Source of the DNA: Gelidibacter salicanalis
GTDB lineage: Bacteria > Bacteroidota > Bacteroidia > Flavobacteriales > Flavobacteriaceae
DNA length: 49,720 nucleotides
Assembly (NCBI RefSeq): GCF_016469035.1
Contig: NZ_JAEHJZ010000066.1
Location: forward strand, 1 to 49,720
Direction of reading: 5' to 3'
Under the pieces are notes generated by a model that saw only the letters and a list, made by a program, of their open reading frames with translations, was not told the origin of the DNA and made no database searches. This document shows, one piece after another, positions 1-49,720 of this stretch. The position numbers were made by a program, and so were the translations under genes. Each line of letters begins with the position of its first letter. Position 1 is the first letter of the stretch.

Positions 1-8
1 TGTTTTTG

Positions 9-1904
9 TCATGTACTAAAAGCATTTTTATATAATTCCGCGCTCTTGCTTTCTTTTTTCAAATTGTATTCTGGAGAATACCACGCATCACTCAATTTTA
101 TATCTAATTCTTTTATGGGTTGAATTCTCAAATTATTTTCAGGGTAAGTCGTCGTTATGCCATCATCTGCAACTTCAATCTGTTCGTTTGGGAAATTAAA
201 ATATTGTGAGAATTTATGTTCGCCATGGGTTGAAAAGCTATCAAAAACCAACCAAACATTCGGTTTTAAGAACAACAGTCTTCTTTTTATAGCTACAGGA
301 TCTTCTAAGCGTTGATAAGCGGTGTTTTCGGCTTCGGCATAATCAAAATCGGTAGTAAGGTTTGTGTAAATCCCTTCTGACCGTGCTTCAAAGGTATTCA
401 TCCAAGAATCTTTGTACATCGAATTGGGCAAATCATCAACGCCTAAAGTATTATGACTTTTATTGCCTTTAAATAGTTCTCGCCAGTCATTATCCACATA
501 AGAGTAGCGTCCACTATCCACCAAATAATCTCTGTTATTTGCAAAAATTGAAAAATGCAATAAATTGTCATGGCCGTGTCCCCCTCCTAAACGTTTCATA
601 TGAAAGCTTGAGTAAGTGGCATCTTGTTCCCAAGACGTTCTCATATAAACATCTCCTGAACTTTCTTGAAAAACAGATAAAAATTCAGGTGTTTTGCTCT
701 TTAAATTTTTATAGTTTGCAGCATTTTGACTTCCTAACAAAAAGAAAGTTTCATAGTCCAACTCAGGAAAAGCTCGCGATTTTAACGTAGGATCTGAAAA
801 CAGATGCGCAGCTAGCGTCAGTATTCCACGTAAATCAGTATCATCACTATCACCTAAAAGTGGCTGATGAAAATTGGGTTTTTGCCACTCGACATTAGCA
901 TAAGCCATGTCTTTTGTTTTCTGTACAATGGTTTCAGGCAATTCGATACCCTTTTGTTGCGCTAACAAATTCACGTTCATATAACAATGAAACACCTCAT
1001 TATGATACATGGGAGACTGCTCCCATTGGGTGCCGTCAGGCAAGATTTGTAAATCAATACAAGTAGTTAAATTAGCTAAAGCATCATCCTGCCATTTCTG
1101 AGCATCTTTAAATTCGGTTAAAAACTGAGAGGCATTAAAAACGCCCTGAAACTCTAAAACTCCCCAATTGCTGGTTTTTGAAAAATTATTAAAATCGCTA
1201 TTGATGTAAGTGGCGTGCTCGTGTAAACTATTTAAATATTTAGCCAAAAACTCTGGTGTCACGTGTTTTGAATGCTTAATAAACTCAAAAGCTTTTATCC
1301 AATTTTCAATCCGAATCCCCGCTTCTATGCGTCGCCATGACAATCTTTTAAGCTCCTCTTTTATCGGATTATTATCAATCCAATGGGTGGCCTGATCTAC
1401 AAAACCTTTGGCATATTTTTCTTTTCCTGTTAGCATGTATGCTTTACCTAAATCGACCCAATAGCGGTGCCTGTTCAGCATATAACACCATTCTTCATCA
1501 CCGTTTGGGATTGCCTTCCAATCGATTTCGCCCTTAAATTGATGCGGAATATTGGTTTTTTCCATATCCCAATCATATCGAAATAAAAAATACTTATCCA
1601 ACACTTGATCTGCAACTTCTATGGTGGTGGCGACATCTTTTGGATAGGTACTTTTAATGAATGCCACGTCATCTTTATCCACTTGCAAATAGAGATTTTC
1701 TTTGGCTCTATAAATTTTTAATAACTCCTTTAAAGCAGCATTCTTAGAGTTAGATGCCGTTAAGCTTTCAATAGTTTTTAATTCCGATTGTTGATAGTCG
1801 AGTTTATCGAAAAGATTGAGCGCGGTATTTTGCGCTGTAATTGTACAGAAGGAAATAAGAAAAAGGAGATAAATTGTGTTCTGTTTTAAGATTCTTGTTG
1901 ACAT
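9..1904 (-). CDS. Heparinase II/III-fold polysaccharide lyase (PL12-like)
   Basis: Predicted secreted uronic-acid polysaccharide lyase that would cleave a glycosaminoglycan-type chain by beta-elimination and leave an unsaturated uronate end. The N-terminus is a signal peptide (LLFLISFCTITAQ). The first ~380 residues form an alpha-helical toroid of the heparinase II/III N-terminal type, with NWGVLEFQG near residue 246 and MYHNEVF near 300. The C-terminal beta-sandwich carries GGGHGHDNLLHFS near 440, followed by DYLVDSGRYSY, a signature of heparinase II/III C-terminal domains. The 631-residue length fits PL12 heparinase III enzymes, but PL33 and other families share this architecture, so the family and substrate are uncertain. 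It lies 34 bases downstream of a sulfatase and is probably co-transcribed with it. The start is the ATG just before the signal peptide; the stop is inside the window. Confidence 0.8.
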   Translation of the reverse strand: MSTRILKQNTIYLLFLISFCTITAQNTALNLFDKLDYQQSELKTIESLTASNSKNAALKELLKIYRAKENLYLQVDKDDVAFIKSTYPKDVATTIEVADQVLDKYFLFRYDWDMEKTNIPHQFKGEIDWKAIPNGDEEWCYMLNRHRYWVDLGKAYMLTGKEKYAKGFVDQATHWIDNNPIKEELKRLSWRRIEAGIRIENWIKAFEFIKHSKHVTPEFLAKYLNSLHEHATYINSDFNNFSKTSNWGVLEFQGVFNASQFLTEFKDAQKWQDDALANLTTCIDLQILPDGTQWEQSPMYHNEVFHCYMNVNLLAQQKGIELPETIVQKTKDMAYANVEWQKPNFHQPLLGDSDDTDLRGILTLAAHLFSDPTLKSRAFPELDYETFFLLGSQNAANYKNLKSKTPEFLSVFQESSGDVYMRTSWEQDATYSSFHMKRLGGGHGHDNLLHFSIFANNRDYLVDSGRYSYVDNDWRELFKGNKSHNTLGVDDLPNSMYKDSWMNTFEARSEGIYTNLTTDFDYAEAENTAYQRLEDPVAIKRRLLFLKPNVWLVFDSFSTHGEHKFSQYFNFPNEQIEVADDGITTTYPENNLRIQPIKELDIKLSDAWYSPEYNLKKESKSAELYKNAFST

Positions 1905-1938
1905 AAATTATATTGTTTTATTCACTTTAATTGCTCTG

Positions 1939-3423
1939 CTACTTATTAAAAAGGCCTGTATCACCTTTATTCAATAAAGGCACTAATTTTTGTACGATTT
2001 CTGGATGATCATTAGCAATATTTTGAGTTTCAGGAGCGTCGGAAGTATGATCATACAACTCATACTCCTGTGTTTTGTCTGCCCTAAAATATGTTGTAAG
2101 ACGATACTTTTCAGTTCGTAAGGACATCCCATCGTTAAAATAACTATAAGCAACCGATTCTGTTAGTGGCATTGGGTCGCCGTGCAATAGTGGTACAAAA
2201 CTTTTGCCATCTGTTTTATGTGGCATATTCACATTACAAAGCTCCATTAAGGTCGGATAGATATCTACAGTTTCAACAATGGTCGATGATTTCTTATTTT
2301 TGATTCTTGTACCAGGGACTTTAATAATCAGCGCACTTTTTAAAGCATTTTCGAATAGTGTATGTTTGCCCCAAACTTTTTGATCACCTAAATGCCAGCC
2401 GTGGTCACCCCAAACCACCACAATGGTATTTTCCTCCAAATCCAGTGCTTTTAGTTCGCTTAAAATCATCCCAATTTGATGGTCAATATAGCTTACACTA
2501 GCATAATACGCATGTCTTAATTTTTTAGCATATGCATCTGACACCCGATTTTCACGATTAGGTATCTCATCGGTACGTGTGTATTGATTAAATTCATTGC
2601 TATCATGTAGACTTTCGCGATTGCTATTTTGTGGAATTTCAGGATATGGAGAGATTGAAATAGCGTCATTTTGGTATAAATCCCAATATTTTTCTGGTGA
2701 ATTAAAAGGTAAATGCGGTTTAAAAAATCCGACACCGAGAAAAAATGGCTTGTTCTGATTCTTAAGTTCTTTTAATTTAGAAATAGCCAATTGTGTCGTT
2801 AAGCCATCTGGATATCCCAAATCATCAACTTTTCCTGCTTCATAAGGTTTTACTTTGTTATGTAAACTCTGTCTGTTTTCTCCATTTGCGTAACCGAAAA
2901 AAGCATTCCAGCCCGTACCCCATTTGCCACTATCAAATAATAATTCGCTCCAGCTGTACGGCAGCTCTCTTTTATCAGATGGTTTTTCATTATAGTCAGA
3001 TAGAAGCCCGTCGGCAGAATGACTTATTTTACCAATACCCACGGTATGGTACCCATTTCGTTTTAAGTGATGAATGAAGGATTCAGGATTGGCACGCTCT
3101 GGTTGATTGGAGATTTCGTTGTAAATAACTTCATTACTGAGTTGCGCTTTGGTTTTTGGACGCATTCCAGTCAAAAGATTATATCGTGATGCCCCACAGG
3201 TTGGTACTTGAACAAAATGATTTGTAAAGGTAACCCCTTCCGAAGCTAATTTATCTATATGTGGCGATTGTACAATTGTATTGCCATAACACCCTAGATC
3301 CGGGCGTAAATCATCAACGGCTATAAACAAAATATTTGGATGTGAAGTGTTTTCCTTTTTTTCCTGACCACATCCACTAAAGTTTAACATGAGAAAGGAA
3401 TACATGATGGCTATAAATCGCAT
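1939..3423 (-). CDS. S1-family sulfatase lipoprotein, iduronate-2-sulfatase-like
   Basis: Formylglycine-dependent sulfatase predicted to remove sulfate esters from the PUL substrate in the periplasm or at a membrane surface. A lipobox (LNFSGC) is followed by ILFIAVDDLRPDLGCYG, the metal-binding N-terminal strand typical of iduronate-2-sulfatase-like members. The formylglycine motif is CGASR near residue 76, with alanine in place of the usual proline; CxASR variants occur in the family. Later motifs are VGIGKISHS, GVGFFKPHLPF and VVVWGDHGWHLGDQ with metal and catalytic residues. The length of 494 is normal. A specificity for 2-O-sulfated uronate is suggested only by overall resemblance. It is first in a two-gene unit with the lyase downstream and is divergent from the GH88 gene at 4043. 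Confidence 0.88.
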   Translation of the reverse strand: MRFIAIMYSFLMLNFSGCGQEKKENTSHPNILFIAVDDLRPDLGCYGNTIVQSPHIDKLASEGVTFTNHFVQVPTCGASRYNLLTGMRPKTKAQLSNEVIYNEISNQPERANPESFIHHLKRNGYHTVGIGKISHSADGLLSDYNEKPSDKRELPYSWSELLFDSGKWGTGWNAFFGYANGENRQSLHNKVKPYEAGKVDDLGYPDGLTTQLAISKLKELKNQNKPFFLGVGFFKPHLPFNSPEKYWDLYQNDAISISPYPEIPQNSNRESLHDSNEFNQYTRTDEIPNRENRVSDAYAKKLRHAYYASVSYIDHQIGMILSELKALDLEENTIVVVWGDHGWHLGDQKVWGKHTLFENALKSALIIKVPGTRIKNKKSSTIVETVDIYPTLMELCNVNMPHKTDGKSFVPLLHGDPMPLTESVAYSYFNDGMSLRTEKYRLTTYFRADKTQEYELYDHTSDAPETQNIANDHPEIVQKLVPLLNKGDTGLFNK

Positions 3424-4042
3424 AAAGATTGAAGAGATTATTTGAAAGACTAAAATGATGTATACTTATTTTGAAAAACAAAAAAGATCGTGGATATTTA
3501 AATTAGAGATATAGATTACTCAATTGTAACCCCTTATGATTTTTGTACTCGACTAATGTACAATAGAAATGGAGATTGTTACAACTATTACCTATAAAAA
3601 AAAGGCTATCTTCCTATTCTCAATTTATTATATATGAAAATCATGATAGGTCCATAGCATGCGTCGCACACAATTGCAAGCCAACTGATTGTCTGGATTT
3701 ACTGATTGATACCTTATGTAAAGTTTGTTTTTTTCTGAAAGCACATCATACAAAAGCAAGTATCTTTAATGTAATTCGCAGCACATTGGCCTTTGCTAAA
3801 TGCTAAGTCGTATGTCAATAATTATTTGCACACACCTAAATCTAAGTATTTAACTTTCAAAACTTGGAGCTAGTTCCAAAATGTTTATAATTTATCTGTT
3901 ACAGGAATTAGATAAAAAAGAACAGAATACCCCCCTTCTTAAATATTAGACCACCTATAGATGGAGAAAATTTAATTGAAATTGCAGTTTAATTCACATT
4001 AAGCCTTAATTAAAATTTTCACAACACTATTAATCTTAAAAT
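3424..4042. other. Divergent intergenic region between sulfatase and GH88 genes
   Basis: This 619-base AT-rich spacer holds no convincing gene. A short open frame at 3576-3806 has no recognisable protein features. The region must carry divergent promoters for the sulfatase/lyase unit and for the GH88 gene. The only strong signal I see is the GAACAG/CCCCCC element at 3920-3963, listed separately. No RNA gene was recognised. Confidence 0.6.
3920..3963 (+). promoter_or_regulatory. Candidate HTCS site, degenerate third copy
   Basis: GAACAG at 3920-3925 is followed by CCCCCC at 3930-3935, CCACC at 3951-3955 and TAGATG at 3958-3963, then a T/A-rich -7-like stretch. The same order, in nearly the same spacing, occurs upstream of both susC genes: GAACAGCT, a C-run, a second C-run, TAGATG or its equivalent, then the -7 box. 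The spacing here is 2-3 bases shorter. It lies about 80-120 bases before the GH88 start, which fits an activator site. This is a match made by eye. Confidence 0.5.
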
Positions 4043-5245
4043 ATGAAACTATTTAAAATTATTATGCTATTACAAGTATTTACTCTTTTCTATACTTGTT
4101 CTCCTGCCCGTCTAAAAAACAAGGAAAACTTTACAGAGCAACAGTTGAGTAATGCCAATAAACAAATTTCACTATTACTGAATGCTGCAATGGAAGCAAA
4201 CAGAATTCCGAGAACCATTGACGAAAATGGTAATCTGCAATTCACTAATTTGGGTTTCGATTGGACTGAAGGGTTTTTTCCAGGAACATGTTGGTATTTG
4301 TATGGAGTTACCAAAGATGAGAAATGGAAGCTTGCAGCTGAAAAATTTCAAGCACAATATGAAAATCATAAGTATAGAACAATATCCCATGATTTAGGTT
4401 TTATATTTAACAACTCCTACGGGAATGGATATAAATTAACTAAAAACGAAGACTTCAAGAAAGTTTTGACAACTGCTGGAGATTCATTAATTACTAGGTT
4501 TAATCCCATTGTTGGTAGCCTGCTAAGTTGGAATGTTGATAATGGATGGCAGTCTAAAAGAGGCTGGAAATTTCCTGTGATCATTGATAACATGATGAAT
4601 TTGGAAATGCTTTTTGAACTGTCTGAATTGACAGGTGATGACAAATACAAGAAAGTGGCAATTGCTCATGCAAATACGACATTAAAAAATCATTTTAGAG
4701 AAGATAATAGTTCATATCATGTAGTTGATTACGATCCAGAAACGGGAGACGTTAGAAGTAAACAAACAGCACAAGGATTTTCAGATGAAAGCGCATGGGC
4801 ACGTGGACAAGCTTGGGGGGTTTACGGTTATACAATGTGTTATCGTTTTACTAAAGATGAAAAATATTTAGAGCAAGCTCAAAAAATTGCTGACTATATT
4901 ATACATTATAAAGGTACTCCAGAAGATGGCATACCATATTGGGATTACAACGATGCCAAAATTCCAAACAGCCATCGCGATGCTTCTGCTGCGGCAATAA
5001 CAGTTTCAGCTCTAATTGAATTAAATGACTATACTAATGGAAAATATGAAACGGCTGTTGATAAAATTTTAGGCTCATTGGCTTCAAAAGAATACACTGC
5101 AAAATTAGGAGAAAATAAAAATTTCATATTAAAGCATAGTGTTGGCAGTATTCCTCATAATAATGAAATTGATGTACCTCTAAACTATGCCGATTATTAC
5201 TACCTTGAAGCATTAATTAGATATAAAAAATACACATCTAAATAG
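4043..5245 (+). CDS. GH88 unsaturated glucuronyl hydrolase lipoprotein
   Basis: Predicted to hydrolyse the 4,5-unsaturated uronic acid from the non-reducing end of lyase products, giving 4-deoxy-5-keto-uronate that feeds KduI/KduD. Lipobox FTLFYTC suggests membrane anchoring, probably facing the periplasm. The alpha6/alpha6-barrel motifs of GH88 are all present: LGFDWTEGFFPGTCWYLYG near residue 70, HDLGFIFNNSYGNGY near 115, VIIDNMMNLEMLF near 180, SDESAWARGQAWGVYGY near 245, and SHRDASAAAI near 310. The acidic residues in the HDLGF and IDNMMN motifs correspond to the two conserved aspartates of this family. The length of 400 is typical. It is a single-gene plus-strand unit, with a candidate HTCS site upstream. 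A second GH88 lies at 20649-21917, and the two may differ in sulfation tolerance. Confidence 0.92.
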   Translation: MKLFKIIMLLQVFTLFYTCSPARLKNKENFTEQQLSNANKQISLLLNAAMEANRIPRTIDENGNLQFTNLGFDWTEGFFPGTCWYLYGVTKDEKWKLAAEKFQAQYENHKYRTISHDLGFIFNNSYGNGYKLTKNEDFKKVLTTAGDSLITRFNPIVGSLLSWNVDNGWQSKRGWKFPVIIDNMMNLEMLFELSELTGDDKYKKVAIAHANTTLKNHFREDNSSYHVVDYDPETGDVRSKQTAQGFSDESAWARGQAWGVYGYTMCYRFTKDEKYLEQAQKIADYIIHYKGTPEDGIPYWDYNDAKIPNSHRDASAAAITVSALIELNDYTNGKYETAVDKILGSLASKEYTAKLGENKNFILKHSVGSIPHNNEIDVPLNYADYYYLEALIRYKKYTSK

Positions 5246-5478
5246 TTAGTCAGGCTATACTGTAATTAATTAATGGTCCTGTCCTATACATTAACTCTGT
5301 ATTCTTGGGTAATCCTTATAAAAACGATTTACAGTCCACATCCATTTAAGTTAAGGTCTTTAAAATACGTATCGTTACTATAGGTTAAGTAAGGTTGGTT
5401 AGGATTAATTCTAAACACTTTGAAATATGCGAAAAACACCTTAAAATATCTACTTTAAGAGGGTTATAAAAATCAAGA

Positions 5479-5501
5479 ACCTCGGGGCAAGCCCCCGAGG
5501 T
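5479..5501. repeat. GC-rich inverted repeat (REP-like hairpin)
   Basis: A perfect 9-bp inverted repeat, acctcgggg and ccccgaggt, separated by five bases. Weaker related hairpins (gaggcaagcctc, ccctcaatgaggg) follow within 70 bases and share the CTCGGGG/GAGGC core. The clustering suggests a dispersed intergenic palindromic repeat rather than a terminator, since no T-run follows. Confidence 0.55.
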
Positions 5502-5870
5502 ATGAACAAGAAAATACTTTGAAAAATTTGAGGCAAGCCTCGGGGAATTAAACCCTCAATGAGGGATTTAATTTTAAAAATCCCCTGAAAGTTATTGAAT
5601 GATTCACAAATTTTCCGCTGTAATTGCATTCAAAGATTTTCCCTAAACAAAACAATGAAAGCCGCAAGATTGACTTCATAAATTAAAGGTCGTGCAGCAT
5701 AAATTACCTCGGAGTATGTGGCTGTTCTGTTAGATAAAACACAATTATATATTCCTATGGATGGCTCAATTATCCACAAACCATCCATTACCACAACTGT
5801 TCTTTTTTCAATAGAATTGCAGAATAAGCGAAAAACGGAATGTCATAACTATTTCACATTGAGAAATAGT

Positions 5871-5878
5871 TATCTTTG
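5871..5878 (+). promoter_or_regulatory. Bacteroidota -7 box TATCTTTG
   Basis: TATCTTTG matches the TAnnTTTG -7 consensus of Bacteroidota sigma-ABfr promoters exactly, followed by GC. Any -33 element is weak. It lies about 65 bases before the ATG chosen for the UPF0316 gene, which places transcription start inside or just before the 18-bp palindrome at 5894-5911. Confidence 0.6.
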
Positions 5879-5893
5879 CGCAAAATTTCGACA

Positions 5894-5911
5894 AATCACC
5901 ATATGGTGATT
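5894..5911. repeat. 18-bp perfect palindrome in the leader of the UPF0316 gene
   Basis: aatcaccatatggtgatt is a perfect inverted repeat lying between the -7 box and the ATG at 5942. It could be an operator or a leader hairpin. aatcac recurs just downstream of it. Confidence 0.5.
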
Positions 5912-5941
5912 GAAAATCACGATTCTTTAGCCTTCAGCAAT

Positions 5942-6544
5942 ATGGAACAATTTTTTTATGATACTTTCGGAGTCAGTGAAAACGTTTTGAACTATCTCAT
6001 CATTCCTTTATTGATATTTTTTGCAAGGATTTGTGACGTGTCAATTTCTACCATCCGAATCATTTTTGTGATGAGCGGCAAAAGAAACATTGCGCCTTTC
6101 TTAGGATTTTTTGAAGCCTTAATTTGGTTATTGGCCATTGGTCAAATTATCAGTAATATCGATAACACCTTATCTTATTTTGCCTATGCCAGTGGTTTTG
6201 CTGTTGGAACCTATGTGGGCATGTATATAGAAGAAAAACTTGCCATTGGCCGTGTTGTTTTAAGATTGATCACCAAAGAACCCGTGCATGAATTGCTTAC
6301 TTTTTTAACTGATAATGATTATCGGTATTCCATTTTGGATGCCGAAGGAAAAACAGGTAAAGTGAATGTCGTCTTTTTAGTTTTAAAAAGAGAAAACCTA
6401 AATCATTTGACCGATGCTATCAACACCTATCATCCAACTGCATTTTACACCATAGAAGGCGTGAAAATGGTAAAAGAAGCAAATCTTACCGATAAAACTC
6501 CTAGACAGATAGGTTTTTGGGGGTTACAATTAAAACGAAAATAA
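5942..6544 (+). CDS. UPF0316 (DUF2179/DUF5698) family membrane protein
   Basis: Predicted inner-membrane protein of unknown function. Three hydrophobic segments occupy the first ~100 residues (LIIPLLIFFARICDVSI, FLGFFEALIWLLAIGQII, YFAYASGFAVGTYVGMYI). A soluble C-terminal domain of about 90 residues resembles the DUF2179 domain seen in YitT-like proteins. ARICDVSISTIRIIFVM and GTYVGMYIEEKLAIG are characteristic of the UPF0316 family. I chose the ATG at 5942 (about 200 residues) because upstream residues are polar and an upstream frame would begin with TTG inside the promoter box. There is no obvious link to polysaccharide use. It sits alone between PUL transcription units with its own promoter and converges on the gene at 6595. 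Confidence 0.8.
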   Translation: MEQFFYDTFGVSENVLNYLIIPLLIFFARICDVSISTIRIIFVMSGKRNIAPFLGFFEALIWLLAIGQIISNIDNTLSYFAYASGFAVGTYVGMYIEEKLAIGRVVLRLITKEPVHELLTFLTDNDYRYSILDAEGKTGKVNVVFLVLKRENLNHLTDAINTYHPTAFYTIEGVKMVKEANLTDKTPRQIGFWGLQLKRK

Positions 6545-6594
6545 AGAGTGATTAAGGATAATTGCACTATGAAATCTCCTAGATCTATAAAGTT

Positions 6595-7269
6595 CTATAT
6601 TTTTCTGACTTCAAAACTCTCGATTTTCATGTGATTGTTTACCGTTCTAAATCCAAAATATCCCTGTGCATAAGGTTCAGCATCTTCAACTTTATAGATG
6701 ACTTCGCCATCTCTAGAATAACTTGTAAAATTATCTTTTACAATAATTTCGATATGCATTTTTTTATTGGCAGTAATCATAAATTGCTTATCAGACAAAT
6801 CATGTTCGGGTAATAACGGCCGATCTACATTACCATTATACCGTCTAAATCTTGTTTTTGAATTATGATGCCCACCATAACCTACGTAGTAGCCAGTAAA
6901 ATGATGGTAATTAGGAAAATGCCCCGCTCTTTCAACTGAGCCTTTGAAAAAATCATCAGGGTGTTTTGGATCATTAGACATCCAAAGACAATTCATATCT
7001 GAAACTCTGTCGTAAGCACCACCGTCATCAATAATTGTAATATCGTAAGCTATTTTTACAGGGGCTTCTAACGCATTTTTAAACCAAATGGTACAGCCTT
7101 TGGCATCAATTACTTCTATGCCTTGTTCGGTAAAAAGTGTCTGCCCATTTGGCTGCTGTTCTATCACCCAGTTATTTACATCCTTTAGGACGTTTTTATA
7201 GAGTAACCCTTGGGTTTTACAACCGCAAAATACTAAAAGAAAAATAATGAAAGTTGCGTTTTTAAACAT
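6595..7269 (-). CDS. Lipoprotein with concanavalin-like jelly-roll domain (DUF6250/DUF1961-like)
   Basis: A 224-residue lipoprotein (lipobox LVFCGC) whose remaining ~200 residues look like a single jelly-roll beta-sandwich. Features include W-rich segments (NWVIEQQPNG, CTIWFKNALE, NCLWMSNDPKHPDDFF), GHFPNYHHFTGYYVGYGGHHNSKTRFRR, and a closing YAQGYFGFRTVNNHMKIESFEVRKI typical of this fold. The family resembles DUF1961/DUF6250 proteins found in carbohydrate-degradation loci, where roles as glycan binding or glycan-cleaving enzymes have been considered. The conserved histidines and the GGHHNSKTRFRR patch would suit a catalytic or binding groove. It is the last gene of the minus-strand run, 77 bases after the sulfatase. 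I cannot assign a reaction. Confidence 0.6.
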   Translation of the reverse strand: MFKNATFIIFLLVFCGCKTQGLLYKNVLKDVNNWVIEQQPNGQTLFTEQGIEVIDAKGCTIWFKNALEAPVKIAYDITIIDDGGAYDRVSDMNCLWMSNDPKHPDDFFKGSVERAGHFPNYHHFTGYYVGYGGHHNSKTRFRRYNGNVDRPLLPEHDLSDKQFMITANKKMHIEIIVKDNFTSYSRDGEVIYKVEDAEPYAQGYFGFRTVNNHMKIESFEVRKI

Positions 7270-7346
7270 ACACTCTATAAATATGAAGCGTTAATTTGTG
7301 ACTTGGTTCTTAGGACATTTTCAATCTTTTAAGGCTGCACTGGATC

Positions 7347-8942
7347 TTAATTCAAATTAACTTCATGCTGATTTGTAAACCCGTCCTTTTTTAGGTTAGC
7401 AAGTTTTTCTCTGTAATCTGATACTCTTTCAGGAAATTTTGAAGCCAGATTTTCGGTTTCATTCGGATCATTTTTTAAGTGATATAATTGAGGCTCTTTT
7501 TGGAAACCAGTTTCTATTTCTGTGCCCCAAGGCACGAGTTTTGGTCCATCCTTAGGCTCAATATATTTCCATTCGCCTTCAAGATAAGATAATGGCCCCA
7601 TAAAACTTTCTTGAACTAACGAGGTTCTTCCGGTTGCATTATCCCCTAAAAATACATCCAATCTGTTTTGACTATCAATGACATCGTCTTCAACATTCTC
7701 AACACCGGTTAACTGCGCGAAAGAACGCAAAAAATCCACTTGACTCACCAAAGCCTTAGAAACTGTTCCTTTTCCTTTGCCATCTGGCCATCTGATAATT
7801 AAGGGTATTTTGCTACCACCCTCATAAGCACTATATTTTCCACCTCGTAAGCCTCCTGTCGGATTATGATTTCCTAACAATTCCTTAGCTTGATCTTGGT
7901 AACCATCATCTACAACCGGGCCATTATCACTCGAAAAAACAATAACTGTAGTGTCGTATAAATTCTGCTCTTTTAGTGTTTTTATAATTTCATTAACCGT
8001 CCAATCTAATTGCAGAATCACATCACCTCTTGGTCCCATCCCACTTTTACCTTGAAACATGGTATTGGCAATTCTTGGTACATGGATATCATGTGTAGAA
8101 AGCAATAAGAAAAATGGTTGATTCTTGTTAGTAGTGATAAACTTTTTAGACTTATCGACCAACTCCATCGGGATGGTTTCATCATCCCACAACGCCGCTT
8201 TTCCACCAGTCATATAACCAATTCTGCTCACGCCGTTTACAATGGTATGGTTATGACCTTGCGACGGTTTCATGGTTAATAACTCTGGATTTTCTTTACC
8301 TGTTGGCCAATCTCCAACTTTCTCTTTATAGTTGACTGTGATAGGATCATTAGGATCTAAATTAACAATATGATGATTTTCAACAAAAACACACGGCACT
8401 CTATCGCCTGTTGCCGGAATTAAATAGGAATAATCAAACCCAATTTCTAACGGTCCTGGACTAATTTTCCCATTCCAATCGGGGCCATTCCCATCGCCCA
8501 AACCCAAGTGCCATTTACCAACAATTCCAGTTTTATAACCTGCCGATTGCAAAACGCCTGGCAAGGTTGTTCTGTTGGTATCAATTAGCAGTGATTCATC
8601 TCCTGTTGCAACACCTGTCCCCTTTTTACGCCAAGCATAATCGCCCGTTAATAAAGAATATCGTGAAGGTGTGCAGGTTGCAGCCGTAGCGTAGGCATTC
8701 TGAAATAAAATTCCTTCGTCCGCTAAGGCATCAATTGCAGGTGTACTGATTTCTGTTGCGCCATAAGCACTAATATCACCATACCCCAAATCGTCGGTAT
8801 AAATAAAAACAATATTTGGCTTTTGAGATTCTTGAGTTGTGTTGTCTGAACTAATTTCAGTTTCTGCAGTTTTGTTTTTACAACTTACTGCCATAAAGGC
8901 GAGTAATATATAGACAAAAAAGGAGTGGTTTTTAAACGTCAT
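7347..8942 (-). CDS. S1-family arylsulfatase-like lipoprotein (GALNS/arylsulfatase A type)
   Basis: Formylglycine sulfatase of 531 residues with lipobox LAFMAVSC. NIVFIYTDDLGYGDISAYG provides the metal-binding aspartates. The canonical modified site CTPSR lies near residue 90, followed by YSLLTGDYAWR and GYKTGIVGKWHLGLG. TVIVFSSDNGP carries the C-terminal DN metal ligands, and GLRGGKYSAYEGGSKIPLIIRWP is typical of arylsulfatase A and N-acetylgalactosamine-6-sulfatase relatives. A GalNAc 6-O-sulfatase role would fit a chondroitin substrate, but this rests on resemblance plus context. Only 16 bases separate it from the upstream sulfatase, so the two are co-transcribed. Confidence 0.9.
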   Translation of the reverse strand: MTFKNHSFFVYILLAFMAVSCKNKTAETEISSDNTTQESQKPNIVFIYTDDLGYGDISAYGATEISTPAIDALADEGILFQNAYATAATCTPSRYSLLTGDYAWRKKGTGVATGDESLLIDTNRTTLPGVLQSAGYKTGIVGKWHLGLGDGNGPDWNGKISPGPLEIGFDYSYLIPATGDRVPCVFVENHHIVNLDPNDPITVNYKEKVGDWPTGKENPELLTMKPSQGHNHTIVNGVSRIGYMTGGKAALWDDETIPMELVDKSKKFITTNKNQPFFLLLSTHDIHVPRIANTMFQGKSGMGPRGDVILQLDWTVNEIIKTLKEQNLYDTTVIVFSSDNGPVVDDGYQDQAKELLGNHNPTGGLRGGKYSAYEGGSKIPLIIRWPDGKGKGTVSKALVSQVDFLRSFAQLTGVENVEDDVIDSQNRLDVFLGDNATGRTSLVQESFMGPLSYLEGEWKYIEPKDGPKLVPWGTEIETGFQKEPQLYHLKNDPNETENLASKFPERVSDYREKLANLKKDGFTNQHEVNLN

Positions 8943-8958
8943 AATAATGATTATTTAT

Positions 8959-10449
8959 TTAATAAGGTTTGTCAAACAAAAGGCTTGAAGACATTGTTGT
9001 TGTAGATGGTAAAATTGCACGTTTTAAAAATTGTGTGTCATTAGTTTTCTGACACCAAGTTATCAATTTTTGTCGGTATGAGTCCATAAGTTCAAAATGA
9101 TCTTGAGCATTCGCAAGATTATTCATTTCAAAAGGATCCGCTGCGAGATCAAAAAATTGCTCTCTATGTTTACCCCAAGAGTACAGGACATATTTATACT
9201 GTTTATCAATCACTGCTCGTCCTAAAGTGCCGTATCCATTTTTACTGTCAAATTTTGTTTCGGTGACTACAAAATCATGATTTTCACGATCGTTTCCTAA
9301 AGAAATCATTGGCCGTATGCTTTTCCCCAACAGGGTATCAGAAGTTGAGATTCCTGCATAATCTAGAACCGTAGAATATAGATCTAGACCCGTGGAAACC
9401 AAGTTTTTTTTGGTTGTCTTTTGAGCTATTTGAACAGTTTTATCGCTGATAATAAGCGGCACATTAATACTTTCTTGAAATAAGGCCGTCTTTTGATTCC
9501 ACCCGTGAGAGGCATTTCCATCGCCATGATCACTGGTAAAAATAATAATTGTGTTATCTCTTAATCCCAAAGCATCAATCGCATCAATGATCTTACCAAT
9601 TTCATGATCAACCTTTTCTATTAAACGGTAATAGGTATAGCGGTATTGGCGCCAGTCTGCTTCAGTATAATGTTTAGTAGGGTAAGATAAAACATCTGCT
9701 GCTTGCTCATATTGAAGCGCTTCCGGGAAAGTTGCAGATTTCTTAAAATTGATAGGTAAGGTTGGCGTTTCTTCCAATGGTACGGGCTTAATATTCCCAT
9801 ATGGTAATGGTTGATTTCTTGCCCATTCGCATATAGTATGCGGATTATCAAAAGAGGCCACTAAAAAGAAAGGTGTTTTACTAGCCGCTTTAGATTTTAG
9901 AAAAGCGATGCTATTTTCAGCTAAATTGAGATCTCCAAATTCGGATATTTTATCAAAACCACTATTGTCTTCAATTTCCACTTCTGGTGCGTGCCATTTC
10001 CCGCCATAGGCACAGTCATAGCCATTACTTTTTAAAACCTGAGCTAAACTCGTGTTGGCAACGTTTTTTTGCAATGCGGTATCAGCGTTTGAATTGACTC
10101 CAAGTTGATGCGGCAGTTGACCTGTAAACATGCTGGATCGCGACGGACTGCATAGTGGAAAGGTGACATAGGCATTTTCAAAACGTACGCCAGAAGTTGC
10201 TAATTTATCTAAGTTGGGCGTTTTTAAATTAAGATTTCCCGCAATGCTTAAGGCTTCAGCTTGATGCTGATCAGTCATTATTAAAACAATATTCGGCCGG
10301 TCTTGATTGGAAATATCTTCTGGTTCATCGCTGTTCTTATCAACAGTTTCTTTACATGATAGCACAAAAATAGTTGTAAGCGAAAACATCAATAGCCGTA
10401 CTATCCTAGGATTAGCATATATTCTGTTTGATGACAACGTTTTTTTCAT
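8959..10449 (-). CDS. S1-family sulfatase lipoprotein
   Basis: Sulfatase of 496 residues with N-terminal hydrophobic segment and lipobox TIFVLSC. NIVLIMTDQHQAEALSIAG gives the first metal ligands; the formylglycine site CSPSR is near residue 100, followed by SSMFTGQLPHQLGVN. GYDCAYGGKWH and IIIFTSDHGDGNASHGW carry further catalytic and metal residues. The MTDQHQ plus CSPSR combination is seen in sulfatases acting on sulfated glycans of marine algae and animals, but I cannot assign the sulfate position. It sits directly downstream of the two GH29 genes, so activity on sulfated fucose branches is one possibility. The start is the ATG giving MKKTLSSNR, with a longer than usual polar leader before the hydrophobic core. 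Confidence 0.88.
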   Translation of the reverse strand: MKKTLSSNRIYANPRIVRLLMFSLTTIFVLSCKETVDKNSDEPEDISNQDRPNIVLIMTDQHQAEALSIAGNLNLKTPNLDKLATSGVRFENAYVTFPLCSPSRSSMFTGQLPHQLGVNSNADTALQKNVANTSLAQVLKSNGYDCAYGGKWHAPEVEIEDNSGFDKISEFGDLNLAENSIAFLKSKAASKTPFFLVASFDNPHTICEWARNQPLPYGNIKPVPLEETPTLPINFKKSATFPEALQYEQAADVLSYPTKHYTEADWRQYRYTYYRLIEKVDHEIGKIIDAIDALGLRDNTIIIFTSDHGDGNASHGWNQKTALFQESINVPLIISDKTVQIAQKTTKKNLVSTGLDLYSTVLDYAGISTSDTLLGKSIRPMISLGNDRENHDFVVTETKFDSKNGYGTLGRAVIDKQYKYVLYSWGKHREQFFDLAADPFEMNNLANAQDHFELMDSYRQKLITWCQKTNDTQFLKRAILPSTTTMSSSLLFDKPY

Positions 10450-10542
10450 GATGTTTTAAAAATTATTTGCGATGACATGTATTCCTCTCGAAAACCACCC
10501 ATTCAAAAGTGTTCAATCCGAAGAAAAAAGCATTATATAATG

Positions 10543-11973
10543 CTAATCGACTTCATTAAGTTCAATTTGATATCCGGTGATAGGGATTTCATTTTCAGAA
10601 TACTGAGGCAATTTGATATTAAGACCGTCAGTGGTTTGGGTCCAGGTCACTTTCTGCTCCGTACCTAACATTTTTACAGCTTTGATTTTAAATTGTTTTT
10701 CAAGTGCAAATGCTTTAATCATCACATTCGGTTCCGTAGCGCTGGCAACATAAGCGTACACATAACCATCTTTAGTAGTAAAACTTACTTCTGGAAAGAT
10801 AAGTTTTGAGGTAGCATCGTTTTCAGCATCTTTCATGGTATTCTCTTTATCCGACTTTTTATCATCAGAATTCTGAGTCATTTCAGATAACAACTCATTT
10901 GAAATTTTCCACGGTGACGCGCCATATATTCCTTCCGAGTTTTTGCTCATCCAATTCCCCATCTGTGCCAATCGATCACTTGCAGGTTGAGTTATTTCAC
11001 CTTCCGGCGTTGGACCATTATTCAGAAGAAGATTCCCGCCTTTACTCACGATTTCTAGAAGTTGCCTAGTCATTAATTCGCTAGATTTATAAATGGTATC
11101 GTATTCAACATAACCCCAATTTCTGCTCATAGTAATACAAGCTTCCCATGGTTTATCTAAGGTTTTCTTTACAATCTCTTGTTCAGTGACCAGGTAATCG
11201 CCTTCATTATTTCCGATCCTACTGTTGATTATGCAATTTGGCTGAAAATCGAGAATCAGCGATCGTAATTCTTTACTTTCTGCAACACTTATGAGTTCAG
11301 GGGTATCAAACCACATGATATCAATGTCACCGTACTGGGTAAGGAGTTCCTTAATTTGAGGCTTTACTTTTCTTTCGAAATAGTTATTGAAAACTTTGCC
11401 ATCTTCATCAGGAAAATCCCAGGTATTACTTCGTCCTGCTTTTTCTGGCCAGTTTGTTGGCACGTCAGGATCTTGCCAATCCCGACCCAAAGAATAATAA
11501 AAACCGAATTTTATATCGTACTTGCGGCATGCTGCTACAAGTGCTTTCATCGGATCTTTGCCATACGGCGTGCGTTCTACAATATTATAATCGCTTGAAG
11601 GCGAGTTAAACATTGCAAAACCCTCGTGATGCTTGGCAGTGATAATAATGTATTTCATTCCAGCATCCTTAGCCGTTAACACCCATTTTTCTGCATCAAA
11701 ATTTACCGGATTAAAATCGTCCGCAATTTTAGCATATTCTTTCCACGGAATGCGTTCATGAAGCATAAAATGTTCTTTCCCCTTAGCCTTGCGTCCATCC
11801 CAATACCCAGCAGTTTGAGAATATAATCCCCAATGCATAAACATACCAAACTTGGCATCTTCCCACCAAGTCATTTTGTCTGGAACCTCTTGTGTTTGCG
11901 CATGACCGTTTAATGTTAATAAACAATATGAAATGCTTAGTAGGTGTAAAACTGTCTTTTTGAATTTAGTCAT
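10543..11973 (-). CDS. GH29 alpha-L-fucosidase-type glycoside hydrolase, secreted
   Basis: Predicted retaining exo-alpha-L-fucosidase. A cleavable signal peptide ends near GHAQTQE. The GH29 barrel motifs are clear: WWEDAKFGMFMHWGLYS near residue 36, YIIITAKHHEGFAMFNS near 110, KFGFYYSLGRDWQDPD near 155, and IDIMWFDTPEL with the nucleophile-position aspartate near 221. GGNLLLNNGPTPEGEI, near 325, closes the barrel. A beta-sandwich follows, and a low-complexity Asp/Lys-rich linker near residues 375-390 (DDKKSDKENTMKDAENDA) interrupts the C-terminal domain, which is unusual. The length of 476 is typical. It follows a larger GH29 gene across a 221-base gap holding a repeat-like sequence. Within a PL8/GH88 locus it suggests removal of fucose branches; the linkage is unknown. 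Confidence 0.88.
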   Translation of the reverse strand: MTKFKKTVLHLLSISYCLLTLNGHAQTQEVPDKMTWWEDAKFGMFMHWGLYSQTAGYWDGRKAKGKEHFMLHERIPWKEYAKIADDFNPVNFDAEKWVLTAKDAGMKYIIITAKHHEGFAMFNSPSSDYNIVERTPYGKDPMKALVAACRKYDIKFGFYYSLGRDWQDPDVPTNWPEKAGRSNTWDFPDEDGKVFNNYFERKVKPQIKELLTQYGDIDIMWFDTPELISVAESKELRSLILDFQPNCIINSRIGNNEGDYLVTEQEIVKKTLDKPWEACITMSRNWGYVEYDTIYKSSELMTRQLLEIVSKGGNLLLNNGPTPEGEITQPASDRLAQMGNWMSKNSEGIYGASPWKISNELLSEMTQNSDDKKSDKENTMKDAENDATSKLIFPEVSFTTKDGYVYAYVASATEPNVMIKAFALEKQFKIKAVKMLGTEQKVTWTQTTDGLNIKLPQYSENEIPITGYQIELNEVD

Positions 11974-12194
11974 TATTATAAACTTTTAATTTTGACGTTA
12001 TAGTAACTTTTATCGTTCGTCATTAATTTTTTAAATATTTGTTTTTATGCGGCGTAAATCCGTGGAATCTGCGGGACAAATTTCACATTCGCATATTTTT
12101 ATTTCCCGCTGATTTGCTTCGCCAGTTCGCTACCGCTCGAGTCGCAGATGTTCGCAGATTTTTTTACTTATTTGACAACAAAAGGATATACAAT
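11974..12194. repeat. Possible dispersed intergenic repeat between the two GH29 genes
   Basis: The spacer is GC-richer than its surroundings and contains the phrases aatccgtggaatctgcggg near 12057-12076 and gtcgcagatgttcgcagatt near 12141-12160. Similar CCGTGGAATCTGCGG / TCGCAGAT phrases recur as dispersed intergenic repeats in many bacterial genomes, from general recollection. It interrupts an otherwise tightly packed gene run. I see no gene in it. Confidence 0.45.
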
Positions 12195-14129
12195 TTATTC
12201 CTTTATCAATTCAATCCGTTCCAATCCCAATCCTTCCGTCCATTTATCAGCACCTACTTTAAAACCTTTCAGTTGCAACGTGTAAGTTCCTGCTTTTAAA
12301 AATTCAATCTCACCCACATAACTTCCTATTTCTTTATAGAAAAATAAGGTAGGATTTATCATTTCAGTATCTCTCTTTAAATGTGCCGGAATAATTTTTC
12401 CTGCAACCTGAACACTTCCTTTTTGTTCCGATCCTGTCCAAACTGGCTTATGGTGATTTCCTTTTTCGTTAGAAACAATATTAATTTTAAACGTCCCAGG
12501 TGTATGCACTTTAAAGGTCCAAGAAGACATGGCTATATCTTTTAGATACGTGCTGGTAATTCTGTCTAAACGGATATTATTCTCCGCGTTTTGGGAGATA
12601 CCATCATCTATTTTTAATTTGGTATCTTTATATTCCACAACTAATGGTGTTGCAAATTCTTTTCTTTCAACGCCAGTCAAATCGATGGTTAAAAAACGTC
12701 CCTCTTGCTTAAATTTGACTTGTTTAGTTGATCCCAACAGATGAATCTTATCCACTTTTGTAAGCAATCCGTTTAAATCAATCTGATTGTTTTTAGGCCA
12801 TGTAAAGACATTTAAGAAAATTTTATTTGGCTTTTCAGTAACATAACCCCAATCATAATTCCATGGAAATGGCGATGGTGTTGTACCGTAAACGGAAGCC
12901 CCGTTTTCTTTTAACCATGCACCGGCAATTTTTAAATTTTTAACAGGTTCCGCGGGCATTAATCCATTAGCCATTGGTCCGATATTCAATAAATAGTTAC
13001 CATTTCTACTCGCTGATGCAATCAAGGCATTTAACATAAATAACGGTTTACGCCACTCCGTATCATCTTTTCTATACCCCCAAGAACCATTAGTTGTTCC
13101 TGCCATTTCAAAAGGAATCGCTAAATCATCGCCTGTAAAATAATTATCAGATGGCGTGAAAAAATCAAAATATAAATCTTTATTAAGACTCGTTGGCCCC
13201 ACTTCATCTCCAATTCTTGAACTGATGATAATATTTGGTTGTAACTCTCTAGTAATTTTTACAAACTCACGTATTTCCTCATTATCCAATCCTTTACCCA
13301 TATCAAACCAGATGATATCAATGGTTCCATAATTGGTTAAGATTTCTCTTAGTTGAGGAAAGGATTTCTCCTTTAAGTAAGTGGCACGATCCATTGTGCT
13401 AGGATCAAAATCCACCAAATTCATACGGTCTTGCAACTGGCCTTCACCAATATAGGCGTTTGGACTATCCCAGTCAATGGCATGCGAATAGTACAATCCG
13501 AATTTAATCCCTTGCTTATCACATGCTTCTTTTAGCTCCTTGATGATATCACGCTTAAAAGGGGTGCTCATCACATCATACTCAGAAACTTTTGAATTGA
13601 ACAAGGCAAATCCGTCATGATGTTTTGAAGTAATGACCATATACTTCATACCAGCTTCCTTGGCAACACTCACCCATTCATCAGCATCAAATTCGGTAGG
13701 ATTAAATTGGTCCACAAGTTTTTTATATTCGCTTGCAGGAATTTTTAAGGTGTTCTGTATCCACTCCGCAATTTTCGGAGTGACTTCACCATTATACTCA
13801 CCACCTAAAATAGAATATAAGCCCCAGTGGATAAACATCCCGTATTTTGCATCCTTCCACCACTGCATCCGTGCTTGATACTCCTCTTCAGTTTCATAAG
13901 GGATTTCAACTTTTGAAGGCGTATGGCTTTTAAAATAAGCATCAAAATTGGTTTGGTAACCAGGCTGCTTTAGCTCTTCTATATATGGGTTTTCTTCATT
14001 GATTTCTGAAGTGGTGACTTCTACAATTTTTGGCGGTGCTACTGGTGCTTCCTGCTGTTTTACTTTACAGGACATAAAAGAAAGTACCACGCTTAAAATG
14101 AAAAGTTTCTGAAGATATTTTGAATTCAT
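12195..14129 (-). CDS. GH29 alpha-L-fucosidase-type lipoprotein with extra C-terminal domain
   Basis: A second GH29-type enzyme, 644 residues, membrane anchored through lipobox VLSFMSC. Barrel motifs match the first copy: WWKDAKYGMFIHWGLYS near residue 90, YMVITSKHHDGFALFNS, KFGLYYSHAIDWDSPN, and IDIIWFDMGKGLDNEE with the nucleophile-position aspartate near 273. GNYLLNIGPMANGLMP closes the barrel. Beyond the usual C-terminal beta-sandwich there are about 130 extra residues (roughly 515-644, including SSWTFKVHTPGTFKINI and AGTYTLQLKGF). They look like a separate beta-sandwich of DUF5077 or carbohydrate-binding type. It lies 30 bases downstream of the beta-helix gene. The two fucosidase-type enzymes differ in anchoring and domain content, so they probably act on different forms of the branch. 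Confidence 0.88.
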   Translation of the reverse strand: MNSKYLQKLFILSVVLSFMSCKVKQQEAPVAPPKIVEVTTSEINEENPYIEELKQPGYQTNFDAYFKSHTPSKVEIPYETEEEYQARMQWWKDAKYGMFIHWGLYSILGGEYNGEVTPKIAEWIQNTLKIPASEYKKLVDQFNPTEFDADEWVSVAKEAGMKYMVITSKHHDGFALFNSKVSEYDVMSTPFKRDIIKELKEACDKQGIKFGLYYSHAIDWDSPNAYIGEGQLQDRMNLVDFDPSTMDRATYLKEKSFPQLREILTNYGTIDIIWFDMGKGLDNEEIREFVKITRELQPNIIISSRIGDEVGPTSLNKDLYFDFFTPSDNYFTGDDLAIPFEMAGTTNGSWGYRKDDTEWRKPLFMLNALIASASRNGNYLLNIGPMANGLMPAEPVKNLKIAGAWLKENGASVYGTTPSPFPWNYDWGYVTEKPNKIFLNVFTWPKNNQIDLNGLLTKVDKIHLLGSTKQVKFKQEGRFLTIDLTGVERKEFATPLVVEYKDTKLKIDDGISQNAENNIRLDRITSTYLKDIAMSSWTFKVHTPGTFKINIVSNEKGNHHKPVWTGSEQKGSVQVAGKIIPAHLKRDTEMINPTLFFYKEIGSYVGEIEFLKAGTYTLQLKGFKVGADKWTEGLGLERIELIKE

Positions 14130-14159
14130 ATATGCCTTTTTTAGATTCTGTTTTATTTT

Positions 14160-15887
14160 TTAGTGGACAGCTTTATCATTTTCTTGATACGCCATTTCCA
14201 TTTCTTTCCAATCAGCCAAGATTTCCGAAAGCCATTCGGGAGTTTTTTTCAATCGGTATTGTAGCTGTGCTTCATATAAAGATCCTGGTAAAACGGCTTT
14301 CCCTAAGCTTTCAAGATAACCAACATTTTCTTCATTAAATGTGGTTAATGATCCGTGTAAACCTATAATATTAGGATTAACCACAGAAAACCCCCAATAC
14401 ATGTCATTTTTATATTTCCCTGACATTTTCCAAAAATCATAATTAGTAATGGTATCTCCATTACGTTTATAATTCCATAAGGTCAACCCTTTTAAATGAT
14501 GTGGTTCGTTTTTGTGAAACCCGCCGTGATTGGTCATTTTAGAACCTTCATAAAGATCTACCAAGTTGTTGATTGGAAATTCCGCGTGCGAATCCCAGCC
14601 CTGTTTCGGGTTTTTAACCCTCCAAATTACCGAGCCCGAAGTGCGGTGAGACATAGACGCTCCATGAAATTGTCCTGAACTGGAGACATCATTAATTAAA
14701 CCCGTTAGGATTCTTGTAGACTGCGCAACGTTAGTTAATTTATGCCCGCTGTTACCTTCAAAAATAAGCATTACAATAGAAGACGCATAGCTATTACCAA
14801 GCGAAACACCGCCTGTAACATTGGCGAATTTGCAACGTCTTACCCATGAATTTGCCACTCTAGCCATCGCAACCATAGACCAAGCATTGTCATGTAAAAA
14901 ATCTTTATGATGCACAAATTCATCAGTGAAATTGGCTTTAAAAAAGATGTCTTCTACTCCTACATTTTCAAGCGGATAAAACGATTTTGCCACCCAGTTA
15001 TGTGTTGCATTTATAGCATGGGTTAAAGGATCTTTCAAAAAGATGGTGTTACCAGAAATACGTTCTATTTCATGATACCCAACATACGTAACGCCCGTTT
15101 CAATGATGCGCTCCCAATGCGGGCGTGTCAGCTTTCCTTGCAGCGCACTATCTACGGCATCCACATTAGGCGCCATTTCTAATTGTATAAATTTTGAATT
15201 TTTGAAGGATTCTCCATCTTCAACTTCGATGCTGAAGGCGCCTTCATTGGCATTTTTTGTAATTGAAATCGGTTGTCCTTCCCCCTTTTTAGAAAAGAAT
15301 TTATACATATAATTCACCTGCCATTCCGGTTGATCAGGGAAGCTTTGCAGCATATGATTTACCATGTTTATGGTGGTGCCGTTTTTACCCCAACCGCTGC
15401 CTTTTAAAATGATATTAGAACTTGTAATCTCAATCGGATTTGATTCGGTAGGCTTGACGTTTACCAGAAATTCTCCCGGTGGAAAAAATACGATGCCGCC
15501 ATTATTTAATTGGGCAGCATTTATCGCGGCTTGTATAGCATTTTGATCCGATAGTGTGTCATTAGGGATAGCGCCAAAGTCCAACACATTAAATGTTTTA
15601 AGCGCATCAAATGTTTTAGGAACGCCTACTTCTCCACGTTTATATCCTGCATAAGAATAGTCAAAAAGTTTAGGAATGTCTGGAGTATCTATTTCCCCTA
15701 TGTACTTTTGCCACACCAATGCCTCGTTGGATTGGTTGTTAGTATTATCTGTTGTCTGAGCTTGTGTTTCAGTCTTTTTAGTAGAAGACGCACAGGCGGT
15801 AATCAGCAGCATTAAAAGCAACCATGACCCATAAAATGGGATGTGAGAATTACGTCTATTTGATAAAAGCTGCTTCATTAGTATCAT
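14160..15887 (-). CDS. Right-handed beta-helix protein, DUF4955/PL29-like candidate lyase
   Basis: A 575-residue lipoprotein (lipobox LLITAC) with a parallel beta-helix. It opens with the pectate-lyase-3 type signature VLDFGAIPNDTLSDQNAIQAAINAA near residue 110, then IVFFPPGEFLV. It continues through helix repeats with conserved polar residues (EFVHHKDFLHDNAWSMVAM, SGQFHGASMSHRTSGSVIW, HAEFPINNLVDLYEG). From memory, the C-terminal half resembles DUF4955 proteins, and a Bacteroides glycosaminoglycan lyase (founder of PL29) has this organisation. I cannot confirm that here. The position between the PL8 lyase and the fucosidase genes supports a lyase acting on the same substrate. Other beta-helix families, such as uronate epimerases or endo-glycosidases, are not excluded. 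Confidence 0.65.
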   Translation of the reverse strand: MILMKQLLSNRRNSHIPFYGSWLLLMLLITACASSTKKTETQAQTTDNTNNQSNEALVWQKYIGEIDTPDIPKLFDYSYAGYKRGEVGVPKTFDALKTFNVLDFGAIPNDTLSDQNAIQAAINAAQLNNGGIVFFPPGEFLVNVKPTESNPIEITSSNIILKGSGWGKNGTTINMVNHMLQSFPDQPEWQVNYMYKFFSKKGEGQPISITKNANEGAFSIEVEDGESFKNSKFIQLEMAPNVDAVDSALQGKLTRPHWERIIETGVTYVGYHEIERISGNTIFLKDPLTHAINATHNWVAKSFYPLENVGVEDIFFKANFTDEFVHHKDFLHDNAWSMVAMARVANSWVRRCKFANVTGGVSLGNSYASSIVMLIFEGNSGHKLTNVAQSTRILTGLINDVSSSGQFHGASMSHRTSGSVIWRVKNPKQGWDSHAEFPINNLVDLYEGSKMTNHGGFHKNEPHHLKGLTLWNYKRNGDTITNYDFWKMSGKYKNDMYWGFSVVNPNIIGLHGSLTTFNEENVGYLESLGKAVLPGSLYEAQLQYRLKKTPEWLSEILADWKEMEMAYQENDKAVH

Positions 15888-15911
15888 TCATTTATTTATA
15901 AAAGCAATTCA

Positions 15912-15960
15912 CATAACAGATTGCTTCTCCCGAAAAATATCGGGATCGCAATGACCGTCG
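15912..15960. repeat. Dispersed repeat of the 'GTCATTGCGA...AAGCAATCTG' type
   Basis: The 81-base gap between the PL8 and beta-helix genes contains cagattgcttctcccga and cgggatcgcaatgac flanking a small cccga/tcggg hairpin. On the minus strand this reads GTCATTGCGATCCCGA...AGAAGCAATCTG, a well-known intergenic palindromic repeat phrase in Bacteroidota and some other bacteria. It is not expected to encode protein. Confidence 0.65.
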
Positions 15961-15968
15961 ACTATACT

Positions 15969-18900
15969 CTAAATCTTGTTCAATCTAAATTCGCCTGGCA
16001 GGCCATTTACTAAGTTCAACTTAATAATTGTTTTTCCATCAGCGTGAACTGTTGATTTTACAAAGTCTTTAGCATAAGGGCTCCAATTTCCATTTAGGGT
16101 AATTTCGAGCGCTACTGGATGGCTATAGTTGATAAATTTACCTCGTTCATTTTTAGAGAAGTTTAAATCAGGTTGCACGGCGCTAATGGTGATATTATTT
16201 TCTGAATGCTCTTTCAGCATAATTAATGCTGGCTCGGAAACAGAATTCAAAATTCCGTTATCCAAAGATTTGTTCGCTTCAAAAATAACATAACCTGTCA
16301 TATTGGTCGGCTTATCATGTACAATGTGCGCAATAGCATCTGCTCTTTTAATGGTATAGGAATCATCTTTCTCGGCCATTTTACCGAAGTTCTTTTGATC
16401 TTTAGCATCAAGGAAAGGATAAATCACATATTGGTAAGCACCATTATCTGGAGCCATCCCATGGTCAATCCACGCGGTTGCATAATCTCCTTCGGTCTTT
16501 TTCACACCTTTTGCAGCATTATCAATTTGTCCAGTACTTAAGGAATATTTATTATGATAGGAATGCTGATGTTTCTTCTTCACATGCAGGGCATCATTAG
16601 ACAACACATAATATCCTGATCCATAAGGATCAACAATCCAGTTTTTTTGTTTTCCAGTAGCTTTTAATACTGCATCGCTAGGGAATTTTATGACCTCATC
16701 TTCAGAAGTGATTAATGCTTGCTTTGGGTTTTTTAGAAACGATTGGAACAAGTTGGTTTGTGTTGGATTCTTTGTGTCGATACTTGAAATATTAGTGCCA
16801 ATAGTAATCAATTTTCCATCGAAAGAAAACACCGATTTTTTAGCCTTTAATTTTCCTGCAAATCCTAAATTTACTTGTTTGTCGCCGTCGGCGTTAGAGC
16901 CTTTTTCTTCATTAAGAATCATTCCAAAAATACCATTGCCATCCAAAGTGGTCGTGCCTGCAAAACTCTCGTTAGAGCGGAACATGATCAACGGTGTTTT
17001 AGGTTCTAATTCTTCAAAAGGCATATTAATAACTGTGGCTCCAGGATATACGTTCCAATCCCAACCTTCTTGTTTAAAGCCACTAGCTTCTTCGCCTTCA
17101 GCATTTAATAATTGAATTGTACCGTTGGCTTGATATCTTCCGTATCTATTGGCAGTAACATATATTTCAGAGGCCCAAACATATTTACTGTAGCCTTTTA
17201 TCAAAGCTGCCCAGTTTTTGCGTCTATGGACAGCAGTAGCAGCATAAGGGAACGTATAATACCCAGATAAATTTTCTTTTGAGATGTCGTTTACTTGGGT
17301 AAATAGCGCTGTATTCATCACATCATCTTTACCCCATAATCTTAGATACGCCCCTGCAACATCTTTATCTATTTTACTGGTACCTTCAGGATTTCCCGAA
17401 TGTGCCATTTCTAAAAATTGACTTTGTAATGACTGTATCCCGTTGCCTTCTAACGGATGACGCCCTGCGTTACCAAAACCCCAGTTGAAGGATTGACTGT
17501 ATATACGGGTGGCTAAAAAGGCCTTTTTAAAATTATTATGGCCTTCAGTACCAATACGAAAACGGGTTCCTGACAAAGTTTTAATAATTTTAGGTACGGA
17601 TTGGAAAGCGCCAAGACCGTAAGCTGGATAATGTCCATTATGATGCCATGCTGTACCATCTACTTTAAAGCCCCATTCTTCATTTTGTTGGGCCAAAGTA
17701 ATGGATATATAGTTGGAATACGCCATTAACATCGCCGCTTGCATTTCTTGATCTTCGAATAAGAAAATCAGCATTAAATGGTAATAAGACTGTGTGTTTA
17801 AATAATCAATATTGACATGAAAATTGCTTGGCTCATCTAAAATTATTCCTAAATTAAATAACCAATGCAAACTCGCTCCAACCTCCTTTAAAAGTCCATT
17901 ATCATATAGTAATTGGCGCTGAATAAAAAAAGCTTCCGCAATCTGTCTTACATTGTATCCGATATGATGTCTGGTGCCACCATTTGAACCCGCTACCCAA
18001 CCTTGATCAAGAAAATATTTTGTACCAGTTAAGAACATCGCTTTCATTTCCGCTTGTTCTGTTGGGTTTCCTTTATCGTAAAAAGATGCTATTTTTTTTA
18101 ATACTTTTCCTAGTTCTTGTATGTCATTAAATTTTCTTGGCCCTAATTCTGTATCGTCGTAAAAGTCTTGGTGTTCCTTAAAGGTTAAGGGCGGTCCTAA
18201 TACAGTCTCACCATTGTCAGTTAAACCTAATTTTTCAAAATCCTCACGTACGGAAGCAATATATAACTTGTACTTTTTCTGAATTTCTAAATTTTGATCT
18301 ATAAGCGACTCAAATTGTTTCAAATCGGCTCTTATAGCCATAGATACCGGATCAGGATTTAAATTTTTAATTCGGTCATAATTGCTAATTAACGGCAACC
18401 AATGATCTTCACTCAAAACTTTATCAGCTTTAATAAAAGGGACAATCTCATCAGGATATTGATGTCTATCATCCTGATATTGGGAATAGATAATATCGTC
18501 AAAAAATAGTTTTCCACTTTTTGCGGTGGTGCTTATTCTAAAATAATCATAATCTACCTGCGCTGATTTTTTTGGAGCGTTACCCTTCATTTCATAGAAA
18601 GGCACCCATATGGTTCTCCAGCCTGTGAAAGATAATGACACATCAAAATACACCTGTTTAACGCCGTTTTTTTCAAAAGAAATCGTGATTGTTCCATCTT
18701 GAGCGGTCTCATTATAAAGAGCCATTTGTAACGTGGGACTCGCTGGAAAAAAATCGCCATAATCCAACGGACTTTCTTCTTGAGATAATATTTTAAACTG
18801 TGAGGTTCCTATGGTGCTTTCTCCATTCCATTCCCATTGTAAGGATGACGTACCATATTTTCTATGCGCGTCACTTATCGCTAATGTGCCATTAGTTACT

Positions 18901-19046
18901 TCATAGGCTTTTGAGCTATTTACAGACTCGAAAGATTCAACGGCAGGTTGGTAAGTATTTTGAGCAAATCCACACATTGACATCACCAATAGTAATAGAA
19001 ATGTATAAATCTTTTTATTAGTATTTAGGAAAGAAGCATCTGTCAT
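15969..19046 (-). CDS. PL8 polysaccharide lyase, chondroitinase ABC-like
   Basis: Predicted chondroitin/dermatan sulfate or hyaluronan lyase cleaving by beta-elimination. It has a cleavable signal peptide (LLLLVMSMCGFAQ). An N-terminal carbohydrate-binding-like jelly roll (residues ~35-190: VESFESVNSSKAYEVTNG, SSLQWEWNG) matches the Lyase_N domain of chondroitinase ABC. The alpha-toroid follows, with GTRHHIGYNVRQ near 358, GTAWHHNGHYPAYG near 468 (catalytic His and Tyr region) and LSGTRFRIGTEGHNN near 500 (Arg). The C-terminal beta-sandwich domains run to the end. The length of 1025 matches the roughly 1000-residue chondroitinase ABC subgroup rather than the ~700-residue AC/hyaluronate lyases. 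It sits within the main catabolic run, downstream of a sulfatase, and is the strongest single indicator that the backbone is chondroitin-like. Confidence 0.9.
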   Translation of the reverse strand: MTDASFLNTNKKIYTFLLLLVMSMCGFAQNTYQPAVESFESVNSSKAYEVTNGTLAISDAHRKYGTSSLQWEWNGESTIGTSQFKILSQEESPLDYGDFFPASPTLQMALYNETAQDGTITISFEKNGVKQVYFDVSLSFTGWRTIWVPFYEMKGNAPKKSAQVDYDYFRISTTAKSGKLFFDDIIYSQYQDDRHQYPDEIVPFIKADKVLSEDHWLPLISNYDRIKNLNPDPVSMAIRADLKQFESLIDQNLEIQKKYKLYIASVREDFEKLGLTDNGETVLGPPLTFKEHQDFYDDTELGPRKFNDIQELGKVLKKIASFYDKGNPTEQAEMKAMFLTGTKYFLDQGWVAGSNGGTRHHIGYNVRQIAEAFFIQRQLLYDNGLLKEVGASLHWLFNLGIILDEPSNFHVNIDYLNTQSYYHLMLIFLFEDQEMQAAMLMAYSNYISITLAQQNEEWGFKVDGTAWHHNGHYPAYGLGAFQSVPKIIKTLSGTRFRIGTEGHNNFKKAFLATRIYSQSFNWGFGNAGRHPLEGNGIQSLQSQFLEMAHSGNPEGTSKIDKDVAGAYLRLWGKDDVMNTALFTQVNDISKENLSGYYTFPYAATAVHRRKNWAALIKGYSKYVWASEIYVTANRYGRYQANGTIQLLNAEGEEASGFKQEGWDWNVYPGATVINMPFEELEPKTPLIMFRSNESFAGTTTLDGNGIFGMILNEEKGSNADGDKQVNLGFAGKLKAKKSVFSFDGKLITIGTNISSIDTKNPTQTNLFQSFLKNPKQALITSEDEVIKFPSDAVLKATGKQKNWIVDPYGSGYYVLSNDALHVKKKHQHSYHNKYSLSTGQIDNAAKGVKKTEGDYATAWIDHGMAPDNGAYQYVIYPFLDAKDQKNFGKMAEKDDSYTIKRADAIAHIVHDKPTNMTGYVIFEANKSLDNGILNSVSEPALIMLKEHSENNITISAVQPDLNFSKNERGKFINYSHPVALEITLNGNWSPYAKDFVKSTVHADGKTIIKLNLVNGLPGEFRLNKI

Positions 19047-19106
19047 TTTCAGTGTATTTATCGTTTAATTTTGTGTGATTGCACATTTCATTCCCGAAAT
19101 GAACTA

Positions 19107-20633
19107 TCAGCCTTTTTTATGATGAAGCTTTTCAAATCGCTTCAACCAAGGATCTTTTTTAGATTTTAATTGGCTTAACAGATCTTGGTGCAGTTCTCTT
19201 TTAAGCGTTAAAGCTATCTTGGCAATATTTTTTAATTGGTAAGGGTCTTCTTGATTATCATACAAAAATTCGCGCTTCACATCATCAGCATCTAAAGTAA
19301 TCACATAGGTGTAGCGTTTGGTTCTCAAACCTCTATGCCCTGAAGCCGGTTGACCGCCTTCAATAAAGTAGTACATGACGGATTGTGGCTCTGTACCCTT
19401 ATTATCAAGGATAAGACTAGAAAGATCTTTACCATCTAAATTATCTGGTATGCCATCAGCTGCGCCTAACATATTTAAAATAGTCGGCATAATATCCGTT
19501 GGGCTGATCAATAAATCTGACTTTTGTCCTGCTTTTAAGCGTTCTGGCCATCTGATGATGAACGGCACGTTAATAGATTCTTCATACCATACATTTTTCG
19601 ACATGAGTCCGTGGCTACCCATCATTTCGCCATGATCAGAAGTGATTACCACAATGGTGTTATCATAAAGTCCTTCTTCCTTCAAGGTGTTTAATACCCG
19701 TCCAATTTGTTCATCAACGCCAGTAACCATAGCAAAATACTCCGCTACATGCGCTTTTGCCAAATGCGTTCGGCCTCTTGTGGCGCTTTTATGGAAGGCC
19801 AATTCATTCGCATCTGTTTTTAAGTCGACATTAGGACGCAGTAACAATTGGTCTAGAGATTTATTCTTATAATTTTTCAAATATTTTTCTGGAACATATT
19901 GATATGGTGGATGCGGTGGATTTACCGACCAAAATAGGGCGAATGGCTTGTCTTTACTGCGTGTTGTTGCTGACGGATTTTTTAAATAATCAATAATCAC
20001 ATCCGCTTCATGTTTTGCAGACCATTCGTTGATATAGGTTAGCTCATCTTCTTTAGCATCATTAACCCAATAATGCGGATTGTTGTGCTGGTCAAAAGTG
20101 CCATAAGCATACCAGAAATTAAAACCATGACGTAATTCTTTAGGTTGGTAGGCATCCCAAATAACCGAATCTTTACCTTCAATTGGCGGAGGAGACATGA
20201 GATGTAATTTCCCAACATAACCAGCATCATATCCATTTTTTACTAAAACATCAGAAAAACTGATATCATCCTTTTGCCACGAGTTATCATACTGATGCCT
20301 TAACGAATTACTGTTGGTAAGCACCTTATTATTATATGGTAACAACCCCGTCATTAACATGCCACGATACGGGCTGCATAACGGATAACTACTAATGGCA
20401 TTGGACACCACCATGCCCTCACCAGCCAATTGATCAAGATTTGGCGTATGTACAGGATCCTGATCATTGATACCAATTGCTGCATTACGGAATTGATCCG
20501 GAAAAATGAAGAGCAAATTTGGTTGTGATTGCTTTTTGTCATCTTTAACTGCTAAAGCACCTTGATCCTTACAATTAAGAAGGAAGAAGGCACTCAGCAG
20601 AAGAAGGGGAATAATAGATTTTGGCTTCGTCAT
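19107..20633 (-). CDS. S1-family sulfatase lipoprotein with CSPYR active site
   Basis: Sulfatase of 508 residues, lipobox AFFLLNC. NLLFIFPDQFRNAAIG supplies the N-terminal metal ligands, with FPDQ in place of the usual TDD/TDQ. The formylglycine motif is CSPYR near residue 86, with Tyr where Ser is usual. GYDAGYVGKLHLMSP has Lys-Leu-His in place of Lys-Trp-His, and IVVITSDHGEMMGSHGLM carries the C-terminal ligands. From memory, this combination resembles the sulfatase subfamily containing a Bacteroides chondroitin 4-O-sulfatase; that attribution needs a search. It lies 16 bases downstream of the second GH88 gene and 60 bases before PL8, so it fits coordinated removal of sulfate from chondroitin-type fragments. 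Confidence 0.87.
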   Translation of the reverse strand: MTKPKSIIPLLLLSAFFLLNCKDQGALAVKDDKKQSQPNLLFIFPDQFRNAAIGINDQDPVHTPNLDQLAGEGMVVSNAISSYPLCSPYRGMLMTGLLPYNNKVLTNSNSLRHQYDNSWQKDDISFSDVLVKNGYDAGYVGKLHLMSPPPIEGKDSVIWDAYQPKELRHGFNFWYAYGTFDQHNNPHYWVNDAKEDELTYINEWSAKHEADVIIDYLKNPSATTRSKDKPFALFWSVNPPHPPYQYVPEKYLKNYKNKSLDQLLLRPNVDLKTDANELAFHKSATRGRTHLAKAHVAEYFAMVTGVDEQIGRVLNTLKEEGLYDNTIVVITSDHGEMMGSHGLMSKNVWYEESINVPFIIRWPERLKAGQKSDLLISPTDIMPTILNMLGAADGIPDNLDGKDLSSLILDNKGTEPQSVMYYFIEGGQPASGHRGLRTKRYTYVITLDADDVKREFLYDNQEDPYQLKNIAKIALTLKRELHQDLLSQLKSKKDPWLKRFEKLHHKKG

Positions 20634-20648
20634 AGGATTGATTTACTA

Positions 20649-21917
20649 TTATTTTTGCATTTTTTTTAAACGTGATAAGGCTTCTATATAGTAATAATCA
20701 GCATAAATTAAAGCCACATCAATTTCATGTCCTAAAGACTTCGCTCCTGTAGAATGTAATAAAAACGAATCTGCTTTACCTACTGCTGAATACTTAGGAG
20801 ACGCTAAAGAGTTTAACATTTTAATGGCAGCGTTGTAATAACGCTCTTGATCTTCTTTTGATTCTACCATCGTACTTAAATCCAATAATGCACTAGCAAC
20901 AATGGCGGCGGCAGAAGCATCTTTTTCTTCCTTTGGATCTTGCTGCACGTCAAAATCCCATGCAGGCACCATATCTTCTGGTAATAACTGCAAATATTTA
21001 TCGGTAATTTTTTGAGCAAAATCTAAGAATTTTTTATCTTTTGTTTCTTTATACACCATGGTATAGCCATAAACACCCCACGCTAAACCTCTTGACCAAC
21101 GGCTGTCATCACTAAAACCTTGCTTGGTATGTCTGTTAAGAATATCGCCATTAATAGAGTCATATTCTATAACATGCCATGAGGTTAAATCTGGTCTGAA
21201 GTGGTTTTTCATTGTGGTTTCAGCATGTGTTACAGCAATATCATACAATTTTTTGTCGCCACCATTTTTAGCCGCCCAAAACAACAATTCTATGTTGAGC
21301 ATATTATCAATAATGGTAATATGTTGTTGCCAACGTGGATGCATTTTATTTGACCATGATCTGATGGTTCCCACTTTAGGATTGAAACGTGAGGCCAGTG
21401 AGTTGGCAGAGGTCAACAAAATGTCCTTATATTCTTCTTTGCCACCAATTTCGTAACCATTGCCATAGGCAGGAAACATCATAAATCCAATGTCGTGATG
21501 CTCTGTAATGGTTTTAAAATCTTCAAAAACCTCCGTACGTTTAATGGCTTCTTCTTTCCATTTATCTTTTCCGGTCACATCATAAGCATACCACAAAATA
21601 CCAGGATAAAAACCAGAGGTCCAAACTAATCTGCCATTAGGCACTTCTTTCCATTCGGTAGAATCAGTGCCAATAAGTCTTGGATGCTTGGTAAGATCCG
21701 TTAGTTTAGGAACAGCAATTTCCAATTGAGAATTACAAGCATCAATTGCGCTTTGCAAATCAAAAGTGAGATCTTGTTTGGATTCTGTAGCTATTGCTAT
21801 ATCTTCTTTTTCTTTCGTTTCATTTTTACAATTGGTGACCAATAGTGAAACGCACAATAATGCGGTTAGAGATGTGCGCTTTGTGAATTGAGAGGAATTG
21901 AAAAATTTATGTTCCAT
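20649..21917 (-). CDS. GH88 unsaturated glucuronyl hydrolase lipoprotein (second copy)
   Basis: Second predicted unsaturated uronyl hydrolase, about 422 residues from the chosen start. I used the ATG at 21917 because it leads directly into a lipoprotein signal (MEHKFFNSS... LLCVSLLVTNC); an in-frame ATG at 22010 would add 31 non-signal residues. Conserved motifs match the first copy: WTSGFYPGILWYAYD, HHDIGFMMFPAYGNGYE, ITIIDNMLNIELLFWAA, SDDSRWSRGLAWGVYGY, EEKDASAAAIVASALLDL and SLGHEIDVALIYADYYYIEAL. The two copies are clearly paralogous but diverged. It heads the long minus-strand run of catabolic genes ending at 6595, and therefore follows the promoter region at 21918-22280. Confidence 0.9.
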   Translation of the reverse strand: MEHKFFNSSQFTKRTSLTALLCVSLLVTNCKNETKEKEDIAIATESKQDLTFDLQSAIDACNSQLEIAVPKLTDLTKHPRLIGTDSTEWKEVPNGRLVWTSGFYPGILWYAYDVTGKDKWKEEAIKRTEVFEDFKTITEHHDIGFMMFPAYGNGYEIGGKEEYKDILLTSANSLASRFNPKVGTIRSWSNKMHPRWQQHITIIDNMLNIELLFWAAKNGGDKKLYDIAVTHAETTMKNHFRPDLTSWHVIEYDSINGDILNRHTKQGFSDDSRWSRGLAWGVYGYTMVYKETKDKKFLDFAQKITDKYLQLLPEDMVPAWDFDVQQDPKEEKDASAAAIVASALLDLSTMVESKEDQERYYNAAIKMLNSLASPKYSAVGKADSFLLHSTGAKSLGHEIDVALIYADYYYIEALSRLKKMQK

Positions 21918-22375
21918 TAGTTTAAGTTTAAATTGATGTCTATTTATCAATATGAGATGTTGATCAAAGAAAAGATCTTTTAGGGTAAAAGGAGCGGGAT
22001 AGGTGGTCATTATGGGGGCATCTTTTGATCAAAAGACCTACTTCTACCGCTCTTCTTATATTTATATGATTGAATTTCAATAGCTTACTAAATAGGCCTT
22101 TTGATATTTTCAGGATACAAGCTTTACATTATATAATATTTTTACGAATCGATTACTTCAATCAAAATGCTTGTAGATCTCTTTTTTTAGTGTCTAAATC
22201 GGATAAAATACCTGATTGCACGTTGTAGTTCTGGACAATTCTATTGTTTCTAACCTAAGTTCCAAATTGGTTCGTAATCATATAAAAAAATCCCCGAACC
22301 AAGTACGTTTAATTGTATAGGTCGGGGATTATAGTGCTAATAATCAAAGGGTTATTTCAACTGATACAGCTAATT
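21918..22375. promoter_or_regulatory. Promoter region of the ten-gene run and terminator of the Sus1 unit
   Basis: This roughly 450-base spacer separates susC1-susD1-DUF5017 from the enzyme run. It contains a perfect 16-bp palindrome tcttttgatcaaaaga at 22021-22036, a second TTGATCAA at 21960-21967, and the intrinsic terminator at 22281-22330. The HTCS block seen before both susC genes is not present here. I could not fix a -7 box. No gene was recognised. Confidence 0.5.
22281..22330 (-). terminator. Intrinsic terminator of the susC1-susD1-lipoprotein unit
   Basis: On the minus strand, AATCCCCGA pairs with TCGGGGATT (stem arms at 22322-22330 and 22289-22297, extended by a further GG/CC with one bulge) and is followed directly by TTTTTTT. 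The loop is about 20 bases. It lies 46 bases beyond the stop of the DUF5017-type gene and in the correct orientation to end that operon. Confidence 0.8.
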
Positions 22376-23314
22376 TTACTCTGAAACAGTGATTGTGTAT
22401 TCTTTAATACTTCCTTTTTGCCCATAAATAGTTTCATTACTTCCCACGAACGTTACAGTATACGTACCAGGTTGTGCAAAGGTGTATTGAAACGATTTTA
22501 GTCGGTCAGAAAATGTTTTTAAAGGCTCTCCTCTATCAGGATCAACAGCTCCAGCTAAATTTACTGGATTGGTAATTAACCAATCATCATTGGTGTATTC
22601 TGCCTGGTCTGCACTCAACTCGTAATAACTTCCTCTATTTCTCCAATAGTCTTTAGTGGAGTTGGTTGGGTGTACACCTTCAACGTTAACGGAGTTAAAG
22701 CCAGGATTAGTGAAATTAGTAATGTCTAGTGAATAGTTTTCATTGGCCACCGCTAAAGCGATGTCAAAACTATGTACACGAAACACCCCTTGTCTATTGC
22801 CATCTTCCTTTTTCCCTTCAGCATAAGCTCTGATTGCAAAATAGGTAGGTAAATCGCTGGCAAATTCAGTAATATTTACAGAGCCAGAATTTGTTAGATT
22901 GTATGATCTGGCCGTAGCAAATGTAAAACGGTCAGAGATATCCGTCCAAGTGGCTACCTTCACATCTTCAATAGTACCAGACCCTGTATAATCAGTAGAT
23001 ACTAAAAAACTCCAGGCTTCATCATTTTTACTTGCACCGTCAAAATAATTTCTGGCGGTATCAAAGTTCAAGAAAAATTCACCATCTGCCTTATAGCGCT
23101 CACTGTTTTTAAATTCATGACCATATTCGCCCGAATAAAAGTTTAAAAAATTAGGAGCATCCGTGATTGTAAATTCGACAGGCTCACCCACTTTGGCGGT
23201 CGTATTAAAAACGACACTAAAATCTGGTGTATCCACTGCTTCTAAATCCTCACAACTCTGAAACACTAGTGTTACGAGAAGCAACATTGTCCATATATAA
23301 ACTACTTTTTTCAT
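22376..23314 (-). CDS. DUF5017-type surface lipoprotein, probable glycan-binding protein
   Basis: A lipoprotein of about 312 residues from the ATG at 23314 (MKKVVYIWTMLLLVTLVFQSC); a longer in-frame start at 23353 would overlap the SusD stop and precede a poor leader. The segment FSVVFNTTAKVGEPVEFTITDAP is an Ig/PKD-like strand set, followed by FLNFYSGEYGHEFKNSERY, characteristic of DUF5017. The C-terminus (FQYTFAQPGTYTVTFVGSN) ends in a second PKD-like domain. Its position directly after SusC-SusD matches surface glycan-binding proteins that cooperate with SusCD in substrate capture. The ligand is not readable from sequence. Confidence 0.7.
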   Translation of the reverse strand: MKKVVYIWTMLLLVTLVFQSCEDLEAVDTPDFSVVFNTTAKVGEPVEFTITDAPNFLNFYSGEYGHEFKNSERYKADGEFFLNFDTARNYFDGASKNDEAWSFLVSTDYTGSGTIEDVKVATWTDISDRFTFATARSYNLTNSGSVNITEFASDLPTYFAIRAYAEGKKEDGNRQGVFRVHSFDIALAVANENYSLDITNFTNPGFNSVNVEGVHPTNSTKDYWRNRGSYYELSADQAEYTNDDWLITNPVNLAGAVDPDRGEPLKTFSDRLKSFQYTFAQPGTYTVTFVGSNETIYGQKGSIKEYTITVSE

Positions 23315-23346
23315 TTTGTCTATTTTTTTAAAATTATTAGTACTTA

Positions 23347-25005
23347 TTACCACCCTGAGTTTTGTTTTAAATTCGTGTTTACACCCAACTCTTGTGCTGG
23401 AATAGGTAGTATGTAATTTTTACTTGGCTCAAAGTCGTCGTAGCCATCATAATAGTTGAAATTACCACTCATCGTATTTCTTCTTGGTGTTGTATTTAAT
23501 GAATCTCTAGTGATTATTGGAAGATCATTAGAATCTAATGAAAATGTACCAAATGTGACCCAGTCGTCATTCATAAAATTTGGATCAGCCTCTAAGGTTT
23601 TCATTCTAGATTCTGTTTCATTTACTTTTTGCTCTAAAATTCCCCATCTTACTAAATCAAATTTACGATGTCCTTCAAAAGCTAATTCTAACAAATACTC
23701 TTCTTGTATGACCTCATCATTAACCTCTTCTACAGGTGTAGCATTAGCTCTATTTCTTACCATATTAATGGCATCAATAGCTTCTGTAGAACCTGGAGCT
23801 ATAGCATTTTGCGCCTCAGCATAAATTAAATACATTTCTGATAAGCGTAATACTGGCCAGTGGTGAGATCCATAACTGGTATTTGTAGGATCAGTTTCTA
23901 AATATCTTCTGTATTTTGATGATGCATAGCTAAACTGAGAGCCTTCTAGTTTTAATTGACAATCTTCATTTCTAGCATTAAAGAATGGCAAGGTATTCCA
24001 TAAACCTCTTTCGTCCGTAGGATCATTTCTATATTTCAAGACTAAGGTAACGGTAGCATAAGTTTGTGCATAAGATTTACCTTTTAAACGCGCCCCTTTT
24101 AAAGCACAAGACTCGTCGTCAAATTTCATTCCAAAACCAGAACCTAACTTAGATTGTTGTTGCGCTACATCTTCAGAAAAACCGATTTGAAATAGGGTTT
24201 CTTTAGTTTCGTAATTTCCTCTTGCCAATTCATTAAATATGTCTGCATAAATTGGATTTAAAACGTGGTATGGGTCGTCTATAACTTTCTTACTCCATTC
24301 TTTTGCTTTTTCATAAGCTCCTGCCTCATTAAAAGGTTTGGTCGCCATAAAAATGTAAGCTCTAGCTAACAAGCCTCTGGCCGCACTTTTGTTACCTCTA
24401 CCACCTGTTGCCAGCGCAGCACTAGGTAAATGTTGTTCTGCAAATTCTAAATCTGAAATGATTTGTTTATAGACATCAATCCCTTTAGTTCTCGGTAACA
24501 ATGCCTTATTTAAATAGTCATCTTCTAATGGCATCGGAATACCTTCAATACCTCCAAATGCTTTTTCTAAATCAAAAAATAAGAATGCTCTTAAAAAACG
24601 AGCTTCCGCTTCAAATTCCAATTTTACATCTTCCTCTAAAGGAGACCCTTCAAGTCCAATCAATAAAGAGTTTGCGGCGGCAATGCCTGAATAATAATCA
24701 CTCCATATATTTCCTAATGTAGGATCTGATGCGGTAAAGTTATTTTTAAGGATGTTTTGAAGTCCTTTTCTATTATAGAACCCTTCATCTGTCCAGTCCG
24801 TTGGATACTGCGCATTGATGATAGCATCTCTATATACCTGAACTACTCTACTGTAAGCACCGGCCAATCCTGCTAAAGCACCAGCCTTAGTGTTGTACAA
24901 GTTTTCTGCCGTAATATTATCCTTTTGTTCTATTTCTAATTGGTCGTCACAGCCCTGCAATAAGAAGGCTGAAAATACGACTGCTAATACGAATTTTATT
25001 TTCAT
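23347..25005 (-). CDS. SusD-family outer-membrane glycan-binding lipoprotein (SusD1)
   Basis: SusD/RagB homologue of 552 residues with lipobox SAFLLQGC. It has TPR-like helices: AGALAGLAGAYSRVVQ near residue 45, AEARFLRAFLFFDLEKAFGGIEGIPM near 135, SAARGLLARAYIFMATKPF near 215, the LRLSEMYLIYAEAQNA helix near 390, and ILPIPAQELGVNTNLKQNSGW at the C-terminus, the usual SusD ending. It binds the polysaccharide at the surface and forms the lid of the SusC pore. It starts 12 bases after the SusC1 stop, confirming an operon. A second, dissimilar SusD lies at 31857, so the locus may capture two chain forms. Confidence 0.93.
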   Translation of the reverse strand: MKIKFVLAVVFSAFLLQGCDDQLEIEQKDNITAENLYNTKAGALAGLAGAYSRVVQVYRDAIINAQYPTDWTDEGFYNRKGLQNILKNNFTASDPTLGNIWSDYYSGIAAANSLLIGLEGSPLEEDVKLEFEAEARFLRAFLFFDLEKAFGGIEGIPMPLEDDYLNKALLPRTKGIDVYKQIISDLEFAEQHLPSAALATGGRGNKSAARGLLARAYIFMATKPFNEAGAYEKAKEWSKKVIDDPYHVLNPIYADIFNELARGNYETKETLFQIGFSEDVAQQQSKLGSGFGMKFDDESCALKGARLKGKSYAQTYATVTLVLKYRNDPTDERGLWNTLPFFNARNEDCQLKLEGSQFSYASSKYRRYLETDPTNTSYGSHHWPVLRLSEMYLIYAEAQNAIAPGSTEAIDAINMVRNRANATPVEEVNDEVIQEEYLLELAFEGHRKFDLVRWGILEQKVNETESRMKTLEADPNFMNDDWVTFGTFSLDSNDLPIITRDSLNTTPRRNTMSGNFNYYDGYDDFEPSKNYILPIPAQELGVNTNLKQNSGW

Positions 25006-25017
25006 GTGATTTTTTTT

Positions 25018-28000
25018 TTAAAATGAAACATTTAAACCAAAACTGAATGTTCTTGACTTCGGATACGCCGAATAATCAATTCCTGGAGTGATTAATGAGT
25101 TTTCTACAGACACCTCTGGATCGAAACCAGAATAGTTGGTCCATGTAATTAAATTTTGTCCAGATAGGTAGATCTCTAAATTGCTTAATTTAAATTTTTC
25201 AAGAACATCTTTAGGGAAATTATATGAAAGGTTAACTGTTTTTAGTCTTAAAAAAGAACCATCCTCTACCACTCGAGAAGACACATCTTCAAATCCTTGT
25301 CCACCTGCTCTATGCATGATCGTATTTTGGTTTTCTGGTGTCCATCTATTAAGCGTCGTAGCGAGTTGGTTTGAACCTGCACTTTCCATGTTCTCAAACA
25401 CTAATCGGTTTGCGTTTAAGATATCATTACCGTAAGACCATTGTAAAAATGTGCTTAACTGAACATTTTTATAAGCAAATGTATTCCCAAAACCTCCAAA
25501 ATGTTTAGGTAAGGCATTCCCGATAATGGTTTTATCTCCACCATTAATTTTGCCATCGCCATTAACATCTCTAAATTTCTCGTCTCCCGCTTGGTGGCTC
25601 GCCTTATAACTTGGTTGACCTGGAAGCAACGTATGTGACGCTGATCCAAAATCATAGTTCACAAAATCTTCTGGTTGATAAACCCCATCAGAAATGTAGC
25701 CAAACATATTTCCTATAGATTTTCCTTCTTCAACAATAAATTGTTGGGTTCTTAATCTTTGGTAATAATTAGGCTGGCCAAAAATTGGTTTTCCTTCAGG
25801 AATGGAGACGACCATATTCTGGTTGAAAGAGATATTAAAATCTGAAGTCCACGAAAAGTTTTTAGATTTGAAATTTACAGTGTTTACACTAAGTTCAAAA
25901 CCTGTATTTCTAACATGGCCTGTATTTTCCCAAATGGAAGTAAATCCTTGGGATGGTGCAGAATCTGCATTCAGAAGTAAATCCTTGGTATCTTTTTGAT
26001 ACACTTCAACTAACAATGACAAACGATCATCAAAGAAGCCCATATCTAAACCAGCATTATACTGCTCCGTAGTTTCCCAAAACAGATTTGGATTGGCACC
26101 TCTTCCTGGAGGACGTTGTCCTAAAGAAGTTCCGCCGCCAAAAAAGTAATTAGATAAATTATCAGTCAATAATTCAAAACGGGCATCACCAGGAATTCTA
26201 TCATTACCAGTTTTACCATATCCTGCTTTAAACTTTAATTGAGAAAACACATTTAAGTTTTTAATAAAATCTTCTCTATCAGCATTCCAAGACACCGCTG
26301 CGGATGGGAAATAACCTATTCTATTCTTTTCTGGGAAAGTTGATGATCCGTCACGTCTTATAGACGCTGTAAATAAATATTTTCCTTTATAACCATAATT
26401 AACACGCGCTAATAAAGAGAAAATTCGAGACTCATCTGAACCATATTGATCATTTTCATCTTTTAAAAGCCCACCGTCAATAGAATTGATTCCTAAGTCT
26501 TCTAAATATTGTGGAATCTCTTTAGCTGAAACTCTAGAATATTCATTTTTTCTGATATTTAAAGTGACGCCCGCTAATGCATCTAAGGAATGGTCTCCAA
26601 ATTTCTTTTTATAATCTAAGGTATTTACTGAAGAAAAATTATTCCATTTCTGTTGACTTATAGAACCATTTATACCTTCTATTTTATTTATTAAACGTCC
26701 ATATACTGTTTGGCTGTTCATAAAACTTCCACTAGTTCTGTTCTGGCGATTGAAACTTACTTTGGTTTCTAAATTTAAATCTGAGTTGATTTTATATTTT
26801 AAACCTAAGTTGGCTATAAATTGATCGGTCTCATTTTTTCTATATTCATTTTTCAATGATACTATTGGGTGCCAAACAACAGCATTAACAGCGTCTAATG
26901 ATTCACTTACCTGATCCAATGGATCAAAACCAGCTGGATAGTCTAAATACTGATTAGCAACATTGTTATACGTTAACAAACTTCTCATAAATGAATATTG
27001 TCCTGTTCCATTAACACCAATTCCTTCTTGTGCATATTGTGTATAAATCACATCGATAGTCGTCTCTAGCTTTTCGCTAATTTTATGATTTACGGTCATC
27101 CTTCCGTTCAATCTGTTATATTCTGACTTTAATAATGTGCCTTGATCATCAACAGCATTAATGGACGCATTTAACCTTGTTTTTTCACTACCGCTTGCAA
27201 TATTTAATTTATGCGTTTTTGTATAGGCTGTTCTAAAAGCTTCGTCTTGCCAGTTTTTACCTTTGTAAAATCTATAATCTTCAGCACTTCCCACTATAAC
27301 ATTCCCAGAGGTACCATCAGTAGCCGGAATAGAATAATAGCGAGAAGCCGTGCTGTTATAATTTATTTCTTCAGAAAGCTTGAGAAATTGATAAGGATCT
27401 AACACGTCCAATGTTTTTGAAGCATTGGCCACATCCAATCGTGTGGAATAGGTGACTTTTGTTGCGCCTACTTTGGCACGTTTTGTATTAATGATAATGA
27501 CCCCATTAGCACCACGAACACCATATATGGCGGTTGCTGATGCATCTTTTAAAACGGTCATACTTTCAATATCTGATGGATCTACTAGTCCTGGGTTGAA
27601 ATTATCAACGATAAACCCATCAACCACATATAAAGGAGAGTTATCACCATTAATTGTGTTTCCACCTCTAATAACAATGGTAGCACTTGCTCCCGGCTCG
27701 CCACTATCAGTGCTTACCTGAACCCCAGAAACGCGACCTGCCAAGGCTTGATCAAAATTAACTACTGGTGCTTCGGTTAGTTTGTCCATATTAACTGTGG
27801 CCACTGAACCTGTAAGATCTCTTTTCTGTACAGATCCGTAACCTATAATAACAATATCATCCAATTGCTGTAAGTCTGGCTCCATGTTAATGTTAATAGT
27901 AGACTGTGACCCTACCGTTAACACTTGGGTTTTGTAACCTATATAGGTTACCGTTATTGTGCCACCTCTATTAACCTGAAGAGAATACACGCCATCAAAA

Positions 28001-28212
28001 TTTGAGGTTACCCCGTTTTTTGTTCCTGTTTCCATGATGTTGGCACCTGGTAGAGGCATTCCTATTTCATCTAAAACTGTTCCCGTTACCATTTGTGTCT
28101 GTGAAAATGCAGACATGCTAAATAAGGTACTACATAAAAGAATTAGAAAAATGACTTTACCATTAATCGATGGTCTACTCGAATGGATTTGTAATTGCTT
28201 TTTCATTTGCAT
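25018..28212 (-). CDS. SusC-family TonB-dependent outer-membrane transporter (SusC1)
   Basis: TonB-dependent oligosaccharide importer of 1064 residues. A signal peptide precedes FSMSAFSQTQMVTGTVLD. An N-terminal carboxypeptidase-regulatory-like domain (residues ~40-115) is followed by the plug (IVIIGYGSVQKRDLTGSVATV, VVDGFIVDNFNPGLV, MTVLKDASATAIYGVRGANG) and a 22-strand-type barrel ending in aromatic SFGLNVSF. First gene of susC1-susD1-DUF5017; its promoter carries the conserved 69-bp block. Its first ~110 residues are very similar to SusC2 (LPGANIMETGTKNGVTSNFDG against LPGASVLEKGTSNGAVSDFDG), while the barrels differ. A slightly internal start at the second Met would remove two residues only. 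Confidence 0.94.
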   Translation of the reverse strand: MQMKKQLQIHSSRPSINGKVIFLILLCSTLFSMSAFSQTQMVTGTVLDEIGMPLPGANIMETGTKNGVTSNFDGVYSLQVNRGGTITVTYIGYKTQVLTVGSQSTININMEPDLQQLDDIVIIGYGSVQKRDLTGSVATVNMDKLTEAPVVNFDQALAGRVSGVQVSTDSGEPGASATIVIRGGNTINGDNSPLYVVDGFIVDNFNPGLVDPSDIESMTVLKDASATAIYGVRGANGVIIINTKRAKVGATKVTYSTRLDVANASKTLDVLDPYQFLKLSEEINYNSTASRYYSIPATDGTSGNVIVGSAEDYRFYKGKNWQDEAFRTAYTKTHKLNIASGSEKTRLNASINAVDDQGTLLKSEYNRLNGRMTVNHKISEKLETTIDVIYTQYAQEGIGVNGTGQYSFMRSLLTYNNVANQYLDYPAGFDPLDQVSESLDAVNAVVWHPIVSLKNEYRKNETDQFIANLGLKYKINSDLNLETKVSFNRQNRTSGSFMNSQTVYGRLINKIEGINGSISQQKWNNFSSVNTLDYKKKFGDHSLDALAGVTLNIRKNEYSRVSAKEIPQYLEDLGINSIDGGLLKDENDQYGSDESRIFSLLARVNYGYKGKYLFTASIRRDGSSTFPEKNRIGYFPSAAVSWNADREDFIKNLNVFSQLKFKAGYGKTGNDRIPGDARFELLTDNLSNYFFGGGTSLGQRPPGRGANPNLFWETTEQYNAGLDMGFFDDRLSLLVEVYQKDTKDLLLNADSAPSQGFTSIWENTGHVRNTGFELSVNTVNFKSKNFSWTSDFNISFNQNMVVSIPEGKPIFGQPNYYQRLRTQQFIVEEGKSIGNMFGYISDGVYQPEDFVNYDFGSASHTLLPGQPSYKASHQAGDEKFRDVNGDGKINGGDKTIIGNALPKHFGGFGNTFAYKNVQLSTFLQWSYGNDILNANRLVFENMESAGSNQLATTLNRWTPENQNTIMHRAGGQGFEDVSSRVVEDGSFLRLKTVNLSYNFPKDVLEKFKLSNLEIYLSGQNLITWTNYSGFDPEVSVENSLITPGIDYSAYPKSRTFSFGLNVSF

Positions 28213-28240
28213 CTTAGTTTATACTTTAAATAAATATTAA

Positions 28241-28309
28241 GGTAAAATTAAGACGATGTTAACAATTATAGAGGGGGTGTTTTGTTTTTTGAAACGGGGG
28301 CAGCTGTTC
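28241..28309 (-). promoter_or_regulatory. susC1 promoter with candidate HTCS binding block
   Basis: On the minus strand: GAACAGCT, a first C-run, a second C-run, TGTTAACA-like and CTTAATTTTACC with a TAATTTTA -7-like box. A block with the same spacing (69 bp, 43 identities by hand count) lies upstream of susC2 at 36380-36448. The two C-runs, about 20 bases apart, look like a direct repeat bound by a dimeric AraC-type domain of the HTCS; this is inference. Confidence 0.65.
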
Positions 28310-28388
28310 TTTACTGGATATTAAAGGTTGATTATCAATAAAATAAGAATTATTTACGAAAATCAGGCAGTATATTGACCTATTTATT

Positions 28389-31300
28389 CTATTCCTTTTT
28401 ATTATAAACGAAAGATGTCAAAACATCATTATTATTAGCTACTAGAATTATCTGGCCGCGAGTTGTTGTCATAAGCTTTACATCTCTTACATCTGTGTCT
28501 GCAAAAAAGCCATGTTTGGGATTTGGGACATATACAAACATTCCCTTTCCGTTGCCCTTCAAATAAGTTCCGATGCCTGCATCTGCCCTTGTGGTTTCAA
28601 TTTCCGATTGGTAATTGTTTCCTGCCAGTAATAAATCAGGAACACCATCAGCATCAAAATCTTCAAATAGTATGCTGTTGATTAGCGACTGCTGCACTCT
28701 ATTTTCAAAAGGCGCAAAATTAAAGGCATCTTGTTCTTGATAAAAAATCCCCGACTTGAATTCCACAGCGGTAAGATGTAAGGCTTTATTTAAATCTTCG
28801 CCTACAATCTCAATAAGGCTTTTATTGGCAAAGTCGTTATAAGTTGGCACAATAGCATTTAATGCTGGTATTTGTTGAGAGGTGCATTGTTTACCGCGTA
28901 CCAACACTTGTTTGTCTTTATAATATTTGGCCAACATAATATCCGCAACGCCATTACTATCAAAATCTGACGTATATACATGTAACGGTTTTTCTGTGGA
29001 AGCATGGAATTTATAATTCAATCCTAAGTTTCCAGCTACGATATCCATATCACCATCATTATCAATATCTGCTACCAATAGGGTATTCCACCACCCTTTG
29101 GCGTTATCTAGTTTGGCATACTTTTTAGATTTTGCTAATTTTCCGTGGGTGTTTTCAAAAACGGAAATGCCCATCCATTCGCCTGTGACAATTAAATCTA
29201 AATCGCCATCAGCATCCAAATCACTCCAAACGGCGGCGGTGACCATCCCAACTTTTTCTAATTCTGGGGCTAACGTGATGGTTTCAATACTAAATTTGCC
29301 CTTGTTATTTACTAACAGGTAACTTATTGGTGCGTATGGGTATAATCCCGGAATTACCCGACTGCCCACAAACAAATCTATATCCCCATCACCATCAAAA
29401 TCGGCTGGCACAACCACAGAGCCTGAAGAATTTATGAGTGGCAAGGCATCTATAGCTTTTGCAAATTGCCCCGACCCGTTATTAATGTACAGCCGGTCCT
29501 GTAAATCTGGGCTGTCAATATCAAACTCATAGCTCCCACTGACCACGTACAAATCAAGATCGCCATCAGCATCAGCATCAAAAAAAGCAGCACTCACATC
29601 CTCACCTGCCTTATCGGCAGCAAACGCTCTAGTAGCAATTTTTGAAAAGCCACCTGCAGCTTTCCCTATTAGCAATTGCGCTTCAATGCCGTGGGCACCT
29701 CCTATAAATACATCATCCAAACCATCACCGTTAATATCTGCCACTGCTATGGCAGGGCCTGTTTGTGATAATTTATGGGGCAATAACAATTGCTTTTGAA
29801 AATCGTCAAAAGCGGGGTCAGTATGTGATAACTTAAGATCTTGTTTGGTGAAAATTGGGGTTTCTTTTAGTGTTTTAACTTCCGAAAACTTTGCGTTTTT
29901 ATAAGCTATTTTAAGTAGCTGATTTGATTTCACATTCAGCATTTCCTGAGTTTTTCCGTCTTGCCAAGCAATAGTCAATTTTGGAATATTCTGATGTGTT
30001 CCCAATCCGAAATGTATTTTATTGGATACGGATGATAAGTAACCTCTAGCATTAATTAGCTCGCGACTTAATATTTGACCATCATCAAAAGTTAGAACAA
30101 TCTTTGCGCCTACGCCCATTTTGTTTTGTTCCGTGCCTTCCAATTCCATTTGAATAAAGTTGCCTTTATTGGTTTCAATGGCATTGTTTTTAAGTAAAGT
30201 TGCTGGCTCATTAATATTATTGACAACAATATCTAAATCGCCATCATTATCAAGATCTGCATACACGGCGCCATTAGAAAATGTAGGATTCTCTTCTACC
30301 CAAGTAGTGGATTGGTTTGTAAACGTCCGATCTCCGGAATTCTTAAAGAAATAATTAGATAATTTTTGCTGTGGTAACATTTGAGTGTACTGCAAAAATT
30401 CTTTGTCGGTCGGTCTTGTGCCTTTATTTCTGATGATGGCTTTTATTTCATTGGTTTTATCTTGATCAATTACGTCTCTAAACACGCCATTAGTTACATA
30501 AATATCATTAAAACCATCCAGATCAAAATCGGCTAGCAATACGGACCAACTCCAATCTGTACTTGCAACGCCAGCCATTTGAGAAATATCGCTGTAAGTA
30601 CCATTACCATTATTGAGTTGCAACATATTGTGCATATACTGATGGTGATAATTATTATTGACCATTTCATCAAACTTAGGGATAGAACTCATGGCCATCG
30701 TCGTTTTTGCCCGGATATAGTCTTCAGGACTCATATCTAAGGTCATAATATCCATAAAACCATCATTGTCAATATCAGCAATGTCACTACCCATACTATA
30801 AAAAGACATATGTTTTAAGAGTTTGTTTCTACCATCAGAAAACGTCCCATCACCATTGTTTAAAAACACAAAATCAGGCATATCAAAATCATTGCTGACG
30901 TAAATATCGAGATAGCCATTATCGTCTAAATCGCTGACTTGTGCATTAAGACCAAACGCTCTATCAGGTAAAATACCGGCGGCGTTGGAAACATCCACAA
31001 ATGTTCCTATCCCGGTGTTTCTATACAGTTTATCACTTCCTTTTAAAGCTAGTGTTTCAGGTTCACTTTGAAGCGCTATTAAATTTTTTATCTCTCGATA
31101 ATCTTTGGTGATTACTGGCGTATTTGTAATATAGAGGTCGATAAACCCGTCTTTGTCATAATCAAAAAAAGTTGCAGTTGTAGATCTGTTGGTATCGGCG
31201 AGGCCATATTCTGCTGCTCTTTCAGTGAAGGTTAAATCGCCATTATTGATATACAATTCATTTGTTAAGCGTTCATCGTCAAAACTACCAGCTTTACACA

Positions 31301-31730
31301 CATAAATATCGGGAAAACCATCATTATTGACATCGGCAATGGCAACCCCTGAATTAAATCCGACATTAGGTTTAAAACCTGCAGTTGCTGAGCCATCTTC
31401 AAATTTAAAATCGCCCTTATTAATGTATAATTTGTTATTGCCCTGATTAGAGGTGAAATATAAATCCACCAATCCATCAGTATTAAAATCGGCAGCGGCA
31501 ACACCGCCCCCATTGTAAGAATAGATGTATTTGTAGTAATGAAAATCTTCAGATTCTATAAGCTGATTATAAAAATCGACGCCAGAGTGTTCAGGCGTGA
31601 TCGCTTGAAATAATTTAGGAGCATCAATTTTTTCATCTTTATTGATAGTATTCTTTTTACCATTATCGCAAGAGATACAACCTAATAATACACAAATGAT
31701 TAGTACCTTAATAATTCTGAAATTGTTCAT
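28389..31730 (-). CDS. Large FG-GAP/VCBS repeat lipoprotein with ASPIC/UnbV domain
   Basis: A surface-type lipoprotein of about 1113 residues from the ATG at 31730, with lipobox LLGCISC; an upstream in-frame ATG at 31757 precedes a poor leader. Many calcium-binding-like FG-GAP/VCBS repeats with D-x-D/N-x-D-G cores occur (DFNTDGLVDLYF, DVNNDGFPDIYV, DLDNDGDLDIVV, DFDGDGDIDLFV, DIDNDGDMDIVAG, DFDADGVPDLLLAG), forming two predicted beta-propellers. An ASPIC/UnbV domain lies near residues 540-615 (GVGAKIVLTFDDGQ, SSVSNKIHFGLG). CRTAC1-like proteins of this type recur beside SusC/SusD genes in marine Bacteroidota, but their function is unknown. It is between the two Sus units, downstream of the susC2-susD2 terminator. 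Confidence 0.85.
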   Translation of the reverse strand: MNNFRIIKVLIICVLLGCISCDNGKKNTINKDEKIDAPKLFQAITPEHSGVDFYNQLIESEDFHYYKYIYSYNGGGVAAADFNTDGLVDLYFTSNQGNNKLYINKGDFKFEDGSATAGFKPNVGFNSGVAIADVNNDGFPDIYVCKAGSFDDERLTNELYINNGDLTFTERAAEYGLADTNRSTTATFFDYDKDGFIDLYITNTPVITKDYREIKNLIALQSEPETLALKGSDKLYRNTGIGTFVDVSNAAGILPDRAFGLNAQVSDLDDNGYLDIYVSNDFDMPDFVFLNNGDGTFSDGRNKLLKHMSFYSMGSDIADIDNDGFMDIMTLDMSPEDYIRAKTTMAMSSIPKFDEMVNNNYHHQYMHNMLQLNNGNGTYSDISQMAGVASTDWSWSVLLADFDLDGFNDIYVTNGVFRDVIDQDKTNEIKAIIRNKGTRPTDKEFLQYTQMLPQQKLSNYFFKNSGDRTFTNQSTTWVEENPTFSNGAVYADLDNDGDLDIVVNNINEPATLLKNNAIETNKGNFIQMELEGTEQNKMGVGAKIVLTFDDGQILSRELINARGYLSSVSNKIHFGLGTHQNIPKLTIAWQDGKTQEMLNVKSNQLLKIAYKNAKFSEVKTLKETPIFTKQDLKLSHTDPAFDDFQKQLLLPHKLSQTGPAIAVADINGDGLDDVFIGGAHGIEAQLLIGKAAGGFSKIATRAFAADKAGEDVSAAFFDADADGDLDLYVVSGSYEFDIDSPDLQDRLYINNGSGQFAKAIDALPLINSSGSVVVPADFDGDGDIDLFVGSRVIPGLYPYAPISYLLVNNKGKFSIETITLAPELEKVGMVTAAVWSDLDADGDLDLIVTGEWMGISVFENTHGKLAKSKKYAKLDNAKGWWNTLLVADIDNDGDMDIVAGNLGLNYKFHASTEKPLHVYTSDFDSNGVADIMLAKYYKDKQVLVRGKQCTSQQIPALNAIVPTYNDFANKSLIEIVGEDLNKALHLTAVEFKSGIFYQEQDAFNFAPFENRVQQSLINSILFEDFDADGVPDLLLAGNNYQSEIETTRADAGIGTYLKGNGKGMFVYVPNPKHGFFADTDVRDVKLMTTTRGQIILVANNNDVLTSFVYNKKE

Positions 31731-31791
31731 TGAATAGAAATATTTATAATCAAACACTAAACTTCTTGTTTAAAGATAGCAGTAATTTATA

Positions 31792-31822
31792 AAAAACCTC
31801 TAAGCAGGGCTTAGAGGTTTTT
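31792..31822 (-). terminator. Intrinsic terminator after susC2-susD2
   Basis: A perfect 13-bp inverted repeat, aaaaacctctaag and cttagaggttttt, around a five-base loop. It has T-runs on both sides, so it can act in either direction. It lies 35 bases beyond the susD2 stop, ending that operon before the FG-GAP lipoprotein gene. Confidence 0.85.
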
Positions 31823-31856
31823 AGGCTAACTCAAAAAAATATATAAAACTCTTGTA

Positions 31857-33392
31857 TTAATTATTCAAACCTGGATAAATATCAAGTTCCGCTTGAGGAA
31901 TAGGTGTGAAATAAAATTCTTCACCTCCACTTGTTATAGGGGTAGTATTATTTACAACATCAACCCATTCTTTTGGAGATCTATTCGCTAAGGCTGCTGA
32001 GAGTGTTTCAGTTCTTACCAAATCATGCATTCTTAAAAACTCACCAGCAAACTCCCATTTTCTTTCCATAAATGCAAGATCAGTTAAGGTACCGTCAGCA
32101 CTAGTTAAGGTTGAAGTTGCTCCTGCACGGGTTCTCACTCTGTTAAGAGCATCCCAAGCAGCAGGATCATTGCCTCCAGATCTTCCAACAGCTTCAGCAT
32201 AGTTTAATAAAACTTCAGCATAACGCATAAAATAAATATTAAAGTTACCCAAGGTATTATTTGCACCAGGCTCAGTTAAATCGCCACCGGCAATTTTTCG
32301 TAAAACAGGATGTGGATCTACCCAAGTTCTCCAATCTGCACCAAGTGGACGTTTTGATCTAGGGATGACCTCTAACACATAGGTGTCATTAAATCGTTTT
32401 TCTGTACCATTGGCACTAGCATCAGCTTCCATATCTTCAAAAAATGCAACTTCACCAAAAGTTTCATTCCAACCTCCAGCTTCAGCAGGCAAGCCTAAAC
32501 GGCCCATTGTTCTATTATGAACACCGCAAGTCACACAGCTTACCAATGCAAATACACTTTCATTTTGGTTAAATCTGTTAGCTTCTGTCCATAGCGCTCT
32601 AAAATCATTTGTTAATCCGAATCCGTATGTACCTTCGTTATCAATAACTTCTTTAGCTTTACTAGCAGCCAAAGCATATTTACTTGCATCCTTAATTGGA
32701 TACCCGCCCCACATCAAATATAATCTTGATAAAAAAGCTTTTGCAGTTCCTTTATTTGGTCGTGCTCCTACTACAGGAATACCAGGAAATACATTAGGAA
32801 GTAATTCTTCAGCTTTCACTAAGTCAGCTTCTATCTGAGTATAAATATCTACAAAGGACGCTCTTGACAATTCTTCATTAGAATTAGGCACTAATTGTAG
32901 TGGCACTCTCCCGTAGGATTTGGTTAAATGCATGTATGAAAAAGCACGCATAAAATAAGCTTCTCCAATTAATCGATCAACCTTTGCTTTATCAGTGCTA
33001 ATAATTTTTGATTGTGCTTCTATCGCAATATTGGCAAGCGTAATAACATTATAACTTGTGTTATATGCGGTTTCTATTCGCGAAGAACTAGAAGTTAAAC
33101 GTCTCCAATCAGATTCTCTAAAGGCAATTTTATTACTTGCACTATGTGTAGTAAGATCATCTCCACCAAAAGCTGCAATTCTAAATTGCGTATCCTTTGC
33201 ACCATCAATAAGATTTCTATACATACCCGTTAAGGTTGCCGCCAAAGCATCGTCGGATGTTAAGTTTGCTGGGTTTAATTGTACCTCATCCGGATTTTCA
33301 TCAAGATTTGAACACGAGGTGATGATGAATACCGAAAACACCATGGTACTTATTCTGGTCCAAAACTGTGTTTTAAATTTATTTCGTTTCAT
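31857..33392 (-). CDS. SusD-family outer-membrane glycan-binding lipoprotein (SusD2)
   Basis: SusD/RagB homologue of 511 residues, lipobox FSVFIITSC. It has the helical elements ALAATLTGMYRNLIDG near residue 50, GEAYFMRAFSYMHLTKSYGRVPL near 145, GTAKAFLSRLYLMWGG near 215, and MRYAEVLLNYAEAVG with WDALNRVRTRAG near 395-430. The C-terminal signature FYFTPIPQAELDIYPGLNN is standard. It follows SusC2 by 19 bases, and the terminator at 31792-31822 closes the pair. It is not closely similar to SusD1 beyond family motifs, so the two pairs probably recognise different ligands or sulfation patterns. Confidence 0.93.
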   Translation of the reverse strand: MKRNKFKTQFWTRISTMVFSVFIITSCSNLDENPDEVQLNPANLTSDDALAATLTGMYRNLIDGAKDTQFRIAAFGGDDLTTHSASNKIAFRESDWRRLTSSSSRIETAYNTSYNVITLANIAIEAQSKIISTDKAKVDRLIGEAYFMRAFSYMHLTKSYGRVPLQLVPNSNEELSRASFVDIYTQIEADLVKAEELLPNVFPGIPVVGARPNKGTAKAFLSRLYLMWGGYPIKDASKYALAASKAKEVIDNEGTYGFGLTNDFRALWTEANRFNQNESVFALVSCVTCGVHNRTMGRLGLPAEAGGWNETFGEVAFFEDMEADASANGTEKRFNDTYVLEVIPRSKRPLGADWRTWVDPHPVLRKIAGGDLTEPGANNTLGNFNIYFMRYAEVLLNYAEAVGRSGGNDPAAWDALNRVRTRAGATSTLTSADGTLTDLAFMERKWEFAGEFLRMHDLVRTETLSAALANRSPKEWVDVVNNTTPITSGGEEFYFTPIPQAELDIYPGLNN

Positions 33393-33411
33393 AATTATAT
33401 TTTTTTATTAA

Positions 33412-36336
33412 TTAAAAGCCTATGTTCACTCCAAAGGTTACCGTTCTTGGATTTGGCAAAGCTCCGGCGTCAAAAGAAGCCGTGACATCTGAACTTGTTA
33501 CTCCTACAGAAGATACTTCTGGGTCATAGCCTTTGTAATCCGTGATGGTGAATAAATTTTGTCCACTAACATAAATTTTTACAGAATCAGAAAAACCTTT
33601 GATACTTGGTAGCGTGTAACCTAAAGATAAATTGCTTAATCTTATAAAACTACCATCTTCAATATTTCTAGTAGAGTTTATAAAATTGTTCCCAGATGTT
33701 GGACTATTAGGATCTAAAACCTCAGCACTTGTTGGCACTGTAATATTACCCGTAGCCAATCTGATAATTCCTAAAGTAGAATTTAAAACTTCATAGCCAT
33801 GTACGCCTCTCAATAAGAAATTCAAATCCCATTTTTTATAATTCAAGGTATTGTTTAAACCCCATGTAAACGTTGGTGTCCCGTTACCTATGATGCCTTG
33901 GTCTTCACTATACTGTGCCGCTCCATTTTCATCAGCACCTAAATATTGGTAGCCATAAAAATTACCTAACGGTTCTCCTACTTTAAGTAAAAACCAGTTT
34001 GATGAACCTCCAGCAGGATTGAATGGCGCAGGTGTTACAATTTGGTCAGGACCTCCAAGATCTACAATCTTATTATCAACAAAAGACATAGTTAAATTTG
34101 AATCCCAACTAAAATTTTCAGAATCTACAACGGCTGCTGAAAAAGTTACGTCAACACCAGTGTTTTCTACTTCACCAATGTTAGTCAAGATGGTTCCGCC
34201 ACCATTAGAAGCCAATACAGGTTTTTCTAACAATAAGTCCACCGTGTTTTTCTTATACCAATCAATACTTAAATTTAAGCGATTTTTTACTAAATTAAAA
34301 TCCACACCAACATTAATTTGTTTGGTAGTTTCCCAAGTAAGGTTTTCATCTACTAAGCCACCAAAGCCTACACCAACATCAAGAGAACTTCCATCAAAAG
34401 GAAAATTAAGACCTGTATTCAATTCTTGAAAGGTAGAATATGGAGCCACATTTTGATTTCCTGTCTCACCGTAACCAGCTCTTAACTTCAAGCTGTTAAC
34501 AAATGAATCATCAGTCAAAAATAAATTTCCTAGATTATAAGCTGCAGATACAGATGGAAAATATCCTGTTCTGTTGCCTTCGCGGAATCTTGAAGATTCA
34601 TCAACACGCATGGTAGCCGTTAAAAATAGATTTTGGTTAAAGTTAACTTCTGCTCTAGCAACATAGGAGTCAATAGCACTTGTTGATTTATTGGCATTGA
34701 TTCTTTGATTTTCAGCTAATTCAGCTAAGTAAAACGAATAAGCATCAGGATTTCCTGATAAAGAATATTGTGAAGCACTAAATCCTGCAGATTTAGAAGT
34801 TGACGATTGCAACTCATAAATACCAGTTAACTTCAAATTGGTAGTACCAAAATCATTATTCCAGGTTAAAATATTACTTAATTGATAATCTTCTCCTCTT
34901 CTAGAACCATAAGAAGCGTTTGGAGGAAAATTAGCAGAACCATCAGGAATACCATTATAAACTTCACTATTAAGACTTTTTTGAGATGAACCCGCCAAAA
35001 TTGTAAAGTTTAATTGATCAGTAAAGTCATAAGACAAGTTTAAATTAGCATTTAAACTATTGACAACATCATTACCATCGCGCTCTCTTTGTACTGCAAT
35101 AGGATTACGTAAAATAGAACCAAGATTTGATTCAATATTATAAGAACCATCAGGGTTGATAAAATTGACCGCTGGATTCCATCCTAAAACGGCTTGTACA
35201 CCACCTCTAACATCTTGCGCACCTCGTGTACCACCTGCAATTAGATTATGTGAATCTTCTTTACTACCATAAACGTTTAAACCTACAGTAAGTTTATCCG
35301 TTAGATCTACACTGATATTACTACGTAAAGAGTAGCGTTGGTAATCAGTATTAATGATGATACCATCTTGGCTCACCAAATTACCTGATAGGTAATAATT
35401 AACACGTCCTTCTCTACCACTGGCAGTTACTTGTACATTATTAGTAATGGCTGTTCTAAAATATTCATCTTGATAATCAGCTCCTCCATTAATAATCTCG
35501 GCACCAGCACCAGCAAAATCTACAAATTGTTGAGGTGATAACAAATCATATTTTTTAGGAACTACTGAAGACGAAAGAAAATAATTTACGTGAATTTGAG
35601 GTACACCTGCTTTACCTCTTTTAGTAGCCACCAATATAACACCATTGGAACCTCTTGAACCGTAAATGGCCGTAGCAGATGCATCTTTTAATACATCAAT
35701 GCTTTGAATGTCATTAGTATTTAAACTTGACAAATCGCCACCGATAATACCATCAATAACCACTAAAGGCTGATTGTTACCTGTAATGGAGTTAGATCCA
35801 CGTATACGAATTTTAATATCTCCACCCGGCGCGCCTGAATTTTTAGAAACATTTACCCCCGCAGTACGTGATTGTAATGCATCTTCTGCTCTTGTAAGTG
35901 GTTGGTTTTCAAAATCTTTAGCACCAACACTGGAAATAGCACCAGTAAGATCGCTCTTTTTTGCAGTACCATAACCTACTAATACAATTTCGTCTAAGCT
36001 ATTATCACCTTTTAAAGTTACATTAATAGTTGTTTGTGAACCGACAGCAACTTCTGTAGCTACATAGCCTACATAAGAGAACACTAAGATTGCACCTTGA
36101 GAAACTGTGATGGCATAATTACCATCAAAATCTGATACAGCCCCGTTTGAGGTTCCCTTTTCTAGAACACTTGCACCTGGCAAAAGTTCTCCTTGGTCAT
36201 CTTTTATAGTCCCCGTGATTTCTTTAGTCTGCGCCAGTGCAGACATGCTGAATATGGAAAAACATAAAAGAATAAGAAATACGAATTTCCCACTGGTCCG
36301 CGGTGCGTTCGAATTGGTTTTTAATTGATTTTTCAT
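33412..36336 (-). CDS. SusC-family TonB-dependent outer-membrane transporter (SusC2)
   Basis: TonB-dependent transporter of 974 residues with signal peptide ending near FSMSALAQTKEITG. Domain order is as in SusC1: carboxypeptidase-regulatory-like domain (~38-110), plug (IVLVGYGTAKKSDLTGAISSV, VVIDGIIGGDLSSLN, IDVLKDASATAIYGSRGSNG) and barrel ending TFGVNIGF. It starts 183 bases downstream of the HTCS stop and carries the same promoter block as SusC1. The shorter barrel and different loop sequences compared with SusC1 suggest a different oligosaccharide. Confidence 0.94.
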   Translation of the reverse strand: MKNQLKTNSNAPRTSGKFVFLILLCFSIFSMSALAQTKEITGTIKDDQGELLPGASVLEKGTSNGAVSDFDGNYAITVSQGAILVFSYVGYVATEVAVGSQTTINVTLKGDNSLDEIVLVGYGTAKKSDLTGAISSVGAKDFENQPLTRAEDALQSRTAGVNVSKNSGAPGGDIKIRIRGSNSITGNNQPLVVIDGIIGGDLSSLNTNDIQSIDVLKDASATAIYGSRGSNGVILVATKRGKAGVPQIHVNYFLSSSVVPKKYDLLSPQQFVDFAGAGAEIINGGADYQDEYFRTAITNNVQVTASGREGRVNYYLSGNLVSQDGIIINTDYQRYSLRSNISVDLTDKLTVGLNVYGSKEDSHNLIAGGTRGAQDVRGGVQAVLGWNPAVNFINPDGSYNIESNLGSILRNPIAVQRERDGNDVVNSLNANLNLSYDFTDQLNFTILAGSSQKSLNSEVYNGIPDGSANFPPNASYGSRRGEDYQLSNILTWNNDFGTTNLKLTGIYELQSSTSKSAGFSASQYSLSGNPDAYSFYLAELAENQRINANKSTSAIDSYVARAEVNFNQNLFLTATMRVDESSRFREGNRTGYFPSVSAAYNLGNLFLTDDSFVNSLKLRAGYGETGNQNVAPYSTFQELNTGLNFPFDGSSLDVGVGFGGLVDENLTWETTKQINVGVDFNLVKNRLNLSIDWYKKNTVDLLLEKPVLASNGGGTILTNIGEVENTGVDVTFSAAVVDSENFSWDSNLTMSFVDNKIVDLGGPDQIVTPAPFNPAGGSSNWFLLKVGEPLGNFYGYQYLGADENGAAQYSEDQGIIGNGTPTFTWGLNNTLNYKKWDLNFLLRGVHGYEVLNSTLGIIRLATGNITVPTSAEVLDPNSPTSGNNFINSTRNIEDGSFIRLSNLSLGYTLPSIKGFSDSVKIYVSGQNLFTITDYKGYDPEVSSVGVTSSDVTASFDAGALPNPRTVTFGVNIGF

Positions 36337-36379
36337 TTGCGTGTTAGTTTTATGACTTTATTTATGTAAATAATAGTTA

Positions 36380-36448
36380 GGTAAATTTAAGATCTTGTTA
36401 ACATCTAGGCGGGGGTAAATCAGACAATTTGGAAGGGGCTAGCTGTTC
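36380..36448 (-). promoter_or_regulatory. susC2 promoter with candidate HTCS binding block
   Basis: Second full copy of the block: GAACAGCT (36441-36448), a C-run at 36435-36438, a second C-run at 36411-36415, TGTTAAC at 36396-36402 and CTTAAATTTACC (36380-36391) as a -7-like box. Element positions agree with the susC1 copy to the base at both ends, with the inner C-runs displaced by about one base. Confidence 0.65.
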
Positions 36449-36518
36449 ATTTAGGTTAAAAACCACTGATTACTAGGTGTTCTATCCTTGACTATAAAAA
36501 AAAAGAGGCTATAGTGCT

Positions 36519-39500
36519 TTAGGGTTGATCTTCAGTAGTATCGCTAAAATCTGGTGTGTTTTTAGTGCGGTAATCTGATGGTAACTCATCAAATAATTTT
36601 TGGAAAGATTTTCTAAAATGTTTTAAGTCATTAAACCCAAGATCATAGGCAATTTCTGAGATATTGAGCTGGGTCTGTAGTATGAGTTGCCCTGCTCGTT
36701 TCAATTTTATAGTTCTGATAAATTCAGTTATGGATTGATCCGTCAATGCTTTTAATTTGCGATATAACGCAGAGCGACTCATGCCCATTTCATCTACAAA
36801 ATCAGTAATGGCATAATCTGAATCGTTAATATGGGCTTCAATTAATCCGATCGCTTTTTGCAAAAAGACCTCATCTTGAGAGACAACATCAGGCACAGAA
36901 GGTTGAAGAATGAGATCCTTTTTAAATTTCTCTATCAGTCTTTTTCTGGTTTGTAATAAATTATTAACCCTCATCTCTAACACGTTGGCATTAAAGGGTT
37001 TGGTAATGTAGGCATCCGCACCGGTTTGAAAACCTTGTTTCTGGGCAGCTTCTGATGTTTTAGCAGTTAATAACAACACCGGAATATGACTGGTTAAAAT
37101 ATTCGTTTTGATATGCTGACATAACTCAATACCGTCCATCTTTGGCATCATCACATCACTGATAATAAGGTCTACTTTATGATTGTTTGCAATTTCGATG
37201 GCCATTTCGCCGTGTTCGGCTTCAAAAATTTCGTAATCAGTTTCAAAAATCGATTTGATGAATAAGCGTACTTCAATATTATCCTCAACGATTAAAATTG
37301 TGACATCTGAGGTGTTTTCAGGGCGTTCTTCCACATCTTCATCATGCTCTTCAGCAGTCATTTCCTTAATCATGTAATTTGGACTGCTAAAGTAGAATGC
37401 CCCAGAAGTGGCATCAGTTTCCTGAATGATGTCCATGTCTGATAAATGCTGATCTCCCAATGGTAATAAGGCAATAAATGTAGTGCCATCGCCTTTGTTA
37501 CGCTTCGCTTTAATTTGGCCCTTATGCAATTCAACAATACTCTTAGTTAAGGCCAAACCAATACCCGTTCCTGACCGGGTGGTATCATCTTGTCCTAATT
37601 GGTAGAATCTGTCAAAGATAAATTTAAGATCTTCTTTAGGAACACCCCTCCCACTATCTTTAACTTCTAGCCTCAAGAATTCCGTAAACATGAGTTTACG
37701 CTTGTTTTTAGTCACTTTAGAAAGATGAATGGATATTTTCCCGCCCTCCGGTGTGAATTTAAATGCATTGGACAAGAGATTGTAAATGACCTTTTTTAAA
37801 TTGATTTTATCAAACCAAAGTTCAATGGTATCATCTTCAGAATGAAATTGAAAATCAATGTTTCTAAGTCGTGCCACTTCATCAAAGGACACCTTAGTAT
37901 GTTCAATAAACGGCACAATATTACTTTTGGATGCTGCCAACTTAAGATGACCAGATTCGCTCTTTCTAAAATCTAAGAGTTGGTTGATCAGTTGTAGCAA
38001 CACACTTGCATTTCTATGCATAATTTCATGTTGCCTTTGAATGTAGTCCGTCCCAATATTTTTATGTAACATGCGCTCCAATGGCCCAATAATTAAAGTC
38101 AATGGTGTACGGAAATCGTGAGAAACGTTGGTAAACAAACGCAATTTCATCTGATTGATCTCTTCTAAACGTTCTTTCTCTAAACGCTCCTGCTTAAGTT
38201 CATTTTTCTCATGGATTCTTAACAGACTATATTTTCGGAACAAGTAAAGAGCAGTTGCAATCAGCAGGCCATATATAACATACGCCCACCAGGTTACCCA
38301 CGGTGCTGCCTCTATGGTCAAATTCATTGAAGCGCCTTCCTCATTCCAAATGCCATCACTGTTGGAAGCTTTAACTCTAAAGGTGTAATCTCCAGAATTT
38401 AAGTTAGTATACGTGGCTGATTTATTATTACCAATAGTAATCCAATCGTCATCAAAGCCTTCAAGTTTATAGGCATATTGATTTTTATTAGATTGCGAAT
38501 AGCTCAACGCTACAAAATTAAAACTCACTATATTTTGATCATGACTAAGGGTTACGGGGCCTTCCTCATTCCCATTAATTAAATATGGTTTGTTATTCAC
38601 CCAAAACGAGGTTATAGATACAGGCGGAATAAAGGCATTCTCAATAATATCATTGGGGTTGAAATATGTAATACCATTTGCGCCACCAAATATCAAATCG
38701 CCATTTTTAAGTTTTTTAAACGCACCATAATTGAATTCGTTTCCCACTAAGCCATCAGAGACATCATAATTGGTAAAGGTTTTAAAAGCCAAATCAAAAC
38801 GACTCAATCCGTTGTTGGTACTGAGCCAAACCGTATTAAAGTCGTCAGGAAGAATGCCATAAATGACCTCATTAGGCAGGCCGTCAGACATCCCATATTT
38901 TGTGCTTTGCTGACTTTGATTATTATAATGGTATAAACCGTCACCTTCAGTGGCTATCCATAAATTCTCACGTGGATCTTCATAAGCATATAATGTGGCA
39001 TGGCTATGCCCAGACTGATCAGCATTTATTTTATAAGGTATCCGTGTTAATTGATGCGTGATAATATTTACTTTTGCCAAGCCGCTATTACTGGAAATAA
39101 GCAAACTATTTTTATTAGCCATGGGCGTAATGGCGTAAATAATTGAACCTATCTGATGTAATGAATCTGTAATTCTGACCATAGATTGAATATCGTGCCG
39201 CCATTTATTCAATCCGCCACCTGAGGTTCCAATCCAAATATCCTGACGTGCATCTTCAAATAATGAAATGATGCGATTGCTACTTATGGTAGTGTTGTCC
39301 GATGGATCGTGATTAAATTTCTTAAAACTGAAAGGTTTTGATGAAGAATTTAAAACATTAAGTCCACCATCATGGGTGCCTATCCAATATTTCCCATCAC
39401 TCGCCCTAATCATGGCTTTTACGTTATCTGTACTTAAACTTTTTGAATCGTCGTTACTGTGTGTATAGTATGAAAATCGGCCTTCAGCATTGTTATAGAT

Positions 39501-40679
39501 ATTGATTCCGCCACCTTCCGTAGCAATCCATAAATTTTGTTTAGAATCTTCTATAATAGCACTGACTACTTTATAATTCAACTTGGAGTTATTTGTACCG
39601 GCTGTAAAACTTTTAAACACATCATAACTTCTATCATAGTAATTGACACCACCCGCATAGGTACCAATCCAGAAATCGCCTTTAATATCTTCGATGAATG
39701 TGTAAATAGAATTTTGACTTAAACTGGTTCTGTCATTTTCATCGTGGAGATAATGGACCACCTTGTTACTATCCTTATAGATTACAAATAATCCATTATA
39801 CGTTCCAACCCATAGATTCTGGTCTTTATCCTGATATATGATCCTCACTTCGTCAGTAATTGGCGGAGTGCTTTGACCTTCTAAGGTGTGGATTTTAAAC
39901 GTGTCTGAGGAATTATCGAAGCGGTATAACCCATTCTTATACCCTAACCAAACTTGTTTTTGCTCATTTTCATAGATGACGGGTGCATAATTCCTGTTGC
40001 CTTCTGTAATATCTCCTTGTGGGTATTTGTACGCTTTATATGTTTGGGATGTAGGATTGTAAACCATAATCGCGGTGGCGGTGCAAATCCACAAATTTCC
40101 ATCTGTAGTTTTAAGTAATGAGCGCACTTGATAATTAGGGTAATCCCTTTGATTGTCTCCTATTAATACGGCTACGCTTTTTAAAGTTTGCGGATTAAAT
40201 TGCTTCAGTCCCACATTTGTGCCCAGCCATAATGAGCCATCTGCCGTGGCTTCCATATCCCAAATTTCAGTAGTAGAACTATTGCCTTGGTTGTCCGATG
40301 GCAAAAAACGCATAAATCTATTCTCATTAGGAATAAATTTATTCAGTCCGTTCATTGTACCAATCCATAAATTGCCATGCTGATCTTCAATGAGCGATTT
40401 AATATAACTATTACTAATTGACGTACTATCTTGGGAATTGTGTCTATAAGTGACAAATTTTTGACCATCAAATTTATTGAGACCATCTCGAGTACCAAAC
40501 CACATAAAGCCTTTACTATCTTGAAGAATGCAAAGTACTGAACTTTGTGACAGCCCTTCAGTAAGCGAATATTGCTTAAACTTTAATTTTTGATTGTCAT
40601 TTAAAATGCTTTGACCAAAACTTAAACAGTTAGTTATTAAAAAAATAAAAATCAGCAGTTTTTTGTGGATGAGCATCAT
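36519..40679 (-). CDS. Hybrid two-component system sensor/regulator (HTCS)
   Basis: Single-polypeptide sensor and transcription activator of 1386 residues that likely senses an oligosaccharide in the periplasm and activates the susC promoters. It has a signal peptide (FIFLITNCLSFGQ). About 14 Reg_prop beta-propeller repeats follow (GFMWFGTRDGLNKFDG, GNLWIGTMNGLNKF, QNLWIATEGGGINIY, residues ~40-700), then a Y_Y_Y domain (YAYKLEGFDDDWITIGN, ~715-785) and one membrane segment near 793-813. The histidine kinase contains FTNVSHDFRTPLTL with the phospho-acceptor His near 852 and an ATPase domain (GRGVPKEDLKFIFDRFYQ, GTGIGLALTKSIVE). The receiver contains ILIVEDNIEVR and ISDVMMPKMDG with Asp near 1175. 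An AraC-type HTH ends the protein (ISEIAYDLGFNDLKHFRKSFQKLF). It lies 38 bases downstream of lacI on the same strand. Confidence 0.95.
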   Translation of the reverse strand: MMLIHKKLLIFIFLITNCLSFGQSILNDNQKLKFKQYSLTEGLSQSSVLCILQDSKGFMWFGTRDGLNKFDGQKFVTYRHNSQDSTSISNSYIKSLIEDQHGNLWIGTMNGLNKFIPNENRFMRFLPSDNQGNSSTTEIWDMEATADGSLWLGTNVGLKQFNPQTLKSVAVLIGDNQRDYPNYQVRSLLKTTDGNLWICTATAIMVYNPTSQTYKAYKYPQGDITEGNRNYAPVIYENEQKQVWLGYKNGLYRFDNSSDTFKIHTLEGQSTPPITDEVRIIYQDKDQNLWVGTYNGLFVIYKDSNKVVHYLHDENDRTSLSQNSIYTFIEDIKGDFWIGTYAGGVNYYDRSYDVFKSFTAGTNNSKLNYKVVSAIIEDSKQNLWIATEGGGINIYNNAEGRFSYYTHSNDDSKSLSTDNVKAMIRASDGKYWIGTHDGGLNVLNSSSKPFSFKKFNHDPSDNTTISSNRIISLFEDARQDIWIGTSGGGLNKWRHDIQSMVRITDSLHQIGSIIYAITPMANKNSLLISSNSGLAKVNIITHQLTRIPYKINADQSGHSHATLYAYEDPRENLWIATEGDGLYHYNNQSQQSTKYGMSDGLPNEVIYGILPDDFNTVWLSTNNGLSRFDLAFKTFTNYDVSDGLVGNEFNYGAFKKLKNGDLIFGGANGITYFNPNDIIENAFIPPVSITSFWVNNKPYLINGNEEGPVTLSHDQNIVSFNFVALSYSQSNKNQYAYKLEGFDDDWITIGNNKSATYTNLNSGDYTFRVKASNSDGIWNEEGASMNLTIEAAPWVTWWAYVIYGLLIATALYLFRKYSLLRIHEKNELKQERLEKERLEEINQMKLRLFTNVSHDFRTPLTLIIGPLERMLHKNIGTDYIQRQHEIMHRNASVLLQLINQLLDFRKSESGHLKLAASKSNIVPFIEHTKVSFDEVARLRNIDFQFHSEDDTIELWFDKINLKKVIYNLLSNAFKFTPEGGKISIHLSKVTKNKRKLMFTEFLRLEVKDSGRGVPKEDLKFIFDRFYQLGQDDTTRSGTGIGLALTKSIVELHKGQIKAKRNKGDGTTFIALLPLGDQHLSDMDIIQETDATSGAFYFSSPNYMIKEMTAEEHDEDVEERPENTSDVTILIVEDNIEVRLFIKSIFETDYEIFEAEHGEMAIEIANNHKVDLIISDVMMPKMDGIELCQHIKTNILTSHIPVLLLTAKTSEAAQKQGFQTGADAYITKPFNANVLEMRVNNLLQTRKRLIEKFKKDLILQPSVPDVVSQDEVFLQKAIGLIEAHINDSDYAITDFVDEMGMSRSALYRKLKALTDQSITEFIRTIKLKRAGQLILQTQLNISEIAYDLGFNDLKHFRKSFQKLFDELPSDYRTKNTPDFSDTTEDQP

Positions 40680-40717
40680 ACTAGGTCTCAGTTATTTTTA
40701 AAATATGAAGATAATAA

Positions 40718-41755
40718 TTAATCTTTTGGTTGTTTTCCTTTTTGAGAAGAGTTTCGCTCTATCAAATTCGCATGGATTATAATATGTTCATTGGTTGTAT
40801 GTTTAGTGCCATTTTTAATTTGCGACACCAGCAATTCTGTAGCACTTCTACCGATGTCGAATCCAGGTTGGTTGATGGTTGTCAACGAAGGCTCAATAAT
40901 AGCAGAAATTGTTTCATTACTAAAACCGACCACCGCAATATCTTTAGGCACCGTAATACCCTCCCTCTTTAACTGTTGCATGGCACTAATGGCCGCCACA
41001 TCATTAGCAGAAAAAATACCATCCACCCTAAAAGATAAGGCAAGCATTTTGTTGACATTATCTATCCCATCCTGTTCCATCAATCGCGAACTAAATAGCA
41101 GCGCATCATTAAAATCAAGATTATGTTTTGACAATGCTGCTTTATAACCTTCAAATCTATTTTTGTAAATCTCCAAATGAAGAGGTCCCGAAAAATGTGC
41201 AATACTTTGACATCCTTTAATAATTAAATGCTCAGTAGCATCAAATCCTGCTTTAAAATCATCAATAAGCACACTACTTGTCTCCGGAATATTACAATGA
41301 CGGTCAAAAAATACAAAAGGAATTTTTCGCTGTTTTAAGCCTTCAAAATGATCGTAATTTTCAGTCTCCATTGAGATCGATACCAACACACCATCTACTC
41401 TATTGGCTAATAAGGTATTAATATTACTTTGCTCCCGCTCTAATAGCTCTAGCGATTGACAGATGATAACATTAAAACCTAATTTATAGGCTGTTTCCTC
41501 AATGCCTGCAATGGCCGAAGAAAAGAAATGTCTGGAAATTCGAGGTACAATAACCCCTAAGGTATTGGTTTTATTCAGCCTTAAGTTTGAGGCCAAGTGA
41601 TTGCGTTGATATCCCAATTCATTGGCCTTGGCAATAATTCTATTCTTTGTCTTCTCTGTAACACGTGGACTGTTATTAAGCGCCCTAGAAACAGTAGAAC
41701 TATCAATATTCAATAGTTTAGCGATGTCGTGAATCGTAATTTTATCAGAGTCCAT
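40718..41755 (-). CDS. LacI-family transcriptional regulator
   Basis: DNA-binding regulator of 345 residues. The N-terminal HTH is TIHDIAKLLNIDSSTVSRALNN (residues ~7-28), followed by the hinge RVTEKTKNRIIAKANELGYQRNHLASNLR. The periplasmic-binding-type effector domain starts at NTLGVIVPRISRHFFSSAIAGIEE and ends with VVGFSNETISAIIEPSLTTINQPGFDIG. It is divergent from kduI across a 235-base region that contains a perfect 28-bp palindrome, so repression of kduI-kduD-DUF4861 and of itself is likely. The effector is probably a pathway intermediate such as a keto-deoxyuronate; this is inference. HTCS follows on the same strand, suggesting linked expression of the two regulators. Confidence 0.93.
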   Translation of the reverse strand: MDSDKITIHDIAKLLNIDSSTVSRALNNSPRVTEKTKNRIIAKANELGYQRNHLASNLRLNKTNTLGVIVPRISRHFFSSAIAGIEETAYKLGFNVIICQSLELLEREQSNINTLLANRVDGVLVSISMETENYDHFEGLKQRKIPFVFFDRHCNIPETSSVLIDDFKAGFDATEHLIIKGCQSIAHFSGPLHLEIYKNRFEGYKAALSKHNLDFNDALLFSSRLMEQDGIDNVNKMLALSFRVDGIFSANDVAAISAMQQLKREGITVPKDIAVVGFSNETISAIIEPSLTTINQPGFDIGRSATELLVSQIKNGTKHTTNEHIIIHANLIERNSSQKGKQPKD

Positions 41756-41888
41756 ACCTTATTTTTAAACACTCAACATGTTAGAGTGCTGTTACTGCGC
41801 CTTGTAGACACTTGCTGAATACTGCCGAAAATTTTTACAAATGATCCTATCATTTCATATTGAATTATAGAGATTTAAATAGCTTTAA

Positions 41889-41896
41889 CAAATATA
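41889..41896 (-). promoter_or_regulatory. Possible -7 box of lacI
   Basis: On the minus strand this reads TATATTTG, a match to TAnnTTTG. It lies directly beside the palindromic operator, which would cover the upstream part of this promoter and allow autoregulation. No clear -33 element was seen at standard spacing. Confidence 0.45.
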
Positions 41897-41899
41897 TAC

Positions 41900-41927
41900 A
41901 TAAAAATACAATCGATTGTATTTTTAT
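41900..41927. promoter_or_regulatory. Perfect 28-bp palindrome, candidate LacI operator
   Basis: A perfect inverted repeat centred on ATC|GAT at 41913/41914, with inner sequence AATACAATCGATTGTATT. A central CG in an even palindrome is typical of LacI-family operators. It lies between divergent lacI and kduI, next to -7-like boxes on both sides (TATATTTG at 41889-41896 on the minus strand, TACTTTTA at 41933-41940 on the plus strand), where binding would block both promoters. Confidence 0.75.
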
Positions 41928-41990
41928 TTTATTACTTTTACATCTCTAATAGATAGAGTTATAAATATTATTCATCAAAAACGCTACACC

Positions 41991-42833
41991 ATGAAAACGA
42001 CCTATGACGTGAGATATGCATCTTCTCCGAACGATGTAAAAACATATGATACTGAAAAACTACGTAATGAATTTTTGATAGATTCACTAATGAAACCGGA
42101 CGCCATCCATTTTGTTTACACCCATTATGACCGCTATATGGCAGGAAGCGCGGTACCCACCACTACGTCTTTAAAGTTAGAAACGGTGGATGCTTTAAAA
42201 TCTGAGTTCTTTTTAGAACGCCGAGAATTGGGGATAATTAATGTTGGAGATCAAGGCACCGTCACTGTAGATGGAACTGATTATGTATTAGACCACAAAG
42301 AAGCACTTTATGTTGGACAAGGCAACAAAGACGTTGTTTTTAAAAGTACGTCTAAAGACAAACCAGCAAAATTTTATTTGAATTCTGCACCGGCACACAA
42401 AGCATTCCCAACCAAGAAAATTGGCGCTGATGATGTGGAGGTGATTGAATTAGGCGCTCCTGAGACTGCAAACGCCAGAACCTTAAGAAAATATATTGTA
42501 AACAGCGTTGTTGATGTCTGCCAATTACAAATGGGAATGACAACGCTTAAACCAGGGAGTTCTTGGAATACGATGCCGGCTCACGTACATGACCGCCGTA
42601 TGGAAGTCTATTTCTATTTTGAAATTCCCGAAGATCAAGCGGTGTGTCATTTTATGGGACAACCACAGGAAACAAGACATATTTGGATGGCTAATAACCA
42701 AGCTGTCATTTCACCACCATGGTCTATCCATTCAGGTTCAGGTACCAGTAGCTATACATTTATCTGGGGAATGTCAGGTGAAAATTTAGATTATGGCGAT
42801 ATGGACCATTGTAAAATAAACGAATTAAGATAA
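41991..42833 (+). CDS. kduI: 5-keto-4-deoxyuronate isomerase
   Basis: Predicted 4-deoxy-L-threo-5-hexosulose-uronate ketol-isomerase, converting the unsaturated uronate opened to its keto form into 3-deoxy-D-glycero-2,5-hexodiulosonate in the cytoplasm. The cupin metal ligands are visible: MPAHVHDRRMEVYFYF gives H-x-H and Glu, and PPWSIHSGSGT the later His. About 280 residues from the ATG at 41991 fits the family length. An upstream in-frame ATG at 41916 lies inside the operator palindrome and is rejected as a start. No signal peptide, as expected. First gene of a three-gene plus-strand unit under the candidate LacI operator; it takes the product of the GH88 enzymes. Confidence 0.95.
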   Translation: MKTTYDVRYASSPNDVKTYDTEKLRNEFLIDSLMKPDAIHFVYTHYDRYMAGSAVPTTTSLKLETVDALKSEFFLERRELGIINVGDQGTVTVDGTDYVLDHKEALYVGQGNKDVVFKSTSKDKPAKFYLNSAPAHKAFPTKKIGADDVEVIELGAPETANARTLRKYIVNSVVDVCQLQMGMTTLKPGSSWNTMPAHVHDRRMEVYFYFEIPEDQAVCHFMGQPQETRHIWMANNQAVISPPWSIHSGSGTSSYTFIWGMSGENLDYGDMDHCKINELR

Positions 42834-42851
42834 ACTTAAAACAACATAACT

Positions 42852-43643
42852 ATGTCAACTAAATTGTTTGATTTAACAGGAAAAGTAGCTTTGGTAACTG
42901 GTGCCGTTCACGGTCTTGGAATGGCCATGGCTAAAGGATTAGGTAATGCGGGTGCCACTATTGTGGTAAACAACCATTCTGAAGATTCTTTGGAAAGCGC
43001 GGTGAAAGAATACAAAGACTCGGGTTTAAACGCCTATGGTTACGTGTTTGACGTGACTGATACTGATGCCGTAGAAGCTGCCATCAAAAAAATTGAAGCT
43101 GAAGTTGGCCCAATTGATATCTTGGTAAATAATGCCGGAATTATTAAAAGAACCCCCATTATTGAAATGGAAACGGCCGATTTTGAGCAGGTCATTAAAG
43201 TGGACCTTGTAGGCCCTTTTATTGTCTCAAAATTTGTTGCTAAGAGTATGATTAACAGAGGTGGCGGAAAAATTATCAACATCTGCTCTATGATGAGCGA
43301 ATTAGGAAGAGATTCTGTAAGTGCTTATGCTGCTGCTAAAGGCGGACTAAAAATGCTTACAAAAAGTATGGCTACAGAATGGGCGCGCTATAATATTCAA
43401 ACTAACGGCATTGGTCCTGGTTATTTTGCAACCACGCAAACAGAACCTATCCGTGTAGATGGACATCCATTTAACGACTTTATTATCGGCAGAACACCAG
43501 CAGGACGTTGGGGAAATCCAGAAGATTTGCAAGGTACTGCTGTCTTTTTAGCATCAAAGGCTAGTGATTTTGTTAATGGTCACGTGGTTTATGTGGATGG
43601 CGGAATTTTAGCGACTATAGGTAAACCTTCTAACGAAAATTAA
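42852..43643 (+). CDS. kduD: 2-deoxy-D-gluconate 3-dehydrogenase (KduD-type SDR)
   Basis: Short-chain dehydrogenase of 263 residues, predicted to reduce 3-deoxy-D-glycero-2,5-hexodiulosonate to 2-keto-3-deoxygluconate with NAD(P)H. TGAVHGLGMAMAKGLG near residue 17 is the nucleotide-binding TGxxxGxG motif, NNAG lies near 95, and the catalytic Ser plus YAAAK near 157-161. ICSMMSELGRDSVSAYAAAK is typical of KduD. It begins 18 bases after kduI. KDG kinase and KDPG aldolase, the next steps, are not in the window and must lie elsewhere. Confidence 0.93.
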   Translation: MSTKLFDLTGKVALVTGAVHGLGMAMAKGLGNAGATIVVNNHSEDSLESAVKEYKDSGLNAYGYVFDVTDTDAVEAAIKKIEAEVGPIDILVNNAGIIKRTPIIEMETADFEQVIKVDLVGPFIVSKFVAKSMINRGGGKIINICSMMSELGRDSVSAYAAAKGGLKMLTKSMATEWARYNIQTNGIGPGYFATTQTEPIRVDGHPFNDFIIGRTPAGRWGNPEDLQGTAVFLASKASDFVNGHVVYVDGGILATIGKPSNEN

Positions 43644-43649
43644 TTTATA

Positions 43650-44828
43650 ATGATGATACACCTTCGTAATTTTGCAGTGTGCCTTGCAGTCTTTGGCATG
43701 TTGTCTGCTTGCACTGAGCAAGAGAAAGCTAAATCCATTACCGTAAAAAATGATTTGGACACACCACGTTCATTTGAAACGGTTGAACTGACCAAAGACT
43801 TTTTAAAAGTTGATGATCTTTCAAATATCGGAATTAAAAATAGCGAGACACAAGAACTTTTGGTCACGCAATCCATTGATACGGACGGTGACGGTAATTT
43901 AGATCTAATCATATTTCAACCTGAAATTGCAGCCAATAGTTCTCAAACTTTTGAAATTGTAAGCGTCACTGATGCTGAACGACCTGAAGCTAAAGCGCTG
44001 TGTTATTCTCGCTTTGTACCAGAACGTACCGATGATTACACTTGGGAAAACGATAAAGTAGCCTTTAGAGTATATGGACCTGTTGCCCAAAAAATGATTG
44101 AAGACAGCATTCCCGGAGGCACACTCTCTAGCGGCGTTGATGCTTGGTTAAAGCGTGTAGATTACCCCATTATTGATAAATGGTACAAAAAAACTACGGA
44201 TGGTACAGGAAGCTACCACGAAGATACTGGCGAGGGTCTTGACAACTTTCATGTAGGTCCAAGTCGTGGCGTTGGTGGTATTGCTGTTAAAGTTGATTCG
44301 GCATACTATCTTTCTAGAAATTATACGCAATGGCGTACCATCACTACAGGCCCACTAAGAACCAGTTTTTATTTAGAATATGCCAATTGGGATGCCGCCG
44401 GAAACACTATTAAGGAATCTAAGGTTGTGAGTTTAGATTTGGGTCAGAATTTTTCGAAATTTGACACCCATATAGAAGGCACGGAGACCATTTCAGCAGG
44501 CTTGACGTTACACGAAAAAGATGGTGATGTTAGTGGCAGTAAGGATAATGGCTGGGTAAGTTATTGGCAGCCAATTGCAGATACTGAAATAGGAACCGCT
44601 ATTGTAGCACCGTCAAAGTATTTTATTGATTACGAAACTTATGACACTGAGGTGACGGATTTAAGTAATGCTTATGCACACCTTAAAGTTATTGACAATA
44701 AGGTGATTTATTATGCTGGCTTTGCTTGGAAAAAATCAGAACAATTTCCAACAAGAGCGTTATGGGAAGCACATTTGAATAGCTTTGCACAAAAAATAAA
44801 TACGCCTTTAACAGTAACTTTAGACTAA
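43650..44828 (+). CDS. DUF4861 lipoprotein
   Basis: A 392-residue lipoprotein (lipobox GMLSAC) of the DUF4861 family, without known reaction. Recognised by KSITVKNDLDTPRSFETVEL at the start, FRVYGPVAQ and SSGVDAWLKRVDYPIIDKWY in the middle, and NFHVGPSRGVGGIAVKVDSAYYLSRNY followed by a W-rich C-terminal half. The predicted fold is all beta. It starts six bases after kduD and shares its transcription unit, so it is expressed with uronate catabolism although it is exported. DUF4861 genes recur in marine PULs for uronate-containing polysaccharides such as ulvan and alginate; a lyase, esterase or sugar-binding role is possible. No catalytic motif was recognised. Confidence 0.85.
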   Translation: MMIHLRNFAVCLAVFGMLSACTEQEKAKSITVKNDLDTPRSFETVELTKDFLKVDDLSNIGIKNSETQELLVTQSIDTDGDGNLDLIIFQPEIAANSSQTFEIVSVTDAERPEAKALCYSRFVPERTDDYTWENDKVAFRVYGPVAQKMIEDSIPGGTLSSGVDAWLKRVDYPIIDKWYKKTTDGTGSYHEDTGEGLDNFHVGPSRGVGGIAVKVDSAYYLSRNYTQWRTITTGPLRTSFYLEYANWDAAGNTIKESKVVSLDLGQNFSKFDTHIEGTETISAGLTLHEKDGDVSGSKDNGWVSYWQPIADTEIGTAIVAPSKYFIDYETYDTEVTDLSNAYAHLKVIDNKVIYYAGFAWKKSEQFPTRALWEAHLNSFAQKINTPLTVTLD

Positions 44829-45239
44829 AATTATAATAATTAATGTAATAGTTCTTTCGAGGTATAAAAACATAGGATACAGTACCAAATGATAAAATGG
44901 CATTCCTATCGAGCAGACGCTATTCAGATTTCGCTCGATAATGCAGTGTGCGTCCCAACATAGTGGGAAAGGATCAATGCAATGAACCTTTATCTAAAAT
45001 AATAGAAGAAAAAATATAACCTATCTCCACTGGATTGTGTAGATGTTTGTTTTAGAACCACGTCCAAAAAGTTACTAGGCTTCGAGATATAACATAGACA
45101 GTAGGTTATCGATTTCTAATGAATAGCTCCTCTACGGGAGGAATTTCTGTCGCCTTCAATTCATAAATTAAGTAAAAAAAATTTATTGAACCTAAGAAAA
45201 CAAACTTTTGAATACTTCTTTGATTAACCTAACTTTTCT
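44829..45239. other. Convergent spacer at the right PUL border
   Basis: A 411-base region between the convergent DUF4861 and proline dehydrogenase genes, containing no convincing gene. One clear inverted repeat (tatcgagc at 44907-44914 and gctcgata at 44933-44940, 18-base loop) is the only structure seen, without a T-run. It marks the change from PUL genes to general metabolism. No tRNA or att site was recognised. Confidence 0.6.
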
Positions 45240-46427
45240 TTATGATCCACTTAACCTTCTTCTTTTAATCTCTTTATTAATTAAAGAAAGTTCCCTAGAG
45301 GTCTGATTACCTATAGAGGTGTTTTCTTCGGCCCTTCTTAACAAATATGGAATGACTTCTCTTATTTCACCAAATGGCACATATTTAGAGGTATTGTAAC
45401 CGTTAACCGCTAAATTGAAACTGATATGATCACTCATTCCATACAACTGTCCAAACCAAATTCGATCGTCATTATTCCTTATTTGTTTCCTTCTCATTTC
45501 ATTCATAAGAATTTGACAGCTTATTTCATTATGAGATCCTATAAATAACTCAAAAACTTCTAAATGATTTAAAGAATAAGAAACAGCATGATTAAAATTC
45601 AAATCTGTACTGGATTTATCAGGACAGATAGGACTTTTATAATTTTTCGACTCTGCGCGTTCCCGTTCCTTTTCCATATATGCACCTCTGACAAATTTGA
45701 TACCAATCTGGATTCCGTATTGAGCTCCAAGGTCTAATAAGTGTTCTAAGTATGTGATTCTATCCCATCTATACATTTGTAGTGTGGTAAAAACAACTGT
45801 TCTATGTCTATTATGTTTTATCATTATCTTTTCAACAATTTGATCAACTGCCTCTTGTAACCATGACTCTTCTGCATCAATCATGATTTTCAAATTATCA
45901 GTTTCTGCCGCTGAACCGCATATGAAATCGAATCTTTCTATTATTCTTGACCATTCTTTCTGTTCATTTTCATTTAGTGTAATGCTTAATGAAACCTTTT
46001 CATAGATTTCAGACCGTCCTAATCCTGTCGGTTTAAAAACCAAAAAAGGTATTGCGGGTGAATGCTTCGCGTAATCACAAATCTTTAGCATTGCCTGTAC
46101 CGTATTCTCAAAAAAGAGCTCATCTTTCTTGCCTTCAATTGAGTAATCCAAAATAGAGTGAACGCCTCCCGCAACAAATAAGTTATCAATTGTAGATTTA
46201 CACTCTTCTATAGTTTCACCTCCACAAAATTGATCAAAAACAGTGCTTTTTAGGATTGGTTCAATTGGAAAATAAACACGAAATAAAAAACTTGTTATGG
46301 GCTTTGAAAACTTCACAAGCAAGGCATTATTAATTACAGAAAACAAAATTTTTGTTTTCTGTAATTGTTTGTTTGATTTATTAAAAAAAGCAATTTGTGT
46401 ATCATCCAAATTAATTACCTCTTTCAT
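45240..46427 (-). CDS. Proline dehydrogenase (PRODH)
   Basis: FAD-dependent enzyme of 395 residues predicted to oxidise proline to pyrroline-5-carboxylate. No signal peptide. The barrel motifs are present: FKPTGLGRSEIYEKVSLS near 140, IMIDAEESWLQEAVDQIV near 190, TTLQMYRWDR near 215, GIKFVRGAYMEKERERAE near 245, then GSHNE near 295, FGQLYGMSDHISF near 325 and VPYLLRRAEENTS near 370. Length and motifs match monofunctional bacterial PRODH of Bacteroidota rather than bifunctional PutA. It is unrelated to polysaccharide use and stands with peptide and amino-acid genes. Confidence 0.9.
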   Translation of the reverse strand: MKEVINLDDTQIAFFNKSNKQLQKTKILFSVINNALLVKFSKPITSFLFRVYFPIEPILKSTVFDQFCGGETIEECKSTIDNLFVAGGVHSILDYSIEGKKDELFFENTVQAMLKICDYAKHSPAIPFLVFKPTGLGRSEIYEKVSLSITLNENEQKEWSRIIERFDFICGSAAETDNLKIMIDAEESWLQEAVDQIVEKIMIKHNRHRTVVFTTLQMYRWDRITYLEHLLDLGAQYGIQIGIKFVRGAYMEKERERAESKNYKSPICPDKSSTDLNFNHAVSYSLNHLEVFELFIGSHNEISCQILMNEMRRKQIRNNDDRIWFGQLYGMSDHISFNLAVNGYNTSKYVPFGEIREVIPYLLRRAEENTSIGNQTSRELSLINKEIKRRRLSGS

Positions 46428-46511
46428 AACAATAAATTTTATAATTGATAATTACCACAAATTAGAAAATTACGATAGAAACTATTTCACGGAAAACAAT
46501 ATCATGAGTTT

Positions 46512-48107
46512 CTATTTTTTTGGTATACCCGGCTGAGTTAATTTATATCCTATCCTATCCTTTTCTTTCTTTACCATTTCTTTCACATCAGATAAGAGTT
46601 TTTTAGCATCATAGATAATTCCATCTTTTATGGTAAACTTTACACCACCAACGCGAACAACCTCGTTATTTTCAGTAAGCTTTATTGCTCCTGTTCCATA
46701 AAGGGTTTGAAGATTATTTAAAGGGTTTTCTTCTACAATTACAAAGTCAGCCAATTTACCTACTTCAATGGAACCAATGTCTTTTTCCATGCCCAAAGCT
46801 TCTGCACCATTTAAGGTAGCCGCTTTAATCACCTCCAAGGGATGAAACCCTGCCTCCCTTAGGAGCTCCATTTCACGTGGGTAGGAAAAACCATAGAGTT
46901 CGTAAATAAATCCTGCATCAGTGCCTACAGTTACTCTTCCCCCTTTATTTTTATAATCATTAATAAATTGCATCCAAAGTTGATAATTCGCTTTCCATTC
47001 AATTTCCTGTTCAGTTCCCCAGTTGTGCCAATATGAACCATGAGACTCTCTGCTAGGTGCATAAAAATCCCATAAACTTGGCAAGGTATACTCTTGGTGC
47101 CATTCCACGAGGCGTGCTCGAGTTAAATCTCTATTAGCCTCATAAATAACAAACGTTGGGGTGAGCGTAAAATCAAGAGATAAAAGCTCATCCATAACAT
47201 CGTTCCATTTTTGGCTGTTTGGTGCTGCGGCTTGTTTCCACAATTGTCCAGCTTCCCCAAAACGATCCTGCTCATTTTGATAGTTGTAATCTAATGAATA
47301 ATCTTGAACTGTCCTATCATCAAACAAGGCCTCAGGAAGCCCATACCAATGTTCCATAGAAGTGAGTCCAGCTCTGGCACTATTCAAAACATTCCAACTT
47401 CCTACATAGGTTTGCGAATGATGCATTTTTGAGCGCAAACCTAATTTTTTATTTTCATCCAACGCCGCGGCCATAACCACTGGAGAAGCTCCAAAAAATT
47501 TAATTCCGTCCGCACCGAGTTTCGCATTGTTACGCACCCATTCCCTGGCCTGCTCATCAGTAGCTATAGGGATTTTACTATTCTGGCCAAAGGCCGTATA
47601 GGCTCTGATTCGAGGTGCCGTTATTTCATTTTTTGCACTTCTTTTTTTCTCGTTGAGAGTCCAGTCGAGACCATTGCCGCTACTTGGATCTACAATCGTG
47701 GTAATGCCATGTCCCATCCAAAGTTTATACACATACTCTGCCGAAGTTCCTTGGGATGTACCACCAATATGTGCATGACTATCAATAAAACCAGGCAGAA
47801 TGTACATTCCTTCAGCATTTAATTCTTTTCCTCCAGGTATTAATTTCGGTCGTCTATTCTCTTTAATTGGAACCCCCGGATATCCGACAACCTGTATTTG
47901 TGTGATACGATTGTTTTCTACTACAATATCCACCGGACCTGCAGGAGGCGCCAAGGTTCCGTTGATCAATGTTGCCCCCCGTATTATTAATTGTGACCAA
48001 GGACCTTCACCTTCTTGTCGGTCAGGTGCCTTGAGAATTTGAGATTGCACATTGACTATGACGACCATAAGTGTTAATGCAAATAGTTGGTATTTTAAAT
48101 TTTTCAT
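46512..48107 (-). CDS. Exported amidohydrolase-family metal enzyme
   Basis: Predicted secreted metal-dependent hydrolase of 531 residues with signal peptide (LFALTLMVVIVNVQSQ). Amidohydrolase signatures: GMYILPGFIDSHAHIGGTSQ near residue 105 (H-x-H), GADGIKFFGASPVV near 200 (lysine ligand), KMHHSQTYVGSWN near 225 (His), TSMEHWYG near 250, TVGTDAGFIYELYGF near 395 (Asp), then GSIEVGKLADFVIVEENPL. Similar to imidazolonepropionase-like and prolidase-like families found next to peptidases. The real substrate is not readable. It lies 59 bases after the S10 peptidase gene, in the same direction. Confidence 0.85.
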   Translation of the reverse strand: MKNLKYQLFALTLMVVIVNVQSQILKAPDRQEGEGPWSQLIIRGATLINGTLAPPAGPVDIVVENNRITQIQVVGYPGVPIKENRRPKLIPGGKELNAEGMYILPGFIDSHAHIGGTSQGTSAEYVYKLWMGHGITTIVDPSSGNGLDWTLNEKKRSAKNEITAPRIRAYTAFGQNSKIPIATDEQAREWVRNNAKLGADGIKFFGASPVVMAAALDENKKLGLRSKMHHSQTYVGSWNVLNSARAGLTSMEHWYGLPEALFDDRTVQDYSLDYNYQNEQDRFGEAGQLWKQAAAPNSQKWNDVMDELLSLDFTLTPTFVIYEANRDLTRARLVEWHQEYTLPSLWDFYAPSRESHGSYWHNWGTEQEIEWKANYQLWMQFINDYKNKGGRVTVGTDAGFIYELYGFSYPREMELLREAGFHPLEVIKAATLNGAEALGMEKDIGSIEVGKLADFVIVEENPLNNLQTLYGTGAIKLTENNEVVRVGGVKFTIKDGIIYDAKKLLSDVKEMVKKEKDRIGYKLTQPGIPKK

Positions 48108-48166
48108 AAGAACTGCATTTATAGTAAGCTATGTGATTGGATGTTTGTGATTAAAAAATCTTTTTG

Positions 48167-49678
48167 TCATTTTTTAATCGATCTTAGGTATTGTGCGGGC
48201 TGACCTTCAGTTGGAGTTGATTCACGAATGAATTCTCTTATATGTTCATTGGAAGTAGCCAAGTCTTCACTTCGCAAATACATCATATGCCCACTACGAT
48301 AGCCCTTCCAACTCATCCTATCGCGTAACTTTCCACTGGTATCCATTTGCCACATATTGTATTTTGAATTGAAATAATCTGTGCCACCGTCGAAATAACC
48401 AGCCTGAACCAATACATGTAAATATGGATTTTGTGCCATAGCCTGACGTAGATTATCTCCGGTATTATTATCACTGTTGTCCCAGGGACGAACAGGTCCG
48501 AACATATTATACTTTAAATCAGTTTCATATTTTAAGTGGTTTTTTATGTAGTAGTTAATCGCTGGAGTAAATGAGTGCAACCATGACGTAAGTTCTGCAG
48601 AATAATCCGGTCTTTCTCCCGCTTCCATTTTGTCTATGCCCAAATATCTGGAGTCTAATCGACCAATATTAAACCCTTCATCCCGCAATAATTCTTTCCA
48701 AAAGAAGCCTTTTGGAATCCTTAAATCATGTTCTAAAATAACTTTTTCAGATAATCCAGAATATCGTGAGATACGGGCTGCAGCGTTCTTCTTTTCAGCC
48801 TCAGATAAAAATCCTCCTTTAGCCATGATTGCTATTAATTCATTCACAGTATATTCTTCCACCTCGGTTAACATATCGGTAAGATCTTTAGACTGTAAGT
48901 CGGCAGGTAGTTTTTTATGATACCATGCCGCTGCGGCGTAATAAGGAAGAAGATTAGCTGCATCAACAGCAGTACCGCGTTCGATACCCAATCCTGTAGG
49001 CGATACCAAAATGACACCATTCAAATACATCCAATGCGAATTCTGCAGTTCTAATGACAAACCTGAGACACGAGGTGTACCATAGCTTTCCCCAATAAGA
49101 TATTTTGGTGATTCCCAACGATTTTGTCGTGTCACAAAAGTATTGATCCAACTTGCCAAATATTTTATATCTGCATTAACTCCAAAAAACGTTTTACTCT
49201 TCTCTGTATCTTCCATACCATCAATTGCTCTCGAATAGCCTGTATTTACAGGATTGACATACACAATATCAGCAACATCAAGTATAGAATGCGCATTATC
49301 TTTAATACCATAAGGTTGAACAGGGTATCCCTCATCATCTATTTTAAGTATTTTTGGTCCTGTATATGCTATATGCATCCATACCGATGCAGAACCAGGA
49401 CCCCCGTTAAATGAGATTATTAGTGGTCTTTTGGCTCTATCGCTTATACCCGATCTTTCATAATATGTAAAATATAGACCTGCAATTATTTTTCCTTTAT
49501 CATCCCACACTGGTTGCTTTCCGGTAGTGGCAGAATATTTAACCTGAGCGCCTTTTATGGTAACTTCACCTTTGGTGGTTACTGTAGAGTCCATTTTAGT
49601 GTTAAGCTGCTGTGCTCTTGTATGTAAGGCGCACATCATTAAAACCATCATAATGGTATAAATTTTATTACTTCTCAT
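48167..49678 (-). CDS. S10 family serine carboxypeptidase
   Basis: Predicted secreted serine carboxypeptidase of 503 residues that trims C-terminal amino acids from peptides. Signal peptide ends near MCALHTRAQ. IISFNGGPGSASVWMHIAYTGP near residue 85 is the oxyanion-hole signature NGGPGS. YLIGESYGTPRVSG near 195 contains the nucleophile Ser. LVQAGYFDGGTDYF and YRSGHMMYL near the C-terminus supply Asp and His. It could form a peptide-utilisation unit with the amidohydrolase and proline dehydrogenase downstream. The start is near the right edge and is complete in the window. Confidence 0.9.
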   Translation of the reverse strand: MRSNKIYTIMMVLMMCALHTRAQQLNTKMDSTVTTKGEVTIKGAQVKYSATTGKQPVWDDKGKIIAGLYFTYYERSGISDRAKRPLIISFNGGPGSASVWMHIAYTGPKILKIDDEGYPVQPYGIKDNAHSILDVADIVYVNPVNTGYSRAIDGMEDTEKSKTFFGVNADIKYLASWINTFVTRQNRWESPKYLIGESYGTPRVSGLSLELQNSHWMYLNGVILVSPTGLGIERGTAVDAANLLPYYAAAAWYHKKLPADLQSKDLTDMLTEVEEYTVNELIAIMAKGGFLSEAEKKNAAARISRYSGLSEKVILEHDLRIPKGFFWKELLRDEGFNIGRLDSRYLGIDKMEAGERPDYSAELTSWLHSFTPAINYYIKNHLKYETDLKYNMFGPVRPWDNSDNNTGDNLRQAMAQNPYLHVLVQAGYFDGGTDYFNSKYNMWQMDTSGKLRDRMSWKGYRSGHMMYLRSEDLATSNEHIREFIRESTPTEGQPAQYLRSIKK

Positions 49679-49720
49679 TTTATGTAAGTTTAATTATTGA
49701 AATTTTGTAACTATTCAGCC

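What the first reader, a model, noticed from the sequence alone, without database searches (positions are those of the whole stretch)
9..44828. Candidate PUL for a fucose-branched sulfated chondroitin
Seen: PL8 chondroitinase-type lyase, a heparinase-fold lyase, a beta-helix protein, four S1 sulfatases, two GH88 enzymes and KduI/KduD, together with two GH29 alpha-L-fucosidase-type genes inside the same minus-strand run. Known: chondroitin and dermatan PULs carry lyases, sulfatases and GH88 but normally no fucosidases; sea-cucumber fucosylated chondroitin sulfate has a chondroitin backbone with sulfated fucose branches on the uronate. Inference: this locus may break down that polymer, with sulfatases and GH29 exposing the backbone for PL8. 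KDG kinase/aldolase and fucose catabolism genes are absent here.
Basis: partly seen in the sequence, partly recalled or inferred. Interest (0 to 1): 0.82.

Follow-up and report, generated by a model that had tools for sequence, protein, structure and literature searches.

The report
Chondroitin-eating gene cluster with fucosidases
A flavobacterium carries a gene cluster for eating chondroitin sulfate, the sugar polymer of animal cartilage, with two extra enzymes that probably strip off fucose side branches; close copies in some other bacteria sit beside genes for eating fucose, which supports the idea that the real food is a fucose-decorated chondroitin.

Summary
The window (one whole contig) carries a chondroitin/dermatan sulfate utilization locus: PL8 with the chondroitinase-ABC catalytic motifs, a PL29/BT3328-like beta-helix protein, S1_15-, S1_27- and S1_9-type sulfatases, GH88, KduI, two SusC/D pairs and a hybrid regulator. 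Two GH29 fucosidases sit inside the operon. A sister species has the same core without them. Close GH29b relatives (73-82%) lie beside PL8 in three named genomes (Lutibacter MAG, Polaribacter IC073, Flavobacterium weaverense) out of 80 GH29 loci from one scan. In two of them an L-fucose catabolic operon, holding that genome's only recognised L-fucose dehydrogenase, is embedded in the chondroitin locus. The window's genome has this operon on another contig. So 'fucose-branched chondroitin' is well supported by genomics. 'Sea-cucumber sulfated fucose' is not specifically supported: 13 of 15 sulfatases of the four GH29b loci have counterparts in PL8 loci without GH29b, and none is shared by these loci alone, so unsulfated fucose branches (king-crab chondroitin K type) fit as well. 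SusC1/D1 and the FG-GAP protein resemble loci without recognised sulfatases and are not fucose-linked. New variant of a known kind; enzyme activity is untested.

The parts
9..1904 (-). Hepar_II/III-fold polysaccharide lyase, not an HepC equivalog
   Evidence: Pfam 219 bits; HepC model 203 bits versus cut-off 700; PDB best 4mmi/4mmh heparinase III 138 bits; 68-75% homologues in the PL8 loci LUT, POL, G201, 64-69% in G182, G335, G201
1939..3423 (-). S1 sulfatase S1a, S1_7-like, C-G-A-S-R active site; target unknown
   Evidence: PDB best 6hhm 237 bits, iduronate-2-sulfatase 192 bits; relatives of 53-66% in 31 other genomes of 349, none at the PL8 orthologues; best 28-34% in the three GH29b-bearing relatives; no match of 45% in 18 other PL8 loci
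4043..5245 (+). GH88 unsaturated uronyl hydrolase (GH88a)
   Evidence: Pfam 41 bits over cut-off; 61-69% homologues in SusC1/D1-type loci G080, G244, G312, but also 57-83% in several PL8 loci
6595..7269 (-). DUF6250 protein of the chondroitin locus
   Evidence: Pfam 212 bits; matched in 13 of 18 other PL8 loci
7347..8942 (-). S1_15-type sulfatase S1b, GalNAc-6-O-sulfatase relative
   Evidence: PDB best 6s20 N-acetylgalactosamine-6-O-sulfatase 631 bits; C-T-P-S-R
8959..10449 (-). S1_9-type sulfatase S1c, probable delta4,5-hexuronate-2-O-sulfatase
   Evidence: PDB best 5g2t 2-O-GAG sulfatase 168 bits; published signature regions present, deviating at two strongly conserved and several weaker positions
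10543..11973 (-). GH29a alpha-L-fucosidase with signal-like N-terminus
   Evidence: Pfam 295 bits; best PDB 9s0x 304 bits; 77-79% orthologues in POL and LUT
12195..14129 (-). GH29b alpha-L-fucosidase, lipoprotein-like N-terminus
   Evidence: Pfam 280 bits; PDB/Foldseek best 7db5; the three orthologues of 73-82% are in PL8 loci, the 61% one is not
14160..15887 (-). beta-helix lipoprotein-like protein related to PL29 endo-lyase BT3328, lacking its N-terminal 300 residues
   Evidence: NF058554 316.7 bits, profile 300-838; DUF4955
15969..19046 (-). PL8 chondroitin ABC-type lyase
   Evidence: 1hn0/7eip 374 bits, catalytic-site motifs aligned
19107..20633 (-). S1_27-type sulfatase S1d, GalNAc-4-O-sulfatase relative
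   Evidence: PDB 2qzu 376 bits (putative sulfatase), 6j66 CS/DS 4-O-endosulfatase 360, 6s21 endo-4-O-sulfatase 333
20649..22010 (-). GH88-like unsaturated uronyl hydrolase (GH88b)
   Evidence: Pfam 23.3 bits, under cut-off; 70-83% matches in 11 of 18 other PL8 loci
22376..25005 (-). DUF5017 surface-protein candidate and SusD2
   Evidence: collinear in G006, POL, LUT
25018..28212 (-). SusC2, TonB-linked importer of the chondroitin core
   Evidence: TIGR04056 912 bits
28389..36336 (-). FG-GAP/UnbV protein, SusD1 and SusC1: second importer set
   Evidence: the three together in G080, G244, G312 loci with HTCS and GH88 and without recognised sulfatase; no FG-GAP match in 18 other PL8 loci
36519..40679 (-). 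hybrid two-component system regulator (HTCS)
   Evidence: Reg_prop, Y_Y_Y, HisKA, HATPase, receiver and AraC-type domains
40718..41755 (-). LacI-family regulator
41916..44828 (+). KduI, SDR (KduD/gluconate 5-dehydrogenase type) and DUF4861 (BT3233 family): uronate catabolism
   Evidence: NF002091 447 bits, NF005488 450 bits, NF058564 408 bits, all over cut-off

Best explanation
This is a polysaccharide utilization locus for a chondroitin/dermatan-type glycosaminoglycan that bears alpha-L-fucose branches. The polymer is bound and cut at the cell surface (DUF5017 protein, PL29-like lipoprotein, SusC2/D2) and imported. GH29a and GH29b remove fucose from the glucuronate (inferred: alpha-1,3 on GlcA O-3), which unblocks the chain for the PL8 lyase. 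S1_27-, S1_15- and S1_9-type sulfatases remove 4-, 6- and 2-O-sulfate, GH88 splits the unsaturated disaccharide, and KduI/SDR feed the uronate into metabolism. Released L-fucose goes to the oxidative fucose operon on contig C284. Shown by sequence: enzyme families, motifs, gene order, co-conservation, existence of the fucose operon. Inferred: the linkage, that fucose sits on the chondroitin, the order of steps and cell location. The fucose is probably unsulfated or sparsely sulfated; a sulfated branch is not excluded.
For: Core matches the published B. theta CS/DS/HA gene set. Sister species G006: same core, PL29-like directly followed by S1c, no GH29 at the site; none of 9 congeners has a GH29b orthologue, best 41%. 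One scan with GH29b of a collection of 84,980 species: 198 relatives, best 80 kept; PL8 in the fetched flanks in 3 of 80, exactly those of 73% identity or more; the fourth (61%) and the other 76 (45% or less) have none. GH29a is beside GH29b in two of these three (77-79%); the third has a 52% relative in an adjoining cluster. The four PL8-linked GH29b form one clade (SH-aLRT 99), the three PL8-linked GH29a another (85) (quick method). L-fucose operon inside the locus in Polaribacter and F. weaverense, L-fucose dehydrogenase with one match in each of these genomes; 0 of 15 PL8 loci without GH29b have it, Fisher p = 0.035 without phylogenetic control. Croceivirga L169: GH29a relative (64%) with S1_27-like sulfatase, Hepar_II/III-domain protein, GH88, GH20 and divergent fucose isomerase, FGGY kinase and class II aldolase. 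Published: fucose branches block chondroitinases (PMC3917272 passages).
Against: No activity data. The fucose operon is in 2 of 4 GH29b loci, not in the window; no L-fucose dehydrogenase match in the Lutibacter MAG. The host has three more GH29 genes and two sulfatases on contig C434, so its C284 operon is not specific to this locus, and congener G006 and G201 have the operon away from PL8 without a GH29 pair there. GH29a's closest relatives outside (66-70%) lie in loci with GH115, GH92 and GH3, a different glycan. GH29 subfamilies do not predict linkage reliably (PMC10154630 passages). GH29b also occurs without PL8 in TAE3-ERU29. Only four loci carry the association.
Confidence: 0.68

Rival explanations
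1. Substrate is specifically sea-cucumber fucosylated chondroitin sulfate with sulfated fucose; the S1_7-like sulfatase S1a or sulfatases elsewhere in the genome desulfate fucose before GH29 acts. (A narrower form of the best explanation.)
For: Extra sulfatase S1a in the window; 25 sulfatase matches in the genome, four of them in the window; sea-cucumber polymer carries sulfated Fuc on GlcA O-3 and some GlcA-3S (PMC3917272 passages).
Against: S1a is not close in the three relatives (best 28-34%), and its 31 relatives of 53-66% do not lie at PL8 orthologues. Of 15 sulfatases in the four GH29b loci, 13 have a 45% or closer match in PL8 loci without GH29b; the two that do not (S1a, one in F. weaverense) are each in one locus only. 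S1c scored 145 bits against 6hr5 (recalled as S1_25) but 168 against the S1_9 structure.
Confidence: 0.25
2. Substrate is a chondroitin with unsulfated fucose branches such as king-crab chondroitin sulfate K or another marine invertebrate chondroitin. (A narrower form of the best explanation.)
For: No sulfatase goes with the GH29 pair; chondroitin K contains Fuc(alpha1-3)GlcA (title of Kitagawa 1997 seen in the reference list of PMC6696379).
Against: No direct evidence of which animal or polymer; sulfatases elsewhere in the genome could act on fucose.
Confidence: 0.35
3. Ordinary chondroitin locus; the GH29s trim fucose from glycoproteins, keratan sulfate or linkage regions of the same animal tissue.
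For: GH29-A enzymes have relaxed linkage specificity (PMC10154630 passages); proteoglycans carry other fucosylated glycans (recalled).
Against: No Pfam match to GH20, GH16, GH18, GH85 or a beta-galactosidase among the 27 window proteins scanned; fucose operons embedded next to PL8 suggest bulk fucose.
Confidence: 0.17
4. Substrate is a bacterial glycosaminoglycan-like exopolymer containing fucose and glucuronate, not an animal polymer.
For: Bacteria making sulfated GAG-like exopolymers are reported (PMC7356697 passages); GH29a relatives lie in GH115 loci.
Against: S1_15/S1_27/S1_9 types plus cABC-type PL8 are the toolkit for animal CS/DS.
Confidence: 0.1
5. Chance neighbourhood: unrelated loci merged, GH29 not acting on the chondroitin.
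For: The window is a mosaic; SusC1/D1 and FG-GAP resemble another locus type.
Against: GH29b kept beside PL8 in four genera or more, GH29a in three.
Confidence: 0.08

Closest known systems
Bacteroides thetaiotaomicron PUL CS/DS/HA (BT3324-BT3350; PMC6994673, part 1 of 3 of the Results read)
   Same: PL8, PL29, S1_15 6-O-sulfatase, S1_27 4-O-sulfatase, GH88, SusC/D, HTCS; an S1_9 2-O-sulfatase and PL33 are co-regulated from elsewhere there
   Different: Here an S1_9-type sulfatase, a heparinase-fold lyase and KduI/SDR are inside the locus, there are two SusC/D pairs, and two GH29 fucosidases are added
Sister-species locus G006:C5 (43-96% identical core)
   Same: Collinear core from DUF4861 to S1_15
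   Different: No GH29a/GH29b, SusC1/D1 or FG-GAP gene at the corresponding places; its contig ends soon after, so downstream genes cannot be judged
Polaribacter sp. IC073 (L200+L105+L201) and Lutibacter MAG (L199+L104+L198) loci
   Same: PL8, PL29-like, GH29b, GH29a, S1c, S1_15 in this order
   Different: Additional AC-type PL8 and small ORFs between, further PL8 upstream (with a T9SS tail in Polaribacter); Polaribacter has the fucose operon inside the locus; Lutibacter lacks a close S1d
Fucoidan loci with GH29/GH95 and S1_17/S1_25 (Wenyingzhuangia fucanilytica; passages of PMC12786026)
   Same: GH29 fucosidases with S1 sulfatases
   Different: No GH95/GH141-type or other fucanase recognised here; lyases and GAG sulfatases instead

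Membership tests
Chondroitin/dermatan sulfate PUL | PL8 lyase with catalytic His, Tyr, Arg, Glu | tested here: met
   374 bits to chondroitin ABC lyase I; motifs HHNGHYPAY, AGRHPL, VWASEIY aligned (residue roles recalled)
Chondroitin/dermatan sulfate PUL | S1_15 6-O- and S1_27 4-O-GalNAc sulfatases | tested here: met
   631 bits to 6s20; 360/333 bits to 6j66/6s21; subfamily by structure relatives and PMC6460246/PMC6994673, SulfAtlas itself not available
Chondroitin/dermatan sulfate PUL | S1_9 delta-hexuronate-2-O-sulfatase signatures | tested here: met
   signature regions of PMC6460246 found in S1c; strict patterns A and D matched, B, C and E only in loosened form or by eye, deviating at L432 and G440 (published 99% and 92% conserved) and several weaker positions; pattern A also matched S1b
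Chondroitin/dermatan sulfate PUL | PL29 surface endo-lyase | tested here: inconclusive
   related to BT3328 family, 316.7 bits versus cut-off 1100, N-terminal third missing
Chondroitin/dermatan sulfate PUL | SusC/D pair, HTCS, GH88 | tested here: met
   GH88a over, GH88b under the Pfam cut-off
Fucosylated-chondroitin PUL (proposed) | GH29 fucosidases consistently linked to PL8 locus | tested here: met
   window plus 3 of 80 GH29b-homologue loci; 0 of 15 other PL8 loci have GH29a/b orthologues, one has a 38% GH29 on the other strand
Fucosylated-chondroitin PUL (proposed) | fucose catabolism linked to the locus | tested here: inconclusive
   inside the locus in 2 of 4 GH29b loci, elsewhere in the window's genome, no L-fucose dehydrogenase match in the Lutibacter MAG
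Fucosylated-chondroitin PUL (proposed) | sulfatase for sulfated fucose gained with GH29 | tested here: inconclusive
   none shared by GH29b loci alone; S1a has an unknown target
Fucosylated-chondroitin PUL (proposed) | GH29 releases fucose from fucosylated chondroitin | not testable with these tools
   needs enzyme assay
Fucoidan PUL | GH95/GH107/GH141/GH168 or S1_17/S1_22/S1_25 enzymes | tested here: not met
   27 window proteins scanned, all fall in other families; whether Pfam covers each of these GH families was not checked
Heparan sulfate PUL | HepC-type lyase over cut-off | tested here: not met
   203 bits versus 700

The most novel reading that the evidence does not exclude
GH29a and GH29b represent two new specificities: alpha-L-fucosidases that remove fucose from glucuronate of a glycosaminoglycan. 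Together with PL8 they form a transferable module for fucose-branched chondroitin found in several flavobacterial genera, in some of which the fucose catabolic operon has been drawn into the same locus; the Croceivirga locus would be an independent solution with the isomerase/kinase/aldolase pathway.
Probability: 0.45. Interest if true: 0.76.

Novelty: new variant of a known kind. Interest (0 to 1): 0.62.

Why it matters
Fucose branches shield chondroitin from chondroitinases (PMC3917272 passages). In the open-licence library I found no characterised fucosidase shown to remove that branch and no gene-resolved locus for this polymer (searches; subscription papers not held). Statements there conflict: one review says a GH95 alpha-1,2-fucosidase of Bacteroides acts on such polymers and that gut bacteria ferment it (PMC11545675 passages), another that intestinal bacterial enzymes do not digest it (PMC7345195 passages). 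If true, this gives named relatives (two of the three are not labelled MAGs) and two enzyme clades for controlled defucosylation of an anticoagulant polymer, and tells how marine bacteria recycle invertebrate tissue.

Tried and rejected
Linking SusC1/D1 and FG-GAP to fucose: rejected, their relatives lie in loci without GH29. GH88a is not specific either: it occurs in both locus types. Linking S1a to fucose: no support. Heparan sulfate: rejected. Net charge of GH29a as a sign of a sulfated substrate: no pattern, -13 to +9. Residues L71, R74, P76, W77, Q167, A179, T184, W185 are shared by the three PL8-locus GH29a and Croceivirga but not by the GH115-locus clade: a lead only. AlphaFold model of GH29b: mean pLDDT 67, gives a GH29 fold with 7db5-like architecture, no substrate information. 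Habitats: the paper search gave three papers naming F. weaverense, listing only, and nothing on IC073 or TAE3-ERU29. PMC12313589 names two PULs for 'fucosylated chondroitin sulfate (FCSP)', but its main text holds no GH29, PL8 or fucose and cites Sichert et al. 2020 (recalled as a fucoidan study) for it, so I read this as an acronym mix-up, not prior art; this is my inference.

Limits of the counts: the 349-genome searches scored only the best 2-4 candidates per genome, so weaker second copies may be missed; the GH29b scan needs exact short peptide patterns and kept 80 of 198; many of the 80 loci are shorter than 20 kb; the PL8 loci read are 30-78 kb long and some are cut by contig ends; two of the 15 come from one genome (G012). 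The Fisher test rests on 2 of 4 versus 0 of 15 and ignores relatedness. The tree is a quick one with long branches.
Full report
What is in the window. The window is contig C618 of a 5.16 Mb genome in 682 contigs. Its family is very likely Flavobacteriaceae: two same-family genomes, G389 and G387, have contigs of the same lengths as records of Mariniflexile and Jejuia (inference). From 9 to 44,828 it holds one catabolic locus: Hepar_II/III lyase, S1_7-like sulfatase, GH88a(+), an unrelated DUF2179 gene(+), DUF6250, S1_15, S1_9-type, GH29a, GH29b, PL29-like, PL8, S1_27-type, GH88b, DUF5017, SusD2/SusC2, FG-GAP/UnbV, SusD1/SusC1, HTCS, LacI(-), then KduI, SDR and DUF4861(+). Gaps between the genes from PL8 to DUF6250 are 16-221 bases (coordinates). 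The right end (45,240-49,678) holds proline dehydrogenase, amidohydrolase and S10 peptidase genes, not part of the locus.

Chondroitin toolkit. PL8 matches chondroitin ABC lyase I over nearly its whole length (374 bits) with the catalytic motifs preserved (the roles of these residues are recalled). S1b gives 631 bits to the GalNAc-6-O-sulfatase 6s20, S1d 360 bits to the CS/DS 4-O-endosulfatase 6j66, S1c 168 bits to the 2-O-GAG sulfatase 5g2t and shows the published delta-hexuronate-2-O-sulfatase signature regions with some deviations. The beta-helix protein is a shortened relative of BT3328. This is the kind of enzyme set of the B. thetaiotaomicron CS/DS/HA locus, where the 2-O-sulfatase and PL33 sit elsewhere (PMC6994673, part of Results read).

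The fucosidases. GH29a is nearest to 9s0x and GH29b to 7db5 among solved structures; entries that I recall as GH29-B score far lower, which suggests GH29-A. The WFD aspartate and the KHH histidines are invariant among orthologues. GH29a has a signal-like N-terminus, GH29b a lipobox-like cysteine (localisation is inferred).

The GH29 pair is an addition to a conserved core. In congener G006 the core is collinear at 43-96% identity, but PL29-like is followed after 2 bases by S1c, without GH29. None of nine congeners has a GH29b orthologue (best 41%). In 349 genomes of the family, 14 have a PL8 orthologue of 47% or more, the window included. I read 15 other PL8 loci (the 13 other genomes, one with two loci, plus G006): none has a GH29a/b orthologue, and for the fucose operon only cross-matches of 26-29% appear; one, G188, has a divergent GH29 (38%) with two sulfatases on the opposite strand next to its PL8 locus.

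The pair recurs with PL8. One scan with GH29b of a collection of 84,980 species gave 198 relatives, of which the best 80 were kept. Four are 61-82% identical, the other 76 at most 45%. A PL8 match (tblastn E at most 1e-15) lies in the fetched flanks in 3 of 80: F. weaverense (80%), Lutibacter MAG (82%), Polaribacter IC073 (73%); the fourth, TAE3-ERU29 (61%), has none. Lutibacter and Polaribacter repeat PL8, PL29-like, GH29b, small ORFs, GH29a, an AC-type PL8, S1c, S1_15. F. weaverense has PL8 then GH29b, and a 52% GH29a relative in an adjoining cluster with GH88, PL29-like and S1_27-like genes. A tree of 40 GH29 proteins puts the four PL8-linked GH29b in one clade (SH-aLRT 99, quick method) and the three PL8-linked GH29a in another (85), sister to GH29a relatives from loci with GH115, GH92 and GH3 (one of those six loci, G401, was annotated with Pfam, the others read by gene order).

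Fucose catabolism. In Polaribacter, between DUF6250 and the heparinase-fold lyase, and in F. weaverense, between GH29b and DUF6250, lies an operon with an enolase-superfamily dehydratase, SDR, 2,4-didehydro-3-deoxy-rhamnonate-type hydrolase (348 bits, cut-off 500), L-fuconolactonase relative (281 bits, cut-off 400), L-fucose dehydrogenase (403 bits, cut-off 300), FucP (510 bits, cut-off 280), mutarotase and L-lactate dehydrogenase relative (298 bits, cut-off 376); in Polaribacter a third GH29 with F5/8 domains and a phosphodiesterase-like protein lie among them (scores are for Polaribacter). The dehydrogenase model has one match in each of these genomes, the one in the locus. It has one match in the window's genome, on C284, where the same eight genes stand with an AraC-type regulator; one each in G006 and G201, also away from PL8; none in G012, G022 and the Lutibacter MAG. 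Thus 'fucose catabolism absent' applies to the window only, and having the operon somewhere is not specific to GH29 loci; its place inside the locus is. That difference is 2 of 4 versus 0 of 15 (p = 0.035, relatedness ignored). A separate case, Croceivirga L169, pairs a GH29a relative with S1_27-like and other sulfatases, a Hepar_II/III-domain protein, GH88, GH20 and a divergent fucose isomerase, FGGY kinase and class II aldolase.

Which fucosylated chondroitin. Sea-cucumber polymer has sulfated fucose on GlcA O-3, which hinders chondroitinases until removed (PMC3917272 passages). King-crab chondroitin K has Fuc(alpha1-3)GlcA (title of Kitagawa 1997 in the reference list of PMC6696379). Of 15 sulfatases taken from the window, Lutibacter, Polaribacter and F. 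weaverense loci, 13 have a match of 45% or more in the 15 PL8 loci without GH29b; the other two (S1a, and one of F. weaverense) are each in one locus only. S1a is otherwise widespread away from PL8. So the genomes do not point to sulfated fucose, but 25 sulfatase matches in the host genome leave it possible.

Mosaic. SusD1 has 79% and 73% relatives in G201 and G022, PL8-bearing loci without GH29; SusC1, SusD1 and FG-GAP occur together in G080, G244 and G312 beside HTCS and GH88, with PL29-like genes in G080 and G312 and KduI in G080 and G244, and no match to the window's sulfatases in the 40 kb read, probably for hyaluronan or unsulfated chondroitin (inference). The window thus joins two importers and a fucosidase module.

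Verdict. A chondroitin/dermatan sulfate locus (high confidence) adapted to fucose-branched chondroitin (0.68); the animal source and fucose sulfation are open. No enzyme was assayed here.

Noticed in passing
L169 (Croceivirga MAG) 277-17398: GH29a relative with sulfatases, GH20, Hepar_II/III-domain protein, GH88 and a divergent fucose isomerase/kinase/aldolase operon: candidate independent fucose-glycosaminoglycan locus
   Followed up: partly
L230 9479-15269 (G188): Opposite-strand cluster of two S1 sulfatases and a divergent GH29 abutting a chondroitin PL8 locus; might serve sulfated fucose branches
   Followed up: partly
L080-L091 (G401, G389, G011, G387, G188, G274): Conserved locus with several GH29 and SusC/D in six genera (GH115, GH92 and GH3 identified in G401); substrate unclear
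   Followed up: partly
L106 (Weeksellaceae TAE3-ERU29) 9878-11764: GH29b relative (61%) without any match to other window genes in the 20 kb held
   Followed up: no
window 28389-31757: FG-GAP/UnbV protein tied to SusC1/D1 in loci without recognised sulfatases; possible surface glycan-binding protein
   Followed up: partly
L104 11932-14551 and L105 11887-13567: ORF of 377-379 residues (T9SS tail in Polaribacter, no other Pfam match) and a small ORF between GH29b and GH29a; the larger is also in GH29-free G201 (62%)
   Followed up: partly
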